A program made the translations under genes and the position numbers. Positions 1-64,000 of a stretch of 64,000 nucleotides of DNA are shown here, one piece after another. This DNA is from Thiomicrorhabdus lithotrophica. GTDB taxonomy: Bacteria; Pseudomonadota; Gammaproteobacteria; Thiomicrospirales; Thiomicrospiraceae. The stretch covers positions 1,488,001-1,552,000 of the forward strand of contig NZ_CP102381.1 in the NCBI RefSeq assembly GCF_029201445.1. The letters are read 5' to 3'. Within the stretch, counting starts at the first letter, position 1. Each line of letters opens with the position of its first letter. The notes under the pieces were generated by a model, which did no database searches, was not told where the DNA came from, and worked only from the letters and a program-made list of their open reading frames with translations.

Positions 1-75
1 ACTCCCATGGCCTTTGGGCCTTTTCTAGCACTCGGCGGTTGGGCCACTCTATTTTTAGGTCCAAACATCTTTTGA
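1..75 (+). CDS. pilD: Prepilin peptidase (PilD-type), C-terminal end only
   Basis: Frame 1 is open from the window edge to a TGA at 73-75 and encodes 24 residues containing FGPFLALGGW followed by a short hydrophobic tail. This is the typical end of type IV prepilin leader peptidases, where the last membrane helix carries an FGPFLA-like motif. The enzyme cleaves and N-methylates type IV pilin and type II secretion pseudopilin precursors in the inner membrane. The catalytic aspartates lie outside the window, so the call rests on this short motif alone. A terminator follows about 45 bases later. Confidence 0.72.
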   Translation, partial: TPMAFGPFLALGGWATLFLGPNIF

Positions 76-120
76 TTAATGCCAAACAAAGCAAAAAAAG
101 ACTAAAACCGACAGACAAAA

Positions 121-148
121 AAAAGCGCCCATTCGGCGCTTTTTTATT
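121..148. terminator. Bidirectional intrinsic terminator
   Basis: A 7-bp GC-rich stem (123-129 pairs with 135-141) with a 5-base loop has an A run on its left and a T run on its right. It can end pilD transcription from the left and the DUF3579 gene from the right. Confidence 0.85.
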
Positions 149-197
149 GAGAAGTACAAAAGTTAAACTAATAAACCAGATTAAGTGCTAGCTTCGA

Positions 198-488
198 TTA
201 AGTACCTAGCTTAGACTCAACTACGTCACAAACTTCTGTCATCTTAAGCTTGTTACTTTTTACAAAGTTCATTACATACTGAAACATTCCCGGATTCTTC
301 TGCTCTAGTGAAGTATCAATAATCAAACACTTCTGTCCTTGGTACAACTCTGGATGTAATAAATCCGAATATACTAGACGCTGCATATCATACGTTGCAC
401 CCATAGATGAAACACGATCAATCCAATCACTCGGTCTAAATTTACGCCCTTCTTCGGTGACGCCTTCGATAATATATTTACAAGACAC
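198..488 (-). CDS. DUF3579 family protein
   Basis: A 96-residue soluble protein with no signal peptide or membrane segment. The N-terminal pattern (IIEGVTEEGRKFRPSDWIDR) fits the DUF3579 family of small beta- and gammaproteobacterial proteins, whose function is unknown. The only possible start in this frame is a GTG at 486-488, because an in-frame stop lies five codons upstream; a weak AGAGAA ribosome site sits directly before it. The gene is transcribed away from aroG and ends at the bidirectional terminator shared with pilD. No role is inferred. Confidence 0.75.
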   Translation of the reverse strand: MSCKYIIEGVTEEGRKFRPSDWIDRVSSMGATYDMQRLVYSDLLHPELYQGQKCLIIDTSLEQKNPGMFQYVMNFVKSNKLKMTEVCDVVESKLGT

Positions 489-812
489 TTCTCTAGTCCA
501 TCTTTAGAATTTCAAAACCCTATAATTTTACCACAATAATTTTTTATTGTTTTTAACAACAGGGCTGTTTTTACTTAATTTTTATGCCTGACACACATTT
601 ATGGTTTGTTACCAGGCCTGGTTATTTCAATATTTTCACAAAACCTTGTATTTCTCAATGAATCAAGTGAATTCATTAAGCAAATAGCGCTATAAAATGG
701 CATAATATTGCGTCCATTAAAAGTGAATCTTTAGCACTTCAATACATTGTACTTACTTTTAATTGAGATTAAATTAAACGCATACCCATAAAATGATGAT
801 TAAGGTTTCAAA
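489..812. other. Divergent intergenic region upstream of aroG
   Basis: This 324-base AT-rich gap between divergent genes contains no ORF or RNA that I recognise. It holds one exact copy of the 12-bp palindrome (611-622). TATAAA (691-696) and CATAAT (701-706) are possible -10 hexamers for aroG, but neither has a convincing -35. No TyrR- or leader-peptide-type attenuator was recognised. Confidence 0.5.
611..622. repeat. Palindrome ACCAGGCCTGGT, exact copy 1
   Basis: Perfect 12-bp palindrome between divergent genes, so it is not a terminator here. It is the first of ten exact copies in the window. Single-mismatch copies start at 6083, 16193, 20473, 29126, 35659, 39783, 40265, 46483, 46918, 47611 and 59097. 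Two-mismatch copies start at 16881, 23034 and 36951. Confidence 0.95.
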
Positions 813-1883
813 ATGACGCAGTATCAAACAGATGATTTACGCATCAAAAACATCACTGAAGTTCGCCCACCTCGTGAACTGCATGAGCAATACCCTCTAA
901 CTGAAGTAGCAGCGCAAACGGTTTATGATACACGTCAACAGATCCATAATATTTTAGCTGGAAGAGACGACCGCCTACTAGTTGTTATTGGCCCTTGCTC
1001 AATCCATGATACCAATGCGGCACGTGAATACGCCCAAAAGCTTAAAGAGCAAATTGAACATTACAAAGACACTCTATTAATTGTCATGCGCGTCTACTTT
1101 GAAAAACCAAGAACCACAGTTGGCTGGAAAGGTTTAATCAATGATCCTGAGTTAAATGAATCATTTGAAATCAACAAAGGTCTTGGTTTGGCTCGCGAAC
1201 TTCTTCGTGATGTTAACGACATGGGCGTTCCTGCCGCTACTGAGTTTTTGGATTTAATCTCACCACAATATATTGCTGACTTAATTTCATGGGGGGCTAT
1301 TGGCGCTCGTACAACAGAGAGTCAAGGCCATCGCGAATTAGCTTCAGGCTTATCATGTCCAGTTGGTTTCAAAAATGGAACTGATGGTGGCTTTACGATT
1401 GCAGTAGATGCTATTCGTGCAGCCAACAATCCACATATCTTTATGTCTATGACAAAAGATGGACACTCTGCAATCTTTGAAACGAATGGTAACGAAGATT
1501 GTCATGTAATCTTACGTGGTGGTAACGATGGTCCAAATTACGAAGCTAAATATGTTGCTGATGCCGTAAGCCAATTACAAAAAGCCAACGTTGAAGATAA
1601 ATTAATGATTGACTGTAGCCATGCAAACAGCAGTAAACAACACGAAAGACAGTTAATTGTTGCTGAATCAATTGCAGAACAACTTACCGAAGGGTCGCCT
1701 TATATTATGGGTGCAATGATTGAAAGCCATTTAATTGGTGGTCGCCAAGACGTTAACCCCGGACAACCATTAACTTATGGTCAAAGTATCACTGATGCCT
1801 GTGTTAACTGGGATGATAGTATTACTGCTCTAGAGACACTTGCCAAAGGTGTTGAAGCAAGAAGAATCCTTAACAACAAATAA
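813..1883 (+). CDS. aroG: 3-deoxy-7-phosphoheptulonate (DAHP) synthase, class I
   Basis: This 356-residue enzyme condenses phosphoenolpyruvate and erythrose 4-phosphate to DAHP, the first step of the shikimate pathway to aromatic amino acids. Class I (AroG/AroF/AroH-type) hallmarks are GPCSIHD (about residues 60-66), KPRTTVGWKG, GARTTESQGHRELASGL, VGFKNGTDGG, IDCSHANSSK and MGAMIESHLIGGRQD near the C terminus. The length matches the family. It is monocistronic, with an AAGG-like ribosome site and a strong terminator right after it. Which amino acid feeds back on it cannot be read from the sequence by eye, so the AroG name marks the family only. Confidence 0.95.
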   Translation: MTQYQTDDLRIKNITEVRPPRELHEQYPLTEVAAQTVYDTRQQIHNILAGRDDRLLVVIGPCSIHDTNAAREYAQKLKEQIEHYKDTLLIVMRVYFEKPRTTVGWKGLINDPELNESFEINKGLGLARELLRDVNDMGVPAATEFLDLISPQYIADLISWGAIGARTTESQGHRELASGLSCPVGFKNGTDGGFTIAVDAIRAANNPHIFMSMTKDGHSAIFETNGNEDCHVILRGGNDGPNYEAKYVADAVSQLQKANVEDKLMIDCSHANSSKQHERQLIVAESIAEQLTEGSPYIMGAMIESHLIGGRQDVNPGQPLTYGQSITDACVNWDDSITALETLAKGVEARRILNNK

Positions 1884-1910
1884 CCTAGTATAAGCAATGT
1901 ACTAAAATAA

Positions 1911-1950
1911 AAAGCCCGGTTTCTTTAATTAAGAAGCCGGGCTTTTTTTA
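1911..1950. terminator. Intrinsic terminator after aroG
   Basis: Long stem with an AGCCCGG/CCGGGCT core (1911-1925 with 1931-1945) and a T run to 1949. An A run on the left allows it to act on thiL as well, since the two genes converge. Confidence 0.92.
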
Positions 1951-1973
1951 TGAGTTAATGCGTGCAAATCTAT

Positions 1974-3029
1974 TTAAAAATGCATATACCCCTTAGCTTC
2001 ACCAACATCGATTTTTTTACCATGACTCAGCAAAGTGATATCCATTAAACTCGGTTTGTTTGAAGTTGAACTCGATTCATTAACCCTATCCAACGACACT
2101 ACCTTACCAATAGCTGTAATTTTAACACCAAGCTTACCAGACATTTCTTGTGCCAAATTAAGCTTGTCTGGTGCAATCGTGAAGCAAAGTTGATAATCAT
2201 CCCCACCTGCTAAAATAGCTGGCCAGTGTCCAGTGTTTTCAATATATATTCTAGCGGCATTCGATAATGGAATGAACTCTAAATTGATCTGCGCCCCTAA
2301 AACTTTACCATCTTTAGGGGCGATTAGCTTATTGGACTCCTCTAATATATGACCTAAATCTGCTAAAAGGCCATCTGATATATCAATTGCACTGTTCGCA
2401 AACTCTTTTAAACTTGAACTCAAATCAAGCTGAGGTTGGGGAAGATTCAAAGCATCTAACAAATACTGTGAATCCGCCTCAGAAATCAAACCTTTTACAG
2501 ACTCTGGTAAGGTATTCAAAGCAACCATTAACCCTAAAGCGCCATTACCAATATAATTAGTTACACAAACAAGGTCACCCTCTTTTGCTCCAGAACGACG
2601 GATAGCTTTACCCGTAGACACCCATCCTTGCATCGTAACAGTAATTGTTAATGGACCGTTAGTTGTATCGCCACCAACAAGAGGTATCTGATAGAAAGAA
2701 CCAATATCCTCAAGACCTTTAGCAAAACCATTTAACCAAACTTGATTATTTTCTGGGATAGTCAAAGCTAAAGAGTAGAATCCGGGCTGAGCTCCCATGG
2801 CAGCTAAATCACTTAGATTTACAGCAACAGCCTTCCAAGCAACATCATAAGCCGCTGTATTTTCAGGAAAGTGAACACCTGATACCAAGGTATCCGTGAC
2901 GACAACCAACTGATGATTTTCAGGCACATTTAAAACAGCACCATCATCACCAATTCCTATTTCATTAGGCGACAAACCTCTAGATAAGGGTTCAAACAAA
3001 AAATTAATTAACTCAAATTCACTAGCCAT
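1974..3029 (-). CDS. thiL: Thiamine-monophosphate kinase
   Basis: ThiL phosphorylates thiamine monophosphate to thiamine diphosphate, the last step of cofactor synthesis. The protein is 351 residues. Typical AIRS/PurM-fold features are GIGDDGAVL, VVTDTLVSGVHF, AVNLSDLAAMGA, GGDTTNGPLTIT, DISDGLLADLGHI and AGGDDYQLCF. I chose the ATG at 3027-3029 because it has an AAGAG ribosome site and the MASEFEL start seen in homologues; an upstream GTG would add two residues. It is the last gene of the riboflavin/nusB block, but a terminator-like hairpin lies only about 20 bases before its start, so its expression may be reduced relative to nusB. Confidence 0.94.
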   Translation of the reverse strand: MASEFELINFLFEPLSRGLSPNEIGIGDDGAVLNVPENHQLVVVTDTLVSGVHFPENTAAYDVAWKAVAVNLSDLAAMGAQPGFYSLALTIPENNQVWLNGFAKGLEDIGSFYQIPLVGGDTTNGPLTITVTMQGWVSTGKAIRRSGAKEGDLVCVTNYIGNGALGLMVALNTLPESVKGLISEADSQYLLDALNLPQPQLDLSSSLKEFANSAIDISDGLLADLGHILEESNKLIAPKDGKVLGAQINLEFIPLSNAARIYIENTGHWPAILAGGDDYQLCFTIAPDKLNLAQEMSGKLGVKITAIGKVVSLDRVNESSSTSNKPSLMDITLLSHGKKIDVGEAKGYMHF

Positions 3030-3046
3030 TGGCACTCTTTTTTTAC

Positions 3047-3080
3047 AAAAAAAAGCCTTGTATTAAAACAAGGCTTTTTT
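3047..3080 (-). terminator. Hairpin terminator between nusB and thiL
   Basis: A 10-bp stem (3051-3060 with 3069-3078) around an 8-base loop is followed on the minus strand by about eight T residues. It lies inside the gene block, after nusB and just before thiL, so it probably attenuates rather than fully stops readthrough, unless thiL has its own promoter. Confidence 0.8.
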
Positions 3081-3100
3081 AATTACTATCAATACCATTA

Positions 3101-3580
3101 TCAAGAAATCTCAGCACTACGAAGTTGTTTAGCCGCTTTATCTAAAATTCCGTTCACATATTTATGACTTTCTTCAGCACCAAAGCGTTTTGCTAACTCA
3201 ACACTTTCATTGATAACCACTTTATAAGGGATTTCAATTTTAGACTGAAGTTCATAAACTCCCATACGCATAATCGCGCGTTCAACAGGGTCAATACGCG
3301 CAACAGAACGGTCAAGATAGTCTGCATACAAAGCATCTAAGGTTTCAGATTCATTAGAAACTGCAGAAAGCAGCTCTTTGAACAAATCAAATTCCAAGCC
3401 TTCTAATAAACCATCCTCATTAAACTGTTTTATAATTTCTGGAATCGCTTCATTGGTCATTTGCCATTGGTACAAAGCCTGGAGAGCTACTCTGCGCGAT
3501 TGCGTACGAGGAGAAACTTGCGTTTCTTTTTCTACAATTTCTTCACCTTGACCAGGCTGAATATCTTTAATTGTCTTCAT
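3101..3580 (-). CDS. nusB: Transcription antitermination factor NusB
   Basis: NusB binds boxA RNA with NusE (ribosomal protein S10) and promotes antitermination in rRNA operons. The product is 159 residues, with an extra N-terminal stretch of about 25 residues before the all-helical NusB core. The core starts at SRRVALQALYQWQM, and family motifs include DPVERAIMRMGVYEL, YKVVINESVELAKRFG and KYVNGILDKAA. Its ATG overlaps the ribH stop by one base (TAATG), which implies translational coupling. The neighbours ribH and thiL are the classic arrangement. Confidence 0.95.
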   Translation of the reverse strand: MKTIKDIQPGQGEEIVEKETQVSPRTQSRRVALQALYQWQMTNEAIPEIIKQFNEDGLLEGLEFDLFKELLSAVSNESETLDALYADYLDRSVARIDPVERAIMRMGVYELQSKIEIPYKVVINESVELAKRFGAEESHKYVNGILDKAAKQLRSAEIS

Positions 3581-4041
3581 TAAAGTTGCTTCATCACGTT
3601 AACCATTTCAATTGCTGAAAGCGTCGCTTCCTCACCCTTGTTACCCATTTTGGTACCTGAACGCTCAATAGCTTGCTCAATTGAGTTTACAGTCAAAATA
3701 CCAAATGCAACAGGAATACCATGTTTTAACATGACTTGACTAATACCTTTAGTTGCTTCACCCGCAACATACTCAAAATGAGGAGTACCACCCTGGATCA
3801 CAGCACCTAACGCAACAATTGCATCGTAGTTACCAGAAGCGGCCATTTTTTCAACTGCAAGAGGAACTTCATATGCACCAGGAACCATAACTTGGGTAAT
3901 GTTTTCTGAAGACCCACCATGTCTTTCAACTGTCTCAATAGAACCTTTTACCAGGTGATCGACAACAAAACTATTCCATCTCGTTACTACAAAGCCGATT
4001 TTCATACCATCAGCATTTAGGTTACCTTCTACCATTTTCAT
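3580..4041 (-). CDS. ribH: 6,7-dimethyl-8-ribityllumazine synthase
   Basis: RibH condenses 5-amino-6-ribitylaminouracil with 3,4-dihydroxy-2-butanone 4-phosphate, the penultimate step of riboflavin synthesis. The 153-residue length is standard. Motifs are [16 protein letters not shown] (substrate-binding aromatic region), [31 protein letters not shown] containing the catalytic-region His, and [16 protein letters not shown]. It lies between ribBX and nusB and is coupled to nusB. Upstream there is a 100-base gap to ribBX with no terminator-like structure, so cotranscription is likely. Confidence 0.96.
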
Positions 4042-4141
4042 AATTTATTTCTCTTAATCAATTTTATTTTGCTAATAAGCTATTTTGCCACACTTCCCTG
4101 AATTAAAAAACTGATTCAATCCAAGAAAACCTTATGACTGA

Positions 4142-5257
4142 TTAGTCTTTTTTGGCAACTACTTCAGTTATTTCCAAGCCAAAACCACTTAATGCAGTCA
4201 TTCTCCATGAAGAGCCAATAATTTTTAACTTTTTAATACCTAAATCAGCAATAATTTGTGCACCTAAACCATAGGTTTTGGCATCATCATCTGAAATTCG
4301 ATCGGGTGCTTTAACGCCCAAATCTTTCATTTGATACTGTTGGATTTTATCTAGTAATTCAGCCGCATCTTCATGTTTACGTAAAACCACAATAGCACCT
4401 GAACCCTCTTCAGCTACTTGTTTCATTGCTTTTTCTAAAGACCAGCCACACTCTTGACGTTGAGAACCAAACACATCACACAGTGTATCTAACATATGGA
4501 CTCGCACAGCTGTAGGCTGTGAACCATCAATATTCCCATACACTAAAGCAAAATGCGCTTTCTGTTCTAGAATGTCTTGATAACCAATAAGTTTAAAATC
4601 ACCAAACTGGGTAGGTAGCCTACATTCGGAAACTCTCTCAATGGTCTTTTCGTTTTTGAGACGATATTCAATTAAATCTGCAATCGTACCAATCTTTAGC
4701 CCATGTTCAGCTGCATAACCTTCTAAATCGTCTCGGCGAGCCATAGAGCCATCTTCATTCATAATTTCAACAATAACCGATGCCGCTTCAAGTCCTGCCA
4801 TACGAGCCAAATCACACCCCGCTTCTGTATGACCTGCACGAGTTAACACACCACCAGGCTGAGCCATTAAAGGAAAAATATGCCCAGGCGTAACAATATC
4901 GGCAGGTCCAGCATCGGGCGCAACAGCAACTTGAACAGTAACCGCTCTATCAGCAGCCGAAATTCCTGTAGTTACCCCTTCAGCGGCTTCTATTGAAACC
5001 GTAAAATTTGTACCGTTTTGATCAGTATTATTTGTGACCATTAAAGGCAAATGTAATTGATTACAGCGCTCTTTAGTCAATGTTAAACAAATTAATCCTC
5101 GGCCATATTTCGCCATAAAATTAATGTCTTCTGCGCTACAAGTACTCGCTGGAACTAATAGATCACCTTCATTCTCACGATCCTCATCGTCCATAAGGAT
5201 GACCATTTTTCCTTCTTTATAATCTTCAATGAGCTCTTCTATTGTATTTAATGGCAT
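4142..5257 (-). CDS. ribB: 3,4-dihydroxy-2-butanone 4-phosphate synthase with degenerate GTP cyclohydrolase II domain (RibBX type)
   Basis: Residues 1-200 form an intact DHBP synthase that makes the four-carbon unit of riboflavin from ribulose 5-phosphate; key motifs are LMDDEDRENEGDLLVPA (about 21-37) and TRAGHTEAGCDL (about 139-150). Residues 205-371 resemble GTP cyclohydrolase II, but two of the three zinc cysteines are replaced (Asp257 and Gln268; only Cys270 remains). The catalytic GRGIGL-type segment is also missing. That matches the known RibBX hybrids of proteobacteria, in which only the RibB half is active. A separate ribA is therefore expected elsewhere. The gene sits 2 bases downstream of ribE. 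Confidence 0.93.
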   Translation of the reverse strand: MPLNTIEELIEDYKEGKMVILMDDEDRENEGDLLVPASTCSAEDINFMAKYGRGLICLTLTKERCNQLHLPLMVTNNTDQNGTNFTVSIEAAEGVTTGISAADRAVTVQVAVAPDAGPADIVTPGHIFPLMAQPGGVLTRAGHTEAGCDLARMAGLEAASVIVEIMNEDGSMARRDDLEGYAAEHGLKIGTIADLIEYRLKNEKTIERVSECRLPTQFGDFKLIGYQDILEQKAHFALVYGNIDGSQPTAVRVHMLDTLCDVFGSQRQECGWSLEKAMKQVAEEGSGAIVVLRKHEDAAELLDKIQQYQMKDLGVKAPDRISDDDAKTYGLGAQIIADLGIKKLKIIGSSWRMTALSGFGLEITEVVAKKD

Positions 5258-5259
5258 CT

Positions 5260-5910
5260 TTATTTAAATCCGTTTTCAGCTAAAAATTCTGGGGTTATTG
5301 TACTAGTTTGTTTAGGTTGTGGCGCTGTCATCATACGCTCTAAATAACGTGCCAATAAATCGACTTCAAGATTAAGACTTGAGTCTACTTCTAAATATTT
5401 TATGGTAGTCTCTTGACGTGTATGTGGCACTATATTCACACCAAAAGTGCAGTTGTTTACTTCATTGACCGTAAGACTAATCCCGTTAACACAAATAGAA
5501 CCTTTTGCCGCAATGTACTTACAAATTTCAAGAGGAGCTTCAATTTCATAACGCCATGAACGACCATCTTGAGAAATTGATTTTACTTGTCCAACTCCAT
5601 CAACATGACCACTGACTAAGTGCCCACCTAAACGATCTTGCAATGTCAGTGCTTTTTCTAGGTTTACTGGCGTACCTACTGACCAATCACCTGCATTAGT
5701 CACCTTTAACGTCTCTCCTGAAACATCAGCAACATAAACACTATCGCTAAATTCAATCGCGGTGAGGCAAATGCCGTTAGCCGCAATACTGTCACCAATT
5801 TGTACGTCATTCATATCTAACTTACCCACATTAATAGTTACTTTCCAGTCACCATTATTGGGTTCTATCTTAGCAATTGAACCTTCAGCTTGAATAATTC
5901 CAGTAAACAT
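5260..5910 (-). CDS. ribE: Riboflavin synthase, alpha subunit
   Basis: This 216-residue enzyme dismutates two lumazine molecules into riboflavin and the RibH substrate. It has the duplicated lumazine-binding fold: N-terminal MFTGIIQAEGSI with GDSIAANGICLTA, then GGHLVSGHVDGVG and CVNGISLTVNEV in the second half. Length and motif order are typical. It is called ribC in Escherichia coli and ribE in many others. It is six bases downstream of ribD and two bases upstream of ribBX, which indicates one operon. No FMN riboswitch was seen anywhere upstream in this operon. Confidence 0.96.
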   Translation of the reverse strand: MFTGIIQAEGSIAKIEPNNGDWKVTINVGKLDMNDVQIGDSIAANGICLTAIEFSDSVYVADVSGETLKVTNAGDWSVGTPVNLEKALTLQDRLGGHLVSGHVDGVGQVKSISQDGRSWRYEIEAPLEICKYIAAKGSICVNGISLTVNEVNNCTFGVNIVPHTRQETTIKYLEVDSSLNLEVDLLARYLERMMTAPQPKQTSTITPEFLAENGFK

Positions 5911-5916
5911 ATTCTT

Positions 5917-7065
5917 TTAATCCTTTGGAACTAGAATCAATCTAGCATCATCACCAAAACGATCCATAGACTGAATCGTTAAGTTTAATTTTTTGTCCAT
6001 ACTATCAAGTCCTGGCAAAACAAACATTGGTTTAGCTTCATTCCCCATTAAAGAAGGCGCAATAAAACAGTGTAATTCATTGACCAGGCCTGATTGCATA
6101 AATGCACCTGCAACAATTGCACCTGATTCAACCATAACATCATTAATTTGCTCTTCTTCTGCAAGGTAATGCAAAATTGATTCGATATCTAAATGGTCAT
6201 CTTCTGCCGAAACAGCAACCATCTCCACGCCTTGTGCATGAATTTCCTCGACAATTTCAGGACTACGTTCAGCAGTTTCACGTGATGTCATCAATATCGT
6301 CCTGCCTGGTAAACTCAACATTTTGGCATTCAAAGGCATACTTAAATTAGGATCTAATACAACACGAATAGGATGACAATTTTCTTGTGTTAAGTTCATA
6401 TCAGACAACTGTTGGTCAGTCAAACGTACAGTTAGACTCGGGTCATCCGCTAAAACGGTACCAATTCCTGTTATTAAAGCACCACAACGAGCTCGCATTT
6501 TATGGACTTCTAAACGCGATTCCTCACCCGTAATCCAATGACTTTCACCATTCGCCATCGCTGTTCTTCCATCTAAACTACTGGCAATTTTTAATCTAAC
6601 AAAAGGTAACTGCTTTTCCATCTTTCTAATAAACCCTAAATTGATTTGTCTAGCTTCAGACTCTAAAACACCCAAAACAACTGGAATACCAGCCTGCTCA
6701 ATACGCTCTATTCCCTGACTGGCGACTAATGGGTTAGGGTCTTGCATAGCAACGACAACTTTAGCCACTTTAGCCTCAATCAAACCATCAGCACAAGGTG
6801 GTGTTCGGCCAAAATGTGAACAAGGTTCCAAAGTTACATAGGCCGTTGCCCCCTCAGCATTAATGCCTGCCTGAGCCAGCGCAAGTCTTTCAGCATGAGG
6901 TTGACCCGCTTGCTGATGCCAGCCTTGACCAATAACCTGACCATTCTTCACCAATACACAACCTACTGCTGGATTTGGCTTGGTCGAATACAAACCTTTT
7001 CTAGCCAAATCAATGGCTTGTTGCATATAGATAATATCTTCATCGCTGTATTTAGAGCTAGTCAA
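5917..7065 (-). CDS. ribD: Bifunctional riboflavin deaminase/reductase
   Basis: RibD deaminates the GTP-derived pyrimidine and then reduces its ribose side chain. The 382-residue protein has a zinc deaminase domain at the N terminus (PNPAVGCVLV, then QPHAERLAL and EPCSHFGRTPPCADGLI, which together supply the His and two Cys ligands). A dihydrofolate-reductase-like domain starts near residue 150 (RLKIASSLDGRTAM, GESHWITGEESR). The start is a TTG at 7063-7065, chosen because a clear GGAG lies five bases upstream; the next ATG (residue 14) has no such site. It follows nrdR by 21 bases. Confidence 0.95.
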   Translation of the reverse strand: MTSSKYSDEDIIYMQQAIDLARKGLYSTKPNPAVGCVLVKNGQVIGQGWHQQAGQPHAERLALAQAGINAEGATAYVTLEPCSHFGRTPPCADGLIEAKVAKVVVAMQDPNPLVASQGIERIEQAGIPVVLGVLESEARQINLGFIRKMEKQLPFVRLKIASSLDGRTAMANGESHWITGEESRLEVHKMRARCGALITGIGTVLADDPSLTVRLTDQQLSDMNLTQENCHPIRVVLDPNLSMPLNAKMLSLPGRTILMTSRETAERSPEIVEEIHAQGVEMVAVSAEDDHLDIESILHYLAEEEQINDVMVESGAIVAGAFMQSGLVNELHCFIAPSLMGNEAKPMFVLPGLDSMDKKLNLTIQSMDRFGDDARLILVPKD

Positions 7066-7086
7066 AAAGACTCCTTAAAAGTGAAT

Positions 7087-7551
7087 CTACTTAGCTGTAG
7101 TTACTTTCACTAAACGTTCAATCTCTTCTCTAAAGGCATTTACATCTTGGAAAGAACGATAAACAGACGCAAAACGTACATAAGCAACCTGATCTAAATC
7201 ACGCAAAGCATCCATAACCCACTCACCTAACTGTGAAGAGGGGATTTCTCTAACCCCTTCAGACATTAGACGTTTAGTCATTTGACTAGCAACTTGATCA
7301 ATAGCATCACTAGAAACAGGACGTTTTTCTAACGCTTTGATTAAGCCTCTACGAATTTTAGACTCATCAAACTTTTCACGATTGCCATCGCTTTTCACCA
7401 CTCTAGGCAAAGCTAACTCAGCAGATTCATAAGTTGTGAAACGTTCAGAACAACTAATACACTCTCTACGGCGGCGTACTTGAACACCCTCCGTAGCTAA
7501 ACGTGAATCAATTACCTTAGTATCTGATGCATTACAAAAAGGACAGTGCAT
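7087..7551 (-). CDS. nrdR: Transcriptional repressor NrdR
   Basis: NrdR is a nucleotide-sensing repressor of ribonucleotide reductase genes. The 154-residue protein starts with a zinc ribbon (CPFC at 3-6 and CISC near 31-34). An ATP-cone domain follows, containing [20 protein letters not shown], and the family signature [13 protein letters not shown] lies near the C terminus. It leads the ribD-ribE-ribBX-ribH-nusB block, a common gammaproteobacterial order. It is separated from upstream glyA by a terminator, so the block probably starts from a promoter between 7551 and 7640. I found no obvious pair of NrdR boxes in the window. Confidence 0.96.
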
Positions 7552-7634
7552 ATTAAAGCTCCCTGGCTTTTACCTCAATTTCAGACTCAACTAAACAGTA
7601 CAACAGAGTATGACATTTTGTAAATTTTAAATAC

Positions 7635-7664
7635 TAAAAAACCACCAGGCCTGGTGGTTTTTTA
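7635..7664. terminator. Palindrome-based terminator downstream of glyA
   Basis: A perfect inverted repeat built around the 12-bp palindrome, with ACC/GGT added outside it, is flanked by an A run (7635-7641) and a T run (7658-7663). On the minus strand it forms a hairpin followed by T residues, about 70 bases after the glyA stop. It also works in the other direction. Confidence 0.85.
7644..7655. repeat. Palindrome ACCAGGCCTGGT, exact copy 2
   Basis: Exact copy forming the core of the glyA terminator stem. The symmetry extends three more bases on each side. Confidence 0.95.
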
Positions 7665-7730
7665 GATTCTGTTTAAATTAAAAACAGCCTCAGGTTCGAT
7701 TATATTATGAAAACCGAACATTAAACCGAA

Positions 7731-9002
7731 TTACTTATAAACAGGTTTTGCTTTACACAATGCAGAAACTTTATCACGTACGTCAGCAATTACTGCTTCA
7801 TCCCAAGTATTATTTTCTTGGTCACATGCATCAATAACATCGCACATCCAACTAGCTAGTTCTGTACAGTCCTGCTCATCAAAGCCACGAGTTGTGGCGG
7901 CTGCTGTTCCTACTCGAATACCGCTCGTTACAAATGGAGACATTGGATCATTTGGTACTGAATTTTTATTGATTGTGATATGTGCTGAATCCAAAGCTGC
8001 ATCCACTAATTTACCAGTTAAACCTTTTTCAATTAAGCTAACTAGGAACAGGTGGTTTTCAGTTCCACCAGAAACTACATCGCAACCGCGAGACATAAAG
8101 ACTTTAGCCATTGCTTTTGCATTTTTAATAACATCTTCACAGTATGTTTTCCAAGAAGGTTCAAGACACTCTTTAAATGCTACCGCTTTAGCTGCCATAA
8201 CGTGAACCAATGGACCGCCTTGACCACCAGGGAAGATAGCTGAGTTCAACTTCTTTTCTAAATCTGGATTAGATTTACAAAGGATTAAACCTCCACGAGG
8301 TCCTCTGAGCGTTTTGTGAGTAGTCGTTGTAACAACATCTGCATAAGGCACAGGGTTTGGATAAGCGCCACCTGCAATTAATCCTGAAACGTGAGCCATA
8401 TCTACAAATAAATAGGCTCCAACAGAATCAGCAATCTCGCGGAACTTAGACCAGTCAATCACTTGCGAATAAGCTGAAAAACCAGCAATAATCATCTTAG
8501 GTTTATGCTCTGTCGCTAAAGCTTGTACTTCGTCATAATCAATTTGACCAGAAACTGGATCAATACCGTATTGAACAGCGTTATATAGTTTACCTGAGAA
8601 ACTAACATGAGAACCATGTGTTAAATGCCCACCATGTGCCAAGCTCATACCAAGAACCGTATCACCAGCTTCTAACAATGCTAAATAAACCGCAGCATTT
8701 GCTTGAGAACCTGAGTGAGGTTGTACGTTCGCATAGTCAGCGCCGTAAAGTTCTTTAGCACGATCAATAGCCGCTTGCTCAACTACATCAGCAAACTCAC
8801 ATCCACCATAGTAACGCTTACCAGGATAACCTTCTGCGTACTTGTTCGTGAAATATGAGCCTTGGGCTTCCATTACACGTGGGCTTGTATAGTTTTCAGA
8901 TGCAATTAACTCAATGTGAGTTTCTTGACGATTTTCTTCATTTTTAATCGCATCAGCAATTAAATCATCATAGCCAGCAATGGTCATTGATTTTGTGAAC
9001 AT
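7731..9002 (-). CDS. glyA: Serine hydroxymethyltransferase
   Basis: This PLP enzyme interconverts serine and glycine with tetrahydrofolate, supplying one-carbon units. The product is 423 residues from the chosen ATG at 9000-9002, which has a GGAG site 10 bases upstream; a longer in-frame start at 9023 would place that site inside the gene. Family motifs are [51 protein letters not shown] and [15 protein letters not shown], the last holding the PLP lysine. It is upstream of nrdR in the same direction but cut off from it by a hairpin terminator. Confidence 0.97.
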
Positions 9003-9232
9003 TTTTACGGTTCTCCGTTTCAAAAAGGTCGAATATTTTCAAAGAGAAAGATTTTACCTGTTTTACTCGAAATAACCAAATGTATTCTTAATTTAACCAC
9101 TATATGTAGTGTTTATATAACAGTGTATTTCATTTAAAGCTTTATATAATCACCTTTTTTAGGTAAAGTTTCTTAAACCAAATTTATAGACATTATTAAC
9201 AGAAAATATATACAAAATATTTAGGAAATTAC

Positions 9233-10903
9233 ATGGCTCAGTTTGTTTACACCATGAACCGCGTGGGAAAAGTTGTTCCACCCAATAGACACATTTTAAA
9301 AGACATTTCTTTATCATTTTTTCCTGGCGCCAAAATTGGTGTTTTAGGTTTAAATGGTTCGGGTAAATCGACCCTTCTAAAAATTATGGCTGGTTTAGAC
9401 ACCGATATCGTTGGCGAAGCTCGACCGCAACCTGGCTTAAAAATAGGCTACTTAGCACAAGAGCCACAACTAGATGAAACCAAAACGGTTAGAGGCAATG
9501 TTGAAGAGGCCGTATCTGAAGTTAAAAATGCTTTAGCTGAACTAGATGCTGTTTATGCAGCTTATGCTGAACCTGATGCAGACTTTGATGCTTTAGCCAA
9601 AAAACAAGCTGAGATTGAAGATATTATCCAAGCAAAAGATGGTCATAACATTGAACGAACCTTAGAAATCGCTGCAGATGCCTTACGACTTCCAGATTGG
9701 GATGCGGATGTATCCGTACTTTCTGGTGGTGAAAAACGCCGAGTAGCACTTTGTAAACTCCTTCTTGAAAAGCCAGACATGTTATTACTAGATGAGCCAA
9801 CTAACCACTTAGACGCAGAGTCTATTGCTTGGCTAGAACGCTTCCTACTTGATTTTCCTGGAACCGTTGTGGCGATTACACACGATAGATACTTCCTGGA
9901 TAACGCAGCACAGTGGATTCTTGAACTAGACCGTGGTGAAGGTATTCCGTACGAAGGCAACTACTCTTCTTGGCTAGAACAAAAAGAAAAACGTTTAGAG
10001 CAAGAATCTAAATCCGAAGCGGCTCGTATGAAAACCATTAAAAACGAACTTGAATGGGTTCGTTCTAATGCTAAAGGTCGTCATGCCAAATCTAAAGCTC
10101 GTATGTCGCGTTTTGAAGAATTAAGCAGTCAAGAATCGCAAAAACGTAATGAAACCAGCGAAATCTTTATTCCGGTTGCTGAACGTTTAGGTGAAAAAGT
10201 TATTGAAGTAAACCACGTCTCTAAAGGCTTTGGTGACCGCTTATTAATTGATGACCTCAACTTCCGCTTACCTCAAGGTGGGATTGTCGGAATTATCGGT
10301 GCCAACGGTGCTGGTAAATCAACCCTTTTCAAAATGCTAACGGGTCAAGAACAACCAGACTCTGGAACAATTGAATTTGGTGAAACGGTTCAACTTTCTT
10401 ATGTTGATCAAAGCCGTGATGCTCTGGATGATAAAAAATCTATCTGGGAAGAGATTTCTGAAGGTGATGAAATTTTTATGGTAGGTAACACTGAAGTGAA
10501 TTCACGTGCCTACTGTAGCCGCTTTAACTTTAGAGGTGGTGATCAACAGAAAAAAATCGGCACCCTTTCAGGTGGTGAACGAAACCGTGTTCATTTAGCC
10601 AAAACGTTGAGAAGTGGCGGGAACTTGTTACTACTTGATGAGCCAACCAATGACCTAGATGTTGAAACTCTACGAGCCTTAGAAGAAGCTCTGCTTGAAT
10701 TTGCGGGTTGTGCAGTAGTTATATCTCACGACCGCTGGTTCCTGGATCGTATTGCAACGCACATGCTTGCATTTGAAGGTGACTCACATGTAGAGTGGTT
10801 TGAAGGTAACTTCTCAGACTACGAAGAAGACCTTAAACGCCGCAAAGGTGCGGATGCTGCGCAACCACATAGAATTAAATATAAGCCTATTTCAAAGGAT
10901 TAA
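9233..10903 (+). CDS. ettA: Energy-dependent translational throttle protein EttA (ABC-F ATPase)
   Basis: EttA is an ABC-F protein that binds the ribosomal E site and gates entry into elongation according to the ATP/ADP ratio. The 556-residue protein starts with [17 protein letters not shown], typical of EttA. It has two ATPase cassettes: GLNGSGKST with [11 protein letters not shown] and [11 protein letters not shown], then GANGAGKST with [11 protein letters not shown] and [11 protein letters not shown]. The basic linker between them contains the ARMSRFEEL helix. There are no membrane helices. A GGA ribosome site precedes the ATG. The next gene starts three bases after its stop, so the two are probably cotranscribed. 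Confidence 0.96.
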
Positions 10904-10906
10904 AGC

Positions 10907-11818
10907 ATGACTGAAATTCACACTACAGCTTCTCACCTAGAAGCCATTGCCAACGCCATGCCCGACCCTATTTTTGTAATGGGTCAAGATGGTACTTATC
11001 TGGACATCGTTGGTGGTCAAGCACGTAATCTTTATGCCGATGGCTCAGCTCTGATTGGTAAAACTTACCAAGAGGTACTTCCTGAACAGATGGCAAATCG
11101 TTTCTTAAAAGTAGTACAGCGAGCAATCACTTCTGGTCAACTTCAAGAGATTGAGTATCAACTGGCTAATAATGAGGTTGAAGGTGTACAAGAAGGCCCT
11201 AAAGGTGGCCAATGGTACGAAGCACGCGTTTATCCGGTAACTGATGGAACTTATGACCAACCTGCGGTTATCTGGTTAGCTATCAATATTACTAGCCGTA
11301 AACATATGGAAGAGCAGATTGAACACCTTTCATCAACGGACCCGCTTACTGAACTATATAACCGTGACTTCTTTTTAGATTTAGTTGATGAAGAGCTTAA
11401 CAAAGCACGCCTAAACAACAAAGCCTTGTCTTTAATTAAAATCAATTTAGATTGCTTTAAGCGTGTGACGGATGGTTATGGTCATGAAATGGGTGATAAA
11501 GCGATTTTAACTGCTGCTCATGCGCTTAAAAACGTTGTCAAAGACTTAGGTTATATTGGGCGCTTAAGCTGCGATCAATTTATGGCGGTTTTACCTGAAG
11601 TGAAAGCGGTTGATGCATTTCGTATTGCTAAACTGGCTCAAGAAACCATAGCTGCTCAAAAAATCAAACTTGATGATGAGCAAGTCACTTGTTTGACCAG
11701 CCATGCAGGCGTAACTGAATTACGAAGCAACGAAGAAGATAGCCAAGTATTATTTAAGCGTGTTAATGAAGCGATTCAGGCGGCTGAAGGCACACGTGAT
11801 ATTACGCGTATAATGTAG
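10907..11818 (+). CDS. PAS domain protein with degenerate GGDEF domain
   Basis: The 303-residue soluble protein has an N-terminal PAS domain (about residues 10-130; ANAMPDPIFVMGQDGTYLDI, ending in WLAINITSRKHMEEQ) and a GGDEF-fold domain (about 142-303; LSSTDPLTELYNRDFF, GYGHEMGDKAI). The signature that should read GGDEF is SCDQF at 221-225, so c-di-GMP synthesis is very unlikely. It may instead bind GTP or c-di-GMP, or act as a protein-protein module. The start codon lies three bases after ettA, and its AAGGA ribosome site is inside the ettA end. The ligand of the PAS domain is unknown. Confidence 0.88.
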   Translation: MTEIHTTASHLEAIANAMPDPIFVMGQDGTYLDIVGGQARNLYADGSALIGKTYQEVLPEQMANRFLKVVQRAITSGQLQEIEYQLANNEVEGVQEGPKGGQWYEARVYPVTDGTYDQPAVIWLAINITSRKHMEEQIEHLSSTDPLTELYNRDFFLDLVDEELNKARLNNKALSLIKINLDCFKRVTDGYGHEMGDKAILTAAHALKNVVKDLGYIGRLSCDQFMAVLPEVKAVDAFRIAKLAQETIAAQKIKLDDEQVTCLTSHAGVTELRSNEEDSQVLFKRVNEAIQAAEGTRDITRIM

Positions 11819-11858
11819 TATTAAAACTTGCTCATTTGACAATTGTTAGGAGAATTTT

Positions 11859-12350
11859 ATGTTCAGAACAATCACGAAACTTTTTACGGCTTTTGGGTTA
11901 AGCCTATTGATGGCATTTTCAATAACAGCACAAGCGGCAGACGATGGCGCAAAAGTTGTTTACCATGTCGACTTTAAAGATCCAACACGTTATTCAGCTA
12001 CGCTTACATCCATTAACAATATTATGAACTACTATGAATCTGAATTAATGGAGCCAGAAGTTCATCTTGTATTTGTAGGGTTTGGTTTGCGCTTTACAAC
12101 AGACAATGCTTTAAAAGGGACACCTTATGAACACGACAAAAAACTACTAGATCGTCGTGATGAATTTAAGGGGCGTCTTAATGCTTTAATCGATGTTCGT
12201 GGCGTTAAGGTACATTTGTGTGATAAAACACGTGACGAAGTGGGCTTACCACAAGCTGAAGTTTATAAAGGTATTGAATTTACACCATCAGGCGTAGCAA
12301 AAATCGCTATTCTTCAAAGCGAAGGTTATGCCTACCTAAAAGTACAGTAA
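11859..12350 (+). CDS. Exported DsrE/DsrF-like family protein
   Basis: The 163-residue protein has a clear Sec signal peptide (basic MFRTITK, hydrophobic stretch, cleavage after SITAQA near residue 26). The mature part has the DsrE-like fold pattern: KVVYHVDFKDPTRYSATL, then VHLVFVGFGLRF and VKVHLCDKTRDEVGL. The single mature cysteine (HLCDKT) sits where DsrE-family proteins often carry a sulfur-binding Cys. Periplasmic DsrE-like proteins are common in sulfur oxidisers, but their role is mostly unproven. The start has a strong AGGAG site. It lies 40 bases after the PAS-GGDEF gene and could be in the same transcript. Confidence 0.85.
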   Translation: MFRTITKLFTAFGLSLLMAFSITAQAADDGAKVVYHVDFKDPTRYSATLTSINNIMNYYESELMEPEVHLVFVGFGLRFTTDNALKGTPYEHDKKLLDRRDEFKGRLNALIDVRGVKVHLCDKTRDEVGLPQAEVYKGIEFTPSGVAKIAILQSEGYAYLKVQ

Positions 12351-12368
12351 TCAACCCCATCTCAAAAC

Positions 12369-12402
12369 AGGCAGTTCATATTTTTTAAATTATGAACTAC
12401 CT
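12369..12402 (+). terminator. Weak hairpin downstream of the DsrE-like gene
   Basis: AGTTCATA (12373-12380) pairs with TATGAACT (12391-12398), with partial extension outwards. It lacks a clean T run, so it may be a weak or protein-assisted terminator between two convergent genes. Confidence 0.4.
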
Positions 12403-12475
12403 ACTTTCAAACAGTGCAAAACCTTTTCAATTTTCAAATTACATAGCTTTTTAAGCCTGAACGAACAATACTAAT

Positions 12476-13657
12476 TTAATAAAATGGACAGTTATCTTTC
12501 GGTTCATCAGAACCACCTAATATCCCTTCCCCCATAACGAATTGCGCTAAATGATTGTGAACAGCACAAGCTTGTTCTAATAAAGGTAAAACCATAACAG
12601 CTCCAGTACCCTGCCCTAATTTCATATCAAACGTCAACATTGGATCAACTGCTAAAATCTCCAGTACTAAGCCATGAATATTAACCGCAGACTTATGAGA
12701 GAAGAAACACCACTCAACTAATCTTGGACAGGTTCCACAGATACAGAACATGGTTTCTGGTACAGAAAACTGCCCTAAATCCATCATCATATCTACTGAC
12801 TTACAATGCATCAACTGATCATTTCGACTGACTAAATCAGCCAACCAAACTGCAACGGTAGACATAAAACCGTCCACGATAATAGTCATACCTAGTTGAG
12901 CTGCTCGAATATACGCACCACATAAAGCGGCCGTTTCAAAACCACCTAGATGCTGCAAAATTCGTAAAGGAGAAGTCAATTTCTCTTTATGTAAATCTAT
13001 AGCTTTTTCAATCAACTCCGCTTTATCTCGCTCACTGCGCATTACACGAGTGCGGCCAATCTCCATAAGCTCTATTGGTGTTTTGCCACTCAATACCGAA
13101 ACCATCGCAATGGCTGATGTCGTATTAGCGACACCTAACTCACCCGCTATGAACAAATCACTACCAGCTGTTTTAGCCTTTTCAGCTGTTTGCATTCCGA
13201 CTTCGATAGCTCGCAACATCTCTTCTTGGCTCATTGCTGGCTTTTTGCTGAAGTTTTGAGTTCCTTGACCAATTTTAGAAACAGATAGAGAGTCGTTACT
13301 AGACAGATTACCTATCAAACCGACATCAACAACATCTACCTCAAGCTTAGAAAAACTCGCCAAACCACTAATTGCAGCTTCACCCTTGCAAATAGACTCA
13401 GACCACTTAGCCGTCATTTCCTGAGAAAAGTCTGAAACACCTTCTACCGCTATACCGTGATCCGCTACAAAAACCGAAAGCCAGGGCTTTTTAACCTGAG
13501 GATTAATCGTTTTCTGATGGCTCGCTAACTTCACAACAATTTCAGCAATTCTACCTAATGAATCTTCAGGAGAATTAAACTCATATTGCTTTTGAATAAC
13601 AGCATTAATCGCTTCATCATTCAATTCCTGGTGAGCACAAAATAGCCTTTCAATCAT
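12476..13657 (-). CDS. cobT: CobT-like nicotinate-nucleotide:dimethylbenzimidazole phosphoribosyltransferase, divergent
   Basis: CobT activates the lower-ligand base of cobalamin by transferring phosphoribose from nicotinate mononucleotide. The 393-residue protein is about 40 longer than the enteric enzyme. Family motifs are PWLSVFVADHGIA, FIAGELGVANTTSAIAMV, HLGGFETAALCGAYIRAA and FFSHKSA. In the C-terminal motif usually written LGEGTGA the catalytic Glu is replaced: it reads LGQGTGA with Gln349. A cysteine-rich stretch (Cys305, Cys307, Cys310, Cys317) also stands out. No other cobalamin genes are nearby. The ATG has an AAGGA site. The fold assignment is firm; whether it has the standard activity is open. 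Confidence 0.85.
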   Translation of the reverse strand: MIERLFCAHQELNDEAINAVIQKQYEFNSPEDSLGRIAEIVVKLASHQKTINPQVKKPWLSVFVADHGIAVEGVSDFSQEMTAKWSESICKGEAAISGLASFSKLEVDVVDVGLIGNLSSNDSLSVSKIGQGTQNFSKKPAMSQEEMLRAIEVGMQTAEKAKTAGSDLFIAGELGVANTTSAIAMVSVLSGKTPIELMEIGRTRVMRSERDKAELIEKAIDLHKEKLTSPLRILQHLGGFETAALCGAYIRAAQLGMTIIVDGFMSTVAVWLADLVSRNDQLMHCKSVDMMMDLGQFSVPETMFCICGTCPRLVEWCFFSHKSAVNIHGLVLEILAVDPMLTFDMKLGQGTGAVMVLPLLEQACAVHNHLAQFVMGEGILGGSDEPKDNCPFY

Positions 13658-13785
13658 ACCAGTTCCTTCAGTATCAATTATTTAAATAAGATTTAAAATT
13701 TTTACGCATTATCTTACACGTCGTAAAAATGGTTAAGAATTTTAATGGGAAAATTATGCATAAAAATTCATCAATATTTAGATAT

Positions 13786-13815
13786 AAAAAAACCGGCATA
13801 AAGCCGGTTTTTTGT
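13786..13815. terminator. Bidirectional terminator between soxB and cobT
   Basis: AACCGGC (13791-13797) pairs with GCCGGTT (13803-13809) around a 5-base loop. An A run on the left and a T run on the right complete the terminator. It ends soxB transcription ahead of cobT. Confidence 0.92.
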
Positions 13816-13838
13816 TGAGCGTTAAATAACTTAAATAA

Positions 13839-15752
13839 TTAAGACATTTCACCTGGGTATGATTCGATACCTGGGTTGTTTTTAACACCTTTAAGTTTAG
13901 GATGGTTAACTTTCTGAAGCTTAGTAGAACCTTTGTTGTTACGTAGGTAATCAGCAGCAACATCCCACATTAGACGACCTTGACCAACTGCTTCAACCTG
14001 AGCCCAACCAGAAACAGTATAAGTTTTGTTCGCTTCTAGAGGAGTGCCATCATCTAAACGCATATCTGAGATACGGCTACCGAACTTACCATTTGGTTCA
14101 CAAGTGTAGTCCATACCACCAAGACGTACCATATCACCACCAGACTGTAGGTATGGATCTTTCTGGAATAGATTCTCACAGATACCTTCTAGGATATCTT
14201 TCATCGCAGCACCAGTAACTTCTGACTTGTATGTCTCACCATAAGTCATAGATGTCTCATCCATAACACGTTCCATAGTAATCATTTCCCCAGCAAGTAC
14301 TGAAGTACCCCAACGTACACCCGCAGACATAGCAATTTGAGTATCGTGCTCTTCACGTAGTGAGTTTACGATAATCTGATCCCATGTACCCATGAAGTTA
14401 CCACGACGATAAAGCGTATCTTCTGCCACTGCTAGTTCTTCATTTAAGATTTCACCATAAGTTTTACCTAGACGATCTTTGTTTACATAACGATCCGGGT
14501 TACGAGATTCAATAACGTTTTCATCATACTTCTTAGTGTATAAGTGATCGATAAAAGTCTGTACTTCAGCGTCAGCGGCTAGTACGTTAGAGAATACAGG
14601 TAGTAACTTATAGTCAACACCTTTTAACTTACCTTTAACGATGTCTAAATCCATAACACCAACAAACTTACCGTTAGAACCAGCGTTTGTTACGTGACAA
14701 ACACCACCTTCAGGTGTTTTAACAGGAGTTGTCTTTGCGATACCATCGTGTGTGTGACCACCGAAGATAGCGTCAATACCACTGATTCGTGAAGCCATCT
14801 TGATATCAACATCCATACCGTTGTGCGAAATCATAACAATCGCTGCTACTTTTTCTTTTTCACGAATTTTATCTACTAACTCTTGTAATGCATCTTCACG
14901 AAGACCGAAAGACCAATCAGGGAAGTTAGACTGTGGGTTAGCGTTAGCTGTACGTGGGAAAGCCTGACCAACAACTGCGATACGCTCACCATTTACAATT
15001 TTAACTGTGTAAGGCTTAAATGCACGCGCTTCGTCTTCGTCATAAAGACCCGTACCTTGGTTACGGTCAACCATTTCACGGTACTCATCACCAAATAAAG
15101 AGTCTTCTTTAATTCGTACGTTTTGCGCTAAGAACTCACCTTTAAACGCGTTAAGGTTCTTAAGAACTTCTTCAGCTTTATAAGTAAATTCCCAGTGACC
15201 AGTCATAATGTCTACACCTAAAAGGTTAGACGCTTCAACCATGTCCATACCACGCGTAAATAACGCAGTACCTGAACCGTGCCATAAATCACCACCATCC
15301 ATAGTCAAAGTATTGTTTTGGCCGCCAGCTTGCTCACGTAACTTGTCCAGTAGAGTTTTAACGTGTGCAAAACCACCAACTTTTCCATACTGCATTGAAG
15401 CATCCTGGAAGTTTAGGTATGAGAATGCATGAGCTAAAGGCGTGTTTTCTTCAACACCGATTTCTTTTAATAATTTAGTACCAACAACGTGCGGTAACTT
15501 ACCAAAAGCAGGACCAGTACCTAAGTTAACATTAGGTTCACGGAAATAGATAGGCTTTAACTGAGCGTGTGTATCAGTAATATGTAAAAGACGAACCTTA
15601 CCTTTCATAGGTTGGTTATAAATCTCATCTGAAGCTTTTGCGATAGCAGCCTTATCAGCCCCACCAGACATTGCACTTGCTGTACCAGGTAACATTCCAG
15701 CTGCTGCAGCCATAGACATTACATGAAGAAATTCGCGACGATTTAAAGACAT
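13839..15752 (-). CDS. soxB: Thiosulfohydrolase SoxB
   Basis: SoxB hydrolyses the sulfate group from SoxYZ-bound thiosulfonate in periplasmic thiosulfate oxidation and carries a dinuclear manganese centre. The 637-residue protein has a twin-arginine signal (NRREFLH at 4-10, hydrophobic stretch, Ala-rich cleavage region near 27). The metallophosphoesterase core has HITDTHAQ (Asp60, His62), MDGGDLWHGSG (about 151-161), MTGHWEFTY (183-191), ISHNGMD and GGHTHD (331-336), followed by a 5'-nucleotidase-type C-terminal domain. A GGAGAG site precedes the ATG. It stands alone, without soxXYZA or soxCD nearby, as is known for Thiomicrospira-type genomes where sox genes are scattered. It is the main evidence for sulfur oxidation here. 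Confidence 0.97.
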   Translation of the reverse strand: MSLNRREFLHVMSMAAAAGMLPGTASAMSGGADKAAIAKASDEIYNQPMKGKVRLLHITDTHAQLKPIYFREPNVNLGTGPAFGKLPHVVGTKLLKEIGVEENTPLAHAFSYLNFQDASMQYGKVGGFAHVKTLLDKLREQAGGQNNTLTMDGGDLWHGSGTALFTRGMDMVEASNLLGVDIMTGHWEFTYKAEEVLKNLNAFKGEFLAQNVRIKEDSLFGDEYREMVDRNQGTGLYDEDEARAFKPYTVKIVNGERIAVVGQAFPRTANANPQSNFPDWSFGLREDALQELVDKIREKEKVAAIVMISHNGMDVDIKMASRISGIDAIFGGHTHDGIAKTTPVKTPEGGVCHVTNAGSNGKFVGVMDLDIVKGKLKGVDYKLLPVFSNVLAADAEVQTFIDHLYTKKYDENVIESRNPDRYVNKDRLGKTYGEILNEELAVAEDTLYRRGNFMGTWDQIIVNSLREEHDTQIAMSAGVRWGTSVLAGEMITMERVMDETSMTYGETYKSEVTGAAMKDILEGICENLFQKDPYLQSGGDMVRLGGMDYTCEPNGKFGSRISDMRLDDGTPLEANKTYTVSGWAQVEAVGQGRLMWDVAADYLRNNKGSTKLQKVNHPKLKGVKNNPGIESYPGEMS

Positions 15753-15818
15753 AGGTCTCTCCGTTTTAATTAAAAAAACACCCTCTTACACCAGGGCTTT
15801 TAAATTTAGTCAGAACAA

Positions 15819-15845
15819 TTTATAGGCTTGCTAGCCTAAAGTCAA
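15819..15845 (-). promoter_or_regulatory. Candidate soxB promoter with inverted repeat in its spacer
   Basis: Read on the minus strand, TTGACT (15840-15845) and TATAAA (15819-15824) are separated by 15 bases. TAGGCT (15823-15828) and AGCCTA (15833-15838) form a 6-bp inverted repeat that fills most of the spacer. This geometry suits an operator, but no regulator is identified and the spacer is short for sigma-70. Confidence 0.45.
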
Positions 15846-15870
15846 ATAAACTAAAGTCATTCTTAACAAG

Positions 15871-15938
15871 AAAAACTTATTATTGACAAGAAAAAACTTA
15901 TTAGCAAACTCTAATAAATTCTATCTGAATAAGTTTTT
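15871..15938. repeat. Three copies of AAAAACTTATT upstream of soxB
   Basis: Two direct copies (15871-15881 and 15892-15902) are 21 bases apart start to start, about two helical turns. A third, inverted copy is at 15928-15938. The second and third can also pair as an AT-rich hairpin that might end purL transcription. Confidence 0.7.
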
Positions 15939-15957
15939 GCTACAAATTTTACTTAAA

Positions 15958-18900
15958 CTAACCAACCCACTTACGTGCGTTTCTGAATAAACGCATCCAA
16001 GGTGCATCCTCTTGCCATTCATCAGGATGCCAAGAATTTTGCACTGTTCTGAATACGCGCTCTGGATGCGGCATCATAATCGTAACACGACCATCTGGTG
16101 TAGTTAATCCAGTCATTCCAGCTTCCGTTCCATTTGGATTAAATGGATAAGTTTCTGTTGGTTGACCAATTGCATCAACATAACGCACACCCACCAGGCC
16201 TGCTACATCACTGGCAGATCCATTCCCAAAGTCCATACGTCCTTCACCATGGGCAACCGCAACAGGAATGCGTGTGCCTTCCATACCTTTTAGCAAAATA
16301 GATGGTGACTCCTGAATTTCAACTTGTGAAAAACGGGCTTCAAACTGTTCAGATTCATTGCGGACAAATGCAGGCCAATTTTCTGCACCTGGAATAATCT
16401 CTTTTAGATTTGATAGCATTTGACAGCCGTTACACACACCTAAAGTAAAGGTGTCATCTCGATTAAAGAAAGCTTCAAACTCTGAACGCGCCGTGTCATT
16501 AAATAAGATTGAGTTAGCCCAACCACGACCTGCTCCTAAAACATCACCGTAAGAGAAACCACCACAAGCCACTAAACCTTTATAGTCAGCAAACTTAACT
16601 TCACCTGATAAAACATCCGTCATGTGCACATCAATTGCATCAAAACCAGCTCGATCAAATGCAGCGGCCATCTCTTGCTGCCCGTTTACACCTTGTTCAC
16701 GCAAGATTGCAACCATTGGTCTTGGCTTACCTGCAAATTCAGCCGTAATATCATCATTAATATCAAAAGTCACCACTGGCGATATTTCAGTATTTTCTGA
16801 GTCTTGAATCGAATCAAATTCTTGTTTTGCACAATTCTCATTATCACGTAATGCTTGCATGCGATAAGAGGTCTCAGCCCACCAGGCCTGTAACTTTTTA
16901 CGCGGCATAGCTAACATTGTTTTGCCATGCGCATTAATCTGAATTTGATCTGAATCTGAAGGCGTTCCAATCCAATGAGACATTGAAGAAAGAGCATGCT
17001 TTTCAAGTACGGCTTCAACAGACGCTTTATCAGAAGCTTTAACTTGAATAACAACACCGACTTCTTCTGCACATAAAGCGGCAATCGCTTCTGAACCTAA
17101 AGCCGACACATCAATATCTAGACCACAATGACCAGCAAAAGCCATTTCTAGCAGAGTCACTAATAAACCACCATCAGCACGGTCATGGTAAGCGGTCATT
17201 AAGTCATTAGCCAACATATCTTGCGTTGCATTAAATAGGCTTAATAAATCTTCTGAACTATCTAAATCTGCCGAAACATCACCAATTTGATTGTAAACCT
17301 GAGCCAAACAACTTGCACCCACTCGGTTTTGACCTTTACCTAAGTCAATCACTAACAACTCACTGTCACCTAAATCAGTGCGCAACTGAGGTGTCACTGT
17401 TTTACGGACATCTTCAACTGGTGCAAATGTTGTAATGTTAACTGACATCGGAGAGATAACCGCTTTTGACTCTTTACCATCTTGCCAAACAGTTTTCATA
17501 GACATTGAGTCTTTACCAACTGGTACCGCAATACCTAAATCTGGACAAAGTTCTAATCCAACTGCTTCAACTGCGTCATACATCGCTGAATCTTCACCAG
17601 GGTGACCTGCAGCTGCCATCCAGTTAGCTGATATTTTAATATCGCTCATTTTTGAAATCTTAGCGCAAGCAATGTTTGTAATTGCTTCTGCGATAGAAAG
17701 ACGCGCTGAAGCTTTAGGATTAATTAACGCAACTGGAGGACGTTCACCAGAGGCCATTGCTTCACCTGTGTAGCCATTGTAATCAGCACAAGTTACCGCA
17801 GCGTTAGCTACCGGAACCTGCCAAGGTCCTACCATTTGATCACGTGTAACCATACCCGTAATACTTCTATCACCAATAGTAATCAAGAAGCTTTTGCTAG
17901 CAATGGTTGGTAACTTTAATAAACGTTCAGTAACATCATTAAAATCTAGATTAGCCGTTTCAAATCCTGCTTGAGGAATTAAGCGTGTTTCTGCTGTTCT
18001 GTGCATTTTAGGCGGTTTACCCAACAGAACGTTTAAAGGCATATCTACAGGATTATTATCAAATACCGTGTCATTTACAACCAACTCTTGTTCTTTGGTC
18101 GCTTCACCCACTACGGCATATAGACAACGCTCACGTTTACAAATCGCTTCAAACTGTTCAATTTTGTCTGGATGCACCGCAATAACATAACGTTCTTGAG
18201 ATTCATTACTCCAAATCTCCATTGGCGACATACCTGGTTCATCATTAGGTACAGAACGTAAATCAATACGCCCACCTTTACCAGCATCATTAACCAACTC
18301 AGGGAAAGCATTAGAAATACCACCAGCACCAACATCATGAATAGATGCAATAGGTGTTTCATCACCTAAATAAGTACAACGGTCAATAACTTCTTGTGCT
18401 CGACGCTCCATTTCTGGGTTTTCACGCTGCACAGAAGCAAAATCTAAAGCCTCTGAACCAGCACCCGTATCTACCGATGAAGCGGCTCCACCACCGAGAC
18501 CAATCAGCATTGCTGGACCACCCAGAATAACTAGCTTAGCGCCGACAGGAATATCGCCCTTCAGAACATGCTCTTCACGGATGCTTCCAAGCCCACCTGC
18601 CAACATGATTGGCTTGTGATAACCACGGACTTCTTCACCATCATGAGTGGTCATGGTATTTTCATAAGTACGGAAATAACCATTAATCGCAGGACGACCA
18701 AACTCGTTATTAAATCCAGCTGCACCAAGCGGACCTTCTGTCATAATTTCAAATGGCGTTACAATTCTTGAAGGTTTGCCATAATCACGCTCCCAAGGTT
18801 GCTTAAACCCAGGAATATTTAAGTTAGAAACGGTAAAACCAGTTAAACCAACTTTAGGCTTAGAACCTTTACCAGTTGCGCCTTCGTCACGGATCTCACC

Positions 18901-19827
18901 ACCAGAACCAGTCGCTGCTCCAGGCCAAGGTGAAATAGCCGTTGGATGGTTATGCGTTTCTACTTTAATTTGGAAATGAACATTTTCTTTATTGGTTTTA
19001 TATTGACGAGTTTCAGGATCAGGGAAAAATCGAGATGCCGCATAACCTTCAACAACCGCTGCATTATCGCTATAAGCAGATAAAACACCTTCTGGGTTTT
19101 TTTGGTAAGTATTTCGAATCATACCAAATAGTGAATTAGGTTTATTTTCACCATCAATAGTCCAATCTGCATTAAAGATTTTGTGACGACAATGCTCGGA
19201 GTTTGCTTGTGCGAACATCATTAGCTCTGCATCTACAGGGTTACGATTTAATCCATTAAACGCATCAACTAAATAGTCAATTTCATCACTACTTAACGCT
19301 AATCCAAGTTCAGCATTAGCATCTTCCAAGGCTTTACGGCCGCCGTCAATGATATCAACGGTTGAATATGGCTTAGGAGACTGGTGTGAAAAAAGACCTT
19401 CAAGGGAATCAAACTCATAAGAAACTTGCTCCATCATTCTGTCATGAATAACTGACAACATCGCCAGATTATCTGCTTCTGAAACGCCATCAAAAGTATA
19501 AACCACACCGCGCTCAATTCTATGAACATGCTCAATACCGCATGTGTGCGTAATATCAGTTGCTTTAGACGACCATGGAGAAATTGTGCCTAATCGAGGC
19601 GTTACAATACAACTATCACTCGTTAACTGTGATGTTTTATCCTCTTCAGAATTATTTAACAACACCTTTAAATGTGCTAATTCAGTACTCGTTAATTCAC
19701 CCTCTAAATCTACAAAGTAGACATACTGAGATTGAACATTTTGAATAGAACCAACTTCTTTTAACTTGGTTAATAGTTGATTTAAACGGTAAGCTGAATG
19801 AGCTGGATTTCCCCAGATAACTTGCAT
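15958..19827 (-). CDS. purL: Phosphoribosylformylglycinamidine synthase, single-chain
   Basis: PurL converts FGAR, glutamine and ATP to FGAM in de novo purine synthesis. The protein has 1289 residues, the usual size for the large gammaproteobacterial form. The order is: N-terminal PurS-like domain, linker with [20 protein letters not shown], two AIRS/PurM-like halves ([34 protein letters not shown]-like region), and a C-terminal glutaminase domain with the nucleophile in [10 protein letters not shown] and the His in MPHPERVF. I chose ATG 19825-19827 ([14 protein letters not shown], like the enteric start) with an AAGGG site; an upstream start would add 24 unlikely residues. It lies downstream of bamC. 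Confidence 0.96.
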
Positions 19828-19913
19828 ATTTTGACCCTTACTGCTAAGCCCTAACTTCACGGACTCATAAAAAACAAAGCCCTCTATATATGAGGGCATT
19901 CTTGATGGTTGAC

Positions 19914-21035
19914 TTATTGAGTTAACAATCCAAGACTTTCGAAGATATAACGTCTTTGACTTTCATTTAACGGAACAACACCTTCAGGTGCTGCCACGGT
20001 AAGAATAACTTTTTCAGCATCTGATTCAGACTGCGTTAATTTTAACTTAACTAAATCAGGTAAGGCTTTTTTACCTGAATCACGCCAGAAAGCTAAACTC
20101 GACATAAAAGAATCATCTTCTTTAACCGTCTTAGGAACTTGAACCCATAATTCATTATGCGAAGCCTTAACTTTGTCAATTGACCAACTAGCACGATAAA
20201 TCATTGCTTGTAAATAGCTCCAACTCTTATCCATACTTGATCTAAACGCAAGTCCTTCTAGCTCTTCACCTTCAACAACTTCAACCATCTGTTCAGTGAT
20301 TTTTAATTGCGCTAAAGCTTTTTCACTACTTGAACCAAAGAAAACCATTGCTTGATACAAAGCCTGAGCTTCCATTACCGGGTTATAAGGCTTAATACGC
20401 CACTGTCGATCAATCTCTCTAGCCTCATTAGCATCAGGAGAATACAGTTCACTGTGATTGATATAAACTCTTACCAGGCCTGTTACTGGATCAGTTTCAA
20501 CACGTGAAGTGTATTTATCATAAACTCCATCCGCTAACTCTGGGCGCCAGCTATTTAACATTCTCGTGATAGGCCCTACATCATCTAACGGTACTAATTC
20601 GGTACGCGCCAAATAATCAGTTTTCATGACTCCAATATCTTTACGCTCTTCTGAAACAGTGAATCCAGTTGAGGCGTAGAAACGTTTTAAGCTTGCCCAA
20701 ACTTGCTCACTATTGGTTGATTCAATCTCTAACCAACGTTCAGAAAGATTACTTTTAATCGCCAAACCCTTTGCTTTAAAGTTTGGAATGTAATCAAATT
20801 TATCTTGCTCAGCTAATGCGTCTTGTTCTGCTTTTTTTAAGGCTAAAGATATCTCTGTCTGTGGTTTGGCAGGATTAAATAAATTTGGCGGCATTTCAAG
20901 CGTCTTAACTAATTTACCTTCACTGTCTCTGTAACTCCCATCAGAACCAAACATATTAGAAATAGTTGAACACCCGCTTAGACTTAACGCTACAACAGAC
21001 GTAGACAATACAAACGTTTTTGCATAAAGACGCAT
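19914..21035 (-). CDS. bamC: Outer membrane assembly lipoprotein BamC
   Basis: BamC is a lipoprotein of the BAM complex that inserts beta-barrel proteins into the outer membrane. The 373-residue product starts with a lipoprotein signal (basic start, hydrophobic run, lipobox LSGC at about 19-22). Next comes the unstructured segment that binds BamD in known structures ([10 protein letters not shown]). Two helix-grip domains follow (about 90-210 and 250-373). Position downstream of dapA is conserved in gammaproteobacteria (dapA-nlpB in Escherichia coli). Only 35 bases separate the two genes, so cotranscription is likely. Confidence 0.92.
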
Positions 21036-21070
21036 AAAACTTTTACCTTTGATTAGTAGTTAAAAAACAC

Positions 21071-21952
21071 TTATTTAAGTGCTACACCAGCTTCTAGGAG
21101 TGCCTTACGCACTACTGGCTGACAAGATTCAGATAAAGGGGTTAATGGTAAACGCAATGCTTCGCCCATCAATCCCATTTGAGCTACAGCCCACTTTACA
21201 GGAATCGGATTCGATTCCACAAAAATATCTCTATGAATAGACTTTAAAGGCGCATCTAGCTCTCTTGCTTTCGCCTCATCTCCAGCGAGTGCGGCTGCAT
21301 ACACATCATGCAATTGCTTAGGTACTACATTGGCAGTAACTGAAATACCCCCATGACCACCCGCTAGAATAAAGTCTACTGCAGATTCATCATCACCCGT
21401 GTATAAGTCGAAATCAGTAGAAACATTAGACTTAATTTGCGAAACGCGACTGATATCACCTGTTGCTTCTTTAATGCCAATAATATTTTTGATACTAGCT
21501 AAACGGATCACAGTTTCAGGAAGCAAATCGACCGCTGTACGACCAGGTACATTGTATAAAATTTGAGGAATATCGACTGTTTCTGCAATTTTTTTATAAT
21601 GCAGATACAAACCTTCTTGAGTTGGCTTATTGTAGTATGGAGTAACCAACAAGCATGCATCTGCCCCGGCGTCTTTAGCGCATTTTGTTAAAAGAATTGC
21701 TTCACTCGTTGAATTTGCTCCAGTTCCAGCTATTACAGGAATACGGCCATTTACTTTCTCGACAACAAAGCGGACAACAGAACAATGTTCGTCAAAGTCT
21801 AGCGTAGCTGACTCCCCTGTAGTACCCATTGCAACAATCGCATCTGTTTCAGAAGCTATATGAAATTCCACCAATTTTTCTAAGGCGTCAAAATCTACAG
21901 ATTCATCTTCTAACATAGGTGTGACCAATGCCACCATACTGCCTCTAAACAC
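21071..21952 (-). CDS. dapA: 4-hydroxy-tetrahydrodipicolinate synthase
   Basis: DapA condenses pyruvate and aspartate semialdehyde at the first committed step to lysine and diaminopimelate. The aldolase-barrel motifs are GTTGESATL, ILYNVPGRTAVDL (catalytic Tyr), IGIKEATGD (Schiff-base Lys) and GGHGGISVTANV. I place the start at a GTG (21950-21952), which gives 293 residues beginning MFRGSMVALVTPM, very close to the enteric protein, with a GGAG site nine bases upstream. The longer open frame starting with TTG would put that site inside the gene. bamC follows. Confidence 0.96.
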   Translation of the reverse strand: MFRGSMVALVTPMLEDESVDFDALEKLVEFHIASETDAIVAMGTTGESATLDFDEHCSVVRFVVEKVNGRIPVIAGTGANSTSEAILLTKCAKDAGADACLLVTPYYNKPTQEGLYLHYKKIAETVDIPQILYNVPGRTAVDLLPETVIRLASIKNIIGIKEATGDISRVSQIKSNVSTDFDLYTGDDESAVDFILAGGHGGISVTANVVPKQLHDVYAAALAGDEAKARELDAPLKSIHRDIFVESNPIPVKWAVAQMGLMGEALRLPLTPLSESCQPVVRKALLEAGVALK

Positions 21953-22166
21953 GGTGAATTTCTCCAATCATTTTACAGTCGTATAAAAAGTGTAATATTA
22001 CCCTTTCCACCCTGACACTTCAACCAATTAATGGTGATATTGCATTCCTCTTTAAACCGCTCTGCAAGCTTTTGCACATGTTACAAAAAAATCACAATAT
22101 TTGCAGTTGCGATACAAATAAAAAGTGGGCATACTGAATCCGTAAACTTAAAAATCGGACAAGTAA

Positions 22167-22640
22167 ATGAGCATAGAAATAAACGATCAACTTCCCCCTT
22201 TTTCAGTAGCCGCCACATCAAACAAAACCATTACCAATAAAGACCTTGAAAACAAGTACAGCGTTATTTACTTTTACCCTAAAGACAGCACACCAGGCTG
22301 TACAACAGAAGGACTAGACTTTACAGCTCTACACCCAGAATTTTCAAAACTAAACACACAGATATTTGGTGTCTCTTTAGATTCAATGAAACGCCATGAT
22401 AATTTCAAAGCAAAACAAAATTTTAGTTTTGATTTAATCTCAGATCCAGATGCGGAGTTATGCAACATATTTGGTGTTTACCAACTTAAAAAGAATTTTG
22501 GGAAAGAGTATATGGGAATCGTGCGCAGTACTTTTCTAATTGACCCCAGTGGCAGACTCGTCAAAGAATGGAGAAGCGTCAAAGTCAAAGAACATGCACA
22601 ACTGGTATTAAATACCGTCAAAGAACTGCAACAAGCTTAA
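22167..22640 (+). CDS. bcp: Thiol peroxidase of the Bcp/PrxQ family
   Basis: This cytoplasmic peroxiredoxin reduces hydrogen and organic peroxides. The 157-residue protein has the peroxidatic cysteine in YFYPKDSTPGCTTEG. The second cysteine that many Bcp/PrxQ proteins carry five residues later is absent (TTEGLDF), so it is a 1-Cys type or uses the Cys in AELCNIFGV. The conserved arginine is in GIVRSTFLID. It is divergent from dapA and 25 bases upstream of the PhoH-family gene, so those two probably form an operon. Confidence 0.93.
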   Translation: MSIEINDQLPPFSVAATSNKTITNKDLENKYSVIYFYPKDSTPGCTTEGLDFTALHPEFSKLNTQIFGVSLDSMKRHDNFKAKQNFSFDLISDPDAELCNIFGVYQLKKNFGKEYMGIVRSTFLIDPSGRLVKEWRSVKVKEHAQLVLNTVKELQQA

Positions 22641-22665
22641 GTAAATCTGTTTCAAAGGAAATCTC

Positions 22666-24072
22666 ATGACAAATGAATCCAAACGTTTATTTATCCTAGA
22701 CACCAATGTTCTAATGCACGACCCGATGGCTCTATTCAATTTTGAAGAGCATGATGTTTTTATATCAATGACCGTTTTAGAGGAACTTGATGCTGGAAAA
22801 AAAGGTATGTCTGAAGTTTCTCGAAACGTGCGTGAAACTAACCGCTTAATTGACCAAATCATTAGTGATGCGAGCTTTGAAGATATTAAAGCAGGTCTAC
22901 CGATAGAACGAATTCATCCAAACCCAGGCCAAGACTCACTGCATCTAGGCAAGCTTTTCTTTGAAACTGAACCATTATTTGCAACACTTCCTGACTCTCT
23001 TCCAAGCCATAAAGCAGACAACCACATACTGCAAACAGGCCTGGCTTTAAAGGAAAAATACAGTAACCGCAATGTGACTTTAGTTACTAAAGACATCAAT
23101 ATGCGCATTAAGTCCTCCACCGTTGGCCTCCATTCAGAAGATTACTATAATGACCGCGTTTTAGAAGACGCTGACTTGCTCTATACCGGCTGGGAATATC
23201 TTGAAGCCAACTTTTTTGAGAAGCACGGCAATACAATGAAATCTTGGCAGGAAGGTAGCCGGACATTTTATGAACTTAATATCGATGACAATTGCAAATG
23301 GTATCCAAACCAGGGCTTAATCAGCCAAAATGATGCGGGATTTAACGCCATAGTAAGAGAGGTTCATAATGGCAAAGCCATCCTTGAATACATGCAAGAC
23401 TTTGAAAACCCAAACCACTCTATTTGGGGGATTGCCGCCAGAAACAGTGAACAAAACATTGCTTTAAATTATTTAATGGATCCTGATATTGATTTTGTCT
23501 CTTTACTTGGTATAGCAGGTACAGGTAAAACCTTATTAACTCTTGCCGCCGCTCTTGAACAAACATTAGACCAAAATCTCTATACTGAAATCATTATGAC
23601 TCGTGCAACTATCCCAGTAGGCGAAGACATTGGATTCTTACCAGGTACTGAAGAAGAAAAAATGACTCCTTGGATGGGCGCTTTAATGGATAACTTAGAA
23701 GTACTAACCGAGTCAGATGGTTACACCGACTGGGAAAAAGAAAGCACGCAACAACTACTCAGTAAACGTATTAAAATTAAGTCAATGAATTTTATGCGCG
23801 GTCGCACATTTCAAAAAAAGTTCATTATCTTGGATGAAGCACAAAACTTAACACCTAAACAGATGAAAACACTCATCACTCGTGCAGGGGAAGGAACCAA
23901 AGTTGTTTGTCTAGGAAACATTGGACAAATTGACTCTCCCTACTTAAGTGAAACAACAACTGGCTTGACGTATGTTGTTGATCGCTTTAAAGATTGGACA
24001 CACAGTGCACACATCACTCTTCAACAGGGAGAACGCTCAAGACTTGCTGAATATGCATCCGATAATCTATAA
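22666..24072 (+). CDS. PIN domain-PhoH family ATPase
   Basis: The 468-residue protein joins a PIN ribonuclease domain (about 1-150; FILDTNVLMHDPMAL, KADNHILQTGLAL, VTLVTKDINMRIKS supply the acidic cluster) to a PhoH ATPase domain (about 240-468). The ATPase has Walker A GIAGTGKTLLTLAAAL and Walker B KFIILDEAQNLTPKQMKTLITR. PIN-PhoH proteins of this type (YlaK/PhoH2-like) are thought to unwind and cut RNA. Family membership is clear; substrate and physiology are not. A strong GGAAA site precedes the ATG, and a good terminator follows. Confidence 0.92.
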   Translation: MTNESKRLFILDTNVLMHDPMALFNFEEHDVFISMTVLEELDAGKKGMSEVSRNVRETNRLIDQIISDASFEDIKAGLPIERIHPNPGQDSLHLGKLFFETEPLFATLPDSLPSHKADNHILQTGLALKEKYSNRNVTLVTKDINMRIKSSTVGLHSEDYYNDRVLEDADLLYTGWEYLEANFFEKHGNTMKSWQEGSRTFYELNIDDNCKWYPNQGLISQNDAGFNAIVREVHNGKAILEYMQDFENPNHSIWGIAARNSEQNIALNYLMDPDIDFVSLLGIAGTGKTLLTLAAALEQTLDQNLYTEIIMTRATIPVGEDIGFLPGTEEEKMTPWMGALMDNLEVLTESDGYTDWEKESTQQLLSKRIKIKSMNFMRGRTFQKKFIILDEAQNLTPKQMKTLITRAGEGTKVVCLGNIGQIDSPYLSETTTGLTYVVDRFKDWTHSAHITLQQGERSRLAEYASDNL

Positions 24073-24100
24073 ACAACCCTATGATAAATCCAAAAAATAA

Positions 24101-24125
24101 AAAAGGCCCTTTCGGGCCTTTTTTT
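24101..24125. terminator. Bidirectional terminator after the PIN-PhoH gene
   Basis: AAAAGGCCC (24101-24109) pairs with GGGCCTTTT (24114-24122) around a 4-base loop, with A and T runs outside. It separates this gene from the convergent lysR gene. Confidence 0.93.
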
Positions 24126-24158
24126 ATATCGAGTTTTAAAACAATTTTTTAAAACCTT

Positions 24159-25115
24159 TTACTTTTTTCTTCCTAGTGATTGCTCTGCATCCGTTGGTAT
24201 TCTAAAGCCTAACTGAGTAGCTCTTTCACGACAATACTCTACTGCAAATTCAAGTAATTCACCGACAGCTCTGTGACGGAACTTATGTTTTTGTCTCACA
24301 TGTGAGAAAGGACGCAGAATTGGTGGATCTAAAGGAATGGCTTTTAGAGTACCTAAACGCAGTTCTTTAGATAATGTCGTGCGCGATACAATGGCTAAAC
24401 CAACTTCAGATTCAACAGCCATCTTAACCGCTTCAGGACTTCCTAACTCCATAACCACACTTAGGTCACTGTAACTAAACCCTTGTTCACGAATATAAGA
24501 ATCAATTACAGACCTTGAACCAGATCCCTCTTCACGAGAGATATAACCATACTTTCGGAACTCTTCAACCGTCACTTTATCACGCTTAGCTAAAGGATGG
24601 TCTAAAGGACAAATCAATTGCATCTCATCTATACGACAAACATCCACTTCTAAGTTTTTGTTTTGAACTGGTGCTTCTACTAGACCAAGATCAATCATGT
24701 TGTTCTCAACCATAGAAACGATAGCGTCGGTATTACCAACTTGAAGACGTATGTTTACGTCTTCAAATTGCTTTTTAAATGCACCTAATAAACTTGGTAG
24801 CATATATTCAGCAATTGTTGTACTTGCACCGATAACTAAGGTACCAGTTACTTCGCCAGTTAATTCACGAACTTCACTATTCATCTTTTCATAATGTTCA
24901 AGAATTTGATCAGAATAATCATAAACAACCTTACCTGCATCAGTTAAGGTAATTTTGTTATGCGTACGATCGAAAAGACGAGTATTAAAAAAATCTTCAA
25001 GTTGTTTAACTTGGAAAGTAACCGCCGGCTGAGTCATATGAAGGGTTTCTGCCGCTTTAGTAAAACTCATTACCTTTGCAACAGTGTGGAACACTTGAAG
25101 ACGTCTATCTGCCAT
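24159..25115 (-). CDS. LysR-family regulator, CbbR/YeiE-like
   Basis: The 318-residue protein has an N-terminal winged helix-turn-helix (FHTVAKVMSFTKAAETLHMTQPAVTFQVKQLE) and a two-lobe effector domain starting near VTGTLVIGASTTIAEYMLP. That last motif is shared by CbbR and YeiE-type LysR proteins. CbbR activates Calvin-cycle operons in autotrophs, which would fit a sulfur oxidiser. No carbon-fixation genes lie in the window, however, so the target is open. It is monocistronic or last in its block; the ion-channel gene lies 160 bases upstream. Confidence 0.85.
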   Translation of the reverse strand: MADRRLQVFHTVAKVMSFTKAAETLHMTQPAVTFQVKQLEDFFNTRLFDRTHNKITLTDAGKVVYDYSDQILEHYEKMNSEVRELTGEVTGTLVIGASTTIAEYMLPSLLGAFKKQFEDVNIRLQVGNTDAIVSMVENNMIDLGLVEAPVQNKNLEVDVCRIDEMQLICPLDHPLAKRDKVTVEEFRKYGYISREEGSGSRSVIDSYIREQGFSYSDLSVVMELGSPEAVKMAVESEVGLAIVSRTTLSKELRLGTLKAIPLDPPILRPFSHVRQKHKFRHRAVGELLEFAVEYCRERATQLGFRIPTDAEQSLGRKK

Positions 25116-25275
25116 CCGTAATTTCCTTTATGGGCTATAAATCTAATTTGGGTGCTGTGAATATAGGACTTTAATACATAAAAGTCAATGAACTTAATCG
25201 CACTATAAGCAATTTTTGCTCATTTTACTATTTTGAAAGCACAAGCACGCCAATGATAAGTATATTTTTCTGGAA

Positions 25276-26157
25276 TCAAGACTCCTGATTATCTTTATTT
25301 TTCTTCGTAGATTGCTCTTTTAAAATTGAAATATTTTCTTCATGCATCATTTTAATTTCAGTTCTCAACTGCTCAATTTCAGAACTCATATGTGCTATCA
25401 TTCTTTCAAAGTTTTCATCATTTAAAGCTTGTTGTTCTGCTACTCGTTTTTCTGAAGATTTCATATACTGAAGAATATCTTTTTCTACCTTTTCCTGGTC
25501 AGACCCTATTAAAAAAGCAGATATATTTGCAGTAACTAGCGAGAAGAACACTACACCAAATAGAATCAACACTACACCAAAAATACGACCATAATCTGAA
25601 ACAGGAACAACATCTCCATAGCCTACAGTCGTAATGGTTACTAAGGCGTACCAAACACCATCCCACAAACCTTTGTCTTCAATATAAGAAAACAAACCTC
25701 CTGCACCTAAAATTACAAATGCGAATACAGCCAATATCTGTCCAAAACGGTTGCGCTTCAATACAACAATGACATCCTTGAATGCCCCCGTAAAGAAACG
25801 TACAAAGAGCAACAACCTTAAAGAACGTATCACTACAGCCCAATCACTCCCCCAATCAATAGCTGGAAAAGCAACAATGACAATAACAAGGTTGAGCCAA
25901 TTTTCTTTCACGTAGCGAAACTTGTCTTTTACATTATATAAATTTACTACCAACTCGAAGAAGAACACTGACCATATAGCAAAGGTGATCCAGTCTGGAT
26001 AAACAACAACATCATTATTATAAAAAGACAGAAGTCTGGCAAACATAACCAGTAAGGCAATCAGAACTAAAAATTCAAATAATCTACCAATCTGTTTGGT
26101 CTTATAAGATTCTGCGGCATTGACACCTGCAACACCTAATACTGCATTGATTTTCAT
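25276..26157 (-). CDS. Voltage-gated-type potassium channel
   Basis: The 293-residue inner membrane protein has several N-terminal helices forming a voltage-sensor-like unit (about 25-125, with an S4-like stretch VIRSLRLLLFVRF). A pore helix and the selectivity filter TVGYGD lie near residue 180, followed by an inner helix (FGVVLILFGVVFFSLVTANI). The soluble C-terminal tail (about 225-293) is rich in Glu, Lys and Gln and looks like a tetramerising coiled coil. The S4 segment has few arginines, so gating by voltage is uncertain. It lies 36 bases downstream of ubiI. Confidence 0.9.
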   Translation of the reverse strand: MKINAVLGVAGVNAAESYKTKQIGRLFEFLVLIALLVMFARLLSFYNNDVVVYPDWITFAIWSVFFFELVVNLYNVKDKFRYVKENWLNLVIVIVAFPAIDWGSDWAVVIRSLRLLLFVRFFTGAFKDVIVVLKRNRFGQILAVFAFVILGAGGLFSYIEDKGLWDGVWYALVTITTVGYGDVVPVSDYGRIFGVVLILFGVVFFSLVTANISAFLIGSDQEKVEKDILQYMKSSEKRVAEQQALNDENFERMIAHMSSEIEQLRTEIKMMHEENISILKEQSTKKNKDNQES

Positions 26158-26193
26158 TAAGTTTTACTCAAATTCAGAAACTTCATCAAAAAA

Positions 26194-27471
26194 TTAGCTC
26201 TTAGGAAATGTTTTTGCCAACTTTGGCAAAGCTTCACGTCCATTTAACGCTTGGCCCATCAGCCAATTTTTCACAAATGTTAATTTATTAGCTAGAGGTA
26301 ATAAAGGCTTACGAATCACGGCTTTTAAAGAAGCATCCTGCTTAAAGAGCCAATCAAACCCTTCCATAGAGCGTTGAACTAAAGCATTATCACCTCTACG
26401 CCAACGTTCATACTTTCTTAATACTGAAAAACTACCCCAAGCCTTATTGCCTTGCCTAGCATTTAAAACGGTTTCAACCAAAGCCGCTGCATCTAACAAA
26501 CCTAAGTTGACACCTTGACCTGCTTGAGGGTGAATTGTGTGAGCAGCATCACCAACCAGAGCTAAATTAGGCTTTACGTAATGCTCTGCATGTCTTCTAA
26601 TCAAAGAAAAAGCACCACGTTCAGCAACCTCTATCACTTGTCCTAAACGGTAGTCAGAGGCTTTGGATATTTCTTTGGCAAACGCTTCATCTGACAAATT
26701 CAAAGCCCATTGCATTTTATCGGTTGGCAGATACCAAGCAATCGAACTAACATTATTTCCCATCGATAAAAAAGCAAAAGGCCCATCGTGGGTATAACGC
26801 TGCCAACAAGTATCTTCATGAGATCGTTCAGTTTTAACACAACCTACCACCGCACACTGCTCATAATCATGCGTATCTAAACCGATATTGGCAAGCTGGC
26901 GTATTTTTGAAAATGCGCCATCTGCACCAATAACTAATTCAGTTTTTAATAAACCAATACCTTCAATAGATAACCAGGCCTGGTTGTTTTCAAAACTTAG
27001 ACTTTCAATCGTAGAATCCAATAAAACCTCTATATTTTCGCAAGTATTCACTTGCTCCCACAAAGCGGCTTGGATCACATTATTTTCAACGGTATAGCCT
27101 AAATTAGCCTCATTCATATCATTTGCTGAAAATAATACCTCACCTGGTGTAAGTTCATCCCACACACGCATTGAAAAAAACGGATGATAACGTCTACTCT
27201 CAATACCTTGCCAGGCGCCTAGATTTTTTATGATTTTTTCTGATGCTCTTGTTAAGGCACTCACTCTAACTTGATACGGTAAATCTTCTTGCCAAGTTAA
27301 ATCAACAGGCTGTTTTTCAAGCAAAAGAACACGCATACCCTGCTGCCCTAAACCAAGCGCGGTCGCCGCTCCAACCATTCCACCGCCAACAACGATCGTA
27401 TCCCAAACTACTTTAGTTAGATTTTGCGATACTGCCTCTGACTGATCTGATAAGCCTGATAACTCACTCAT
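26194..27471 (-). CDS. ubiI: UbiH/UbiF/UbiI-family FAD monooxygenase (UbiI-like)
   Basis: This 425-residue flavoprotein is a ubiquinone-ring hydroxylase. It has the N-terminal FAD-binding GGGMVGAATALGL, the DG motif GADGAFSKIR and the second FAD motif LVGDAAHTIHPQAGQGVNLGLLDA. Its start codon overlaps the ubiH stop by four bases (ATGA), as in the conserved pepP-ubiH-visC order, which supports UbiI (C5 hydroxylase) over UbiF. Exact specificity cannot be fixed by eye. An exact copy of the 12-bp palindrome lies inside the gene and encodes Gln-Ala-Trp. Confidence 0.88.
   Translation of the reverse strand: MSELSGLSDQSEAVSQNLTKVVWDTIVVGGGMVGAATALGLGQQGMRVLLLEKQPVDLTWQEDLPYQVRVSALTRASEKIIKNLGAWQGIESRRYHPFFSMRVWDELTPGEVLFSANDMNEANLGYTVENNVIQAALWEQVNTCENIEVLLDSTIESLSFENNQAWLSIEGIGLLKTELVIGADGAFSKIRQLANIGLDTHDYEQCAVVGCVKTERSHEDTCWQRYTHDGPFAFLSMGNNVSSIAWYLPTDKMQWALNLSDEAFAKEISKASDYRLGQVIEVAERGAFSLIRRHAEHYVKPNLALVGDAAHTIHPQAGQGVNLGLLDAAALVETVLNARQGNKAWGSFSVLRKYERWRRGDNALVQRSMEGFDWLFKQDASLKAVIRKPLLPLANKLTFVKNWLMGQALNGREALPKLAKTFPKS
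26973..26984. repeat. Palindrome ACCAGGCCTGGT, exact copy 3
   Basis: Inside ubiI, in the frame that yields Gln-Ala-Trp. The flanking bases A and T extend the symmetry to 14 bp. Confidence 0.95.
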
Positions 27472-28688
27472 GCGCGATGACCTCTCATTGCAAATTTTGA
27501 AAATCGACGTTTTACTCCTGGCATGGCCTGCATCGCCATTAAGCCGATTCCACGCAAATGACCAACTAATGGAGATGAATGTTGAAACACCTGGATTAAA
27601 CTGTCCGTTAAGCCCATAACTTTATGATGATCCGGCTCTCTTTTTTGGGCATATTCATTTAACCAGGCCTGGTCACCTAAATCAGTCACATTATTTGCAC
27701 CATTAAGAAACTCTTCAATATCTCTAATGCCTAAATTCAAACCTTGGGCAGCCACAGGGTGCTGCGTATGAGAGGCGTTGCCCATCAAAACTGCACGGCC
27801 TTTTGTCATTTGAGGTGTATAAGTCTCTTTAAGCGGATAAACAATTCGTGGGCTGACCTGAGTAAAACGCCCTAGACGCTCACCCATTTTAGAGGCAAAT
27901 AATTCAATGTAGTCCGCATCATTAAGGGCTTTTATCCATTCAACGTCTTCTTCTGAGCAAACTAAAACGGCTTTATGATTATGGCCATGCATAGGTAGCA
28001 AAGCCACTGGGCCATCTTTAGTAAATCTCTCATAAGCCCAACCGCGAGGGTGCTGCTCGGTTTCAATTTGCGCTAAAACACCAAAAGAATCATAAGACTT
28101 CTCTTCAATGGGCAAATCTAAAATTTCTCTTACTTTTGATTGCGTTCCATCTGCACCAACAATTAATTGTGCACTAACATTTTGAGTAACTTGTTTTTCA
28201 TTACTAATAACCGTAACCTGAATTGAAAGCGACTCATCTGTTTCAACAAAGCTTTCAAGTACAGCAGGACATAGCAACTGGATGTTTTCGGCTTGATTAG
28301 CCATATCCCACAAAACATGCCCCAAATCACTCGACTGCACACTAAAACCTAACGCATCTACGTCTACCTCATCAGCATGTAAGGTGGTAATACCCATAAA
28401 CCCTTTTTGTGATACATGAATGTGCTCAATCGAGGTAGTGAATTTTTGTAATTCTTGCCAAATACCAATATTTAACAAAAAGTCTTGAGAGCCTTTAGAA
28501 AGTGCCAAAACGCGGCCATCAAAAGAGTTTTGAACACTTGCAACTTGATTAACTCGCGGTTCAAAACGCTCTGCTAAGATGACTTTTTTACCTAAGTTAG
28601 ACAAACCTATTGCCAACATCAAGCCAACAGGGCCACCACCTGAAATAAAAACATCACAAGATAAATCAGTATTAGTTGAGGTTGTCAT
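27468..28688 (-). CDS. ubiH: 2-octaprenyl-6-methoxyphenol hydroxylase UbiH
   Basis: UbiH hydroxylates C1 of the ubiquinone ring at the membrane. The 406-residue protein carries FAD motifs GGGPVGLMLAIGLSNLG, GADGTQSKVREIL and LMGNASHTQHPVAAQGLNLGIRD. The last matches the UbiH variant, with Asn where most relatives have Asp. It lies between pepP and ubiI, overlapping the latter by four bases, so the pair is translationally coupled. A GAGAAG-type ribosome site precedes the ATG. It also carries an exact 12-bp palindrome encoding Gln-Ala-Trp. Confidence 0.91.
   Translation of the reverse strand: MTTSTNTDLSCDVFISGGGPVGLMLAIGLSNLGKKVILAERFEPRVNQVASVQNSFDGRVLALSKGSQDFLLNIGIWQELQKFTTSIEHIHVSQKGFMGITTLHADEVDVDALGFSVQSSDLGHVLWDMANQAENIQLLCPAVLESFVETDESLSIQVTVISNEKQVTQNVSAQLIVGADGTQSKVREILDLPIEEKSYDSFGVLAQIETEQHPRGWAYERFTKDGPVALLPMHGHNHKAVLVCSEEDVEWIKALNDADYIELFASKMGERLGRFTQVSPRIVYPLKETYTPQMTKGRAVLMGNASHTQHPVAAQGLNLGIRDIEEFLNGANNVTDLGDQAWLNEYAQKREPDHHKVMGLTDSLIQVFQHSSPLVGHLRGIGLMAMQAMPGVKRRFSKFAMRGHRA
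27662..27673. repeat. Palindrome ACCAGGCCTGGT, exact copy 4
   Basis: Inside ubiH, about 690 bases from copy 3 and again in the Gln-Ala-Trp frame. The flanks are not symmetric. Confidence 0.95.
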
Positions 28689-28779
28689 TCTTAAAACTTC
28701 TCTTTGAATTGGCTGGTTAAACTAATTTGGTTCAACGAAATTGATAAAGCTAAATTGGCTAATTTAATCAATTATGGAA

Positions 28780-30087
28780 TTATTTTTGGCGAGCCATCCA
28801 AGATTCAATTTCTTCAACTGTTCTGGGCAATCCCGTCGTCAAGACTTCATTTCCAGATTCAGTAATTAAAATATCATCTTCAATTCTTATACCAATATTA
28901 TGCCATTTTGAATCTACGTTTTTATGCTCTGCAGAAATGTACAAGCCTGGTTCAACCGTTACCACCATACCTGGTTCAAAATTTCGCCACTCTTTATTTA
29001 TTTTGTAATCGCCTACATCATGCACATCCATACCCAGCCAATGCCCGGTGCCATGCATAAAAAATGGTTTATAAGCTTCATCATAAATTAAATCATCAAC
29101 TGAACCTTGCAATATCCCTAACTCTACCAGGCCTGCTGTTAAAACTCGTAAACTTGCCTGGTGCGCAACATCATAACGCTCTCCTGGTTTAATCGCCTCA
29201 ATCGCTGCATGTTGCGCTTTTAACACCAAAGAATATAAACTTGCTTGAGCATCAGAAAACTTACCGCTGGCCGGAAATGTCGTTGTAATATCACCGGCAT
29301 AACCTTCTATCTCCGCACCAGCATCAACCAGAACTAAAGCGGATTTATCAATTTTGGAACGGTTTTCAGTATAGTGCAAAATACATGCATTATTAGCAGA
29401 AGCCACTATAGAGTTGAAAGCCACTCTTGCTGAACCATGTTGCATAAATTCACATTCCAAAGCAGCTTGAACCTGGTATTCGTATTCACTATTAAACACC
29501 GCTTTCATTGCCGCTAAATGCCCTTTAACAGAAACCTGCGCTGCTTGACGCATACGAGAAATCTCTTCCTCAGACTTGAACACACGCATCTCATGTAGCA
29601 ATTTGTCTAAATCACAAATCTGCGATGGTGCTGAAATCCCTTTACGCACTTTCTGCTTTAGTTGTTCTAGCCAACCATTAATGGATTCGCTCCATTTTGA
29701 TAAATGCGAAAAGCTCAAATAAATTGATTCGATATTTTCTAACAACACTAAAGCTTGCTCATCTAACTCTTCAATTGACCTGGCATGGTCGAGCTGTAAC
29801 TTTTCACAAGCGCTGTCAACCCCTAAGCGTCTACCTTGCCAAGTCTCTTGCTCTGGGTCTTTAGGCCTTAAAAATAGAACACTTTTAGTATTTGCTTGCT
29901 TGACCAAAAACAGCACCGAGTCGGGCTCTTGAAACCCTGTTAGGTAGAAGAAATCACTTTCTGCACGAAATTCAAATTCTACATCACGGTTACGAATAGC
30001 TTCTTCTCCAGAAGCAACAATGGCTACACTATTTTCAGGCATTTTAGCGAAAAGGTTAACTCGGTTTTGTTGGTAAAAAGATTTCAT
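28780..30087 (-). CDS. pepP: Xaa-Pro aminopeptidase PepP
   Basis: This cytosolic metallopeptidase removes N-terminal residues next to proline. The 435-residue protein has an N-terminal creatinase-like domain (FYLTGFQEPDSVLFL) and a pita-bread catalytic domain. Metal ligands are visible in LVDAGAEIEGYAGDITTTF (two Asp), HGTGHWLGMDVHD (His), TVEPGLYI (Glu) and GIRIEDDILIT (Glu). The ygfB-pepP-ubiH-ubiI order is the same as in Escherichia coli. It is separated from ygfB by 41 bases with no terminator. Confidence 0.95.
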   Translation of the reverse strand: MKSFYQQNRVNLFAKMPENSVAIVASGEEAIRNRDVEFEFRAESDFFYLTGFQEPDSVLFLVKQANTKSVLFLRPKDPEQETWQGRRLGVDSACEKLQLDHARSIEELDEQALVLLENIESIYLSFSHLSKWSESINGWLEQLKQKVRKGISAPSQICDLDKLLHEMRVFKSEEEISRMRQAAQVSVKGHLAAMKAVFNSEYEYQVQAALECEFMQHGSARVAFNSIVASANNACILHYTENRSKIDKSALVLVDAGAEIEGYAGDITTTFPASGKFSDAQASLYSLVLKAQHAAIEAIKPGERYDVAHQASLRVLTAGLVELGILQGSVDDLIYDEAYKPFFMHGTGHWLGMDVHDVGDYKINKEWRNFEPGMVVTVEPGLYISAEHKNVDSKWHNIGIRIEDDILITESGNEVLTTGLPRTVEEIESWMARQK

Positions 30088-30128
30088 CGGTAACTCTATA
30101 GTTTCTTCTGTTAATAGCTATTTTTAAT

Positions 30129-30716
30129 TTAGTGCAAAGTGTCGGTTTCTGGCGCAGCATCCATAATCGGTGCCGCTTGAGTAGGATTAAGCTCTTCGTT
30201 GATAGTTAAGATACCCACTCGAACAAACTCCACTAACTCCATGAAGTCTGATTCTTCAACATCCGTTAAGCTTTCAGAGTCACTCAAGTCAGCAATATCA
30301 ATACGAGCAATTTGCCCCAAGTCTTCAACTAACTCATGTACTTCTTGTGGTATTTTTCTATCGCCATCATTCAGAGCACCAACTAGACCTAAACCGTAAA
30401 GAATCCCTTCACATAACTGTCCAAGCATAGCCGCTCTGAATACCAACCCTTCGTTGTCATCAGGAATACACAAATTCAGCTCAAAACCAGAACCATTAAG
30501 ACCTTTGTTTGTCTCTTGGAAAACTTCATCCAATACTTTTAAAAAAGACTCTTTTACCGACTTAATCTGCGCTTCTTCGATGAGCTTTTTAATCCACACA
30601 GCTTCTTGTATATCGTTATCTCCACAAAGAAGACCAATTAGCATGCCCTGAATAAACGCAGGTGACTCGAGTTCAGGAAAAGGCGCTATTACCTCATTGA
30701 CTTGTTCAAAATCCAT
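30129..30716 (-). CDS. ygfB: UPF0149 family protein YgfB
   Basis: The 195-residue acidic protein belongs to the UPF0149/YgfB family, whose members are all-helical and usually sit first in the pepP-ubiH operon, as here. Recognisable parts are the N-terminal SPAFIQGMLIGLLCG and the central LGQLCEGILYGLGL. In Pseudomonas a homologue has been linked to control of a transcription factor, but that cannot be transferred without evidence. The gene is divergent from zapA, and their promoters must share the 127 bases between them. Confidence 0.88.
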   Translation of the reverse strand: MDFEQVNEVIAPFPELESPAFIQGMLIGLLCGDNDIQEAVWIKKLIEEAQIKSVKESFLKVLDEVFQETNKGLNGSGFELNLCIPDDNEGLVFRAAMLGQLCEGILYGLGLVGALNDGDRKIPQEVHELVEDLGQIARIDIADLSDSESLTDVEESDFMELVEFVRVGILTINEELNPTQAAPIMDAAPETDTLH

Positions 30717-30843
30717 TACAACTATCTCTTGTTAAACGTGTATGATTGGGGAATAATATCACAATTAAAAGGGATAACGCCGAATCAAAACTGGCTCTTT
30801 ATCCTAAAAAGAACTCTACAAACAGAAGACTAGGAGTGTCACA

Positions 30844-31125
30844 GTGTTAACGCTAACTTTAATGAATCATACTTTTGAAATTCCTTGTGAAGCCCACGAG
30901 CGTGAAAAATTAATTGAAGCGGCTACTCTTCTAGAAGATAAGCTTGATCAACTACCTGCCTTAAAAGGTGAAAGTAAAGTACTAATGGTTGCGCTAAACC
31001 TCTGCTTCGACTATCTTCAACTGAAAGATGACACAACTCAGTACAGTCTACGTTTAGAAGACCAACTAGATACAGTAATCAATCAAGTTGCCACTGACCC
31101 GAACGCTGAAAGCACCTCTAATTAA
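30844..31125 (+). CDS. zapA: Cell division protein ZapA
   Basis: ZapA crosslinks FtsZ protofilaments at the division ring. The 93-residue product fits the family: an N-terminal beta part (LTLMNHTFEIPCEAHEREKL) and a long coiled-coil helix (from about residue 45 to 85). The start is a GTG with AGGAG nine bases upstream. Its place between divergent ygfB and downstream 6S RNA plus fau is the standard gammaproteobacterial arrangement and strongly supports the call. Confidence 0.92.
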   Translation: MLTLTLMNHTFEIPCEAHEREKLIEAATLLEDKLDQLPALKGESKVLMVALNLCFDYLQLKDDTTQYSLRLEDQLDTVINQVATDPNAESTSN

Positions 31126-31259
31126 ATTTCTACTTAATTAAACCACGTTATTGCCAAATTTTATTCAATTACCATATTTACATTTATTAACTCTTAAGAA
31201 ACCATTAAAAAAACCAAACACCTCAAGCATTCTCTTCTTAGCTTTTGTTATAATGATTC

Positions 31260-31440
31260 CACGGCACACGGTTACCAGACATAAACCCCGTTCCGATAAT
31301 TACAATATTGGGGTCAGATGCTTGAAATGGTGCGCATCTCGTTAGCTTTGCTAACCCGAGAAGCCTAAATTTCTTGAGGAGACTGCCACCTGGACTCTCT
31401 CGGTCTAGGGCTTTTAGTTTGGTGGCCTGTGCTTCTTTCT
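31260..31440 (+). ncRNA. ssrS: 6S RNA
   Basis: 6S RNA mimics an open promoter and sequesters sigma-70 RNA polymerase in stationary phase. The position between zapA and fau is diagnostic. A perfect TATAAT (31249-31254) puts the start near 31260. The 5' end (GGCACACGGTTACCA) pairs with the 3' end (TGGTGGCCTGTGC near 31420-31432) as the closing stem. CCGAGAAGCCTAA near 31355 closely matches a conserved block of the Escherichia coli RNA. About 180 nt is the right size. Exact ends are estimates. Confidence 0.93.
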
Positions 31441-31462
31441 TTTCGCGAGATAGTAACAACTT

Positions 31463-32062
31463 ATGACGCCTGCAGAAATTCGCAAACAACTTCGCATTAC
31501 TCGTAATACACTCACTCCATCTCAGCAATCCCAACATGCTCAACAAGCATTACAAAATTTCAAACAACTGCTTAAAACTCAAATTGATTTTAGTCGTCCT
31601 CAGAAGATTGCACTATTCTTAACTCAAGATGGTGAACTTGATACCCATGAAACCATTGAGTATCTTTGGAATGAAACCGAACATCAAATCTATCTACCCG
31701 TTTTAGAAACAAAAGACGAATGGCATATGGCATTTGTGCAATACACACCTCAGAGCGTCATGCTGGAAAACCAATTTGGCATAAAAGAACCTTACGCCCC
31801 GACTAAAGAACATTTAAGTGGTGATCAACTTGATTGGGTATTTATGCCATTAGTTGCTTATGACAAAAATGGAAACCGTTTAGGAATGGGTGGTGGCTAT
31901 TATGATAGGACTTTTGCTTTTAAACTGAATTCAGAATCACACACAACCAAACTTATTGGCTGGGCACACAGTTGCCAGCAAACTGAATCATTACTCCCTT
32001 CTGAGCCCTGGGATGTACCACTTGATGGTATTCTCACTGAAACTGGCTACTCCACTTTTTAA
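31463..32062 (+). CDS. fau: 5-formyltetrahydrofolate cyclo-ligase
   Basis: This enzyme converts 5-formyltetrahydrofolate to 5,10-methenyltetrahydrofolate with ATP. The 199-residue length is normal. Family motifs are the N-terminal IRKQLRITRNTL, the substrate region DWVFMPLVAYDKNGNRLGMGGGYYDRTF and the C-terminal PWDVPLDGILTETG. It is directly downstream of 6S RNA, and in other gammaproteobacteria the two are processed from one transcript (ygfA in Escherichia coli). A strong terminator follows. Confidence 0.94.
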   Translation: MTPAEIRKQLRITRNTLTPSQQSQHAQQALQNFKQLLKTQIDFSRPQKIALFLTQDGELDTHETIEYLWNETEHQIYLPVLETKDEWHMAFVQYTPQSVMLENQFGIKEPYAPTKEHLSGDQLDWVFMPLVAYDKNGNRLGMGGGYYDRTFAFKLNSESHTTKLIGWAHSCQQTESLLPSEPWDVPLDGILTETGYSTF

Positions 32063-32107
32063 CTGAAAAACCTATTTTTAAGACCATTTTTCAGTATAGA
32101 TTTGACA

Positions 32108-32138
32108 TAAAAAAAGGTGCTATTAGCACCTTTTTTTA
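32108..32138. terminator. Bidirectional terminator between fau and the amidase gene
   Basis: AAAAAGGTGC (32111-32120) pairs with GCACCTTTTT (32126-32135) around a 5-base loop, with A and T runs on the two sides, between convergent genes. Confidence 0.93.
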
Positions 32139-32161
32139 CTCTAAATAGAACTACACTGAAT

Positions 32162-33787
32162 TTAGACTCCTGCCATTAACTTCTCAGAAACCGGTATTTT
32201 CAATTTCTTGCCAACATACAGTGAATTAGCATTTTTAATTCGGTTTAGCTTCTTTAACTCAGAAGTGGTAACTTCATAACTTGCCGCTATTTGTGAAAGA
32301 GTATCACCTCTTTGAACCTTATATTGAACATAAAGCGTTTCACCCCAACGTTGCTTTTTAGTATTCTGATTAACGTATTTCGCTAAACCATCAACAATCG
32401 CACTCGCCATCTTAGTTTGAAACTTCTTACTCATTAATTTACGCGCTTCATGTGGATTAGAGATAAAAGCAGTTTCAATTAATAATGAAGGCATATCAAT
32501 TGATTTCAACACAGCAAACCCTGCTGACTGAACCGAATGTTTATGCATTTTTACTTTTTTCTGCATCTCACCTAATACGGTCTTCGCTAATCTGCGACTC
32601 TCTTTTACCGTTGCCTCTCTCGACAAATCACTTAATGCAAAAGCAACATCATCATCTAGACCTTTTAAACTCAATTCATCTAAAGATGAGTTTTCACTCT
32701 TAGCCAATAATTTAGCCATTGTACTACTCGCACCACGCTCAGATAAGATATAAACCGATCCACCTCTGACAGAATGATCGTGAAATGCATCCGCATGGAT
32801 TGAAATAAACAGATCTGCATTTTTCTCTTTAGCAATTTTCACACGTTTAGAAAGTGGAATAAAAACATCTTTTGTTCGTGTTAAAACAGCGTGCATACCT
32901 GGTTGGCGATCAATAACTTCTTTCAATGCTTTGGCCATATTTAAAGTCGCTACCTTCTCATAAACATTATTGTGACCGACGGCGCCTGTATCTTTTCCAC
33001 CATGACCAGCATCAATGGCTACGACAAAATCATGCTGTAATGAAAAAACCGAACTTTGTTTATTTAATAAAGTTTGAGTCTCCTTATCCGCTTTTGACAC
33101 CTTTGTTTTTGAGGTTTTATTAAAGTCAACAAGCGGGGTTACAGTGCTTGTTGCTTTAACTAAAGAATGATTGTCTAGCACTTTTTGAGCTTTATTTAAT
33201 TTGGTGACATTATCAACAGGTTGTTTTTTTGTTGCTTTTATCGCTATTTGCTTTTGAGGTTTAGTCTTAGTTGCAACTTGCTTAATCTTATTAACTTCTT
33301 TAACTATTGATGATTTCGCTACACCAGTAGACTTGTTTTTTAACGTTTCAGTAATCTTGTTTGCTGTTTTATTAATTGTTCTATCAGTTAAGTCTAAAAC
33401 TAAACGTTCTTTACCTTGAGAATTCTTTGACAGAAGAAACGCTTTGTAATTCGATGTTTTATGCAAATCTAAAACAACTCGAACGCGTTTATTATTATTT
33501 GAAACACGTATTTTAAATAGGCGAGAATCCGTTATGTGTTTGTTTTTAAATGAAAGGTAGTTGGCCGTGTTATAAAAATCTACAACCAATCTAGAAGGAT
33601 TACTAAGTTCAGAAACTTTGTAGGTTTGTGTTTTCTTTAAATCAAATACAACACGTGTTTTATCCTCTGTCTGCCCAATTCGCATACTGGATAGTTGACC
33701 ATCAGCGATAACATTCTGCATCCAAAACAGTAACATGACACCAAGGGTCAAAGAAATGGTTTTTTTAATCAAATCTAGCGATTTCAT
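32162..33787 (-). CDS. N-acetylmuramoyl-L-alanine amidase (AmiB/AmiC type, AMIN plus LysM)
   Basis: This periplasmic amidase cuts peptide stems from peptidoglycan during daughter-cell separation. The 541-residue protein has a signal peptide (to VIADG, about 29) and an AMIN domain (about 30-135; RVVFDLKKTQTYKVSEL). A long Lys/Thr-rich linker follows (about 140-250). The Amidase_3 domain has zinc and catalytic motifs VAIDAGHGGKDTGA, LFISIHADAF and LIETAFISNPHEARKL. A C-terminal LysM domain (YKVQRGDTLSQIAASY) completes it. AMIN and LysM target such enzymes to the septum. It is downstream of tsaE, as amiB is in Escherichia coli. Confidence 0.93.
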   Translation of the reverse strand: MKSLDLIKKTISLTLGVMLLFWMQNVIADGQLSSMRIGQTEDKTRVVFDLKKTQTYKVSELSNPSRLVVDFYNTANYLSFKNKHITDSRLFKIRVSNNNKRVRVVLDLHKTSNYKAFLLSKNSQGKERLVLDLTDRTINKTANKITETLKNKSTGVAKSSIVKEVNKIKQVATKTKPQKQIAIKATKKQPVDNVTKLNKAQKVLDNHSLVKATSTVTPLVDFNKTSKTKVSKADKETQTLLNKQSSVFSLQHDFVVAIDAGHGGKDTGAVGHNNVYEKVATLNMAKALKEVIDRQPGMHAVLTRTKDVFIPLSKRVKIAKEKNADLFISIHADAFHDHSVRGGSVYILSERGASSTMAKLLAKSENSSLDELSLKGLDDDVAFALSDLSREATVKESRRLAKTVLGEMQKKVKMHKHSVQSAGFAVLKSIDMPSLLIETAFISNPHEARKLMSKKFQTKMASAIVDGLAKYVNQNTKKQRWGETLYVQYKVQRGDTLSQIAASYEVTTSELKKLNRIKNANSLYVGKKLKIPVSEKLMAGV

Positions 33788-33883
33788 CAGATTAGCCTTT
33801 TATAACTTTACTTTCGCTTAACCGTTTAACAAACATCATGCCAAATAAAAACGTCAATTTAACGTCAAAAAGTAACGATACTC

Positions 33884-34378
33884 TTATTGTGTTTTCAACA
33901 TGATTTTTTCAACCAGAGATTTACCTTTCTCAGAAATTGATTTAATTTTGACTATTCGCCCTTGTGGCGCATAAACAAACTCAAATTCAACATCTGCAGG
34001 TGGCAAAATAGGTGCACCTTTTTGTGGCCATTCAATCAAAGCCACAAAGTTTTCTTTTAATAAATCCCTTACAGCTAAATACTCTAACTCTTCTGGATCG
34101 CAAAGTCTATATAAATCAAGGTGATGTATCGTATTTGTAGAAAAATTGTAACTTTCAACGATAGTATAGGTAGGGCTTTTGACTTTTTGTCCTGGAATAT
34201 AATACTGAACAAAGGCTCTTGAAAAGAAAGATTTGCCTGCCCCTAGGTCGCCGTATAAATAGAAAATCATTCCTTTTTCAAAACCATTCATTTCATCGAC
34301 TAAACCAGCAATAAACCCTGCAAAATCAATACTTTCAGACTCATCTAGCAATTCAATTTCAGTACATAATTGAAACAT
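33884..34378 (-). CDS. tsaE: tRNA threonylcarbamoyladenosine biosynthesis ATPase TsaE
   Basis: TsaE is the small ATPase that, with TsaB and TsaD, makes t6A37 on ANN-decoding tRNAs. The 164-residue protein has the P-loop GDLGAGKSFFSRAF, the KSPTYTIVESY segment, HHLDLYRL and the IEWPQKG motif. Its C-terminal part is slightly longer than in the enteric protein. The tsaE-amidase order downstream of divergent queG mirrors the queG-nnr-tsaE-amiB region of Escherichia coli, minus nnr. Confidence 0.94.
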   Translation of the reverse strand: MFQLCTEIELLDESESIDFAGFIAGLVDEMNGFEKGMIFYLYGDLGAGKSFFSRAFVQYYIPGQKVKSPTYTIVESYNFSTNTIHHLDLYRLCDPEELEYLAVRDLLKENFVALIEWPQKGAPILPPADVEFEFVYAPQGRIVKIKSISEKGKSLVEKIMLKTQ

Positions 34379-34524
34379 TTTCCACCCTTAACTGTTTAAA
34401 ATAAACCTATCATTTTGGCGCAGTGTATTCATTCACATTATCTAAAAGTGTGATTTTAATAGCAACAAAGATCATTTCATTACAGAACAATCATGCAACA
34501 ACCGAATTTGATACACTATATCGC

Positions 34525-35775
34525 ATGAAAAACGCCTCAATTAACGATAATACTCAAAATATCACCCCCGAATCTCTCTCTTTACTTATTAAAGACTGGG
34601 GGAAAGAGTTAGGCTTTGCTGACATTGGCATATCGGATACCGATCTATCAGCCTATGAGGCGCAACATTTTAACTGGATAGGGGAAAATTTTCACGGCGA
34701 AATGGAGTATATGGCTCGTCATGGAACAAAACGCACTCGACCCAATGAATTAGAACCCGGTACTATAAGCGTTATTAGCGTTCGAATGAACTATTTTGAC
34801 AATGACGCCGAACTCGCCACCCAACAGTTACACTCACCTGAAAAAGCGTACATTTCACGTTATGCCCTTGGTAAAGATTATCACAAATTAATCCGTAAAC
34901 GCTTGCAAGCCTTGGCAAATAAAATTGCTGAAGTCACCGATGACTTTAGTTATCGCGCTTTTGCAGATAGTGCTCCAGTACTAGAACGTCCTATTGCTGA
35001 AAAGGCAGGCTTGGGATTTATTGGCAAAAATAGTCTAATCATTCACCCTCGTGCAGGCTCTTGGTTTTTTCTAGGTGAAATCTACACAAACCTAGCGCTA
35101 CCTGTTGATAAACCTTTTACCAAACAAGGCTGTGGCCCTTGTACCGCCTGCATTCAAGAGTGTCCAACTCAAGCAATTGTAGATAATGCCGTTATTGATG
35201 CTCGACGTTGCATTTCCTACTTAACCATTGAGTTTAAAGGTTCAATTCCTCTTGAGCTTCGTCCATTAATGGGGAATCGAATTTATGGTTGTGATGACTG
35301 CCAACTTGTTTGTCCTTGGAATAAATTTACTGACCCTACTCATGAAAATGCGTTTAAAAACCAAATGGATTTAGATTCTGCTACTTTAGTCGAGCTATGG
35401 AATTGGAATGAAAACCAGTTTTTAAAAAAATTAGAAGGCTCGCCTATAAGGCGGATTGGCTTTATCCAGTGGAATCGTAATCTAGCGGTTTCAATGGGTA
35501 ACGTTGAAGCTAGTCATGCGGTATTGGAGCAAATCATCAATCATTTGCAAACAAAACTTGGAAAGGTTGATGCACTTGTAGACGAGCATATAGACTGGGC
35601 AATTAATCAGCTAAAAAGCAGAATGGATTTAGCTTCACAAAACATAGAAACAGAAGTTACCAGGCCTGATAACCTTATGGAAAAAGAAAAAGAAAAAGAA
35701 ACTGAGAAAGAAGAGCACAGAGCCAAAAACGCAATAAAGCCCTTTATTGCCAAGAAATATTACTTACCTAAATAG
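34525..35775 (+). CDS. queG: Epoxyqueuosine reductase
   Basis: QueG reduces epoxyqueuosine to queuosine at the wobble base of certain tRNAs, using cobalamin and two 4Fe-4S clusters. Visible are the cobalamin-side motif DSAPVLERPIAEKAGLGFIG, the cluster cysteines in CGPCTACIQECPTQAI and CDDCQLVCPWNKF, and a HEAT-like C-terminal region. I start at ATG 34525 (416 residues); an upstream in-frame ATG adds an unconvincing leader. The last 45 residues are a charged, Lys/Glu-rich tail not typical of the family, and it contains a one-mismatch palindrome copy. It is the only B12-dependent enzyme in the window. Confidence 0.93.
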   Translation: MKNASINDNTQNITPESLSLLIKDWGKELGFADIGISDTDLSAYEAQHFNWIGENFHGEMEYMARHGTKRTRPNELEPGTISVISVRMNYFDNDAELATQQLHSPEKAYISRYALGKDYHKLIRKRLQALANKIAEVTDDFSYRAFADSAPVLERPIAEKAGLGFIGKNSLIIHPRAGSWFFLGEIYTNLALPVDKPFTKQGCGPCTACIQECPTQAIVDNAVIDARRCISYLTIEFKGSIPLELRPLMGNRIYGCDDCQLVCPWNKFTDPTHENAFKNQMDLDSATLVELWNWNENQFLKKLEGSPIRRIGFIQWNRNLAVSMGNVEASHAVLEQIINHLQTKLGKVDALVDEHIDWAINQLKSRMDLASQNIETEVTRPDNLMEKEKEKETEKEEHRAKNAIKPFIAKKYYLPK

Positions 35776-35785
35776 TCGAATAAAT

Positions 35786-35807
35786 AAACTACCAGGCCTG
35801 GTAGTTT
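35786..35807. terminator. 22-bp perfect palindrome between convergent queG and dgt
   Basis: The 12-bp palindrome is extended by AAACT/AGTTT to 22 bases of perfect symmetry. It sits 10 bases after the queG stop and 11 bases before the dgt stop. There is no long T run, so it would be a weak intrinsic terminator at best. Confidence 0.55.
35791..35802. repeat. Palindrome ACCAGGCCTGGT, exact copy 5
   Basis: Core of the 22-bp palindrome between the convergent ends of queG and dgt. Confidence 0.95.
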
Positions 35808-35818
35808 CTAAAACGCAT

Positions 35819-37183
35819 TTACAAACGATCAAATATTGAACCTTGCGTTGGCGTAAATAGCTTAGCGTAAAGCCTTGAAGCATAGGTATTTGTCATTCCT
35901 GCTATATAGTCAGCAATGACTCGTTGCTGAGCTTGTTCATTTTCGGCTTTTTTATATTTCTCATAAGAGCCTGAAGGTAACAAAGCACCTGGATTGGCTC
36001 TTAAAGACTTAAACAGCTCAAGAACAATCAACTGGCCTTTAAATTCCATTTGTTTCACTTCAGGAATAGTAATGACATTTTTAAATACAAAACTTTTCAA
36101 CAGCTCTAATACAGCAGTTTCACCTTCTTGAAGGCGCGCTTGATAACGTAATAAAGGGTGTTCAAAATCGGTATTTTCATCCATATAAATGGATTCGACC
36201 ATAATACCCACCATTTTACTCACAGCGTGTTTACGTCCTTTTGATGAATCGCTAAATAAAAGCTTCGTCATTTCATCATCCCAAAGTGCGTACTCTTTGA
36301 ACACTGGGTTTTCCATCACCTCTGTTTGCCATAAATCCCGAGCAACCATTTTCATTGCAACGGCATCTTCCAAATCATGAATACCATAGGCAATATCATC
36401 AGCCAACTCCATAATGGTTGTGTCTAATGCTTTGTACTGTGTTTGACGATGACACTCCTTACAGTCAACCAACTGCATAAAGCGTAATTTATCTGCTGGT
36501 GAAAATGGCGCTAAGACCCAATCAAACAACTCTTTCTCTTCAAGATATAAACTCTTTGGTGGAGACCAGCGATTCATCTTCAAGGTTCTAAAATCATCCA
36601 CTTGAGGTTCTTGAAGTTGAGCTAAATAGGTTGTATTAGCGGCAATAACATCATTGTAAATTGCAGGGTATTTCATCACCCCCAAGGCCGTTCTGCGGGA
36701 CAAATCTAAACCGTTATTAGGCGTATATTCTCCTAGCTTGGCTAAGATTCTCAATGTCTGCGCATTACCCTCAAATCCACCGTAATGTCGCATCATATAA
36801 TTTAAAGCTACCTCGCCACCATGACCAAATGGTGGATGTCCTAAGTCATGTGCTAAACAAATTGCCTCTATGAGATAAAATGAAGGCAACCATTCCATGT
36901 AGGCCGCATCAACACCCTGCTCATTTGTACCAACCGTAATCAACTGTTCTACCAGGCCTGACCCAATCTGCGCAACTTCCATAGAGTGCGTTAAACGGGT
37001 TCGGTAAAAATCCGACTCACTTAAACCAAAAATCTGTGTTTTAGCTTGTAAACGTCTAAATGAAGCTGAGTGAATTACTCTCGCCCTATCACGTTGATAA
37101 ACTATACGTGCAGGTCTTGAAGGTAGAGATTGCAAAAAGTCAGAATATCTTTGCGTCCACTGTTGGGTTTCGATGGAATCCAT
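35819..37183 (-). CDS. dgt: Deoxyguanosinetriphosphate triphosphohydrolase-like protein
   Basis: This HD-domain enzyme cleaves dNTPs, typically dGTP, to the nucleoside and triphosphate. The 454-residue protein shows the N-terminal RVIHSASFRRLQAKTQIFG, then the HD metal ligands in RLTHSMEV, CLAHDLGHPPFGHGGE and MELADDIAYGIHDLED. It resembles the type that cleaves several dNTPs; substrate preference is not readable here. It converges on queG and is divergent from the small lipoprotein gene. A two-mismatch palindrome copy (36951) lies in its N-terminal third. Confidence 0.92.
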   Translation of the reverse strand: MDSIETQQWTQRYSDFLQSLPSRPARIVYQRDRARVIHSASFRRLQAKTQIFGLSESDFYRTRLTHSMEVAQIGSGLVEQLITVGTNEQGVDAAYMEWLPSFYLIEAICLAHDLGHPPFGHGGEVALNYMMRHYGGFEGNAQTLRILAKLGEYTPNNGLDLSRRTALGVMKYPAIYNDVIAANTTYLAQLQEPQVDDFRTLKMNRWSPPKSLYLEEKELFDWVLAPFSPADKLRFMQLVDCKECHRQTQYKALDTTIMELADDIAYGIHDLEDAVAMKMVARDLWQTEVMENPVFKEYALWDDEMTKLLFSDSSKGRKHAVSKMVGIMVESIYMDENTDFEHPLLRYQARLQEGETAVLELLKSFVFKNVITIPEVKQMEFKGQLIVLELFKSLRANPGALLPSGSYEKYKKAENEQAQQRVIADYIAGMTNTYASRLYAKLFTPTQGSIFDRL

Positions 37184-37458
37184 AAAGGCTCTTTTAATTT
37201 AGATGAATTAGCCGTGTAAAACACACTAAAGTCGTTGCTAATTTAATTGCCTGTTATCATACTGAAAAAACGGATATTTTCCTACATTTAACAAAGTATA
37301 GTCAGTTAACAATAATCTTGTACTAGAAAGAATCAAAGATTAGACATTTTTCAATTTATGGGTATGCTTAGCCTAGAGTTATGAAACTTAGGTTTATCTG
37401 AGTGACTCAAAGAATAAATTTACACTTCACTAATATACAAATTCTAGAAAGGATTTTT

Positions 37459-37677
37459 ATGCAATTTTCTTTATCTAAAACTCATACTAAAACGTTTAAC
37501 ACTACAATGTTAGTGGCCTTTGCTATAACGAGCAGCCTATTACTGAGTGGGTGTGAAAAATCAGCCGTTGATGTTTGCATAGAAAAGCAAAGCCACCTAT
37601 GGGATAACAAAACCAATGACAAAAATGCAAATAAAGCCTACTGGGATGCCGTTGCTAAATGTCGAGAACAAAACTAA
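37459..37677 (+). CDS. Small lipoprotein, unknown function
   Basis: The 72-residue protein starts at ATG 37459 (AAGGA upstream); longer in-frame starts are less likely. It has a basic N terminus, a hydrophobic stretch (TMLVAFAITSSLLL) and a lipobox LSGC. The short mature part, about 40 residues, has two more cysteines (DVCIEKQ and AKCREQN) that could form a disulfide. I recognise no named family. It is 51 bases upstream of ydbH and could be transcribed with it. Confidence 0.75.
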   Translation: MQFSLSKTHTKTFNTTMLVAFAITSSLLLSGCEKSAVDVCIEKQSHLWDNKTNDKNANKAYWDAVAKCREQN

Positions 37678-37728
37678 ACCATGTAACCATAAGCGCTTAC
37701 ATCAGCTCAAAACCAAGCACCCAATAAT

Positions 37729-40700
37729 ATGAAATGGCTTAGACATTCAGGCTTATTTATTGCGGTTACATTACTTATCGTAACCAGCATCTACCTGTTT
37801 ATGTATTTTTGGGTGCAAAACAGCCTTAAAGAACAACAAATCACTAACCTGTCTTGGCAAATAGAATCAATTTCTACACAGAGTTCAGAAATCGCATTGA
37901 TAGAATTCACCTACCAAGATCAATTCAAGATACAAATTAAAAACCTTACCGCTACTTGGAATATCGCAAAAAACAGACAAATATTAGAATCGATTGATAT
38001 CGAAGCGCTGTCTATAAAAAATAACCCAGGCTTTATTTCACTTAAAACTCCAAACAATCACAAAGCCAGCTTGAATAATTCACTAAATTCGATAATCAAT
38101 TTAATTAAACAGAGTACTGAAGCGGAGAAGCTGAAAACAGACTCTAATCTTGTAAGCTCCCTAGCTTATATACCTCAAATAATTAGTGTAAAAGGCATCC
38201 GCTATAGCCAACCTTGTTTTCAAGATGCAAATACACAAGTAAATAAACTCGAAAATGATGCTGAATTGAGCTGTGCCGTTAATGCCAATTTTCATTGGCA
38301 AACTCAGCTTATAGAGAACCAACTCAAAAGTAGCGTAAAATTTAACCTGCAAGAGTCACGCACACCTGAAATACGGGTTAACAGTGAAATCAATCTCGAA
38401 GCCCAAGTTGCTAATTTACAACTCTCCGAGACTCAACTGAAAAGCTCTCTTAACTTAAACGCCTTATCCTCTAACGAAACTCAGTCGTTGTTTAACATTG
38501 AAATGCAAAACCGATTAACCTCATCTGAGCCGAACAACTTACGTAGCTCAGTCAAGGTCAGAACGGCTTCAGAGATTAAAAACCAACACTTTACTCAAAC
38601 GTTAGAGCAACTCAATTCTATTCATTTTTCTTGGCTGGGTTCAAGTTTACCGATTAACTTATCAAAACTCTCCAATACGGCATTAAAATCAGTTCAAAAC
38701 AACGCAATGCCCAATATACAATTAACCATAAATAGTGAATTCAACTTAGAACCTTTATACAGAGCCAATCAAACAAGTGATTTACTAAACAGATTACTTA
38801 AACAAGTCAATTTAGATGCGAAACTGTTCGCGGACATTGATCAACCTATCACAGTAAACAAGTTTGGTGATTTTTCAGGAAACCTCCAAGCTGAAACCAA
38901 ACTTAATCAAGGTTTTATAAATCATTACACCTTTAAAAGTGAAGGTACGGTTTTACCTTCACTAAATTCAGTCATCTCAACTCAAGCTGAAAAGTATGGT
39001 GTTCAACTGCCAGGCTTAAGGTTCAGCATCCAAAGCTCTGATAATGTCAATCTAGCTATTTCAAATCCTTTATCCATTCAGGCTTCACTTCCCATTAAAG
39101 CTAAGCTATCAAGCTTTATTTTGGAAAATACTCTCCCTATAAATAAGCGTCATTCGCGTACCGAATTTAATGCCAATATGTTAGCTAACATAGAGTTAAC
39201 CGAACTTAAGCTTGTTATTTCATCTGCAACGTTGGAGTTAAAAACACCGATTATTAAAATTAATAAAACAACGCTCCTAACTAATACCGCTGCCCAATTA
39301 AACTTATCCGGTTTTGCTAATGAAAATGATTGGAATTTCCATTCGAGCAAAGGTTTTATAAATACAGCTATCCAAACTAAGGATTTATCACTCAAACAAG
39401 GAAACTTAACTTGGCAAGATATACAATTGGCTAAAGCTGACTCCGTAAGAACAGAAAAAAATAACAAACTATCGATTATTAAATCTTCTGCAAAATCTCT
39501 GAATATAAAAGGCAATATCACCCATAAACTAGCTCAAGTAGAGTCAGTCAATTTAAGTTTAAGACAGGCCAAATTAGAACCTATTTATTATCAGAAACCA
39601 GAACTTGAAAACAAATTCCAGGCTTATCAATTCAGCACACGTTACCAGCTACAAACGGCCAAATTAAAACAACCTAACCTTATTCCACAGTCCTGGAAAC
39701 TTTTAGGCAAGTTAAAAGCACAGTATTCACCCAAAGCTAACAGCATTCTTGATTTAAATGCGCAAGGCAGCATTTCAAACAAAGCAGGCCTGGTAGCTTT
39801 TCATAATGCGTTTTATTCACCCAAACAAATTTATAGTGATTGGGAAATACCTCCTATTTACTTTTTAGCAGGGAACAGCCTTCAAAAAACGTTTAAAGAC
39901 TGGCCTAAATTGCTTACATTCGGTAGCGGAACGCTTCAAGCTAAAGGAACCAGCAAATACAATTTAAGCTCACTGAAAAAAGCAGAGCGCTGGCAAGATA
40001 AACTCTATACTCAAGCTGAAATTTCAAGCAATAAAGTCAGTGGAATTTTTAATGAAACGACGATTAATCAATTAACTAGTGAAATACAGATAAATCTAAA
40101 CAAAACCAACCTCACTGCCAAACTACCTGAACTTAAAATAGTTCAAATTAATCACGGTGTTATTGCGGGGCCAATCGAATTTAAGGGTGAATACCAAGCA
40201 TCGCTTAACCAGTTAACTCAAGGTAAGCTAAATTTACATACGGCTAAAACCGATTTATTCAATGGCCAGGCCTGGTTAAATGCACAGCTGTTTGATTTTA
40301 GTCAACCCTTTTTAAGCAAACTACACCTAAGCAATCTAGACCTTCACGCTTTATTAGAACAATACCCCTCAGCCGACATAAAAGGATCTGGCAAAATTAA
40401 TGGCGAACTACCCTTTAAAGTTAATTTACTTAAAAAACCTTATTTAACCTTGCCTGAAGGATTTATAAAGGCAAAAGCACCTGGTGGTCAAATAAAATAC
40501 CAACCGACTTCTGCAGGGTTAAAACAAACCCATCAAAGCATGAAGCTGATCATGAATGTTTTAGAGGACTTCCACTACTCGTTATTAAACAGCAATATAA
40601 GCTATGGCGATGACAATAAACTTCACCTAAAACTCTCATTACAAGGTAACAACCCTGCAGTTGAAAATGGTCGACAAGTCAATTTCAACATTCAATTAGA

Positions 40701-40797
40701 AGAGGACTTACCCGCGTTAATTACTAGCATGCAAATTAGTAATCAGGTGAGTGAAACCATTAAAAAACGCATTCAAAACAAGCTACAAAGACAATAA
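37729..40797 (+). CDS. ydbH: YdbH-family intermembrane phospholipid transport protein
   Basis: YdbH belongs to the AsmA-like group that, with TamB and YhdP, carries phospholipids from inner to outer membrane in Escherichia coli. The 1022-residue protein has an N-terminal anchor helix (about 7-30) and a very long beta-rich periplasmic part typical of a hydrophobic-groove protein. The C-terminal part (LKLSLQGNNPAVENGRQVNF, LEEDLPALITSMQIS) matches the YdbH ending. The call is supported by ynbE and ydbL directly downstream, the same trio as in Escherichia coli. Three one-mismatch or exact-core palindromes fall in this gene region (39783, 40265). Confidence 0.88.
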   Translation: MKWLRHSGLFIAVTLLIVTSIYLFMYFWVQNSLKEQQITNLSWQIESISTQSSEIALIEFTYQDQFKIQIKNLTATWNIAKNRQILESIDIEALSIKNNPGFISLKTPNNHKASLNNSLNSIINLIKQSTEAEKLKTDSNLVSSLAYIPQIISVKGIRYSQPCFQDANTQVNKLENDAELSCAVNANFHWQTQLIENQLKSSVKFNLQESRTPEIRVNSEINLEAQVANLQLSETQLKSSLNLNALSSNETQSLFNIEMQNRLTSSEPNNLRSSVKVRTASEIKNQHFTQTLEQLNSIHFSWLGSSLPINLSKLSNTALKSVQNNAMPNIQLTINSEFNLEPLYRANQTSDLLNRLLKQVNLDAKLFADIDQPITVNKFGDFSGNLQAETKLNQGFINHYTFKSEGTVLPSLNSVISTQAEKYGVQLPGLRFSIQSSDNVNLAISNPLSIQASLPIKAKLSSFILENTLPINKRHSRTEFNANMLANIELTELKLVISSATLELKTPIIKINKTTLLTNTAAQLNLSGFANENDWNFHSSKGFINTAIQTKDLSLKQGNLTWQDIQLAKADSVRTEKNNKLSIIKSSAKSLNIKGNITHKLAQVESVNLSLRQAKLEPIYYQKPELENKFQAYQFSTRYQLQTAKLKQPNLIPQSWKLLGKLKAQYSPKANSILDLNAQGSISNKAGLVAFHNAFYSPKQIYSDWEIPPIYFLAGNSLQKTFKDWPKLLTFGSGTLQAKGTSKYNLSSLKKAERWQDKLYTQAEISSNKVSGIFNETTINQLTSEIQINLNKTNLTAKLPELKIVQINHGVIAGPIEFKGEYQASLNQLTQGKLNLHTAKTDLFNGQAWLNAQLFDFSQPFLSKLHLSNLDLHALLEQYPSADIKGSGKINGELPFKVNLLKKPYLTLPEGFIKAKAPGGQIKYQPTSAGLKQTHQSMKLIMNVLEDFHYSLLNSNISYGDDNKLHLKLSLQGNNPAVENGRQVNFNIQLEEDLPALITSMQISNQVSETIKKRIQNKLQRQ

Positions 40798-40924
40798 AAC
40801 TCTAACCATGAATTAAGTATGGAAATTAAGGTTATTGCCAACGTATTCCATTCAATTTCTGATAAACTGATTGAATAAATAACCGTTTATTTTTATCAAT
40901 ATTCACCCAAGACTGGAGTCAGTT

Positions 40925-41155
40925 ATGATCTCTTCGATAGAACCTTCAAGAAAATCTTGGGGCAAAACACTAACCATTGCCTTAGCCTTTTCTTTTAGTA
41001 TCGCCACTTTATCCGCTTGCACACCATCCGTGCAGGTTGCTTTACCAAACGAACCGATTAACATCAATCTCAATGTCAAAATTCAGCATGAAATTTTAAT
41101 TAAGATTGATAAGCAGCTCGATAACATGTTCAGTGAAACCAGTGGTTTATTCTAA
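40925..41155 (+). CDS. ynbE: YnbE-family outer membrane lipoprotein
   Basis: The 76-residue protein has a signal with a lipobox LSAC near residue 32. Its mature segment (VQVALPNEPININLNVKIQHEI, then IKIDKQLDN and a final LF) closely follows Escherichia coli YnbE. YnbE is a small lipoprotein reported to form a bridge with YdbH. A GGAGT site precedes the ATG. It ends one base before the ribosome site of ydbL, so the two are tightly linked. The extended N terminus before the hydrophobic region is longer than in enterics. Confidence 0.92.
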   Translation: MISSIEPSRKSWGKTLTIALAFSFSIATLSACTPSVQVALPNEPININLNVKIQHEILIKIDKQLDNMFSETSGLF

Positions 41156-41166
41156 GGAGAATGAAA

Positions 41167-41520
41167 ATGACACTATTAAAACCTCTACAAATTCTTTTTA
41201 TCTCTCTATTTTTGACACTTGCTTCAAATGTTTGGGCAATGGACTTATCCAGCGCCATGTCAAAATTAAGTACCGTTAAAAGCCAAGGTTTAGTTGGCGA
41301 GCAAACAGATGGGTATTTGGGTGTTGTTAAAAACAAAAACGATGCACAAACAATCACACAGCTTATTAACCAAGCTCGTAAAGAACAATATCAAAAAATG
41401 GCTCAAAGCCATAAAGTAAGTCTGCAAGAAATTGAAGCCTTAGCAGGTAAAAAAGCGATTGAAAAGACCGCTCCAGGCCTTTATATCAAAATTGATGGTA
41501 AATGGCTTAAAAAGCACTAA
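41167..41520 (+). CDS. ydbL: YdbL family (DUF1318) periplasmic protein
   Basis: The 117-residue protein has a signal peptide (MTLLKPLQILFISLFLTLASNVWA) and a mature domain with VKSQGLVGEQTDGYLGVV, INQARKEQYQKMAQ and LYIKIDGKWLKK. This is the DUF1318/YdbL pattern. YdbL acts with YdbH and YnbE, probably modulating the transport bridge. I use the second ATG (41167), seven bases after GGAG; the first ATG (41161) is too close to it. It ends the ydbH-ynbE-ydbL unit. Confidence 0.91.
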   Translation: MTLLKPLQILFISLFLTLASNVWAMDLSSAMSKLSTVKSQGLVGEQTDGYLGVVKNKNDAQTITQLINQARKEQYQKMAQSHKVSLQEIEALAGKKAIEKTAPGLYIKIDGKWLKKH

Positions 41521-41642
41521 ACTCATCCTATAATCTTCTAGAATGCACATAAATTTAACCGTGTGCATTCTCTGTAAATCTGTGCTGATAAAACGGTTCA
41601 TTTTCCTAACATTTCTTTTGATACAACATCGTAAGTAAATAT

Positions 41643-41672
41643 TGATTCCCCTTCACCATCTGTTACCATTAT
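41643..41672 (+). promoter_or_regulatory. Candidate asmA promoter
   Basis: TTGATT (41643-41648) and CATTAT (41667-41672) are separated by 18 bases, about 38 bases before the asmA start. This is a reasonable sigma-70 candidate found by eye. Confidence 0.4.
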
Positions 41673-41709
41673 TCCAATAAATTCGTAAAAATACGATGGA
41701 GTAAAAAAA

Positions 41710-44049
41710 ATGAAAGCACTCGGTTTAATTCTTAAAATTCTTCTTGGTCTCCTGGTCATAATTGTTATCGCAGTGGGTGTGATTGTTGCCACCGTTGATC
41801 CTAACGATTATCGTGAAGAAATCACCGATCTAGTCAAAAAAGAAACTGGACGTGATTTACAAGTTGAAACCATGAGTCTTTCATTTTTTCCGCATTTAGG
41901 AATCAACTTAGAGTCCGCCTCTTTGAGCAATGCCGAAGGCTTTAGCGCCAACCCTTTTGTAAGCATTGATAAAGTTCAAGTGGGTGCGGCAATCATGCCT
42001 CTACTTAGCCAAAAATTAGAAGTGGATGCTTTAACTCTACACGGCCTTTCGTTAAATCTAGAACGCGATAAAACCGGTAAAAGCAATTGGGATGATTTAG
42101 TCAAACCTGCTGATGAAGCGACGACTAAAGGCGACAAAGAGATTAAAGATGATGAAAACCCAATGGACAAACTTGCTTCGTTGAATTTTGGCGGGATTGA
42201 TATTCAAGATGGACAAATCCATTGGAAAGATGAACAAGGTCAGCAGAACGTCACTTTAGAAAATGTGAACTTTACCAGCGGTGCAATTACTTTTGGCGAG
42301 TTCTTTTTTATCGCACTGTCAGCCGATACTAAAGTAAGTAAGCCACAAATCGCCAGCCAAGTTGATATAAACCTAGAGGCTAAATTAGATAAAGACGGCC
42401 AATATGCGATTCGTAATTTAAACATCACAAACACAACAACAGGCCAAGGTATTCCTGTTAAAAAAGCCACAACAAATATTGAACTGCCTAGTTTTTCAAT
42501 CGAAAATAAAACGCTTTCTTTAGCGTCACTTGTCATTAACTACGATATTATCGGTGGTAAAGATTTCCCGTTAGACAGCGTTAAAGGCGAACTAACGTTA
42601 ACTGAATTTACTGGCAATATGGAAAGCCAAGCGTTTAATGCCAAAAAGATTGCTTTAAATGCTGATGTAACGGGCGAAAACATTCCAAATGGAAAAGCAA
42701 CACTGGCTTTAAATACGGCTGCCCAAATTGATTTAAAAGCGCAAACGGCTAATCTTCCAAAACTCACATTAAAGGTTTTAGATCTGACCGCTAATGGTGA
42801 TATCAAAGCAACGCAAATAACCAGTGATGCAATTGTTAATGCAAACTTAAATATTGCTGAAACCAACTTACGTGATTTATTAAAACAGTTAAAAATAACG
42901 CTACCTGAAATGTCAGACAGTAAGACTCTGACTAAATTTGCAGCCTCTTTAGGTGTGCAGTTTGCCAGCAAGACTCAAGCGCTTAAAGTGAATAACCTTA
43001 AAGTAACGCTTGATGAAAGTTTGTTAACCGGTAACGCTGCAGTCAGTCGGTTTGATGCACCCAATATCTCTTATGATTTAGCGTTAAACAGAATTAACGT
43101 AAATCGCTACCTACCTCCTAAAAAAGAGCAACCAACACCTGCTCCTGAATCGCAAGGTGAAGTGGATGCAAAAATTGAACTACCTGTTGAACTACTGCGT
43201 AAATTAACAGTCAATGGAACCATCAAAGTCGGCAACGCAACCTTTGACAAACTTAACCCAAAAAACATTGTCATGACCACAAAAGGTTCAAAAGGTAAAT
43301 TAACAGTCAACCCTCTCAAAGCCGATATTTTCAAAACCCAAGTGTTAGTGCATGCTGGCTTAGATGTAACTGGAAAAACACCGAAGTACAGCGTTCAAAC
43401 CAACACCAAAAACCTACCCATTGGCGAGGTTTTATTAGCGTTGGCTGATAGCGATAGACTTAGCGGAACAGGCACAATGAATGCTAACATTACCACTGCA
43501 GGTGAGCGTGTTTCTGAATTTAAGAAAAATCTTAATGGTACAGCCTATGTAGATCTAAAGGATGGCGCTATTAAAGGTTTTAATCTCGCTCAAGCCATTC
43601 GTGATGCGCAAGCTAAACTGAGTGGTAAAGCAGCCAGTAAAACCGATAAGGAAGCCAAAACTGACTTTAGTTCTCTAGTAGCGGATGTGACTATCACAAA
43701 TGGTGTTATCAACACCAATAAACTGTCAGCACAAGCACCATTCATGCGTGTAAATGGTTCAGGTAAAGTCAACTTACCAAAAGGGACTTTAGACTACCTT
43801 GTTAAAACTAAAATTGTTGCCTCCGACAAAGGCCAAGGTGGTGAAGACCTTAAAGATTTAAACGGCATAACCATTCCAGTAAAACTTAAAGGTCCTCTAA
43901 CAGACCCAAGTATCTCTCTAGATTTAGAATCTTTAGTATCACAAAAAGCCCAAGCGGAAATTGAAAAGAAAAAAGATGAAGTGGTTAAAGATGTTCAAAA
44001 GAACGTTGAAGACAAGTTAAAAGATGCGTTTAAAGGCTTTAAATTCTAA
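41710..44049 (+). CDS. asmA: AsmA family protein
   Basis: AsmA-like proteins are inner-membrane-anchored periplasmic proteins tied to outer membrane lipid homeostasis. The 779-residue protein has an N-terminal helix (LILKILLGLLVIIVIAVGVIV) and the AsmA N-terminal block (DPNDYREEITDLVKKETGRDLQV, LSFFPHLGINLESASLSNA). A C-terminal AsmA_2-like block (SGTGTMNANITTAGERVSEFKKNLNGTA) precedes a charged, Lys-rich end. A GGAG site precedes the ATG. Its stop codon overlaps the start of the downstream protease autotransporter by one base (TAATG), so the two are coupled. Confidence 0.93.
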   Translation: MKALGLILKILLGLLVIIVIAVGVIVATVDPNDYREEITDLVKKETGRDLQVETMSLSFFPHLGINLESASLSNAEGFSANPFVSIDKVQVGAAIMPLLSQKLEVDALTLHGLSLNLERDKTGKSNWDDLVKPADEATTKGDKEIKDDENPMDKLASLNFGGIDIQDGQIHWKDEQGQQNVTLENVNFTSGAITFGEFFFIALSADTKVSKPQIASQVDINLEAKLDKDGQYAIRNLNITNTTTGQGIPVKKATTNIELPSFSIENKTLSLASLVINYDIIGGKDFPLDSVKGELTLTEFTGNMESQAFNAKKIALNADVTGENIPNGKATLALNTAAQIDLKAQTANLPKLTLKVLDLTANGDIKATQITSDAIVNANLNIAETNLRDLLKQLKITLPEMSDSKTLTKFAASLGVQFASKTQALKVNNLKVTLDESLLTGNAAVSRFDAPNISYDLALNRINVNRYLPPKKEQPTPAPESQGEVDAKIELPVELLRKLTVNGTIKVGNATFDKLNPKNIVMTTKGSKGKLTVNPLKADIFKTQVLVHAGLDVTGKTPKYSVQTNTKNLPIGEVLLALADSDRLSGTGTMNANITTAGERVSEFKKNLNGTAYVDLKDGAIKGFNLAQAIRDAQAKLSGKAASKTDKEAKTDFSSLVADVTITNGVINTNKLSAQAPFMRVNGSGKVNLPKGTLDYLVKTKIVASDKGQGGEDLKDLNGITIPVKLKGPLTDPSISLDLESLVSQKAQAEIEKKKDEVVKDVQKNVEDKLKDAFKGFKF

Positions 44050-46430
44050 TGAAATTAGATTTGTGTGAAATAACCAAAGTCGTTTGCCAGAAAAGGGATG
44101 CAACTTTTACACAGAATAAACAAGCAAATAAACTAAAACACTATCCTAGAGGTTATTTTACTCGAACTCTCATTTCTGTATTGATCCTCACATCTCTTAC
44201 TGCCTGTGGTGGTGGAGGTGGTGGTGGAAGTACTACACCTGTTCTACCTGACCCAGAATATATTATACCAATTGAACCGATTTCAGTTGCTGATGTCCCT
44301 CTTTCTGGTACATATAAACAACAAACCATTACAAATGCAGATGATGTTTGGGCTTTAGGTCACAAAGGTCAAAACATCACGATTGGAGTTGTTGATTCAG
44401 GGGTAAACCAAAACCATGTCGATTTTTATGATGACAATGGTTACTCAAGAATTAATTGGACTGATGCGAGAAGTATTGAGTATATTTTGGCAGAGGATTC
44501 CATAGACTACACATATGATTACCGCGATATTGATACCCCAGATTTTCATGGTACTCATGTTTCTTCAATTGCATTAGGCCGTGAATACGGAATCGCACCT
44601 GAAGCTACTTTGCTTCCGGTCAATGTATTTTTTGATAAGGGTTCTGCCTATAACATTGCCATTCATGAAGCGGTTACTTATTTAGCTTCAAAAGCACCTA
44701 TTATTAATGCCTCGATTACCGGAATGGTTAACTTCTCTAACGTTGGAGGATCTTCAAGCGAATTTAATTCGTATCTTACAACCTTACAAACCTACGATTC
44801 TGCTTTAGTCGTTGCTGCTGGAAACGGTGATAGCATTGGAAACGATAATATTGGTGATCCTATTGGTGCAGAACATTTTAACAATACAACAGTTCAGAAC
44901 TTAGCGATTGAATCAAGCATAGATAACCAAGTGTTATCAGTAATAGCAATTGACGATTCGGGAGTTAGAGCAAACTTTTCAGATTACCCTGGTTCATGTG
45001 CTGATGTCATAGGTGGTTGTAATGACTCTGAAGCGTTGACAATGACAGAGATTCAAAACACCTTCATCTCTGCTCCAGGCACTTTTATTGAAGCGGCTGA
45101 TGGTAGTAACACAACAGGATCGGTTTCTTATAGCGGAACCTCCATGGCTGCACCGGTGGTAAGTGGTGGTCTAGCCTTACTTATGTCTGCTTGGAATCAA
45201 CTTACCATCCAAGATGCAGTTCGAATCTTAAAAGAAACAGCTAACAATACAGGTGTATACGCTAACGCTTCTATATACGGTGTTGGCCTAATAGACATTC
45301 TTGCGGCTATCGGTCCTATTGGGGATTTAGAGTCTTCTGCATCAAGCACTGCTTCTTATTCTTTAACTGAATCGACTGCCTCTATCCCTGCTAGCCTTAG
45401 TGGTTTAGCAAAAATATCTGCATTGAAGTCGGTGGCTTATTTTGATGACTATAACCGTGATTATTCTGTAGATATTACGCCAGCCATTCGCATTGAAAAA
45501 ACTCCGCTTGATTGGAATCAATTTTGGGTTAACTCACACTCCAATTTAGCCACTAGCGTTGAGTTAGATGACTATGCACTCTCTGTTAGCTTTGATAACA
45601 CGCAATATAAGGCTATTAAAAGCTTAGCTTTGCAAAACCAATACAGCACATTCCAATACTTTAAAAACAGCTCGAACAGTGTGATTGAAACATCAAACAA
45701 TCCATTAGCGAGTAACTTTTACTCTAACAACCAACAAGATTTTGGCGCGACTTTAGTCATGCAACAAGCGATTACACCAAAACTTGCTTTGTTTACTGCA
45801 GTTCAAGAACAAGATAATAGTTTTTCTCGAGTACAAAACACCCAAAATGAAACGTTGGCTCAAGTACAAACCATGGGGTTAAGTTACCAATTAACTCACA
45901 ATTTATCTTTGGGACTATCTAGCCAGCTGCGTCAAGAACAGGACTCACTGATGGGATTACAAGGTAGCGGAACCTTTTCCTTTGGTGAAAATAATCAGTC
46001 ACAATTAAATACCTTATCACTCCAATATTCTTACAATGATATTCAGTTATTTAGCCAATTTCAGCAAGGTCAGTTATTAAGTTCAAATCAGGCCCCTGGA
46101 AGTTATATCAACATTGAACAAGCAGAAATGGGTCAGTTTAAGTTAGGGGTTATGCAAATACTTTCGCCACAAACATCTTGGGGATTGCAAACTTTTAATT
46201 ACAACCGTTTACTTCAATCAGATATCAGCTTAACCTTACCTGTTGGCATGAATTCAACTGGCAAGGTAGAAAACCAAACCATTCGCTACAGTCAGAAAAA
46301 CAGCTTACAACCTGATACTGTTGAACTTTTCTATAAAGCAGGTTCTGCAAACGCACTAAAATTTCAACTCAATGCAATTCACAGCCCTGATGATTCTGGT
46401 TTTGGCTTAAAGCTCTATCAAAGGTTTTAG
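44049..46430 (+). CDS. Subtilisin-type (S8) lipoprotein autotransporter protease, NalP/SphB1-like
   Basis: The 793-residue protein joins three parts: an N-terminal lipoprotein signal (lipobox Cys53 in LTAC, followed by seven glycines), an S8 protease domain (about 95-420) and a C-terminal outer-membrane beta barrel (about 510-793, ending in Phe). The triad is visible: Asp116 in GVVDSG, His167 in FHGTH and Ser365 in SGTSMAAP, with oxyanion Asn259 in AAGNG. Surface-anchored S8 autotransporters such as NalP and SphB1 process other surface proteins. About 35 residues precede the signal core, which is long. Its start overlaps the asmA stop. The substrate is unknown. Confidence 0.88.
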   Translation: MKLDLCEITKVVCQKRDATFTQNKQANKLKHYPRGYFTRTLISVLILTSLTACGGGGGGGSTTPVLPDPEYIIPIEPISVADVPLSGTYKQQTITNADDVWALGHKGQNITIGVVDSGVNQNHVDFYDDNGYSRINWTDARSIEYILAEDSIDYTYDYRDIDTPDFHGTHVSSIALGREYGIAPEATLLPVNVFFDKGSAYNIAIHEAVTYLASKAPIINASITGMVNFSNVGGSSSEFNSYLTTLQTYDSALVVAAGNGDSIGNDNIGDPIGAEHFNNTTVQNLAIESSIDNQVLSVIAIDDSGVRANFSDYPGSCADVIGGCNDSEALTMTEIQNTFISAPGTFIEAADGSNTTGSVSYSGTSMAAPVVSGGLALLMSAWNQLTIQDAVRILKETANNTGVYANASIYGVGLIDILAAIGPIGDLESSASSTASYSLTESTASIPASLSGLAKISALKSVAYFDDYNRDYSVDITPAIRIEKTPLDWNQFWVNSHSNLATSVELDDYALSVSFDNTQYKAIKSLALQNQYSTFQYFKNSSNSVIETSNNPLASNFYSNNQQDFGATLVMQQAITPKLALFTAVQEQDNSFSRVQNTQNETLAQVQTMGLSYQLTHNLSLGLSSQLRQEQDSLMGLQGSGTFSFGENNQSQLNTLSLQYSYNDIQLFSQFQQGQLLSSNQAPGSYINIEQAEMGQFKLGVMQILSPQTSWGLQTFNYNRLLQSDISLTLPVGMNSTGKVENQTIRYSQKNSLQPDTVELFYKAGSANALKFQLNAIHSPDDSGFGLKLYQRF

Positions 46431-46624
46431 AAAAAACGGCAATAATTCCTTTTTCACTTTTGTATTTCTACAATCAATTGTTACCAAGCCTGGTCATAAA
46501 ATTTTGAACACTAATACATATTAATTTTTATTTAATCTTACTATTGCCAACCTTATTAAGCCGCTTTTGCTAAACTAAACTTTATTAATAAAACGATTCA
46601 CTAACGCCGCTTTAAGGAATTGTA

Positions 46625-47845
46625 GTGGAAAATAATACGCCTTTAAAACGCACGCTTTCTCTGCCTCAAATGATTCTATATGGATTAGGCACAACCATTG
46701 GTGCAGGGATTTATGCTTTAGTTGGAGAGCTTGCAGGTATTTCTGGCTACTTAGCACCTGCTGCTTTTTTATTTGCAGCCCTTCTTGCTGGTTTAACCGC
46801 ACTTTCATTTGCTGAACTTTCTTGTCGTTACCCACGTGCGGCAGGTGCTGCCTTGTATACTCAACAAGGCTTTCACTCTCATAAGCTCACCATTATTGTT
46901 GGCTTATTGGTCATTACAGCAGGCCTGGTATCTTCTGCCGCTTTAATTAATGGCTTTTCTGGCTATTTAAATCACATTACTACCTTGGACCGTTCAACCT
47001 CAATTATTATCGTCAGCCTATTTTTAATTGGAATTGCCGTTTATGGCATTGCTGAATCTATCTTCTTAGCATCTCTAATTACCGTCATAGAAGTTGGAGG
47101 ATTAGTTTGGATTATCTTTGTAGGCCATGACGCATTAAACCAATTGCCTGAAATTGGAAGCTACATGATTCCTGACTTTACATTAGCTAGCTTTGGCGTT
47201 ATTTTTGCCGGGGCACTGCTCGCTTTTTATGCCTTTATTGGATTTGAAGACATGGTTGATGTGGCTGAAGAAGTGGAAAATGTAAAACGTAATTTACCGC
47301 TTGCCATTCTCTTTACGCTAGGAATCACCACCCTGCTTTATATGCTCATCATGGTGATAGCAGTCGCCTCTATGCCTCCTGAAGAACTTGCTCAAAGCAA
47401 AGCCCCTCTTGCAACCTTATTTACATTTCATACTGGCCAACCCGCTACCATTATTTCAATGATTGGTATGCTCGCAATTATAAACGGCTCGCTTATCCAA
47501 ATCATTATGGCTTCTCGCGTTATTTATGGTTTGAGTTCTCGCCATCAATTGCCTGCCGTTTTGAGCTATGTAAACCCTAAAACACAAACGCCCATCATTG
47601 CGACAGTCTTAGCAGGCCTGGTAGTTTTACTTTTAGCTTTAATTGGTCACTTATCAACCCTGGCTGAAATAACCTCATTTATAATGCTAATGGTTTTCTC
47701 TTTAGTCAATCTTGCTTTATGGCGTATTAAAAGGCATGAGCCAGATCCTGAAGATTGCATCATCTTTCCTCAGTGGATCTCGTTACTCGCTTTTCTTGTT
47801 AGCTCAGGTTTTGTGATACTAGAAATCACCAAAGCAATCATTTAG
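46625..47845 (+). CDS. APC-superfamily amino acid permease
   Basis: The 406-residue inner membrane protein has about 11-12 predicted helices. The APC signature is in the first helix (LYGLGTTIGAGIYALVGELAG), followed by PRAAGAALYTQ and the central FAFIGFEDMVDVAEEVENVKR-like region (AFYAFIGFEDM). Sequence alone points to an amino acid or amine transporter; the substrate is open. The start is a GTG with AAGGA upstream. Two one-mismatch palindrome copies (46918 and 47611) lie in the gene. The next gene, an SDR, starts 67 bases later. Confidence 0.9.
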   Translation: MENNTPLKRTLSLPQMILYGLGTTIGAGIYALVGELAGISGYLAPAAFLFAALLAGLTALSFAELSCRYPRAAGAALYTQQGFHSHKLTIIVGLLVITAGLVSSAALINGFSGYLNHITTLDRSTSIIIVSLFLIGIAVYGIAESIFLASLITVIEVGGLVWIIFVGHDALNQLPEIGSYMIPDFTLASFGVIFAGALLAFYAFIGFEDMVDVAEEVENVKRNLPLAILFTLGITTLLYMLIMVIAVASMPPEELAQSKAPLATLFTFHTGQPATIISMIGMLAIINGSLIQIIMASRVIYGLSSRHQLPAVLSYVNPKTQTPIIATVLAGLVVLLLALIGHLSTLAEITSFIMLMVFSLVNLALWRIKRHEPDPEDCIIFPQWISLLAFLVSSGFVILEITKAII

Positions 47846-47912
47846 AGGCTTTCTACTGAACCAAAGCAAGCTAAAGTGCTCTGAAATACCATTAAATAAA
47901 TTTAAGGTTCCA

Positions 47913-48677
47913 ATGAAACAACAAACTGCACTCATAACAGGTGCCTCAACAGGCATTGGTAAAGCCACCGCGCAAAAACTCGCCACAGAAGGCGTAAAGC
48001 TCATTCTTCTGGCTCGTAGAGAGCCGCTTTTAAAAGCGCTGCAAAACGAGCTTTTAAACTTAACCGAGTGCCATATTATAAGCTGCGACATTAATGATCA
48101 TGAAACACTCATGGCAGAACTACAAAACCTTCCTGAGAGTTTTAAAGAAATTGATATTTTAATTAATAATGCAGGCTTGGCATTAGGCTTAAACCCTGCA
48201 CATGAAACAGATTGGCTGGACTGGCAAACCATGATTCAAACGAACTGTTTGTCTTTAGCATTTTTAACAAGACAAATCCTACCAGGCCTGGTAGAACGTA
48301 ACCATGGCCATATTATCAATATTGGATCAATTGCTGGTAGTTACGCCTATAAGGGTGCCAATGTTTATGGTGCAACCAAGGCGTTTGTTGAACAGTTCTC
48401 TAGCAACCTACGTTCTGATCTATTAGGGTCAGCAATACGGGTAACCAATGTCGAACCAGGCATGTTAAATGAGAGTGAGTTTTCATTAGTACGCTTTAAA
48501 GGTAATGAAAATAGAGCTAATGACGTTTACCAAGGCTTAACGCCACTTAACTCAGAAGATGTCGCAGAAACCATTCGATGGATACTCGCACAACCATCAC
48601 ATGTTAATATTAATCGCATTGAAATCATGCCTGTACACCAGGCTTTAGCAGGGCCGACTACCATCAAAAACCTCTAG
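47913..48677 (+). CDS. ydfG: Short-chain dehydrogenase, YdfG-like
   Basis: The 254-residue protein has the Rossmann motif TGASTGIGKATA, NNAGLALG, the catalytic Ser in NIGSIAGS and YGATKAF (Tyr and Lys). Close agreement with Escherichia coli YdfG runs through NNAGLALG, LPGLVERNHGHIINIGS, NVEPGML and RFKGNENRA. YdfG reduces malonic semialdehyde and oxidises serine or 3-hydroxy acids with NADP. An exact 12-bp palindrome falls in the gene and encodes LPGLV, matching the conserved LPGMV of relatives. Cotranscription with the permease upstream is possible. Confidence 0.9.
   Translation: MKQQTALITGASTGIGKATAQKLATEGVKLILLARREPLLKALQNELLNLTECHIISCDINDHETLMAELQNLPESFKEIDILINNAGLALGLNPAHETDWLDWQTMIQTNCLSLAFLTRQILPGLVERNHGHIINIGSIAGSYAYKGANVYGATKAFVEQFSSNLRSDLLGSAIRVTNVEPGMLNESEFSLVRFKGNENRANDVYQGLTPLNSEDVAETIRWILAQPSHVNINRIEIMPVHQALAGPTTIKNL
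48281..48292. repeat. Palindrome ACCAGGCCTGGT, exact copy 6
   Basis: Inside the SDR gene, in the frame that encodes Pro-Gly-Leu. Flanking T and A extend the symmetry to 14 bp. Confidence 0.95.
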
Positions 48678-48719
48678 TTTCATGCCGTATTAATAGAAAG
48701 TTTGTTTGTTAAACTATTC

Positions 48720-48728
48720 TGATATACT
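48720..48728 (+). promoter_or_regulatory. Extended -10 promoter, probably leaderless
   Basis: TGATATACT is an extended -10 (TGnTATAAT-like) whose expected start point, about 7 bases downstream, coincides with the ATG at 48736. There is no ribosome site and the -35 is weak. Confidence 0.45.
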
Positions 48729-48735
48729 GATTAGT

Positions 48736-49260
48736 ATGATTCGATATTTAAAACTGAAAATGCATCAAATTGGCCGAGCCACTAAACGTTCGACTTTTTT
48801 GAATAAATACTTTCCAAAATTCAAAGACCGTATTTACTGGGCAGGTGATAGAAAATCGTTTGCTCGTGCTGGATTCATTGGTTCATTTTTTATGATGCTA
48901 CCTGTGCCATTCCAAATGGTGTTTGGTTCAATATTTGCCTATTACTTTAGAGCCAACATTCCATTAGCAACTGCATTGGCTTGGATAACCAATCCTCTCA
49001 CGATGTGGCCAATTTGGTACGGTGGTTATGTTTTTGGTACTTGGATATTAGGCACGCCAGACTTATTTGAAGCCTCCGCTCATATCACCATTGGCTCACA
49101 ACTTTGGTTTGACGAAGTGTTCCCCTTAATATGGAAACCCTTTTACATCGGCAATATGATTTTAGGAACGGTTTTCGGCGCTTTGCTATACACTTCAATC
49201 GCTCACTTTAATTGGGCCGTAATTGTGACTATCTTGCGTAAACCATTTGCAAAAAGTTAA
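48736..49260 (+). CDS. DUF2062 membrane protein
   Basis: The 174-residue protein has a basic N terminus (KLKMHQIGRATKRS). Several membrane segments follow: around FIGSFFMMLPVPFQMVFGSIFAYYF, LATALAWITNPLTMWPIWYGGYVFG, and the last helix MILGTVFGALLYTS. The ITNPLTMWPIWYGGY motif is typical of DUF2062. Its function is unknown. I use ATG 48736; an upstream TTG in frame is unlikely. No ribosome site is visible and a -10 sits immediately upstream, so the mRNA may be leaderless. It is 58 bases after the SDR gene. Confidence 0.85.
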   Translation: MIRYLKLKMHQIGRATKRSTFLNKYFPKFKDRIYWAGDRKSFARAGFIGSFFMMLPVPFQMVFGSIFAYYFRANIPLATALAWITNPLTMWPIWYGGYVFGTWILGTPDLFEASAHITIGSQLWFDEVFPLIWKPFYIGNMILGTVFGALLYTSIAHFNWAVIVTILRKPFAKS

Positions 49261-49434
49261 TGCTAAACCATCCCTTAGACTAAGCCATTTTTATAATCTC
49301 CTAAGATAGGTTGTTTTGTCTATTTTACAGATCATAAGTTTCAGTCAAAATCTCTAATTTCAAAACTCAAATTACTTTAGCGTGATAAAATACGCGCAAT
49401 TTAATCGATTCCAAATTCAAGGTAAATCCAAATC

Positions 49435-51147
49435 ATGAGAACCTCCAACCTACTTTTATCTACTACTCGTGAAACCCCTGCAGACGCGGTGGTTATCAGT
49501 CATCAGCTAATGCTACGTGCTGGTATTGTTCGTCCACTTGCTGGTGGTTTGTATAACTGGCTACCATTAGGTGTGCGTGTTTTAAGAAAAGTAGAAGCGA
49601 TTATTCGCGATGAAATGGAGCGTTCAGGTGGACAAGAGGTGTTAATGCCAGTGGTTCAGCCGATGGAACTTTGGGAAGAGTCTGGCCGTGCTCAAGACTA
49701 CGGTCCAGAGCTACTGCGTATCAAAGACCGTCATGATCGTGAATTTGCATTGGGTCCAACACATGAAGAGATTATTACCGATTTAGTGCGTAAAGAGATT
49801 CGTAGCTATAAACAGTTACCCGCAAACTTCTTTCAAATTCAAACCAAATTCCGTGACGAAATTCGCCCTCGTTTTGGTGTAATGCGTTCTCGTGAATTTA
49901 TTATGAAAGATGCCTACTCTTTCCATATGGATAAAGAGAGCCTACAAGCGACTTACGATGAGATGTTTGCTGCTTACAACCGCATTTTTAGCCGTTTAGG
50001 GTTAGATTTCCGCCCTGTTCTTGCTGATACAGGTTCAATCGGTGGTGATGCTTCTCACGAGTTTCATGTATTAGCGGATTCAGGTGAAGATGACATCGCG
50101 TTTTCAACAGCTTCTGACTTTGCTGCCAACGTTGAGCTTGCAGAAGCCTTAGCACCTCGTGGAGAACGCCCTGAAGCAACTGAAGAAGTGACTGAAGTTG
50201 CAACACCTAATAAACACTCTATTGAAGAAGTGTGTGATTTCTTACAGCTTAAGAAAAAGAAAATTGTTAAAACATTATTGGTTAAAGGTGCAACAGAAAG
50301 CGCTCCTGTTGTTGCTTTAGTGCTTCGTGGTGATCACGAGCTAAACGAAATCAAAGCTGAAAAAATTGATTTAGTGGCTGAACCATTTGAGATGGCAACC
50401 GACGAAGAGATCAAAGCGGCTGCGGGGTGTGGTGCAGGCTCTATTGGCCCTGCTGGATTAACAATCCCAGTGATTGTAGACCGAACTGCTGCTAACATGA
50501 GTGACTTTGTTTGTGGTGCTAACAAAGATGGTTACCACATCACCGGTGCAAACTGGGATCGTGACGCAACGGCAACCCTAGTTGCGGATATCCGTAATGT
50601 GGTTAAAGGCGATCCAAGCCCATGTGGTAACGGTAAAATCGAAATTCGTTGTGGTATCGAAGTGGGACATATTTTCCAACTAGGAAACAAATACTCAACC
50701 GCTCTAAATGCAACCGTACAAAATGAAAACAGCCGTTCTCAAATTTTGGAGATGGGTTGTTACGGTATTGGGGTAACACGTGTTGTTGCCGCCGCAATTG
50801 AACAAAACTACGATGACAACGGTATTATTTGGCCAGAAAATATCGCGCCTTTCAAAGTCTGTATTGTGCCTATGCAAATGCATAAGTCACCGCGCGTCAA
50901 AGAAGCCGCTGAAGCAATGTATAACGAACTAACATCGAAAGGAATTGAAGTACTATTTGATGACCGTAGTGAACGCCCAGGTGTGATGTTCTCAGATATG
51001 GATTTAATCGGTATTCCGCATCGTATTGTTATTGGGGAACGTGGTTTAGATAACGGTATGATTGAATATAAGTACCGTCGTGATGCAAAAGCACAAGATA
51101 TTGCTAGTGAAGACTTTATGGATTTCTTAATGAAGCAGTTAAGCTAA
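49435..51147 (+). CDS. proS: Prolyl-tRNA synthetase, bacterial type with editing domain
   Basis: ProS charges tRNA-Pro. The 570-residue length and order are those of the bacterial form: class II motif 1 near [19 protein letters not shown], motif 2 in [21 protein letters not shown], an inserted editing (INS) domain at about 225-400 with VKTLLVKG and [10 protein letters not shown], motif 3 in [17 protein letters not shown], and the anticodon-binding domain from about 475. No missing residues were noticed. It appears monocistronic, with its own terminator. Confidence 0.96.
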
Positions 51148-51185
51148 AACATACTCTTTATTGGCTTTATACCTAACAACACTCT

Positions 51186-51215
51186 AGCCTGGTTTAATCC
51201 AGGCTTTGGTTTTTA
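51186..51215 (+). terminator. Terminator after proS
   Basis: AGCCTGG (51186-51192) pairs with CCAGGCT (51199-51205) around a 6-base loop, followed by a T-rich tail. The stem arms resemble half of the 12-bp palindrome, separated by a loop. Confidence 0.75.
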
Positions 51216-51354
51216 GGCTTAACAAAGCTATTTTAATGAATCAATATTAACTTCATAATACATCGGTCTAGATGCAGTAATATTTCTAGCATAAAGGTCT
51301 AAGTTTGCTAAAATTTAACTAGGTTTACCTCAAACTGTTGCGGAGTTGTTTCAG

Positions 51355-51435
51355 ATGTTGTGTTTAGAAAATATAAATCAATCGTCTGCTCGACTATTTG
51401 ATCAAAAAATGCCCAACCTAATTGATCTACTATAA
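51355..51435 (+). CDS. 26-codon leader ORF, translationally coupled to tamA
   Basis: ATG 51355 has GGAG nine bases upstream and opens a 26-residue frame (starting MLCLENINQ, ending NLIDLL). Its stop TAA (51433-51435) overlaps the tamA ATG as TAATG. tamA itself has no ribosome site because its upstream bases are this ORF. The arrangement suggests ribosomes reach tamA by termination-reinitiation. The peptide resembles nothing I know, and the product may not matter in itself. Confidence 0.5.
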   Translation: MLCLENINQSSARLFDQKMPNLIDLL

Positions 51436-53249
51436 TGTCAATACACTTACATTATGCCTCTCTAGCATCTCTACTCTTATTATCCTGCTTGATATACACC
51501 AAACCTGTACTAGCTAATTCAGAACCAAAACAAGTCGGCGTTTCAGCCACTTCTGAAAAAGCCACGACACCTCTTGAAGTACTTTTAAAAATCACCGAAG
51601 GCAAGGACTCCGAATTTGTCATTCAACTTAAGAAAGAGATCTCTCTTAGCCATCTAAAAAACGATAAATTCCCTGCACAGACTGATTTTTTATTTGAACT
51701 TGCACAACAAGAGCTATTAGCCGCCCTTAAAGCGTTTGGTTATTACCACCCAAAAATCACTTCTAAACTTGATCGTAACGCAAAACAAACACTAGCTAAC
51801 TTTGAAATTACGTTAGGCAAGCCTATGTTAGTGCGTACCATTGATTTGCAAATCGGCGGTGAAGCCAAGGATTTACCCGTTTGGAATCAATTTCGTCAAT
51901 TCCAACTTCTACTAAAACCTAAAACCCAATTTAAGCATCAAGACTACACCAGCACAGTCAATGCTTTGACAAATATCGCGGTCAACCAAGGTTTTATTGA
52001 TGCTGATTTTACTCGTCGAGAGTTCAGAGTTTATCCGCACCTCAACGTCGTAGATGTTCATCTCCATCTCGACACTAAGACCGCCTATCAGTTTGGTGAA
52101 GTGCATTTTCGAGGCAGCAAGCAGGTTAACCCTAATTTTTTAAAACGTTTTGTTGAGTTTAATTCTGGTGATAACTATCAGCAATCTGATGTGAGTGCAT
52201 TACAAAAAAGTCTGATTGATAGTCGCTACTTTGGTTTAGTTCGAGTAATACCTCAATATTCTCAACAGCAGGATAAGCGTATTCCCATTGATGTTGAACT
52301 CGAAGACAGTCTCCAACATCGTTACAACATGGGTGGAGGCTATGGAACCGATACTGGTGCTAGAGCTCTGTTCGGATTTGAAAATCGACTTATTAATCAG
52401 AATGGACACAACTATCAGATTGATAGCCTATTTGGAGAACGAGCACAAAACTTTAGTTTCAACTATTACATCCCTGGAAATCGTCCTGCACTACAACACT
52501 GGAATCTAGGTTATGGGTTTGAAGGCACTCAATCAGATAATTTAACAAAATCTTTAAATACGTTAAGTACTGATTACTATTATCAAATAACGCCGCTTTG
52601 GTTAATCAATCCTTTTGTGTCACTTCAGTCTGAAACTTATCGATATTTAAAAGAACCTGAGGAAAGTACCCAAACATTGTTAGTCGGGCTTAACGTTAAA
52701 AATCGCTGGGTCAACAATGAATCTTATCCAACCTCTGGCTACCGTCACAATGCTACTTTACGTGCAAGTATAGATAACTTGGTTTCAGAATCTCAATTTG
52801 GACAAATTGAACTGGGTTCTCGCGGTGTATTTTCGCTAATGGAGTTTTGGCGACTACATGCGCGACTTCAAACCGTCTTAACAATAGCCGACAAAAACCA
52901 AGTTATTCCAGCCTCTTATCGTTCTTTATTAGGTGGGGAAACACTTCGAGGTTACGAATTTGAATCGGTAGGTATCGAAAGTGATGATGGTTCTGTAGTC
53001 GGTGCCCAAAATATGGTACAGGGTTCAATTGAAACCGATTACCGTATCACTGAATATTTTGGACTTGGATTATTTAGCGATGCAGGACAAGTGTTTGACA
53101 ATGAAAGTTCCAGCACACTTAAAATAGGTGCTGGCTTAGGATTACGAGCTTATACTCCAGTAGGAATGGCTAAATTAGATATTGCCTGGCCCATCTCAGA
53201 AGAAGAGCAACCTTGGCGTATTCACTTCTCACTAGGGTTTGACCTATGA
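51435..53249 (+). CDS. tamA: Translocation and assembly module outer membrane protein TamA
   Basis: TamA is an Omp85-family barrel that pairs with TamB for envelope biogenesis. The 604-residue protein has a signal peptide (to about residue 28, VLANS), three POTRA-like domains (about 40-290; e.g. AYQFGEVHFRGSKQVN) and a 16-stranded barrel domain. The barrel carries the Omp85 signature region LLGGETLRGYEFESVG and DAGQVFD and ends in LGFDL. It overlaps tamB by four bases (ATGA). Its start overlaps the stop of a 26-codon ORF, and it lacks its own ribosome site. Confidence 0.94.
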   Translation: MSIHLHYASLASLLLLSCLIYTKPVLANSEPKQVGVSATSEKATTPLEVLLKITEGKDSEFVIQLKKEISLSHLKNDKFPAQTDFLFELAQQELLAALKAFGYYHPKITSKLDRNAKQTLANFEITLGKPMLVRTIDLQIGGEAKDLPVWNQFRQFQLLLKPKTQFKHQDYTSTVNALTNIAVNQGFIDADFTRREFRVYPHLNVVDVHLHLDTKTAYQFGEVHFRGSKQVNPNFLKRFVEFNSGDNYQQSDVSALQKSLIDSRYFGLVRVIPQYSQQQDKRIPIDVELEDSLQHRYNMGGGYGTDTGARALFGFENRLINQNGHNYQIDSLFGERAQNFSFNYYIPGNRPALQHWNLGYGFEGTQSDNLTKSLNTLSTDYYYQITPLWLINPFVSLQSETYRYLKEPEESTQTLLVGLNVKNRWVNNESYPTSGYRHNATLRASIDNLVSESQFGQIELGSRGVFSLMEFWRLHARLQTVLTIADKNQVIPASYRSLLGGETLRGYEFESVGIESDDGSVVGAQNMVQGSIETDYRITEYFGLGLFSDAGQVFDNESSSTLKIGAGLGLRAYTPVGMAKLDIAWPISEEEQPWRIHFSLGFDL

Positions 53250-56200
53250 CCCTTTCCAAACTAGCGATTAGCAAACGTTTCGTAGAATGGCTTTTGATAG
53301 GCATTTTAAGTCTTATGCTATTGATAACCGTACTTCTAACGGCTGTGGTAAGCCTAGCACTATGGCATACCAATGCTACGACCAGCATATTGCCCTATCT
53401 AAGCCAATGGACCGATGGACAACTCCAAATCGAATCAAGTGAAGGTCGGTTAATTGATGGCTTAACGCTTCAGAATATCCGTTTTAAAAATGAATCTATG
53501 GCATTAGAAATTCAAAAGGTTACATGGAAATGGCAACTTTCCCAGCTATTCAATCGTCAAATTCATTTTGAAAAACTACACCTAACCGAGACAAAACTAC
53601 GATTAATTTCAGACGAAAAACAAGAAAATAAGTCTTCCAACACAGCCCCTTTTGAAGTGGCTAGACTTCTGGGTATAACGATTAACATTGATGAATTTAA
53701 AGCATCACAAACGAGCTTAGAATTTGATAACGACTCGCCTGTTGTAATTACCCATTTGAGTAGTGAAGTTAAATGGAAAAAACACGTTCTCAACCTTAAA
53801 AACTTGATTACAGATTATCAACAATACCAATTACAAGCCAGTTCAAAGATCGAAATTTTAAGTGCAGATGAATTTAAAGGTAATCTAAAACTTAAAATAT
53901 TAGGTCATGAACAATTTCCAGATATCCGACTAGTTTCAGATATGGAAGGTAGCTTAAAACAACTTAAATTTAGTTTAGATACGCATAAGCCATATAGAAT
54001 GCAATCTGTTCACACACTGACACTAGAGGAGAGTCTTTTAAAATTAGACTCCCAATGGAAAGCTTTGAGCGCAAACTTAAGTGAGCAATGGAAGATAGAG
54101 CAAGTTCAAGGAAATACTTCTTTAGTTTACAACCAAAACTCTCAACAGGTTTATAGCAAAGGAACAGTTAAGCTTGATTTAGCCGATAAACCACAAGTTC
54201 AGTTTGACTACCAAGGTGACTATTCTACAAAAGGCATTGTCACTTTTGATATCAATGCCCTAACTAGTCAAATGGGAAGTGTACACGCTCAAGGCCAAGC
54301 CAATAGTCGCAACTCAACAATAAACATAGATGTAAGCACCAAACACTTAAACTTGCAGTGGCTTGCTCCAGCTTTAAACTATCAAATAAACAGCAATTTC
54401 AACTGGTTGCTCACCGACTTTGAAAAACGCCAAAGCAAATTGAATATTAAACAGTTTGATTTAGCCGGTTTGCCAGAAGCGTTGGCTTTTAATGGCTTGT
54501 TAAACACCCAGCTCAATGCACAATCAAAATATCTGATTAAAATTGAATCTGGCAAATTGAAATATGCGTCACACAAAGGAAAGCTCAACGCAAACATTAC
54601 CCTTAATCAAGCGCTCTCCGAAGTTAATATCCACAATGCAAAACTCAATGTAGGCGATAACCAAATTGACCTTACTGGAGAATGGAATAAAACGTTTAAT
54701 CTAACCTTAAATGGCAAACTCAGACGTCTCGAACAGCTATACAAACCATTATCTGGCAAAATCAACTTTAGCCTAAACTCTAAGGGTAGCTTAGATATAG
54801 AGTCAAATGGGTTTGACCAGGCCTGGTCAAACTTAACACTCAAAGCTGAACAATTAAAATACCAAAAATCTACTATTCAGAGTAATGAAGTTTTCAGTTT
54901 AAATAGCTTTAAACTCGATGCGACGGTTCCTCTTCATAAACCAGAGTGGACTACCGCCAACCTCATAGCGAAAGACCTTACACAAGACTCAAATACACAA
55001 CAAAACAAAAACTTATTCAGCCGATTAGAATTAAATCGCCAAAAAATTCAAAAAGGGCTAGAGAGTAAATTTAAAATAACACACCCCGAAATCAGCATTA
55101 AAGCTCAAACATTTGAGTCTAGCCCCTCTTTTAAACAGCAAAAAATTGCATTGAATCGATTGGATATAACTCAACCTTTAACAGGTAACTGGCATCTTAA
55201 AAAACCGAGTACGATAGATTGGAAAGCCCCCTACCAATTTAATGCGCCAGAAACTTGTTTAAACTCCGACCAAAAAAAACAAGCACAGTTCTGCTTTGAA
55301 GCCCAAAACAATCAAGCCAAATGGTCGTTACAATCCCTACCGTTCTTTAACTGGATTCAACCTTGGTTAAGCGAATCGGTAAACCTTCAAGGACGTTTGA
55401 ACGGTGAAGGTTCTGCAAACTGGAAACACGACTTAAACCTACAACAAACTCTGACACTACCGCAAATAGATATCACAATAACGGAACAAGGCTATAAGAT
55501 TCCTATTTTGATTAGGAACTGGCAAACAGAAATCAAGCTTGCTAACAATAAGGCACAATTAACCAGTCAGGCAAAAATAAATGAAACGGGTAGTTTATGC
55601 ACTGAAATAAATGCACTAAACAAACTAGACTGGGCAGCAGCTAAATTAGACGGCGATATTCATCTTCAAATTAATGAATGGCCATTAAGTAAAGGTGTAC
55701 TAGAAATACTGGAATTCAACAAAACTGAATTAAGCTTAGATTCAAAACTTTCTGGCAGGCTAAATGCATTACAGCACGACACGCAAACTACAGCAAAGTT
55801 CAATCTAAACTTGCCATTATTAGGTTTGAATAATCAGGCTTTTGATCTAAACGCTAAACTGACTACCGATACCATAGATGCTAAGGGCACTTGGCGCCAA
55901 ACTGAACAACGCCAAGCAGACTTGTCTGTCAAGCTTACAAATTTAAAAACCCAACCAAAACTGATTGCGATTTTTAAAACCGATACAATTGAACTGCTTC
56001 AGACCGAGTTTGCCCACCTAAATACCTCGGCTAATATGAGTGTGACTTTAGCAGAGAATTCGACTCATATTCAAGGCCGTGCAACACTGCACAACAGTAA
56101 CTTAAACCTAGATGCTATGCCCTTACATGAAAGAACTCAAACAAGTGATGATGAGGTTCTCATTAACGAGAAAGGAGAAATTGTACAAAAGCCAATTTCT

Positions 56201-56920
56201 GACTTTAAGCTCAGCTATGACATCAAAATTGGCTTTGGTGATCAGGTCAAATTAAATGTTCGCGATGCACAAACCTCATTAGGTGGTGAATTACAACTCA
56301 TCAAACAGACTGACACTCCAGATATACGTGCATTCGGAAAGGTCGAACTAAAAGAAGGCTTTATCAACCTAGACAATCGCAATCAAATTCAGATTGCGCA
56401 ATCCCATTTTAGTTTCAATGGTTCATTAAAAAACCCAACTCTAGATGTTAATTTGTTTAGGTTAGTAGACCAAACCACTGCTCGACTCAATATAACTGGA
56501 AATGCAACCCAACCGCAGTTCGTATTTTATTCAAACCCTTCTTTGTCGCAAGGGCGTATTATCAATTTAATGATTTTTGGACGTGCTGGTGATTTAGAAC
56601 GTGAGCCTAACTATGAATCACAAGTATTAAGCGCTTTCTATAAACTAGGGATTCAAAATAATACCCCTATGTTAAACACTCTAACTAAAACTTTAGGAAT
56701 CGAGGATGTCTATTTTGATGTTCAAAACCAAAAAGTTAGCAGCCTACTGGTTGGCAGAGCTTTAACGGATAAGCTATATGTACGCTATGCAAAAGATCTG
56801 ACTGGCCAGCAAAGTAATGCTGTACAGTTTTTTTATCAACTGACTAATAAATGGTTATTGAAAAGCAATAGTGGAGACAATAGCAGTTCGGTTGATCTTA
56901 TTTACCGCCTAGAACGCTAA
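53246..56920 (+). CDS. tamB: Translocation and assembly module inner membrane protein TamB
   Basis: TamB is the inner-membrane-anchored AsmA-like partner of TamA and one of the redundant phospholipid carriers in Escherichia coli. The 1224-residue protein has an N-terminal helix (WLLIGILSLMLLITVLLTAVV) and a long repetitive beta-rich body. The conserved C-terminal TamB domain (about 860-1224) contains KLSYDIKIGFGDQVKL, GKVELKEGFINLDNRNQIQIAQSHFSF-type strands, QGRIINLMIFGR and YVRYAKDLTGQQSNAVQFFYQL. It is coupled to tamA by an ATGA overlap. An exact palindrome lies in the middle of the gene, encoding Gln-Ala-Trp, and another follows its stop. Confidence 0.94.
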   Translation: MTLSKLAISKRFVEWLLIGILSLMLLITVLLTAVVSLALWHTNATTSILPYLSQWTDGQLQIESSEGRLIDGLTLQNIRFKNESMALEIQKVTWKWQLSQLFNRQIHFEKLHLTETKLRLISDEKQENKSSNTAPFEVARLLGITINIDEFKASQTSLEFDNDSPVVITHLSSEVKWKKHVLNLKNLITDYQQYQLQASSKIEILSADEFKGNLKLKILGHEQFPDIRLVSDMEGSLKQLKFSLDTHKPYRMQSVHTLTLEESLLKLDSQWKALSANLSEQWKIEQVQGNTSLVYNQNSQQVYSKGTVKLDLADKPQVQFDYQGDYSTKGIVTFDINALTSQMGSVHAQGQANSRNSTINIDVSTKHLNLQWLAPALNYQINSNFNWLLTDFEKRQSKLNIKQFDLAGLPEALAFNGLLNTQLNAQSKYLIKIESGKLKYASHKGKLNANITLNQALSEVNIHNAKLNVGDNQIDLTGEWNKTFNLTLNGKLRRLEQLYKPLSGKINFSLNSKGSLDIESNGFDQAWSNLTLKAEQLKYQKSTIQSNEVFSLNSFKLDATVPLHKPEWTTANLIAKDLTQDSNTQQNKNLFSRLELNRQKIQKGLESKFKITHPEISIKAQTFESSPSFKQQKIALNRLDITQPLTGNWHLKKPSTIDWKAPYQFNAPETCLNSDQKKQAQFCFEAQNNQAKWSLQSLPFFNWIQPWLSESVNLQGRLNGEGSANWKHDLNLQQTLTLPQIDITITEQGYKIPILIRNWQTEIKLANNKAQLTSQAKINETGSLCTEINALNKLDWAAAKLDGDIHLQINEWPLSKGVLEILEFNKTELSLDSKLSGRLNALQHDTQTTAKFNLNLPLLGLNNQAFDLNAKLTTDTIDAKGTWRQTEQRQADLSVKLTNLKTQPKLIAIFKTDTIELLQTEFAHLNTSANMSVTLAENSTHIQGRATLHNSNLNLDAMPLHERTQTSDDEVLINEKGEIVQKPISDFKLSYDIKIGFGDQVKLNVRDAQTSLGGELQLIKQTDTPDIRAFGKVELKEGFINLDNRNQIQIAQSHFSFNGSLKNPTLDVNLFRLVDQTTARLNITGNATQPQFVFYSNPSLSQGRIINLMIFGRAGDLEREPNYESQVLSAFYKLGIQNNTPMLNTLTKTLGIEDVYFDVQNQKVSSLLVGRALTDKLYVRYAKDLTGQQSNAVQFFYQLTNKWLLKSNSGDNSSSVDLIYRLER
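54816..54827. repeat. Palindrome ACCAGGCCTGGT, exact copy 7
   Basis: Inside tamB, in the Gln-Ala-Trp frame. The symmetry extends to TGACCAGGCCTGGTCA (16 bp). Confidence 0.95.
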
Positions 56921-56940
56921 AGCACCCTAGAGTGAAACCT

Positions 56941-56952
56941 ACCAGGCCTGGT
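56941..56952. repeat. Palindrome ACCAGGCCTGGT, exact copy 8
   Basis: Lies 20 bases after the tamB stop. Flanking T and A extend the symmetry, and a short T run follows at 56956-56959, so it could double as a weak terminator. Confidence 0.95.
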
Positions 56953-57103
56953 AAATTTTCATTAAGTGCCTGATGCTACCTCTTGACTCATTCAACTAGA
57001 CCTACTCACTTCTACCTTTTGCTAATAAGTTACTGTATTACTTGATATGATTAAGGTTAAGGTTATACGTTACAAAATAGACGATAAATAAAGGAGATTG
57101 TAT

Positions 57104-57751
57104 ATGCAACTACCTATTCCAGATCGTTCCGTCGCGGGTAAATGGCTTGCAGAACTGCTTGAGGGTGGACCTTATATAAAAGATCCTATTGTATTGGCTT
57201 TACCAAGAGGCGGCGTGCCTGTTGCGTATGAAATTTCTAAAGCATTACAGGCTCCTCTTGATCTTATACTGGTTCGTAAACTTGGAGCACCGCATTATCC
57301 TGAACTTGCCATGGGAGCGATTGCTAGTGGCAATATTAAATTTCTTAATTCACAAGTCATTAATTCTTATCAAATCAGTCAAGATGATATTGAAAAAATT
57401 GAATCTCAAGAGCGTCAAGAACTTGAACGCAGAGAAATCGCTTATCGTGGTAACCGTCCACACCTCAGTTTACAAAAGCGCAATGTCGTTATTGTTGACG
57501 ATGGCTTAGCAACAGGGTCCACGATGCATGCGGCAATCAATGCAGTACAGCTGCAATCACCTAACACGATTACCGTTGCCATTCCTGTTGCACCACCCGA
57601 TACAATTGTGGAGCTTGAAAAAATAGCCAATCGAGTCATCTGCCCTTTTCAACCTCACAATTTGTCTTCTATAGGACAATGGTATGAGGATTTTTCACAA
57701 GTCAGTGACGAAGAAGTAAAACAACAATTGCACCACGCTTGGAAACAATAA
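57104..57751 (+). CDS. Phosphoribosyltransferase-domain protein
   Basis: The 215-residue protein has a type I PRTase fold: VLALPRGGVPVAYEI early, the DLILVRKLGAPHYPELAMGAI segment, and the PRPP-binding loop VVIVDDGLATGSTMHAAI. This family is annotated only as a predicted phosphoribosyltransferase and is often fused to, or next to, a dienelactone-hydrolase-like domain, exactly as here. The start is ATG 57104 with GGAG upstream. Its stop overlaps the start of the hydrolase by one base (TAATG). The substrate is unknown. Confidence 0.87.
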   Translation: MQLPIPDRSVAGKWLAELLEGGPYIKDPIVLALPRGGVPVAYEISKALQAPLDLILVRKLGAPHYPELAMGAIASGNIKFLNSQVINSYQISQDDIEKIESQERQELERREIAYRGNRPHLSLQKRNVVIVDDGLATGSTMHAAINAVQLQSPNTITVAIPVAPPDTIVELEKIANRVICPFQPHNLSSIGQWYEDFSQVSDEEVKQQLHHAWKQ

Positions 57752-58425
57752 TGATTGATTCAGAACAACTTGGCGTACAAAGCACTAATGTACAAATTAT
57801 GGCAGAAGATGCCTTGCTTAGTGGTCAACTGAGAGTTCCGAACAATCCTAAGGGTTTAGTGTTATTTGTGCATGGTAGCGGTAGCAGTCGTTTTAGCCCG
57901 CGCAATCAATATGTGGCTCAACAGTTAAATAATTCTGGCTTAGCGACGCTCTTATTTGATCTACTTACACTAGAAGAAAATCAAATAGACATTGAAACTA
58001 GAGAGTATCGTTTTGATATTGCATTACTGAGCAAAAGAACAATTGCAACCATTGACTGGCTTCAAAAGTTGCCTGAAATCCATTCTTTACCATTAGGCTT
58101 ATTTGGCGCAAGTACTGGCGCAGCGGCGGCTTTATTTGCCGCGCAATCTCGTCCTGATAAAGTCAACTGTGTGGTGTCTAGAGGCGGCCGTCCAGATTTA
58201 GCTATGCCAATTCTTGCTGAAGTAAAAGCCCCTACTTTATTAATTGTGGGGGCTTTTGACCAACAAGTTATAGAGCTAAATGAGATAGCTAAACAAGCGA
58301 TTCAATCAGAGTGCAAGCTGACCATTATTCCCGGAGCAACCCATCTATTTGAAGAACCAGGAACCCTAGAGTTAGCCTCAGAAGTGGCTAAAAACTGGTT
58401 TTTGAAACAGCTTATAGAATATTAA
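57751..58425 (+). CDS. Alpha/beta hydrolase, dienelactone hydrolase-like
   Basis: The 224-residue protein has the alpha/beta hydrolase pattern: LVLFVHGSGSSRFSPRN (oxyanion region), the nucleophile elbow LGLFGASTGAAAAL with Ser where many dienelactone hydrolases have Cys, the Asp region LLIVGAFDQQV, and the His in IIPGATHLFEEPG. It is coupled to the phosphoribosyltransferase by a TAATG overlap. In other bacteria the two domains are found fused in one chain, which suggests a joint but undefined function. A palindrome follows three bases after its stop. Confidence 0.88.
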   Translation: MIDSEQLGVQSTNVQIMAEDALLSGQLRVPNNPKGLVLFVHGSGSSRFSPRNQYVAQQLNNSGLATLLFDLLTLEENQIDIETREYRFDIALLSKRTIATIDWLQKLPEIHSLPLGLFGASTGAAAALFAAQSRPDKVNCVVSRGGRPDLAMPILAEVKAPTLLIVGAFDQQVIELNEIAKQAIQSECKLTIIPGATHLFEEPGTLELASEVAKNWFLKQLIEY

Positions 58426-58428
58426 ACA

Positions 58429-58440
58429 ACCAGGCCTGGT
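58429..58440. repeat. Palindrome ACCAGGCCTGGT, exact copy 9
   Basis: Starts four bases after the hydrolase stop codon. Partial outer pairing (AAAC with GGTTT) makes a longer imperfect hairpin that may act as a 3' end structure. Confidence 0.95.
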
Positions 58441-58578
58441 AGGTTTGAAAACGCTTAATAAAGTTAAACGTTTATTTGCAATTATTACTTCTCATTGAAA
58501 TACTCGTATTCGCTCTATGCTAAAATTCAATCCATCAAACAACTTTAATAATCCCATCAAATTCAACCCGGAGTTTTA

Positions 58579-58818
58579 ATGGATATTTTTCAGAAGATTT
58601 TTTTATACTTAGGCGCACTGATTGCCGCAAGTTTTTTGATTGTGGCTTTGATAGCACTATCTAACGCAGAAAATGGTCAACTAACTGTAGAAGGTTTGTC
58701 CCATTTAGAAGGTCAATTTGTCTCTTTCTATGAGTTCTTTCGCTGGATTGTTTATATTTGGATGGCTTCGGCTATTTTTCTTTTTATACGTTTTTTATCT
58801 AGAATGTTTGGCAAATAA
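58579..58818 (+). CDS. Small two-helix membrane protein, unknown function
   Basis: The 79-residue protein has two hydrophobic segments (about 7-28, LYLGALIAASFLIVALIAL; and about 55-72, WIVYIWMASAIFLFIRF). They are separated by a short loop with HLEGQFVSFYEFF. It starts at ATG 58579 with CGGAG nine bases upstream. I recognise no family. It stands alone between the hydrolase and a long noncoding stretch. The good ribosome site and sensible membrane pattern support a real gene. Confidence 0.65.
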   Translation: MDIFQKIFLYLGALIAASFLIVALIALSNAENGQLTVEGLSHLEGQFVSFYEFFRWIVYIWMASAIFLFIRFLSRMFGK

Positions 58819-59472
58819 ACTCATCAGCAAAACACAAGAAAAACAAGGTCACTTTAATTCAATTAAACTGACGTAAAGGTTGAAATAACCACTTTATTTC
58901 GGCCTGTCTTTTTAATTTTATAAACGTTATATCTTACTATTCAATATAAATGCCAATAGCCTCATCTAAATAATTCGCTTCAACAAGCTTTCATCAAAAT
59001 CAAGCCATTTAAAATTTCTAACCACAACTGAAATTTGTGTGTCTTTTTCTGAAAGCTAACCCATAAACTGCAAGCCTAGAAAGGCAAGTCTATCCGAACA
59101 GGCCTGGTAAGTTCCTTTAAAACAGCAATAAGCGAATTAAGCCTAGTCTTACCAAATAAGATTATCAGACACTTTAAATTACACTTAGTAGACTTGAAAT
59201 CGACGTCTGCAAATGGCATCAAGAGTGCGCTATCACGCTGTGATTGAGCTTATTTTTCGCTTTTACCAGGCTTAAAAGATTACCAAATTAATGAATCTTA
59301 TATCACTTATCTTTACATTTAGAATCATTTAACGCACTACTTTAGCTCAAAAATAATAAAAAACACCCTGTTTAAAACTTTTATTTTTATAACATTTTAA
59401 TAAAAATAGAATTTATTTTTATGGTCTATTTTATGCTTATTTTACTTAAATTTATAACGCTTCGGATACACA
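58819..59472. other. 654-base gap upstream of the amt-GGDEF gene, no gene recognised
   Basis: AT-rich sequence with many stops in all frames. It contains one one-mismatch palindrome copy (59097-59108) and a half-like copy near 59265. I looked for a c-di-GMP riboswitch (GEMM) and a sigma-54 promoter and found neither. It may hold a long 5' leader or an unannotated small RNA, but nothing in it can be named. Confidence 0.5.
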
Positions 59473-61308
59473 ATGGGCGATTCACCTACAGACATCTTAT
59501 GGGTTCTAGTCAGTGCTATCCTAGTGGCTCTTATGCAACCAGGCTTTACAGCTCTTGAAGCTGGTGGAACGAGAACAAAGAATTCTATATCAACAGCGAT
59601 AAAAAATATGAGTGATTTTTTAATCTCATTTATCGTATTTGTTCTATTTGGTGCAAGCATTATGCTCGGCTCAAGTTATTTTGGCTTAGTTGGCTGGCAA
59701 CCGAACATATTTAATTCAACCACTCTTTCTGAAGTCGTTTTAATTCTATTTCAAGCCATGTTTGCTTCTACTGCCGTAACGATAATTTCAGGTTCTATTG
59801 CAGAAAGAACCAAGTTTTCAACCTATTTAATTATTGCAGTCATCGTTTCAATATTTATCTATCCGATTCAAGCACACTGGGCTTGGAATACAGAAGGCTG
59901 GTTAGCGCAAATTGGGTTTATAGATTTTGCAGGCTCAACAGTTGTTCACTCTGTTGGAGGTTGGGCAGCCCTAGCGGCTATTCTTATAATCGGCCCTCGA
60001 ATTGGTCGATTTGATGAAGAAAACCGTGCCTTTGAACACTCAAATCTTGCCTATAGTGCATTAGGTGTTTTTCTTATTTGGATTGGTTGGATTGGCTTTA
60101 ATGGCGGCAGCGTTCTAGCACTTAATGAAACAACTGCTCTCGTTATCCTTAATACATTTATAGCCGGTTCTACGGGAGGCATTTCGGGGTTAATCGTTAG
60201 CCGTATACTTAATGGATACTATCAAATCACAGCCATACTGAATGGTGTACTGGCTGGATTAGTGGCAATAACCGCATCCGCTAACCTAACAACACCTTTC
60301 GAGGCCATCGTAATTGGGGTAATAGGCTATTTTGCCTATCATCTTGGTGTCATATTATTAGAAAGGTATAAAGTTGACGATGCAATTGAAGCTGTCCCCG
60401 TGCATTTATTTGCGGGTATTGCTGGAACCTTAGCAGTGCCGTTTGTTATGAACGACATAATCTTTATCGAACAACTTAAAACTCAAGTTATCGGCATAAT
60501 AACCATTGGATTTTTCACCTTCGGCATTAGTTATATTCTACTCAAAACCATCAACCGATTCTCTAAATTACGGGTCACGGAAACTTCAGAGTTAATTGGT
60601 CTAAACATTAGCGAACATAAGTCTTCGACCTCTATGTTCGACTTAGCTAATGCAATGAATTCACAAGCTGTTTCACAGGATTTTTCCAGAAGAATTCTTG
60701 TAGAACCTTATACTGATGCCTCCTTGCTTGCCAACTATTACAATCAAGTCACAGAGGCATTTAATAAACTTGATCAAGAAAAAGAATTGTTATTAGAAGA
60801 AACAAATAGAATGGCGAACTACGACCACTTAACGGGTCTTGCAAAAAGGCGCTTATTAGTTAATGAACTCTCGCGAGCCTGTATCCAATCAGAACAAAGC
60901 CCACAAAATAATGCGGTTTTATTTATTGATTTAGATGGTTTTAAAAACGTTAATGATAAATATGGGCACGACGGTGGAGATATTATTTTAAAAGTGACTG
61001 CAGAAAGAATTTTAACCAATATTCGTAAATCCGATTTGGCCTCTCGATTTGGTGGAGATGAATTTGTTGTACTTTTAGAGGATATTCAAAACGATACTCA
61101 AGCGACTATAGTCGCCGATAAAATCATTAAAAGTCTAAAAGAGCCAGTCGATTTAGGTAATAACACAATTGGACATATCGGCGCTTCTATAGGAATTAGG
61201 TTCATTGAAAATAACGGCACATTTTCCGTTGAAAAAATTCTAAAAGAAGCGGACCAAGCGATGTATGAAGCTAAACGTAGAGGAAAAAACCAATGGGTTG
61301 CATATTAA
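59473..61308 (+). CDS. Ammonium transporter fused to a GGDEF diguanylate cyclase
   Basis: The 611-residue protein has an Amt/Rh channel domain (about 1-365, roughly 11 helices) and a GGDEF domain (about 448-611) joined by a linker with a likely signalling helix (about 410-447). Transport residues are intact: Phe97 region FASTAV, Asp151, and the twin histidines His159 (STVVHSVGG) and His311 (VPVHLFAGIAG). The cyclase has an intact GGDEF (527-531) and an inhibitory I-site RKSD (518-521) exactly five residues before it. It probably links external ammonium to c-di-GMP synthesis. No glnK gene is nearby. The ribosome site is weak. Confidence 0.92.
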   Translation: MGDSPTDILWVLVSAILVALMQPGFTALEAGGTRTKNSISTAIKNMSDFLISFIVFVLFGASIMLGSSYFGLVGWQPNIFNSTTLSEVVLILFQAMFASTAVTIISGSIAERTKFSTYLIIAVIVSIFIYPIQAHWAWNTEGWLAQIGFIDFAGSTVVHSVGGWAALAAILIIGPRIGRFDEENRAFEHSNLAYSALGVFLIWIGWIGFNGGSVLALNETTALVILNTFIAGSTGGISGLIVSRILNGYYQITAILNGVLAGLVAITASANLTTPFEAIVIGVIGYFAYHLGVILLERYKVDDAIEAVPVHLFAGIAGTLAVPFVMNDIIFIEQLKTQVIGIITIGFFTFGISYILLKTINRFSKLRVTETSELIGLNISEHKSSTSMFDLANAMNSQAVSQDFSRRILVEPYTDASLLANYYNQVTEAFNKLDQEKELLLEETNRMANYDHLTGLAKRRLLVNELSRACIQSEQSPQNNAVLFIDLDGFKNVNDKYGHDGGDIILKVTAERILTNIRKSDLASRFGGDEFVVLLEDIQNDTQATIVADKIIKSLKEPVDLGNNTIGHIGASIGIRFIENNGTFSVEKILKEADQAMYEAKRRGKNQWVAY

Positions 61309-61367
61309 GAGCAAGCTAAAGATGATTTAACTCACATTGAAAACAATCTCCTTATTGAAACGTAACG

Positions 61368-61925
61368 CTACCAAACCAAATCATCTGGTATTTCAAATTG
61401 AGCGTAATAGTCTTGATCTTCTTGTGAAATTGAATCGTCTGCACTGGCAATCGGAATTAAAATATTTTTATCACGTTGCTCTATTTTTTCAGCCGCTTCT
61501 GAATCAACTAAAGCATAAGCACCATTAAAACGCGCAATACGAATTTTTTCCGAACTTAATCCCTTATGTGTCTTTGAGTTGACATTGAGGCTTTTAACAT
61601 TTTTTCCATCTGCAAAATTGTATACCACCTCTCCATCAAAATCTTTGAGTTGATTTGATTCAATAATCTGACGCACTTCAGCTTGAACCGCTTTTTTAGC
61701 CTGCTCTTGTTGACGCTGTTTGTTTAATTGTCTATCGCGCTCTGCTTTTTCTTCTGCAGCTTTGGTTGCAAGCTGTGCTGCTTCGCTAACCACAACTTGG
61801 CCTTTTTTAGCTTTGTTTGCACGATTTTTTTTATTTTGTTGATGCTGCTCTTGTTTAGCTTTTCTGGCCTTTTTATCATCCACTAAACCCGATTTTTTTA
61901 ACTGATCAAATAGCGATCCTGCCAT
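61368..61925 (-). CDS. DUF2058 family protein (YaiL-like)
   Basis: The 185-residue soluble protein starts SLFDQLKKSGLVDDKKARKAK, then a very basic, Gln/Lys/Ala-rich coiled-coil region (about 20-95). A small C-terminal domain (VVYNFADGKNVKSLNVNS, ARFNGAYALVDSEAAEKI) follows. This is the DUF2058/YaiL pattern, with nucleic-acid binding sometimes suggested from the basic region but not proven. I start at the fifth codon of the open frame (61923-61925), where the conserved MAGSLFDQ begins. It converges on the Amt-GGDEF gene with about 60 bases between. Confidence 0.88.
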   Translation of the reverse strand: MAGSLFDQLKKSGLVDDKKARKAKQEQHQQNKKNRANKAKKGQVVVSEAAQLATKAAEEKAERDRQLNKQRQQEQAKKAVQAEVRQIIESNQLKDFDGEVVYNFADGKNVKSLNVNSKTHKGLSSEKIRIARFNGAYALVDSEAAEKIEQRDKNILIPIASADDSISQEDQDYYAQFEIPDDLVW

Positions 61926-62050
61926 GATATATTCCATCTATAAATTTAATGACGCTATTTTAACCCATTAGCAAAACAAGAAATAATAAACACTCACACT
62001 ACAACGCTCTATTGACCAGGTTATAATGTCGAAAATTTGGAGCGCTAACG

Positions 62051-62212
62051 ATGAATCTAATCAAAAACTTAACAATATTCAGCCTATTAATTCTAATTTT
62101 AACGCTTAGCGGTTGCTCCATTCCCGATCTTCCTGGCCCAATCGGTATACCTGGTATTGAAATACAACCTTTGTCTGCAGATCTTCAACAGGATTCCTTA
62201 TTAGACTCTTAA
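62051..62212 (+). CDS. 53-residue lipoprotein
   Basis: ATG 62051 is preceded by GGAG with suitable spacing. The product has a basic start (MNLIKNL), a strong hydrophobic stretch and a lipobox LSGC, then a short Pro/Gly/Ile-rich mature part of about 32 residues (SIPDLPGPIGIPGIEIQP). The pattern resembles small outer membrane lipoproteins but I recognise no family. It is divergent from the DUF2058 gene and 130 bases upstream of rbgA. Confidence 0.68.
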   Translation: MNLIKNLTIFSLLILILTLSGCSIPDLPGPIGIPGIEIQPLSADLQQDSLLDS

Positions 62213-62342
62213 ACTGTTAACTTACTCTTTATATCTAGTCGTAGTGGTGCGGTAGTTTGCCAAGACAAAGCAAAGAATAGAACTTAATCAAACACGTAAC
62301 ACGCTATAATCCACACTATTAAGCGTATTTGAGGAATATACA

Positions 62343-63287
62343 ATGGGCATACAATGGTATCCAGGTCACATGCACAAAGCTCAAAAAGAAGTGCGTGAAA
62401 TATTTAGCCAAGTAGATGTTTTTATAGAAGTCTTGGATGCTCGCATCCCATTTAGTAGCCAGAACCCATTGATTGAAGAGATTCGTCAAGACAAGCCGAC
62501 TATTAAAATCCTCAGTAAAACCGATTTAGCTGACCCTGCTATCACTGAAGTATGGCAAGCTCATATGGAAAAAGAGTCTAGCGTTAAGACCCTAGCCTTT
62601 AACACTCAAAATTCTGATAAACGTGAACAACTTCTTAGCCTTATCAAAAAAATGGTACCTGAAAAACTAGGAACCGTTAAAACGATTCACGCCTTGATTA
62701 TAGGGATTCCAAATGTTGGGAAATCGACCTTAATCAATAGCATTACAGGCCGTACCATAGCAAAAACTGGTAATGAACCCGCTGTAACTAAAAACCAACA
62801 GCGTATTAAGTTAGAAGACAATATTACTCTAATCGATACTCCTGGTATGTTGTGGCCAAACATTGAAAATGAAAATAGCGGTTATCGTTTAGCGATTACT
62901 GGTGGAATCAAAGAGACGGCATTTGAGCTACCAGATATTGCCTCTTATGCAGCGGAATATATGCTTGAAGCCTATCCTGAAAAGCTTAAGGAGCGTTTTA
63001 ATCTTAAAGAACTGCCAGACACGGACATAGAGCTGTTAGAAGCAATTGGTCGCCAACGCGGTTGTTTAGTTGGTGGTGGTCGCGTCGATTTAGATAAAGT
63101 TTCTCGTATTTTCATTGTTGAGTTCCGTGACAACATCATTGGAAACCTCTCTTTAGAAACCCCTGAAATGATCGCAGAAGAACTGATTCAAGTTGAGATT
63201 CAACGCAAGCTTAAAGAAGAGAAAAGGCTGGCGCGTGAAGAGCTAAAGAAACAACGTCGCGCTCGTCATAAAAAGAATAAACGCTAA
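62343..63287 (+). CDS. rbgA: Ribosome biogenesis GTPase, YlqF/RbgA family
   Basis: This circularly permuted GTPase assists late assembly of the large ribosomal subunit. In the 314-residue protein the motif order is G4 (SKTDLAD, about 60) before G1 (GIPNVGKSTLIN, about 122-133) and G3 (LIDTPGM, about 160). The N-terminal WYPGHMHKAQKEV and EVLDARIPFSSQNP are typical of YlqF. The C-terminal domain ends in a very basic Lys/Arg tail, suited to rRNA binding. A GAGG site precedes the ATG. The next gene starts 18 bases after its stop, so the two are probably cotranscribed. Confidence 0.94.
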   Translation: MGIQWYPGHMHKAQKEVREIFSQVDVFIEVLDARIPFSSQNPLIEEIRQDKPTIKILSKTDLADPAITEVWQAHMEKESSVKTLAFNTQNSDKREQLLSLIKKMVPEKLGTVKTIHALIIGIPNVGKSTLINSITGRTIAKTGNEPAVTKNQQRIKLEDNITLIDTPGMLWPNIENENSGYRLAITGGIKETAFELPDIASYAAEYMLEAYPEKLKERFNLKELPDTDIELLEAIGRQRGCLVGGGRVDLDKVSRIFIVEFRDNIIGNLSLETPEMIAEELIQVEIQRKLKEEKRLAREELKKQRRARHKKNKR

Positions 63288-63305
63288 GGAATTGAGGTTG
63301 TAGAC

Positions 63306-64000
63306 ATGCTGAGTTATTTACACTCGTTTCACGCTGGAAACTTTGCAGATGTTCTAAAACATAGCATTAGCACGCATATTTTAGGCTACCTAACGGATAA
63401 ACCTAAGCCAGTATTTTACCTAGACACCCACTCAGGTACAGGCGCATTTTCATTACAAGATAACGAAGCTCAAAAAACGCAAGAGTACTTAAACGGCATT
63501 GCCAAACTTTGGGAATTGCCTAAATCTGAAATTAAAGAACTACCAGGCCTGGTTAAAGATTACCTAGAACTCATCAAAGATTTTAATTTAACAAACGATT
63601 TACAAACTTATCCTGGTTCACCCTGGTTTGCTAAGGCAATCTTGCGAGAGCATGACCGTATATCGCTTTTTGAGTTGCACCCAAGAGAATTTAAATCTTT
63701 ATTGCAAAACATTCGTGGTGACAGACGTATCAAGGCCTTTCAAAAAGATGGCTTTCACGCATGTATGAGTCAACTGCCACCAAAGGAGCGTAGAGGCTAT
63801 GTTTTGATGGACCCTCCTTACGAGGTTAAGCAAGACTATCAAACTGCTACAGACACCTTAATTAGGGCTCACGACAAGTTTGCAACAGGAACCTATGCGC
63901 TTTGGTACCCGGTTGTTGACCGTTACCGTATTGATAAAATTGAAAAAGATTTTATAAAAAGCGGTATTAAAAATATTCAGTTATTTGAATTGGGGATTGC
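63306..64000 (+). CDS. rlmJ: 23S rRNA adenine-N6 methyltransferase RlmJ, cut by the window end
   Basis: RlmJ methylates A2030 of 23S rRNA. The visible 231 residues begin LSYLHSFHAGNFADVLKH, the family hallmark. They contain YLDTHSGTGAFSL (SAM binding), FELHPREF and the catalytic YVLMDPPYEVKQDY. The C-terminal part lies beyond the window. An exact 12-bp palindrome is inside the gene, encoding LPGLV. The gene follows rbgA by 18 bases, so both ribosome-maturation functions probably share a transcript. Confidence 0.94.
   Translation, partial: MLSYLHSFHAGNFADVLKHSISTHILGYLTDKPKPVFYLDTHSGTGAFSLQDNEAQKTQEYLNGIAKLWELPKSEIKELPGLVKDYLELIKDFNLTNDLQTYPGSPWFAKAILREHDRISLFELHPREFKSLLQNIRGDRRIKAFQKDGFHACMSQLPPKERRGYVLMDPPYEVKQDYQTATDTLIRAHDKFATGTYALWYPVVDRYRIDKIEKDFIKSGIKNIQLFELGI
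63542..63553. repeat. Palindrome ACCAGGCCTGGT, exact copy 10
   Basis: Inside rlmJ, in the Pro-Gly-Leu frame, at a surface-like segment between conserved motifs. Confidence 0.95.

Follow-up and report, generated by a model that had tools for sequence, protein, structure and literature searches.

The 12-mer ACCAGGCCTGGT and its flank are probably one dialect, the local one, of a signal for DNA uptake (self-recognition) in the bacterial family to which Thiomicrorhabdus lithotrophica belongs. This candidate signal is likely convergent with the USS of Haemophilus and the DUS of Neisseria, and none was found described for the family in the open literature searched. In the window, the whole stretch of 64,000 nucleotides that was analysed, ACCAGGCCTGGT occurs ten times exactly and 27 times with up to two mismatches, compared with a mean of 0.96 and a largest value of 4 matches in 100 dinucleotide shuffles. 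The ten exact and eleven one-mismatch copies of the preliminary description are all found where it had placed them, and its three two-mismatch copies are real, although the total of this class is six. These 24 copies are:

611..622, exact; intergenic, flanked by divergent ORFs
6083..6094, one mismatch; inside CDS 5917-7065 (-), aa 326
7644..7655, exact; intergenic and terminator-like, its symmetric arms being long (AAAAAACCACCAGGCCTGGTGGTTTTTT); 3' of CDS 7731-9023 (-) by about 85 bp
16193..16204, one mismatch; within purL, aa 1234, where several relatives have CAGGCCTG
16881..16892, two mismatches, CAGGCCTG intact; within purL, aa 1005, with the codons CAG GCC TGG shared by relatives from three genera
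20473..20484, one mismatch; inside CDS 19914-21035 (-)
23034..23045, two mismatches, CAGGCCTG intact; inside CDS 22666-24072 (+)
26973..26984, exact; in CDS 26194-27471 (-), aa 165, with the own dialect of G023 at most three codons away
27662..27673, exact; in CDS 27468-28688 (-), aa 341
29126..29137, one mismatch; inside CDS 28780-30087 (-)
35659..35670, one mismatch; inside CDS 34423-35775 (+)
35791..35802, exact; symmetric arms, flanked by convergent genes
36951..36962, two mismatches, CAGGCCTG intact; inside CDS 35819-37183 (-)
39783..39794, one mismatch; inside CDS 37729-40797 (+)
40265..40276, one mismatch; inside CDS 37729-40797 (+)
46483..46494, one mismatch, core broken (ACCAAGCCTGGT); past CDS 44049-46430 (+)
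46918..46929, one mismatch; inside CDS 46625-47845 (+)
47611..47622, one mismatch; inside CDS 46625-47845 (+)
48281..48292, exact; inside CDS 47913-48677 (+)
54816..54827, exact; inside TamB-like CDS 53246-56920 (+)
56941..56952, exact; directly 3' of TamB-like CDS 53246-56920 (+), flank GGTAAATTTT
58429..58440, exact; directly 3' of CDS 57739-58425 (+)
59097..59108, one mismatch; flanked by CDS 57739-58425 and 59473-61308 (150-aa ORF list)
63542..63553, exact; 3' of CDS 62343-63287 (+), coding under a 90-aa ORF call with open ends

As had been claimed, half of the exact copies are intergenic (5/10 by a simple ORF call), six of the ten extend symmetrically to at least 14 bp with flanks judged by eye (7644, 26973, 35791, 48281, 54816 and 56941), and the central AGGCCT is intact in all but one of the listed copies (23/24); among all 27 matches it is broken at 28964, 29778, 46483 and 48455.

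The 2.52-Mb genome contains 454 exact copies of ACCAGGCCTGGT and none of the reversed control, while 0.06-1.3 copies are expected from Markov models (orders 1-4) that were fitted to a 464-kb sample. This comparison had been named beforehand as the test that could refute the iteration; the excess stands, and a local cluster or a Markov effect is thus rejected. The sample, on which the own-genome site statistics rest, consists of the window and a further 20 stretches, each 20 kb long (464 of 2516 kb), and holds 90 exact 12-mers and 175 CAGGCCTG with full flanks. The core is sharp, with one-substitution neighbours at positions 1-6 counted 13, 44, 0, 0, 1 and 1 times in the sample, both halves pooled. 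Among the first 100 copies listed for the own genome, the longest gap measures 36.6 kb and contains rpoBC, tuf and ribosomal genes, so that a foreign island behind it is rejected, a point against the uptake reading. ACCAGGCCTGGT stands in no paper of the open literature searched, and nothing on it was found by title or start of abstract among the matches listed, in agreement with the preliminary description, which knew of no account.

Among relatives, 62 genomes of the order (one family) were compared; 27 of them contain 84-718 copies of ACCAGGCCTGGT, versus 0-5 copies in each of 365 genomes of other families sampled from the class. A 21.8-kb locus of the cultured relative Thiomicrorhabdus arctica DSM 13458 has five exact copies and eight CAGGCCTG; the named relatives are Thiomicrorhabdus. 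The high-copy state clusters on a purL tree of 57 of the 62 genomes (G004, G034, G059, G072 and G079, with purL in pieces, were left out), with five changes versus a shuffled mean of 19.1, a test that used the copy number of the 12-mer and not each dialect. Relatives with 0-2 copies have other words (G020, G004 with three sites in 22 kb, G023, G063, G064, G068 and G069), and in G005, G008, G017 and G025 the outer bases are changed; about seven spellings occur within one family. The dialects are built alike, with a GC-rich core that usually contains CCTG and is followed by a T-tract, exemplified by ACCCGGCCTGTT.AGTTTT, TTACCGGCCGGTAA, CCCA(A/G)CCTGGCAGATTTT and CCACCCCTGGCGATTTTT; CCTG is present in every spelling except that of G023 (CCGG). 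Seed counts of dialects include chance matches, most for the 7-base seed of G069. At flank positions 6-9, T has a frequency of 0.45 in the own genome, with a background of 0.30, and of 0.53-0.76 in another seven rows of the CAGGCCTG type, compared with 0.40 in G018 (background 0.27), 0.30 in G062 with G036 (background 0.24) and 0.28 in eight g5 genomes (background 0.27). The AT-rich tract, strong in most genomes read, is therefore not general, since some of the family, namely G062 with G036 and the eight g5 genomes, is close to background.

For 24 of the 62 genomes no motif was found, many of them sampled in 8-40 kb only; this class includes stretches of G034, G059 and G072 without a scan for other words, and G002, which has six exact copies and three CAGGCCTG in 14 kb. 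No convincing word emerged from spaced-seed scans of G003, G012, G024, G019, G026 with G013, and G031, and TGCCGGTAA was rejected as the word of G003, as it has no fixed flank. Decayed relics were likewise rejected, the near-matches in G003, G024, G019 with G026, G031, G012 and G064 being no more than 30 shuffled palindromes give in their range. Since G064 was later found to have another word, failure to find one in 60-100 kb says little about the other genomes.

Within genes, constraint acts on DNA rather than on protein, as had been proposed, which is seen in the codon choice at purL 1005, where 16 of the 18 genomes encoding Q-A-W use CAG GCC TGG; the exceptions are CAA GCT TGG in G003, which has no motif found, and CAG GCA TGG in G017, and the high-copy genomes G015, G007, G027, G018 and G033 have other codons here. 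Many sites are not kept across relatives; at the site in CDS 26194-27471, for instance, G009 has Cys and no motif. In some genes, words of different dialects nevertheless reappear at or close to one position: seven of twelve switched-dialect in-gene sites are within eight codons of an CAGGCCTG site of other genomes, with 0.64 expected, four of the seven being one site in one gene, and the count kept G020 seed matches at places unlike its motif.

Three other explanations have to be weighed against an uptake signal, which among the roles offered in the preliminary description fits best. An abundant short GC-rich palindrome with tolerant outer bases and alternate forms is known as HIP1 of cyanobacteria (PMC4390886), and a HIP1-like element that owes its origin and maintenance to a DNA methyltransferase and methylation-dependent repair bias, with the dialects as alternate HIPs of other methyltransferases, would agree with the palindrome in most motif-bearing genomes, with the great number of copies and with single-base deviations at outer positions. 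This explanation is unlikely, as the words of G020, G004, G063, G064, G068 and G069 are non-palindromic, and because of these six dialects the palindrome is also less well supported as the essence of the site than had been assumed. Moreover, of the two methylase families searched, C5 methylases (PF00145) were found in 9/27 and N4/N6 methylases (PF01555) in 11/27 high-copy genomes, and both were unfound in 11/27, nine of these being at least 99% complete; either family as common factor was rejected, and the suggested methylation role loses support for this reason. Copies throughout the genome, conserved across genera, would fit sites bound by a protein that organises the nucleoid or chromosome and that changed its specificity from species to species. 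However, the first 100 listed copies are spaced nearly at random (99 gaps, mean 6157, sd 6327 bp), so that organising sites at regular intervals gain no support, several genomes have no motif found in 60-100 kb, and such a protein does not predict the excess of arms at gene ends described below, which together make this reading improbable.

Intergenic copies (n = 44) prefer gene ends, the density per kb being 1.39 between convergent and 0.52 between divergent genes, and their arms are extended (2.41 versus 1.06 shuffled, 0/2000 as high); four inverted-pair stem-loops were found in three relatives, G063, G064 and G068. Such arms and pairs would suit a REP-like element or a palindrome that spreads by itself, and also a word that acts simply as a transcription terminator. 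REP elements are known as extragenic. Here, 46 of the 90 sampled copies are in coding sequence, with arms that are not extended (0.70 versus 0.53, p 0.12), and some same-position gene sites differ in dialect between species, which element copying does not predict, so that this explanation is improbable too. Under an uptake signal, gene-end copies could have been co-opted as terminator hairpins.

ComEC, the sole competence gene searched, exceeds the cut-off in all but two of the 38 motif-bearing genomes (36/38), which speaks for the uptake reading, and also in 16 of 24 without motif found, which speaks against it; Fisher's test gives p 0.0097 for the full set and 0.0015 at completeness of at least 95, but p 0.57 (0.2 at completeness of at least 95) without two deep clades. 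ComP_DUS (PF16732) is over cut-off in none of the 62 genomes, with weak matches in six, and GspH (PF12019) was found in three, so that a receptor by family search was rejected. Pilin-like proteins with a PCPDTDGDG-type motif are present in 61 of 62 genomes irrespective of the motif, those of the own genome being encoded at 2.03 and 2.33-2.36 Mb, and among the pilin-like clusters inspected in 22 genomes none stood out as a receptor tracking the dialects.

A short motif in hundreds to thousands of copies, far above expectation, dialects that track phylogeny and keep the core, and inverted pairs or hairpins at gene ends are features of uptake signals that are all found here. The USS of Pasteurellaceae is described as having a high copy number, a short GC core followed by AT-rich sequence, inverted pairs, and dialects tracking phylogeny in two types (PMC12616744). 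The present candidate signal shares high copy number, inverted pairs and phylogeny-tracking dialects, and AT-rich downstream sequence in part of the family only. Unlike the USS, it belongs to another family, has CAGGCCTG or its dialects as core, with no spelling containing the USS core GCGG, and comes in about seven spellings rather than two types. The DUS of Neisseriaceae likewise has several dialects on the species tree (PMC3630211) and inverted pairs (PMC12616744), and its inner CTG compares with CCTG here (except in G023), whereas the sequence is otherwise unlike. Unlike USS and DUS, the core is palindromic in most genomes.

We infer that natural transformation would involve a surface receptor, perhaps type IV pilin-like, that binds the core and thereby favours DNA of the same dialect in uptake and recombination; such a bias, if recurrent, would then create and preserve copies, replacing mutated ones, within and between genes. 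Slightly more probable than not is a third, independently evolved family of uptake signals, in sulfur-oxidising bacteria, with a palindromic core that would be bindable in either orientation, at least seven spellings in one family, some old sites respelled in place and a reader that may be pilin-like and unrelated to ComP. If true, a third family with many close dialects provides an independent case for the origin of uptake specificity, for how receptor and signal change together and for whether biased uptake or selection spreads such words.

Islands with atypical DUS content have been described (PMC7371117). In line with the uptake reading, an 83-kb gap in G036, of which 80 kb were read, contains four CAGGCCTG including the flanking copy and, in the one stretch examined for genes, a TrwC relaxase and an integrase-core protein; this gap is a motif-poor mobile island.

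The 12-bp palindrome ACCAGGCCTGGT, which the preliminary description held to lie far over chance, is found in the window in 10 exact, 11 one-mismatch and 6 two-mismatch matches, against a mean of 0.96 for the three classes together in the shuffled window. The excess holds genome-wide, as the single contig of T. lithotrophica (2,516,205 bases, the window spanning 1,488,001-1,552,000) carries 454 exact copies where Markov models (orders 1 to 4, trained on 464 kb of this genome) predict 0.06 to 1.3, and the reversed pattern, taken as a control, has 0 copies. SoxB, PurL and EttA, each matched above its NCBIfam cut-off, are encoded in the window, as are TamA- and TamB-like proteins that stay below these cut-offs, the former with relatives of 63-66% identity in Thiomicrorhabdus sp. 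NP51, Thiomicrorhabdus arctica DSM 13458 and a Thiotrichales MAG.

Among 175 occurrences of CAGGCCTG with full flanks in the 464-kb sample, both outer GT halves are present in 90, one in 63 and neither in 22, while independent halves would by hand calculation predict about 84 with both and about 16 with neither. With both halves of ACCAGGCCTGGT pooled, 13 single-substitution neighbours differ at the outermost position and 44 at the second, whereas positions 3 to 6 have 0, 0, 1 and 1; the core is therefore CAGGCCTG, with tolerant outer bases. In coding and intergenic copies alike, the sequence outside the 12-mer favours A, followed by A or G, any base, and then T's.

By simple ORF calls, 90 sampled exact copies divide into 46 coding and 44 intergenic ones in a sample that is itself 88% coding. 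The intergenic density peaks at 1.39 per kb where genes converge and falls to its lowest, 0.52, where they diverge, and the palindrome arms of intergenic copies extend past the 12-mer by a mean of 2.41 bp versus 1.06 bp with shuffled flanks (0 of 2000 shuffles as high); no such extension was detected for coding copies (0.70 versus 0.53, p 0.12). Four inverted motif pairs in three relatives (G063, G064 and G068) form long perfect or near-perfect stem-loops. At 51186-51205 of the window, a terminator-like hairpin, AGCCTGG-loop-CCAGGCT, stands ahead of the TamA-like gene and resembles split motif halves.

The spacing of the first copies in the genome is close to random (first 99 gaps, mean 6157, sd 6327). 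Since the largest of these gaps, 36.6 kb, holds tuf, rpoB and rpoC (confirmed by Pfam) and ribosomal-protein genes (named by eye), constraint also keeps copies out. Among the copies listed for the relative G036 there is an 83-kb gap, 80 kb of which were read:

G036 contig C1, 209-289 kb (loci L125-L128): motif-poor stretch

It holds four CAGGCCTG, one of them within a flanking exact copy, and the single 20-kb stretch in which genes were identified encodes a TrwC relaxase (confirmed by Pfam), an integrase-core protein, a Fic protein and an RTX calcium-binding-repeat protein; it is probably a mobile island.

In the order (62 genomes, one family by database labels), 27 genomes carry 84-718 exact copies of ACCAGGCCTGGT, four carry 16-38 and 31 carry 0-6, and outside the family each of 365 genomes sampled from the class (369 genomes, 4 of them in the family) has at most 5. 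The high-copy state requires 5 changes on a quick, midpoint-rooted purL tree that covers 57 of these genomes, versus 19.1 in shuffles. This state fills all eight genomes of genus g5 included in the tree, g5 being sister to the group of genera g1, g3 and g6, and parts of g6, g3 and g1, and ACCAGGCCTGGT is therefore probably ancestral to this group. In relatives with few or no copies, K-mer scans recovered other words of the same build, here called dialects:

Dialect words and the genomes that carry them
G020, also 3 sites in G004: ACCCGGCCTGTT.AGTTTT
G023: TTACCGGCCGGTAA
G063: CCCAGCCTGGCAGATTTT
G064 and G068: CCCAACCTGGCAGATTTT
G069: CCACCCCTGGCGATTTTT
G008: AGCAGGCCTGCT with a T-tract
G005, G017 and G025: CAGGCCTG with varied outer bases and a T-tract

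Their seed density is 0.13-0.38 per kb (0.38 in T. lithotrophica), and the words of six dialect genomes are non-palindromic. Together with the 27 high-copy genomes, the motif-bearing total is 38; in the other 24 of the 62 no motif was found, several of these being thinly sampled. Most of the genomes read have a strong T-tract, but it is weak in G018 and about background in G062 with G036 and in eight g5 genomes. In G028 and G016 (loci L144 and L146), repeated runs of at least 7 C, often with A/T tracts beside them, such as aaaatttctCCCCCCC, are possibly another dialect.

Some motif sites persist while their spellings change. When 95 in-gene CAGGCCTG sites from 29 genomes were placed on the window genes, 5, 7 and 8 of 12 switched-dialect in-gene sites lay within 4, 8 and 12 codons of a CAGGCCTG site, versus 0.35, 0.64 and 0.92 expected; shared ancestry inflates these counts, though neighbouring codons vary, and four of the seven coincidences within 8 codons are one place in the gene at 28780-30087 (-), where the CAGGCCTG site comes from G033. 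At purL codon 1005, Gln-Ala-Trp is encoded in 18 of 36 readable rows, in 16 of them as CAG GCC TGG, which spans three genera down to 70% PurL identity; G003, in which no motif was found, writes the same protein CAA GCT TGG, and G017 has CAG GCA TGG. Counter-examples are the high-copy G015, G007, G027, G018 and G033, with other residues there. In the gene at 26194-27471 (-), the Trp of CAG GCC TGG is replaced by Cys in G005, G025 and G008, with CAGGCCTG kept and the outer bases different, and in G023 the word of that genome lies no more than 3 codons from this site; as a counter-example, G009, which shares the dialect of T. lithotrophica, also carries Cys, without the motif.

The motif described here combines a dense short word, a sharp core, a T-tract in many genomes, dialects, terminator pairs and tolerance within genes. 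As this set matches the descriptions of the uptake signal sequence (USS) of Pasteurellaceae and the DNA uptake sequence (DUS) of Neisseriaceae (PMC12616744, PMC3630211), ACCAGGCCTGGT and its dialects are proposed as a candidate DNA-uptake signal, as which the motif words would act. Of the roles named in the preliminary description, uptake is thus the one favoured, whereas methylation has lost ground: the chief rival, a palindrome like the cyanobacterial HIP1 tied to methylation, is weakened by the non-palindromic dialect words and by 11 of the 27 high-copy genomes, which have no match to either methylase family searched (C5, PF00145; N4/N6, PF01555). ACCAGGCCTGGT was not found in the open literature by full-text search, and no paper there mentions both Thiomicrospira and either an 'uptake signal sequence' or a 'DNA uptake sequence'; for Thiomicrospira and 'palindrom', none of the 20 matches listed out of 24 concerns such a word by title, and the 10-mer CCAGGCCTGG does occur, in 49 papers, the 20 listed being by title on other topics. 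The novelty of the word is provisional, because this literature lacks bioRxiv preprints altogether and the bulk of subscription papers.

Reading the words as uptake signals has real weak points. Confidence in this reading is slightly lowered by the near-background T-tract in part of the family and by the counter-examples at the purL and 26194-27471 sites. ComEC exceeds the cut-off in 36 of the 38 motif-bearing genomes and also in 16 of the 24 others (Fisher's p 0.0097, or 0.0015 at completeness of at least 95, related genomes not being independent), and without two deep clades the association has a p of 0.57 (0.2 at completeness of at least 95); no protein of the type of ComP, the DUS receptor pilin, lies over the cut-off in the 62 genomes. 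On G020 contig C1, ComEC matches in two pieces on one strand (50689-51309 and 88072-89325), about 37 kb apart, as if split by insertion or rearrangement despite the dialect word in this genome. In G031, which is 99% complete and has one exact 12-mer, neither a motif nor a ComEC match over the cut-off was found. The T. lithotrophica genome encodes many pilin-like proteins at 2.031-2.038 and 2.328-2.346 Mb (loci L120-L122), and a PCPDTDGDG-type motif occurs in several of them; a profile from six of them gives at most 15 matches per genome and is present in 61 of the 62 genomes, and these proteins are candidate pilus or receptor parts.
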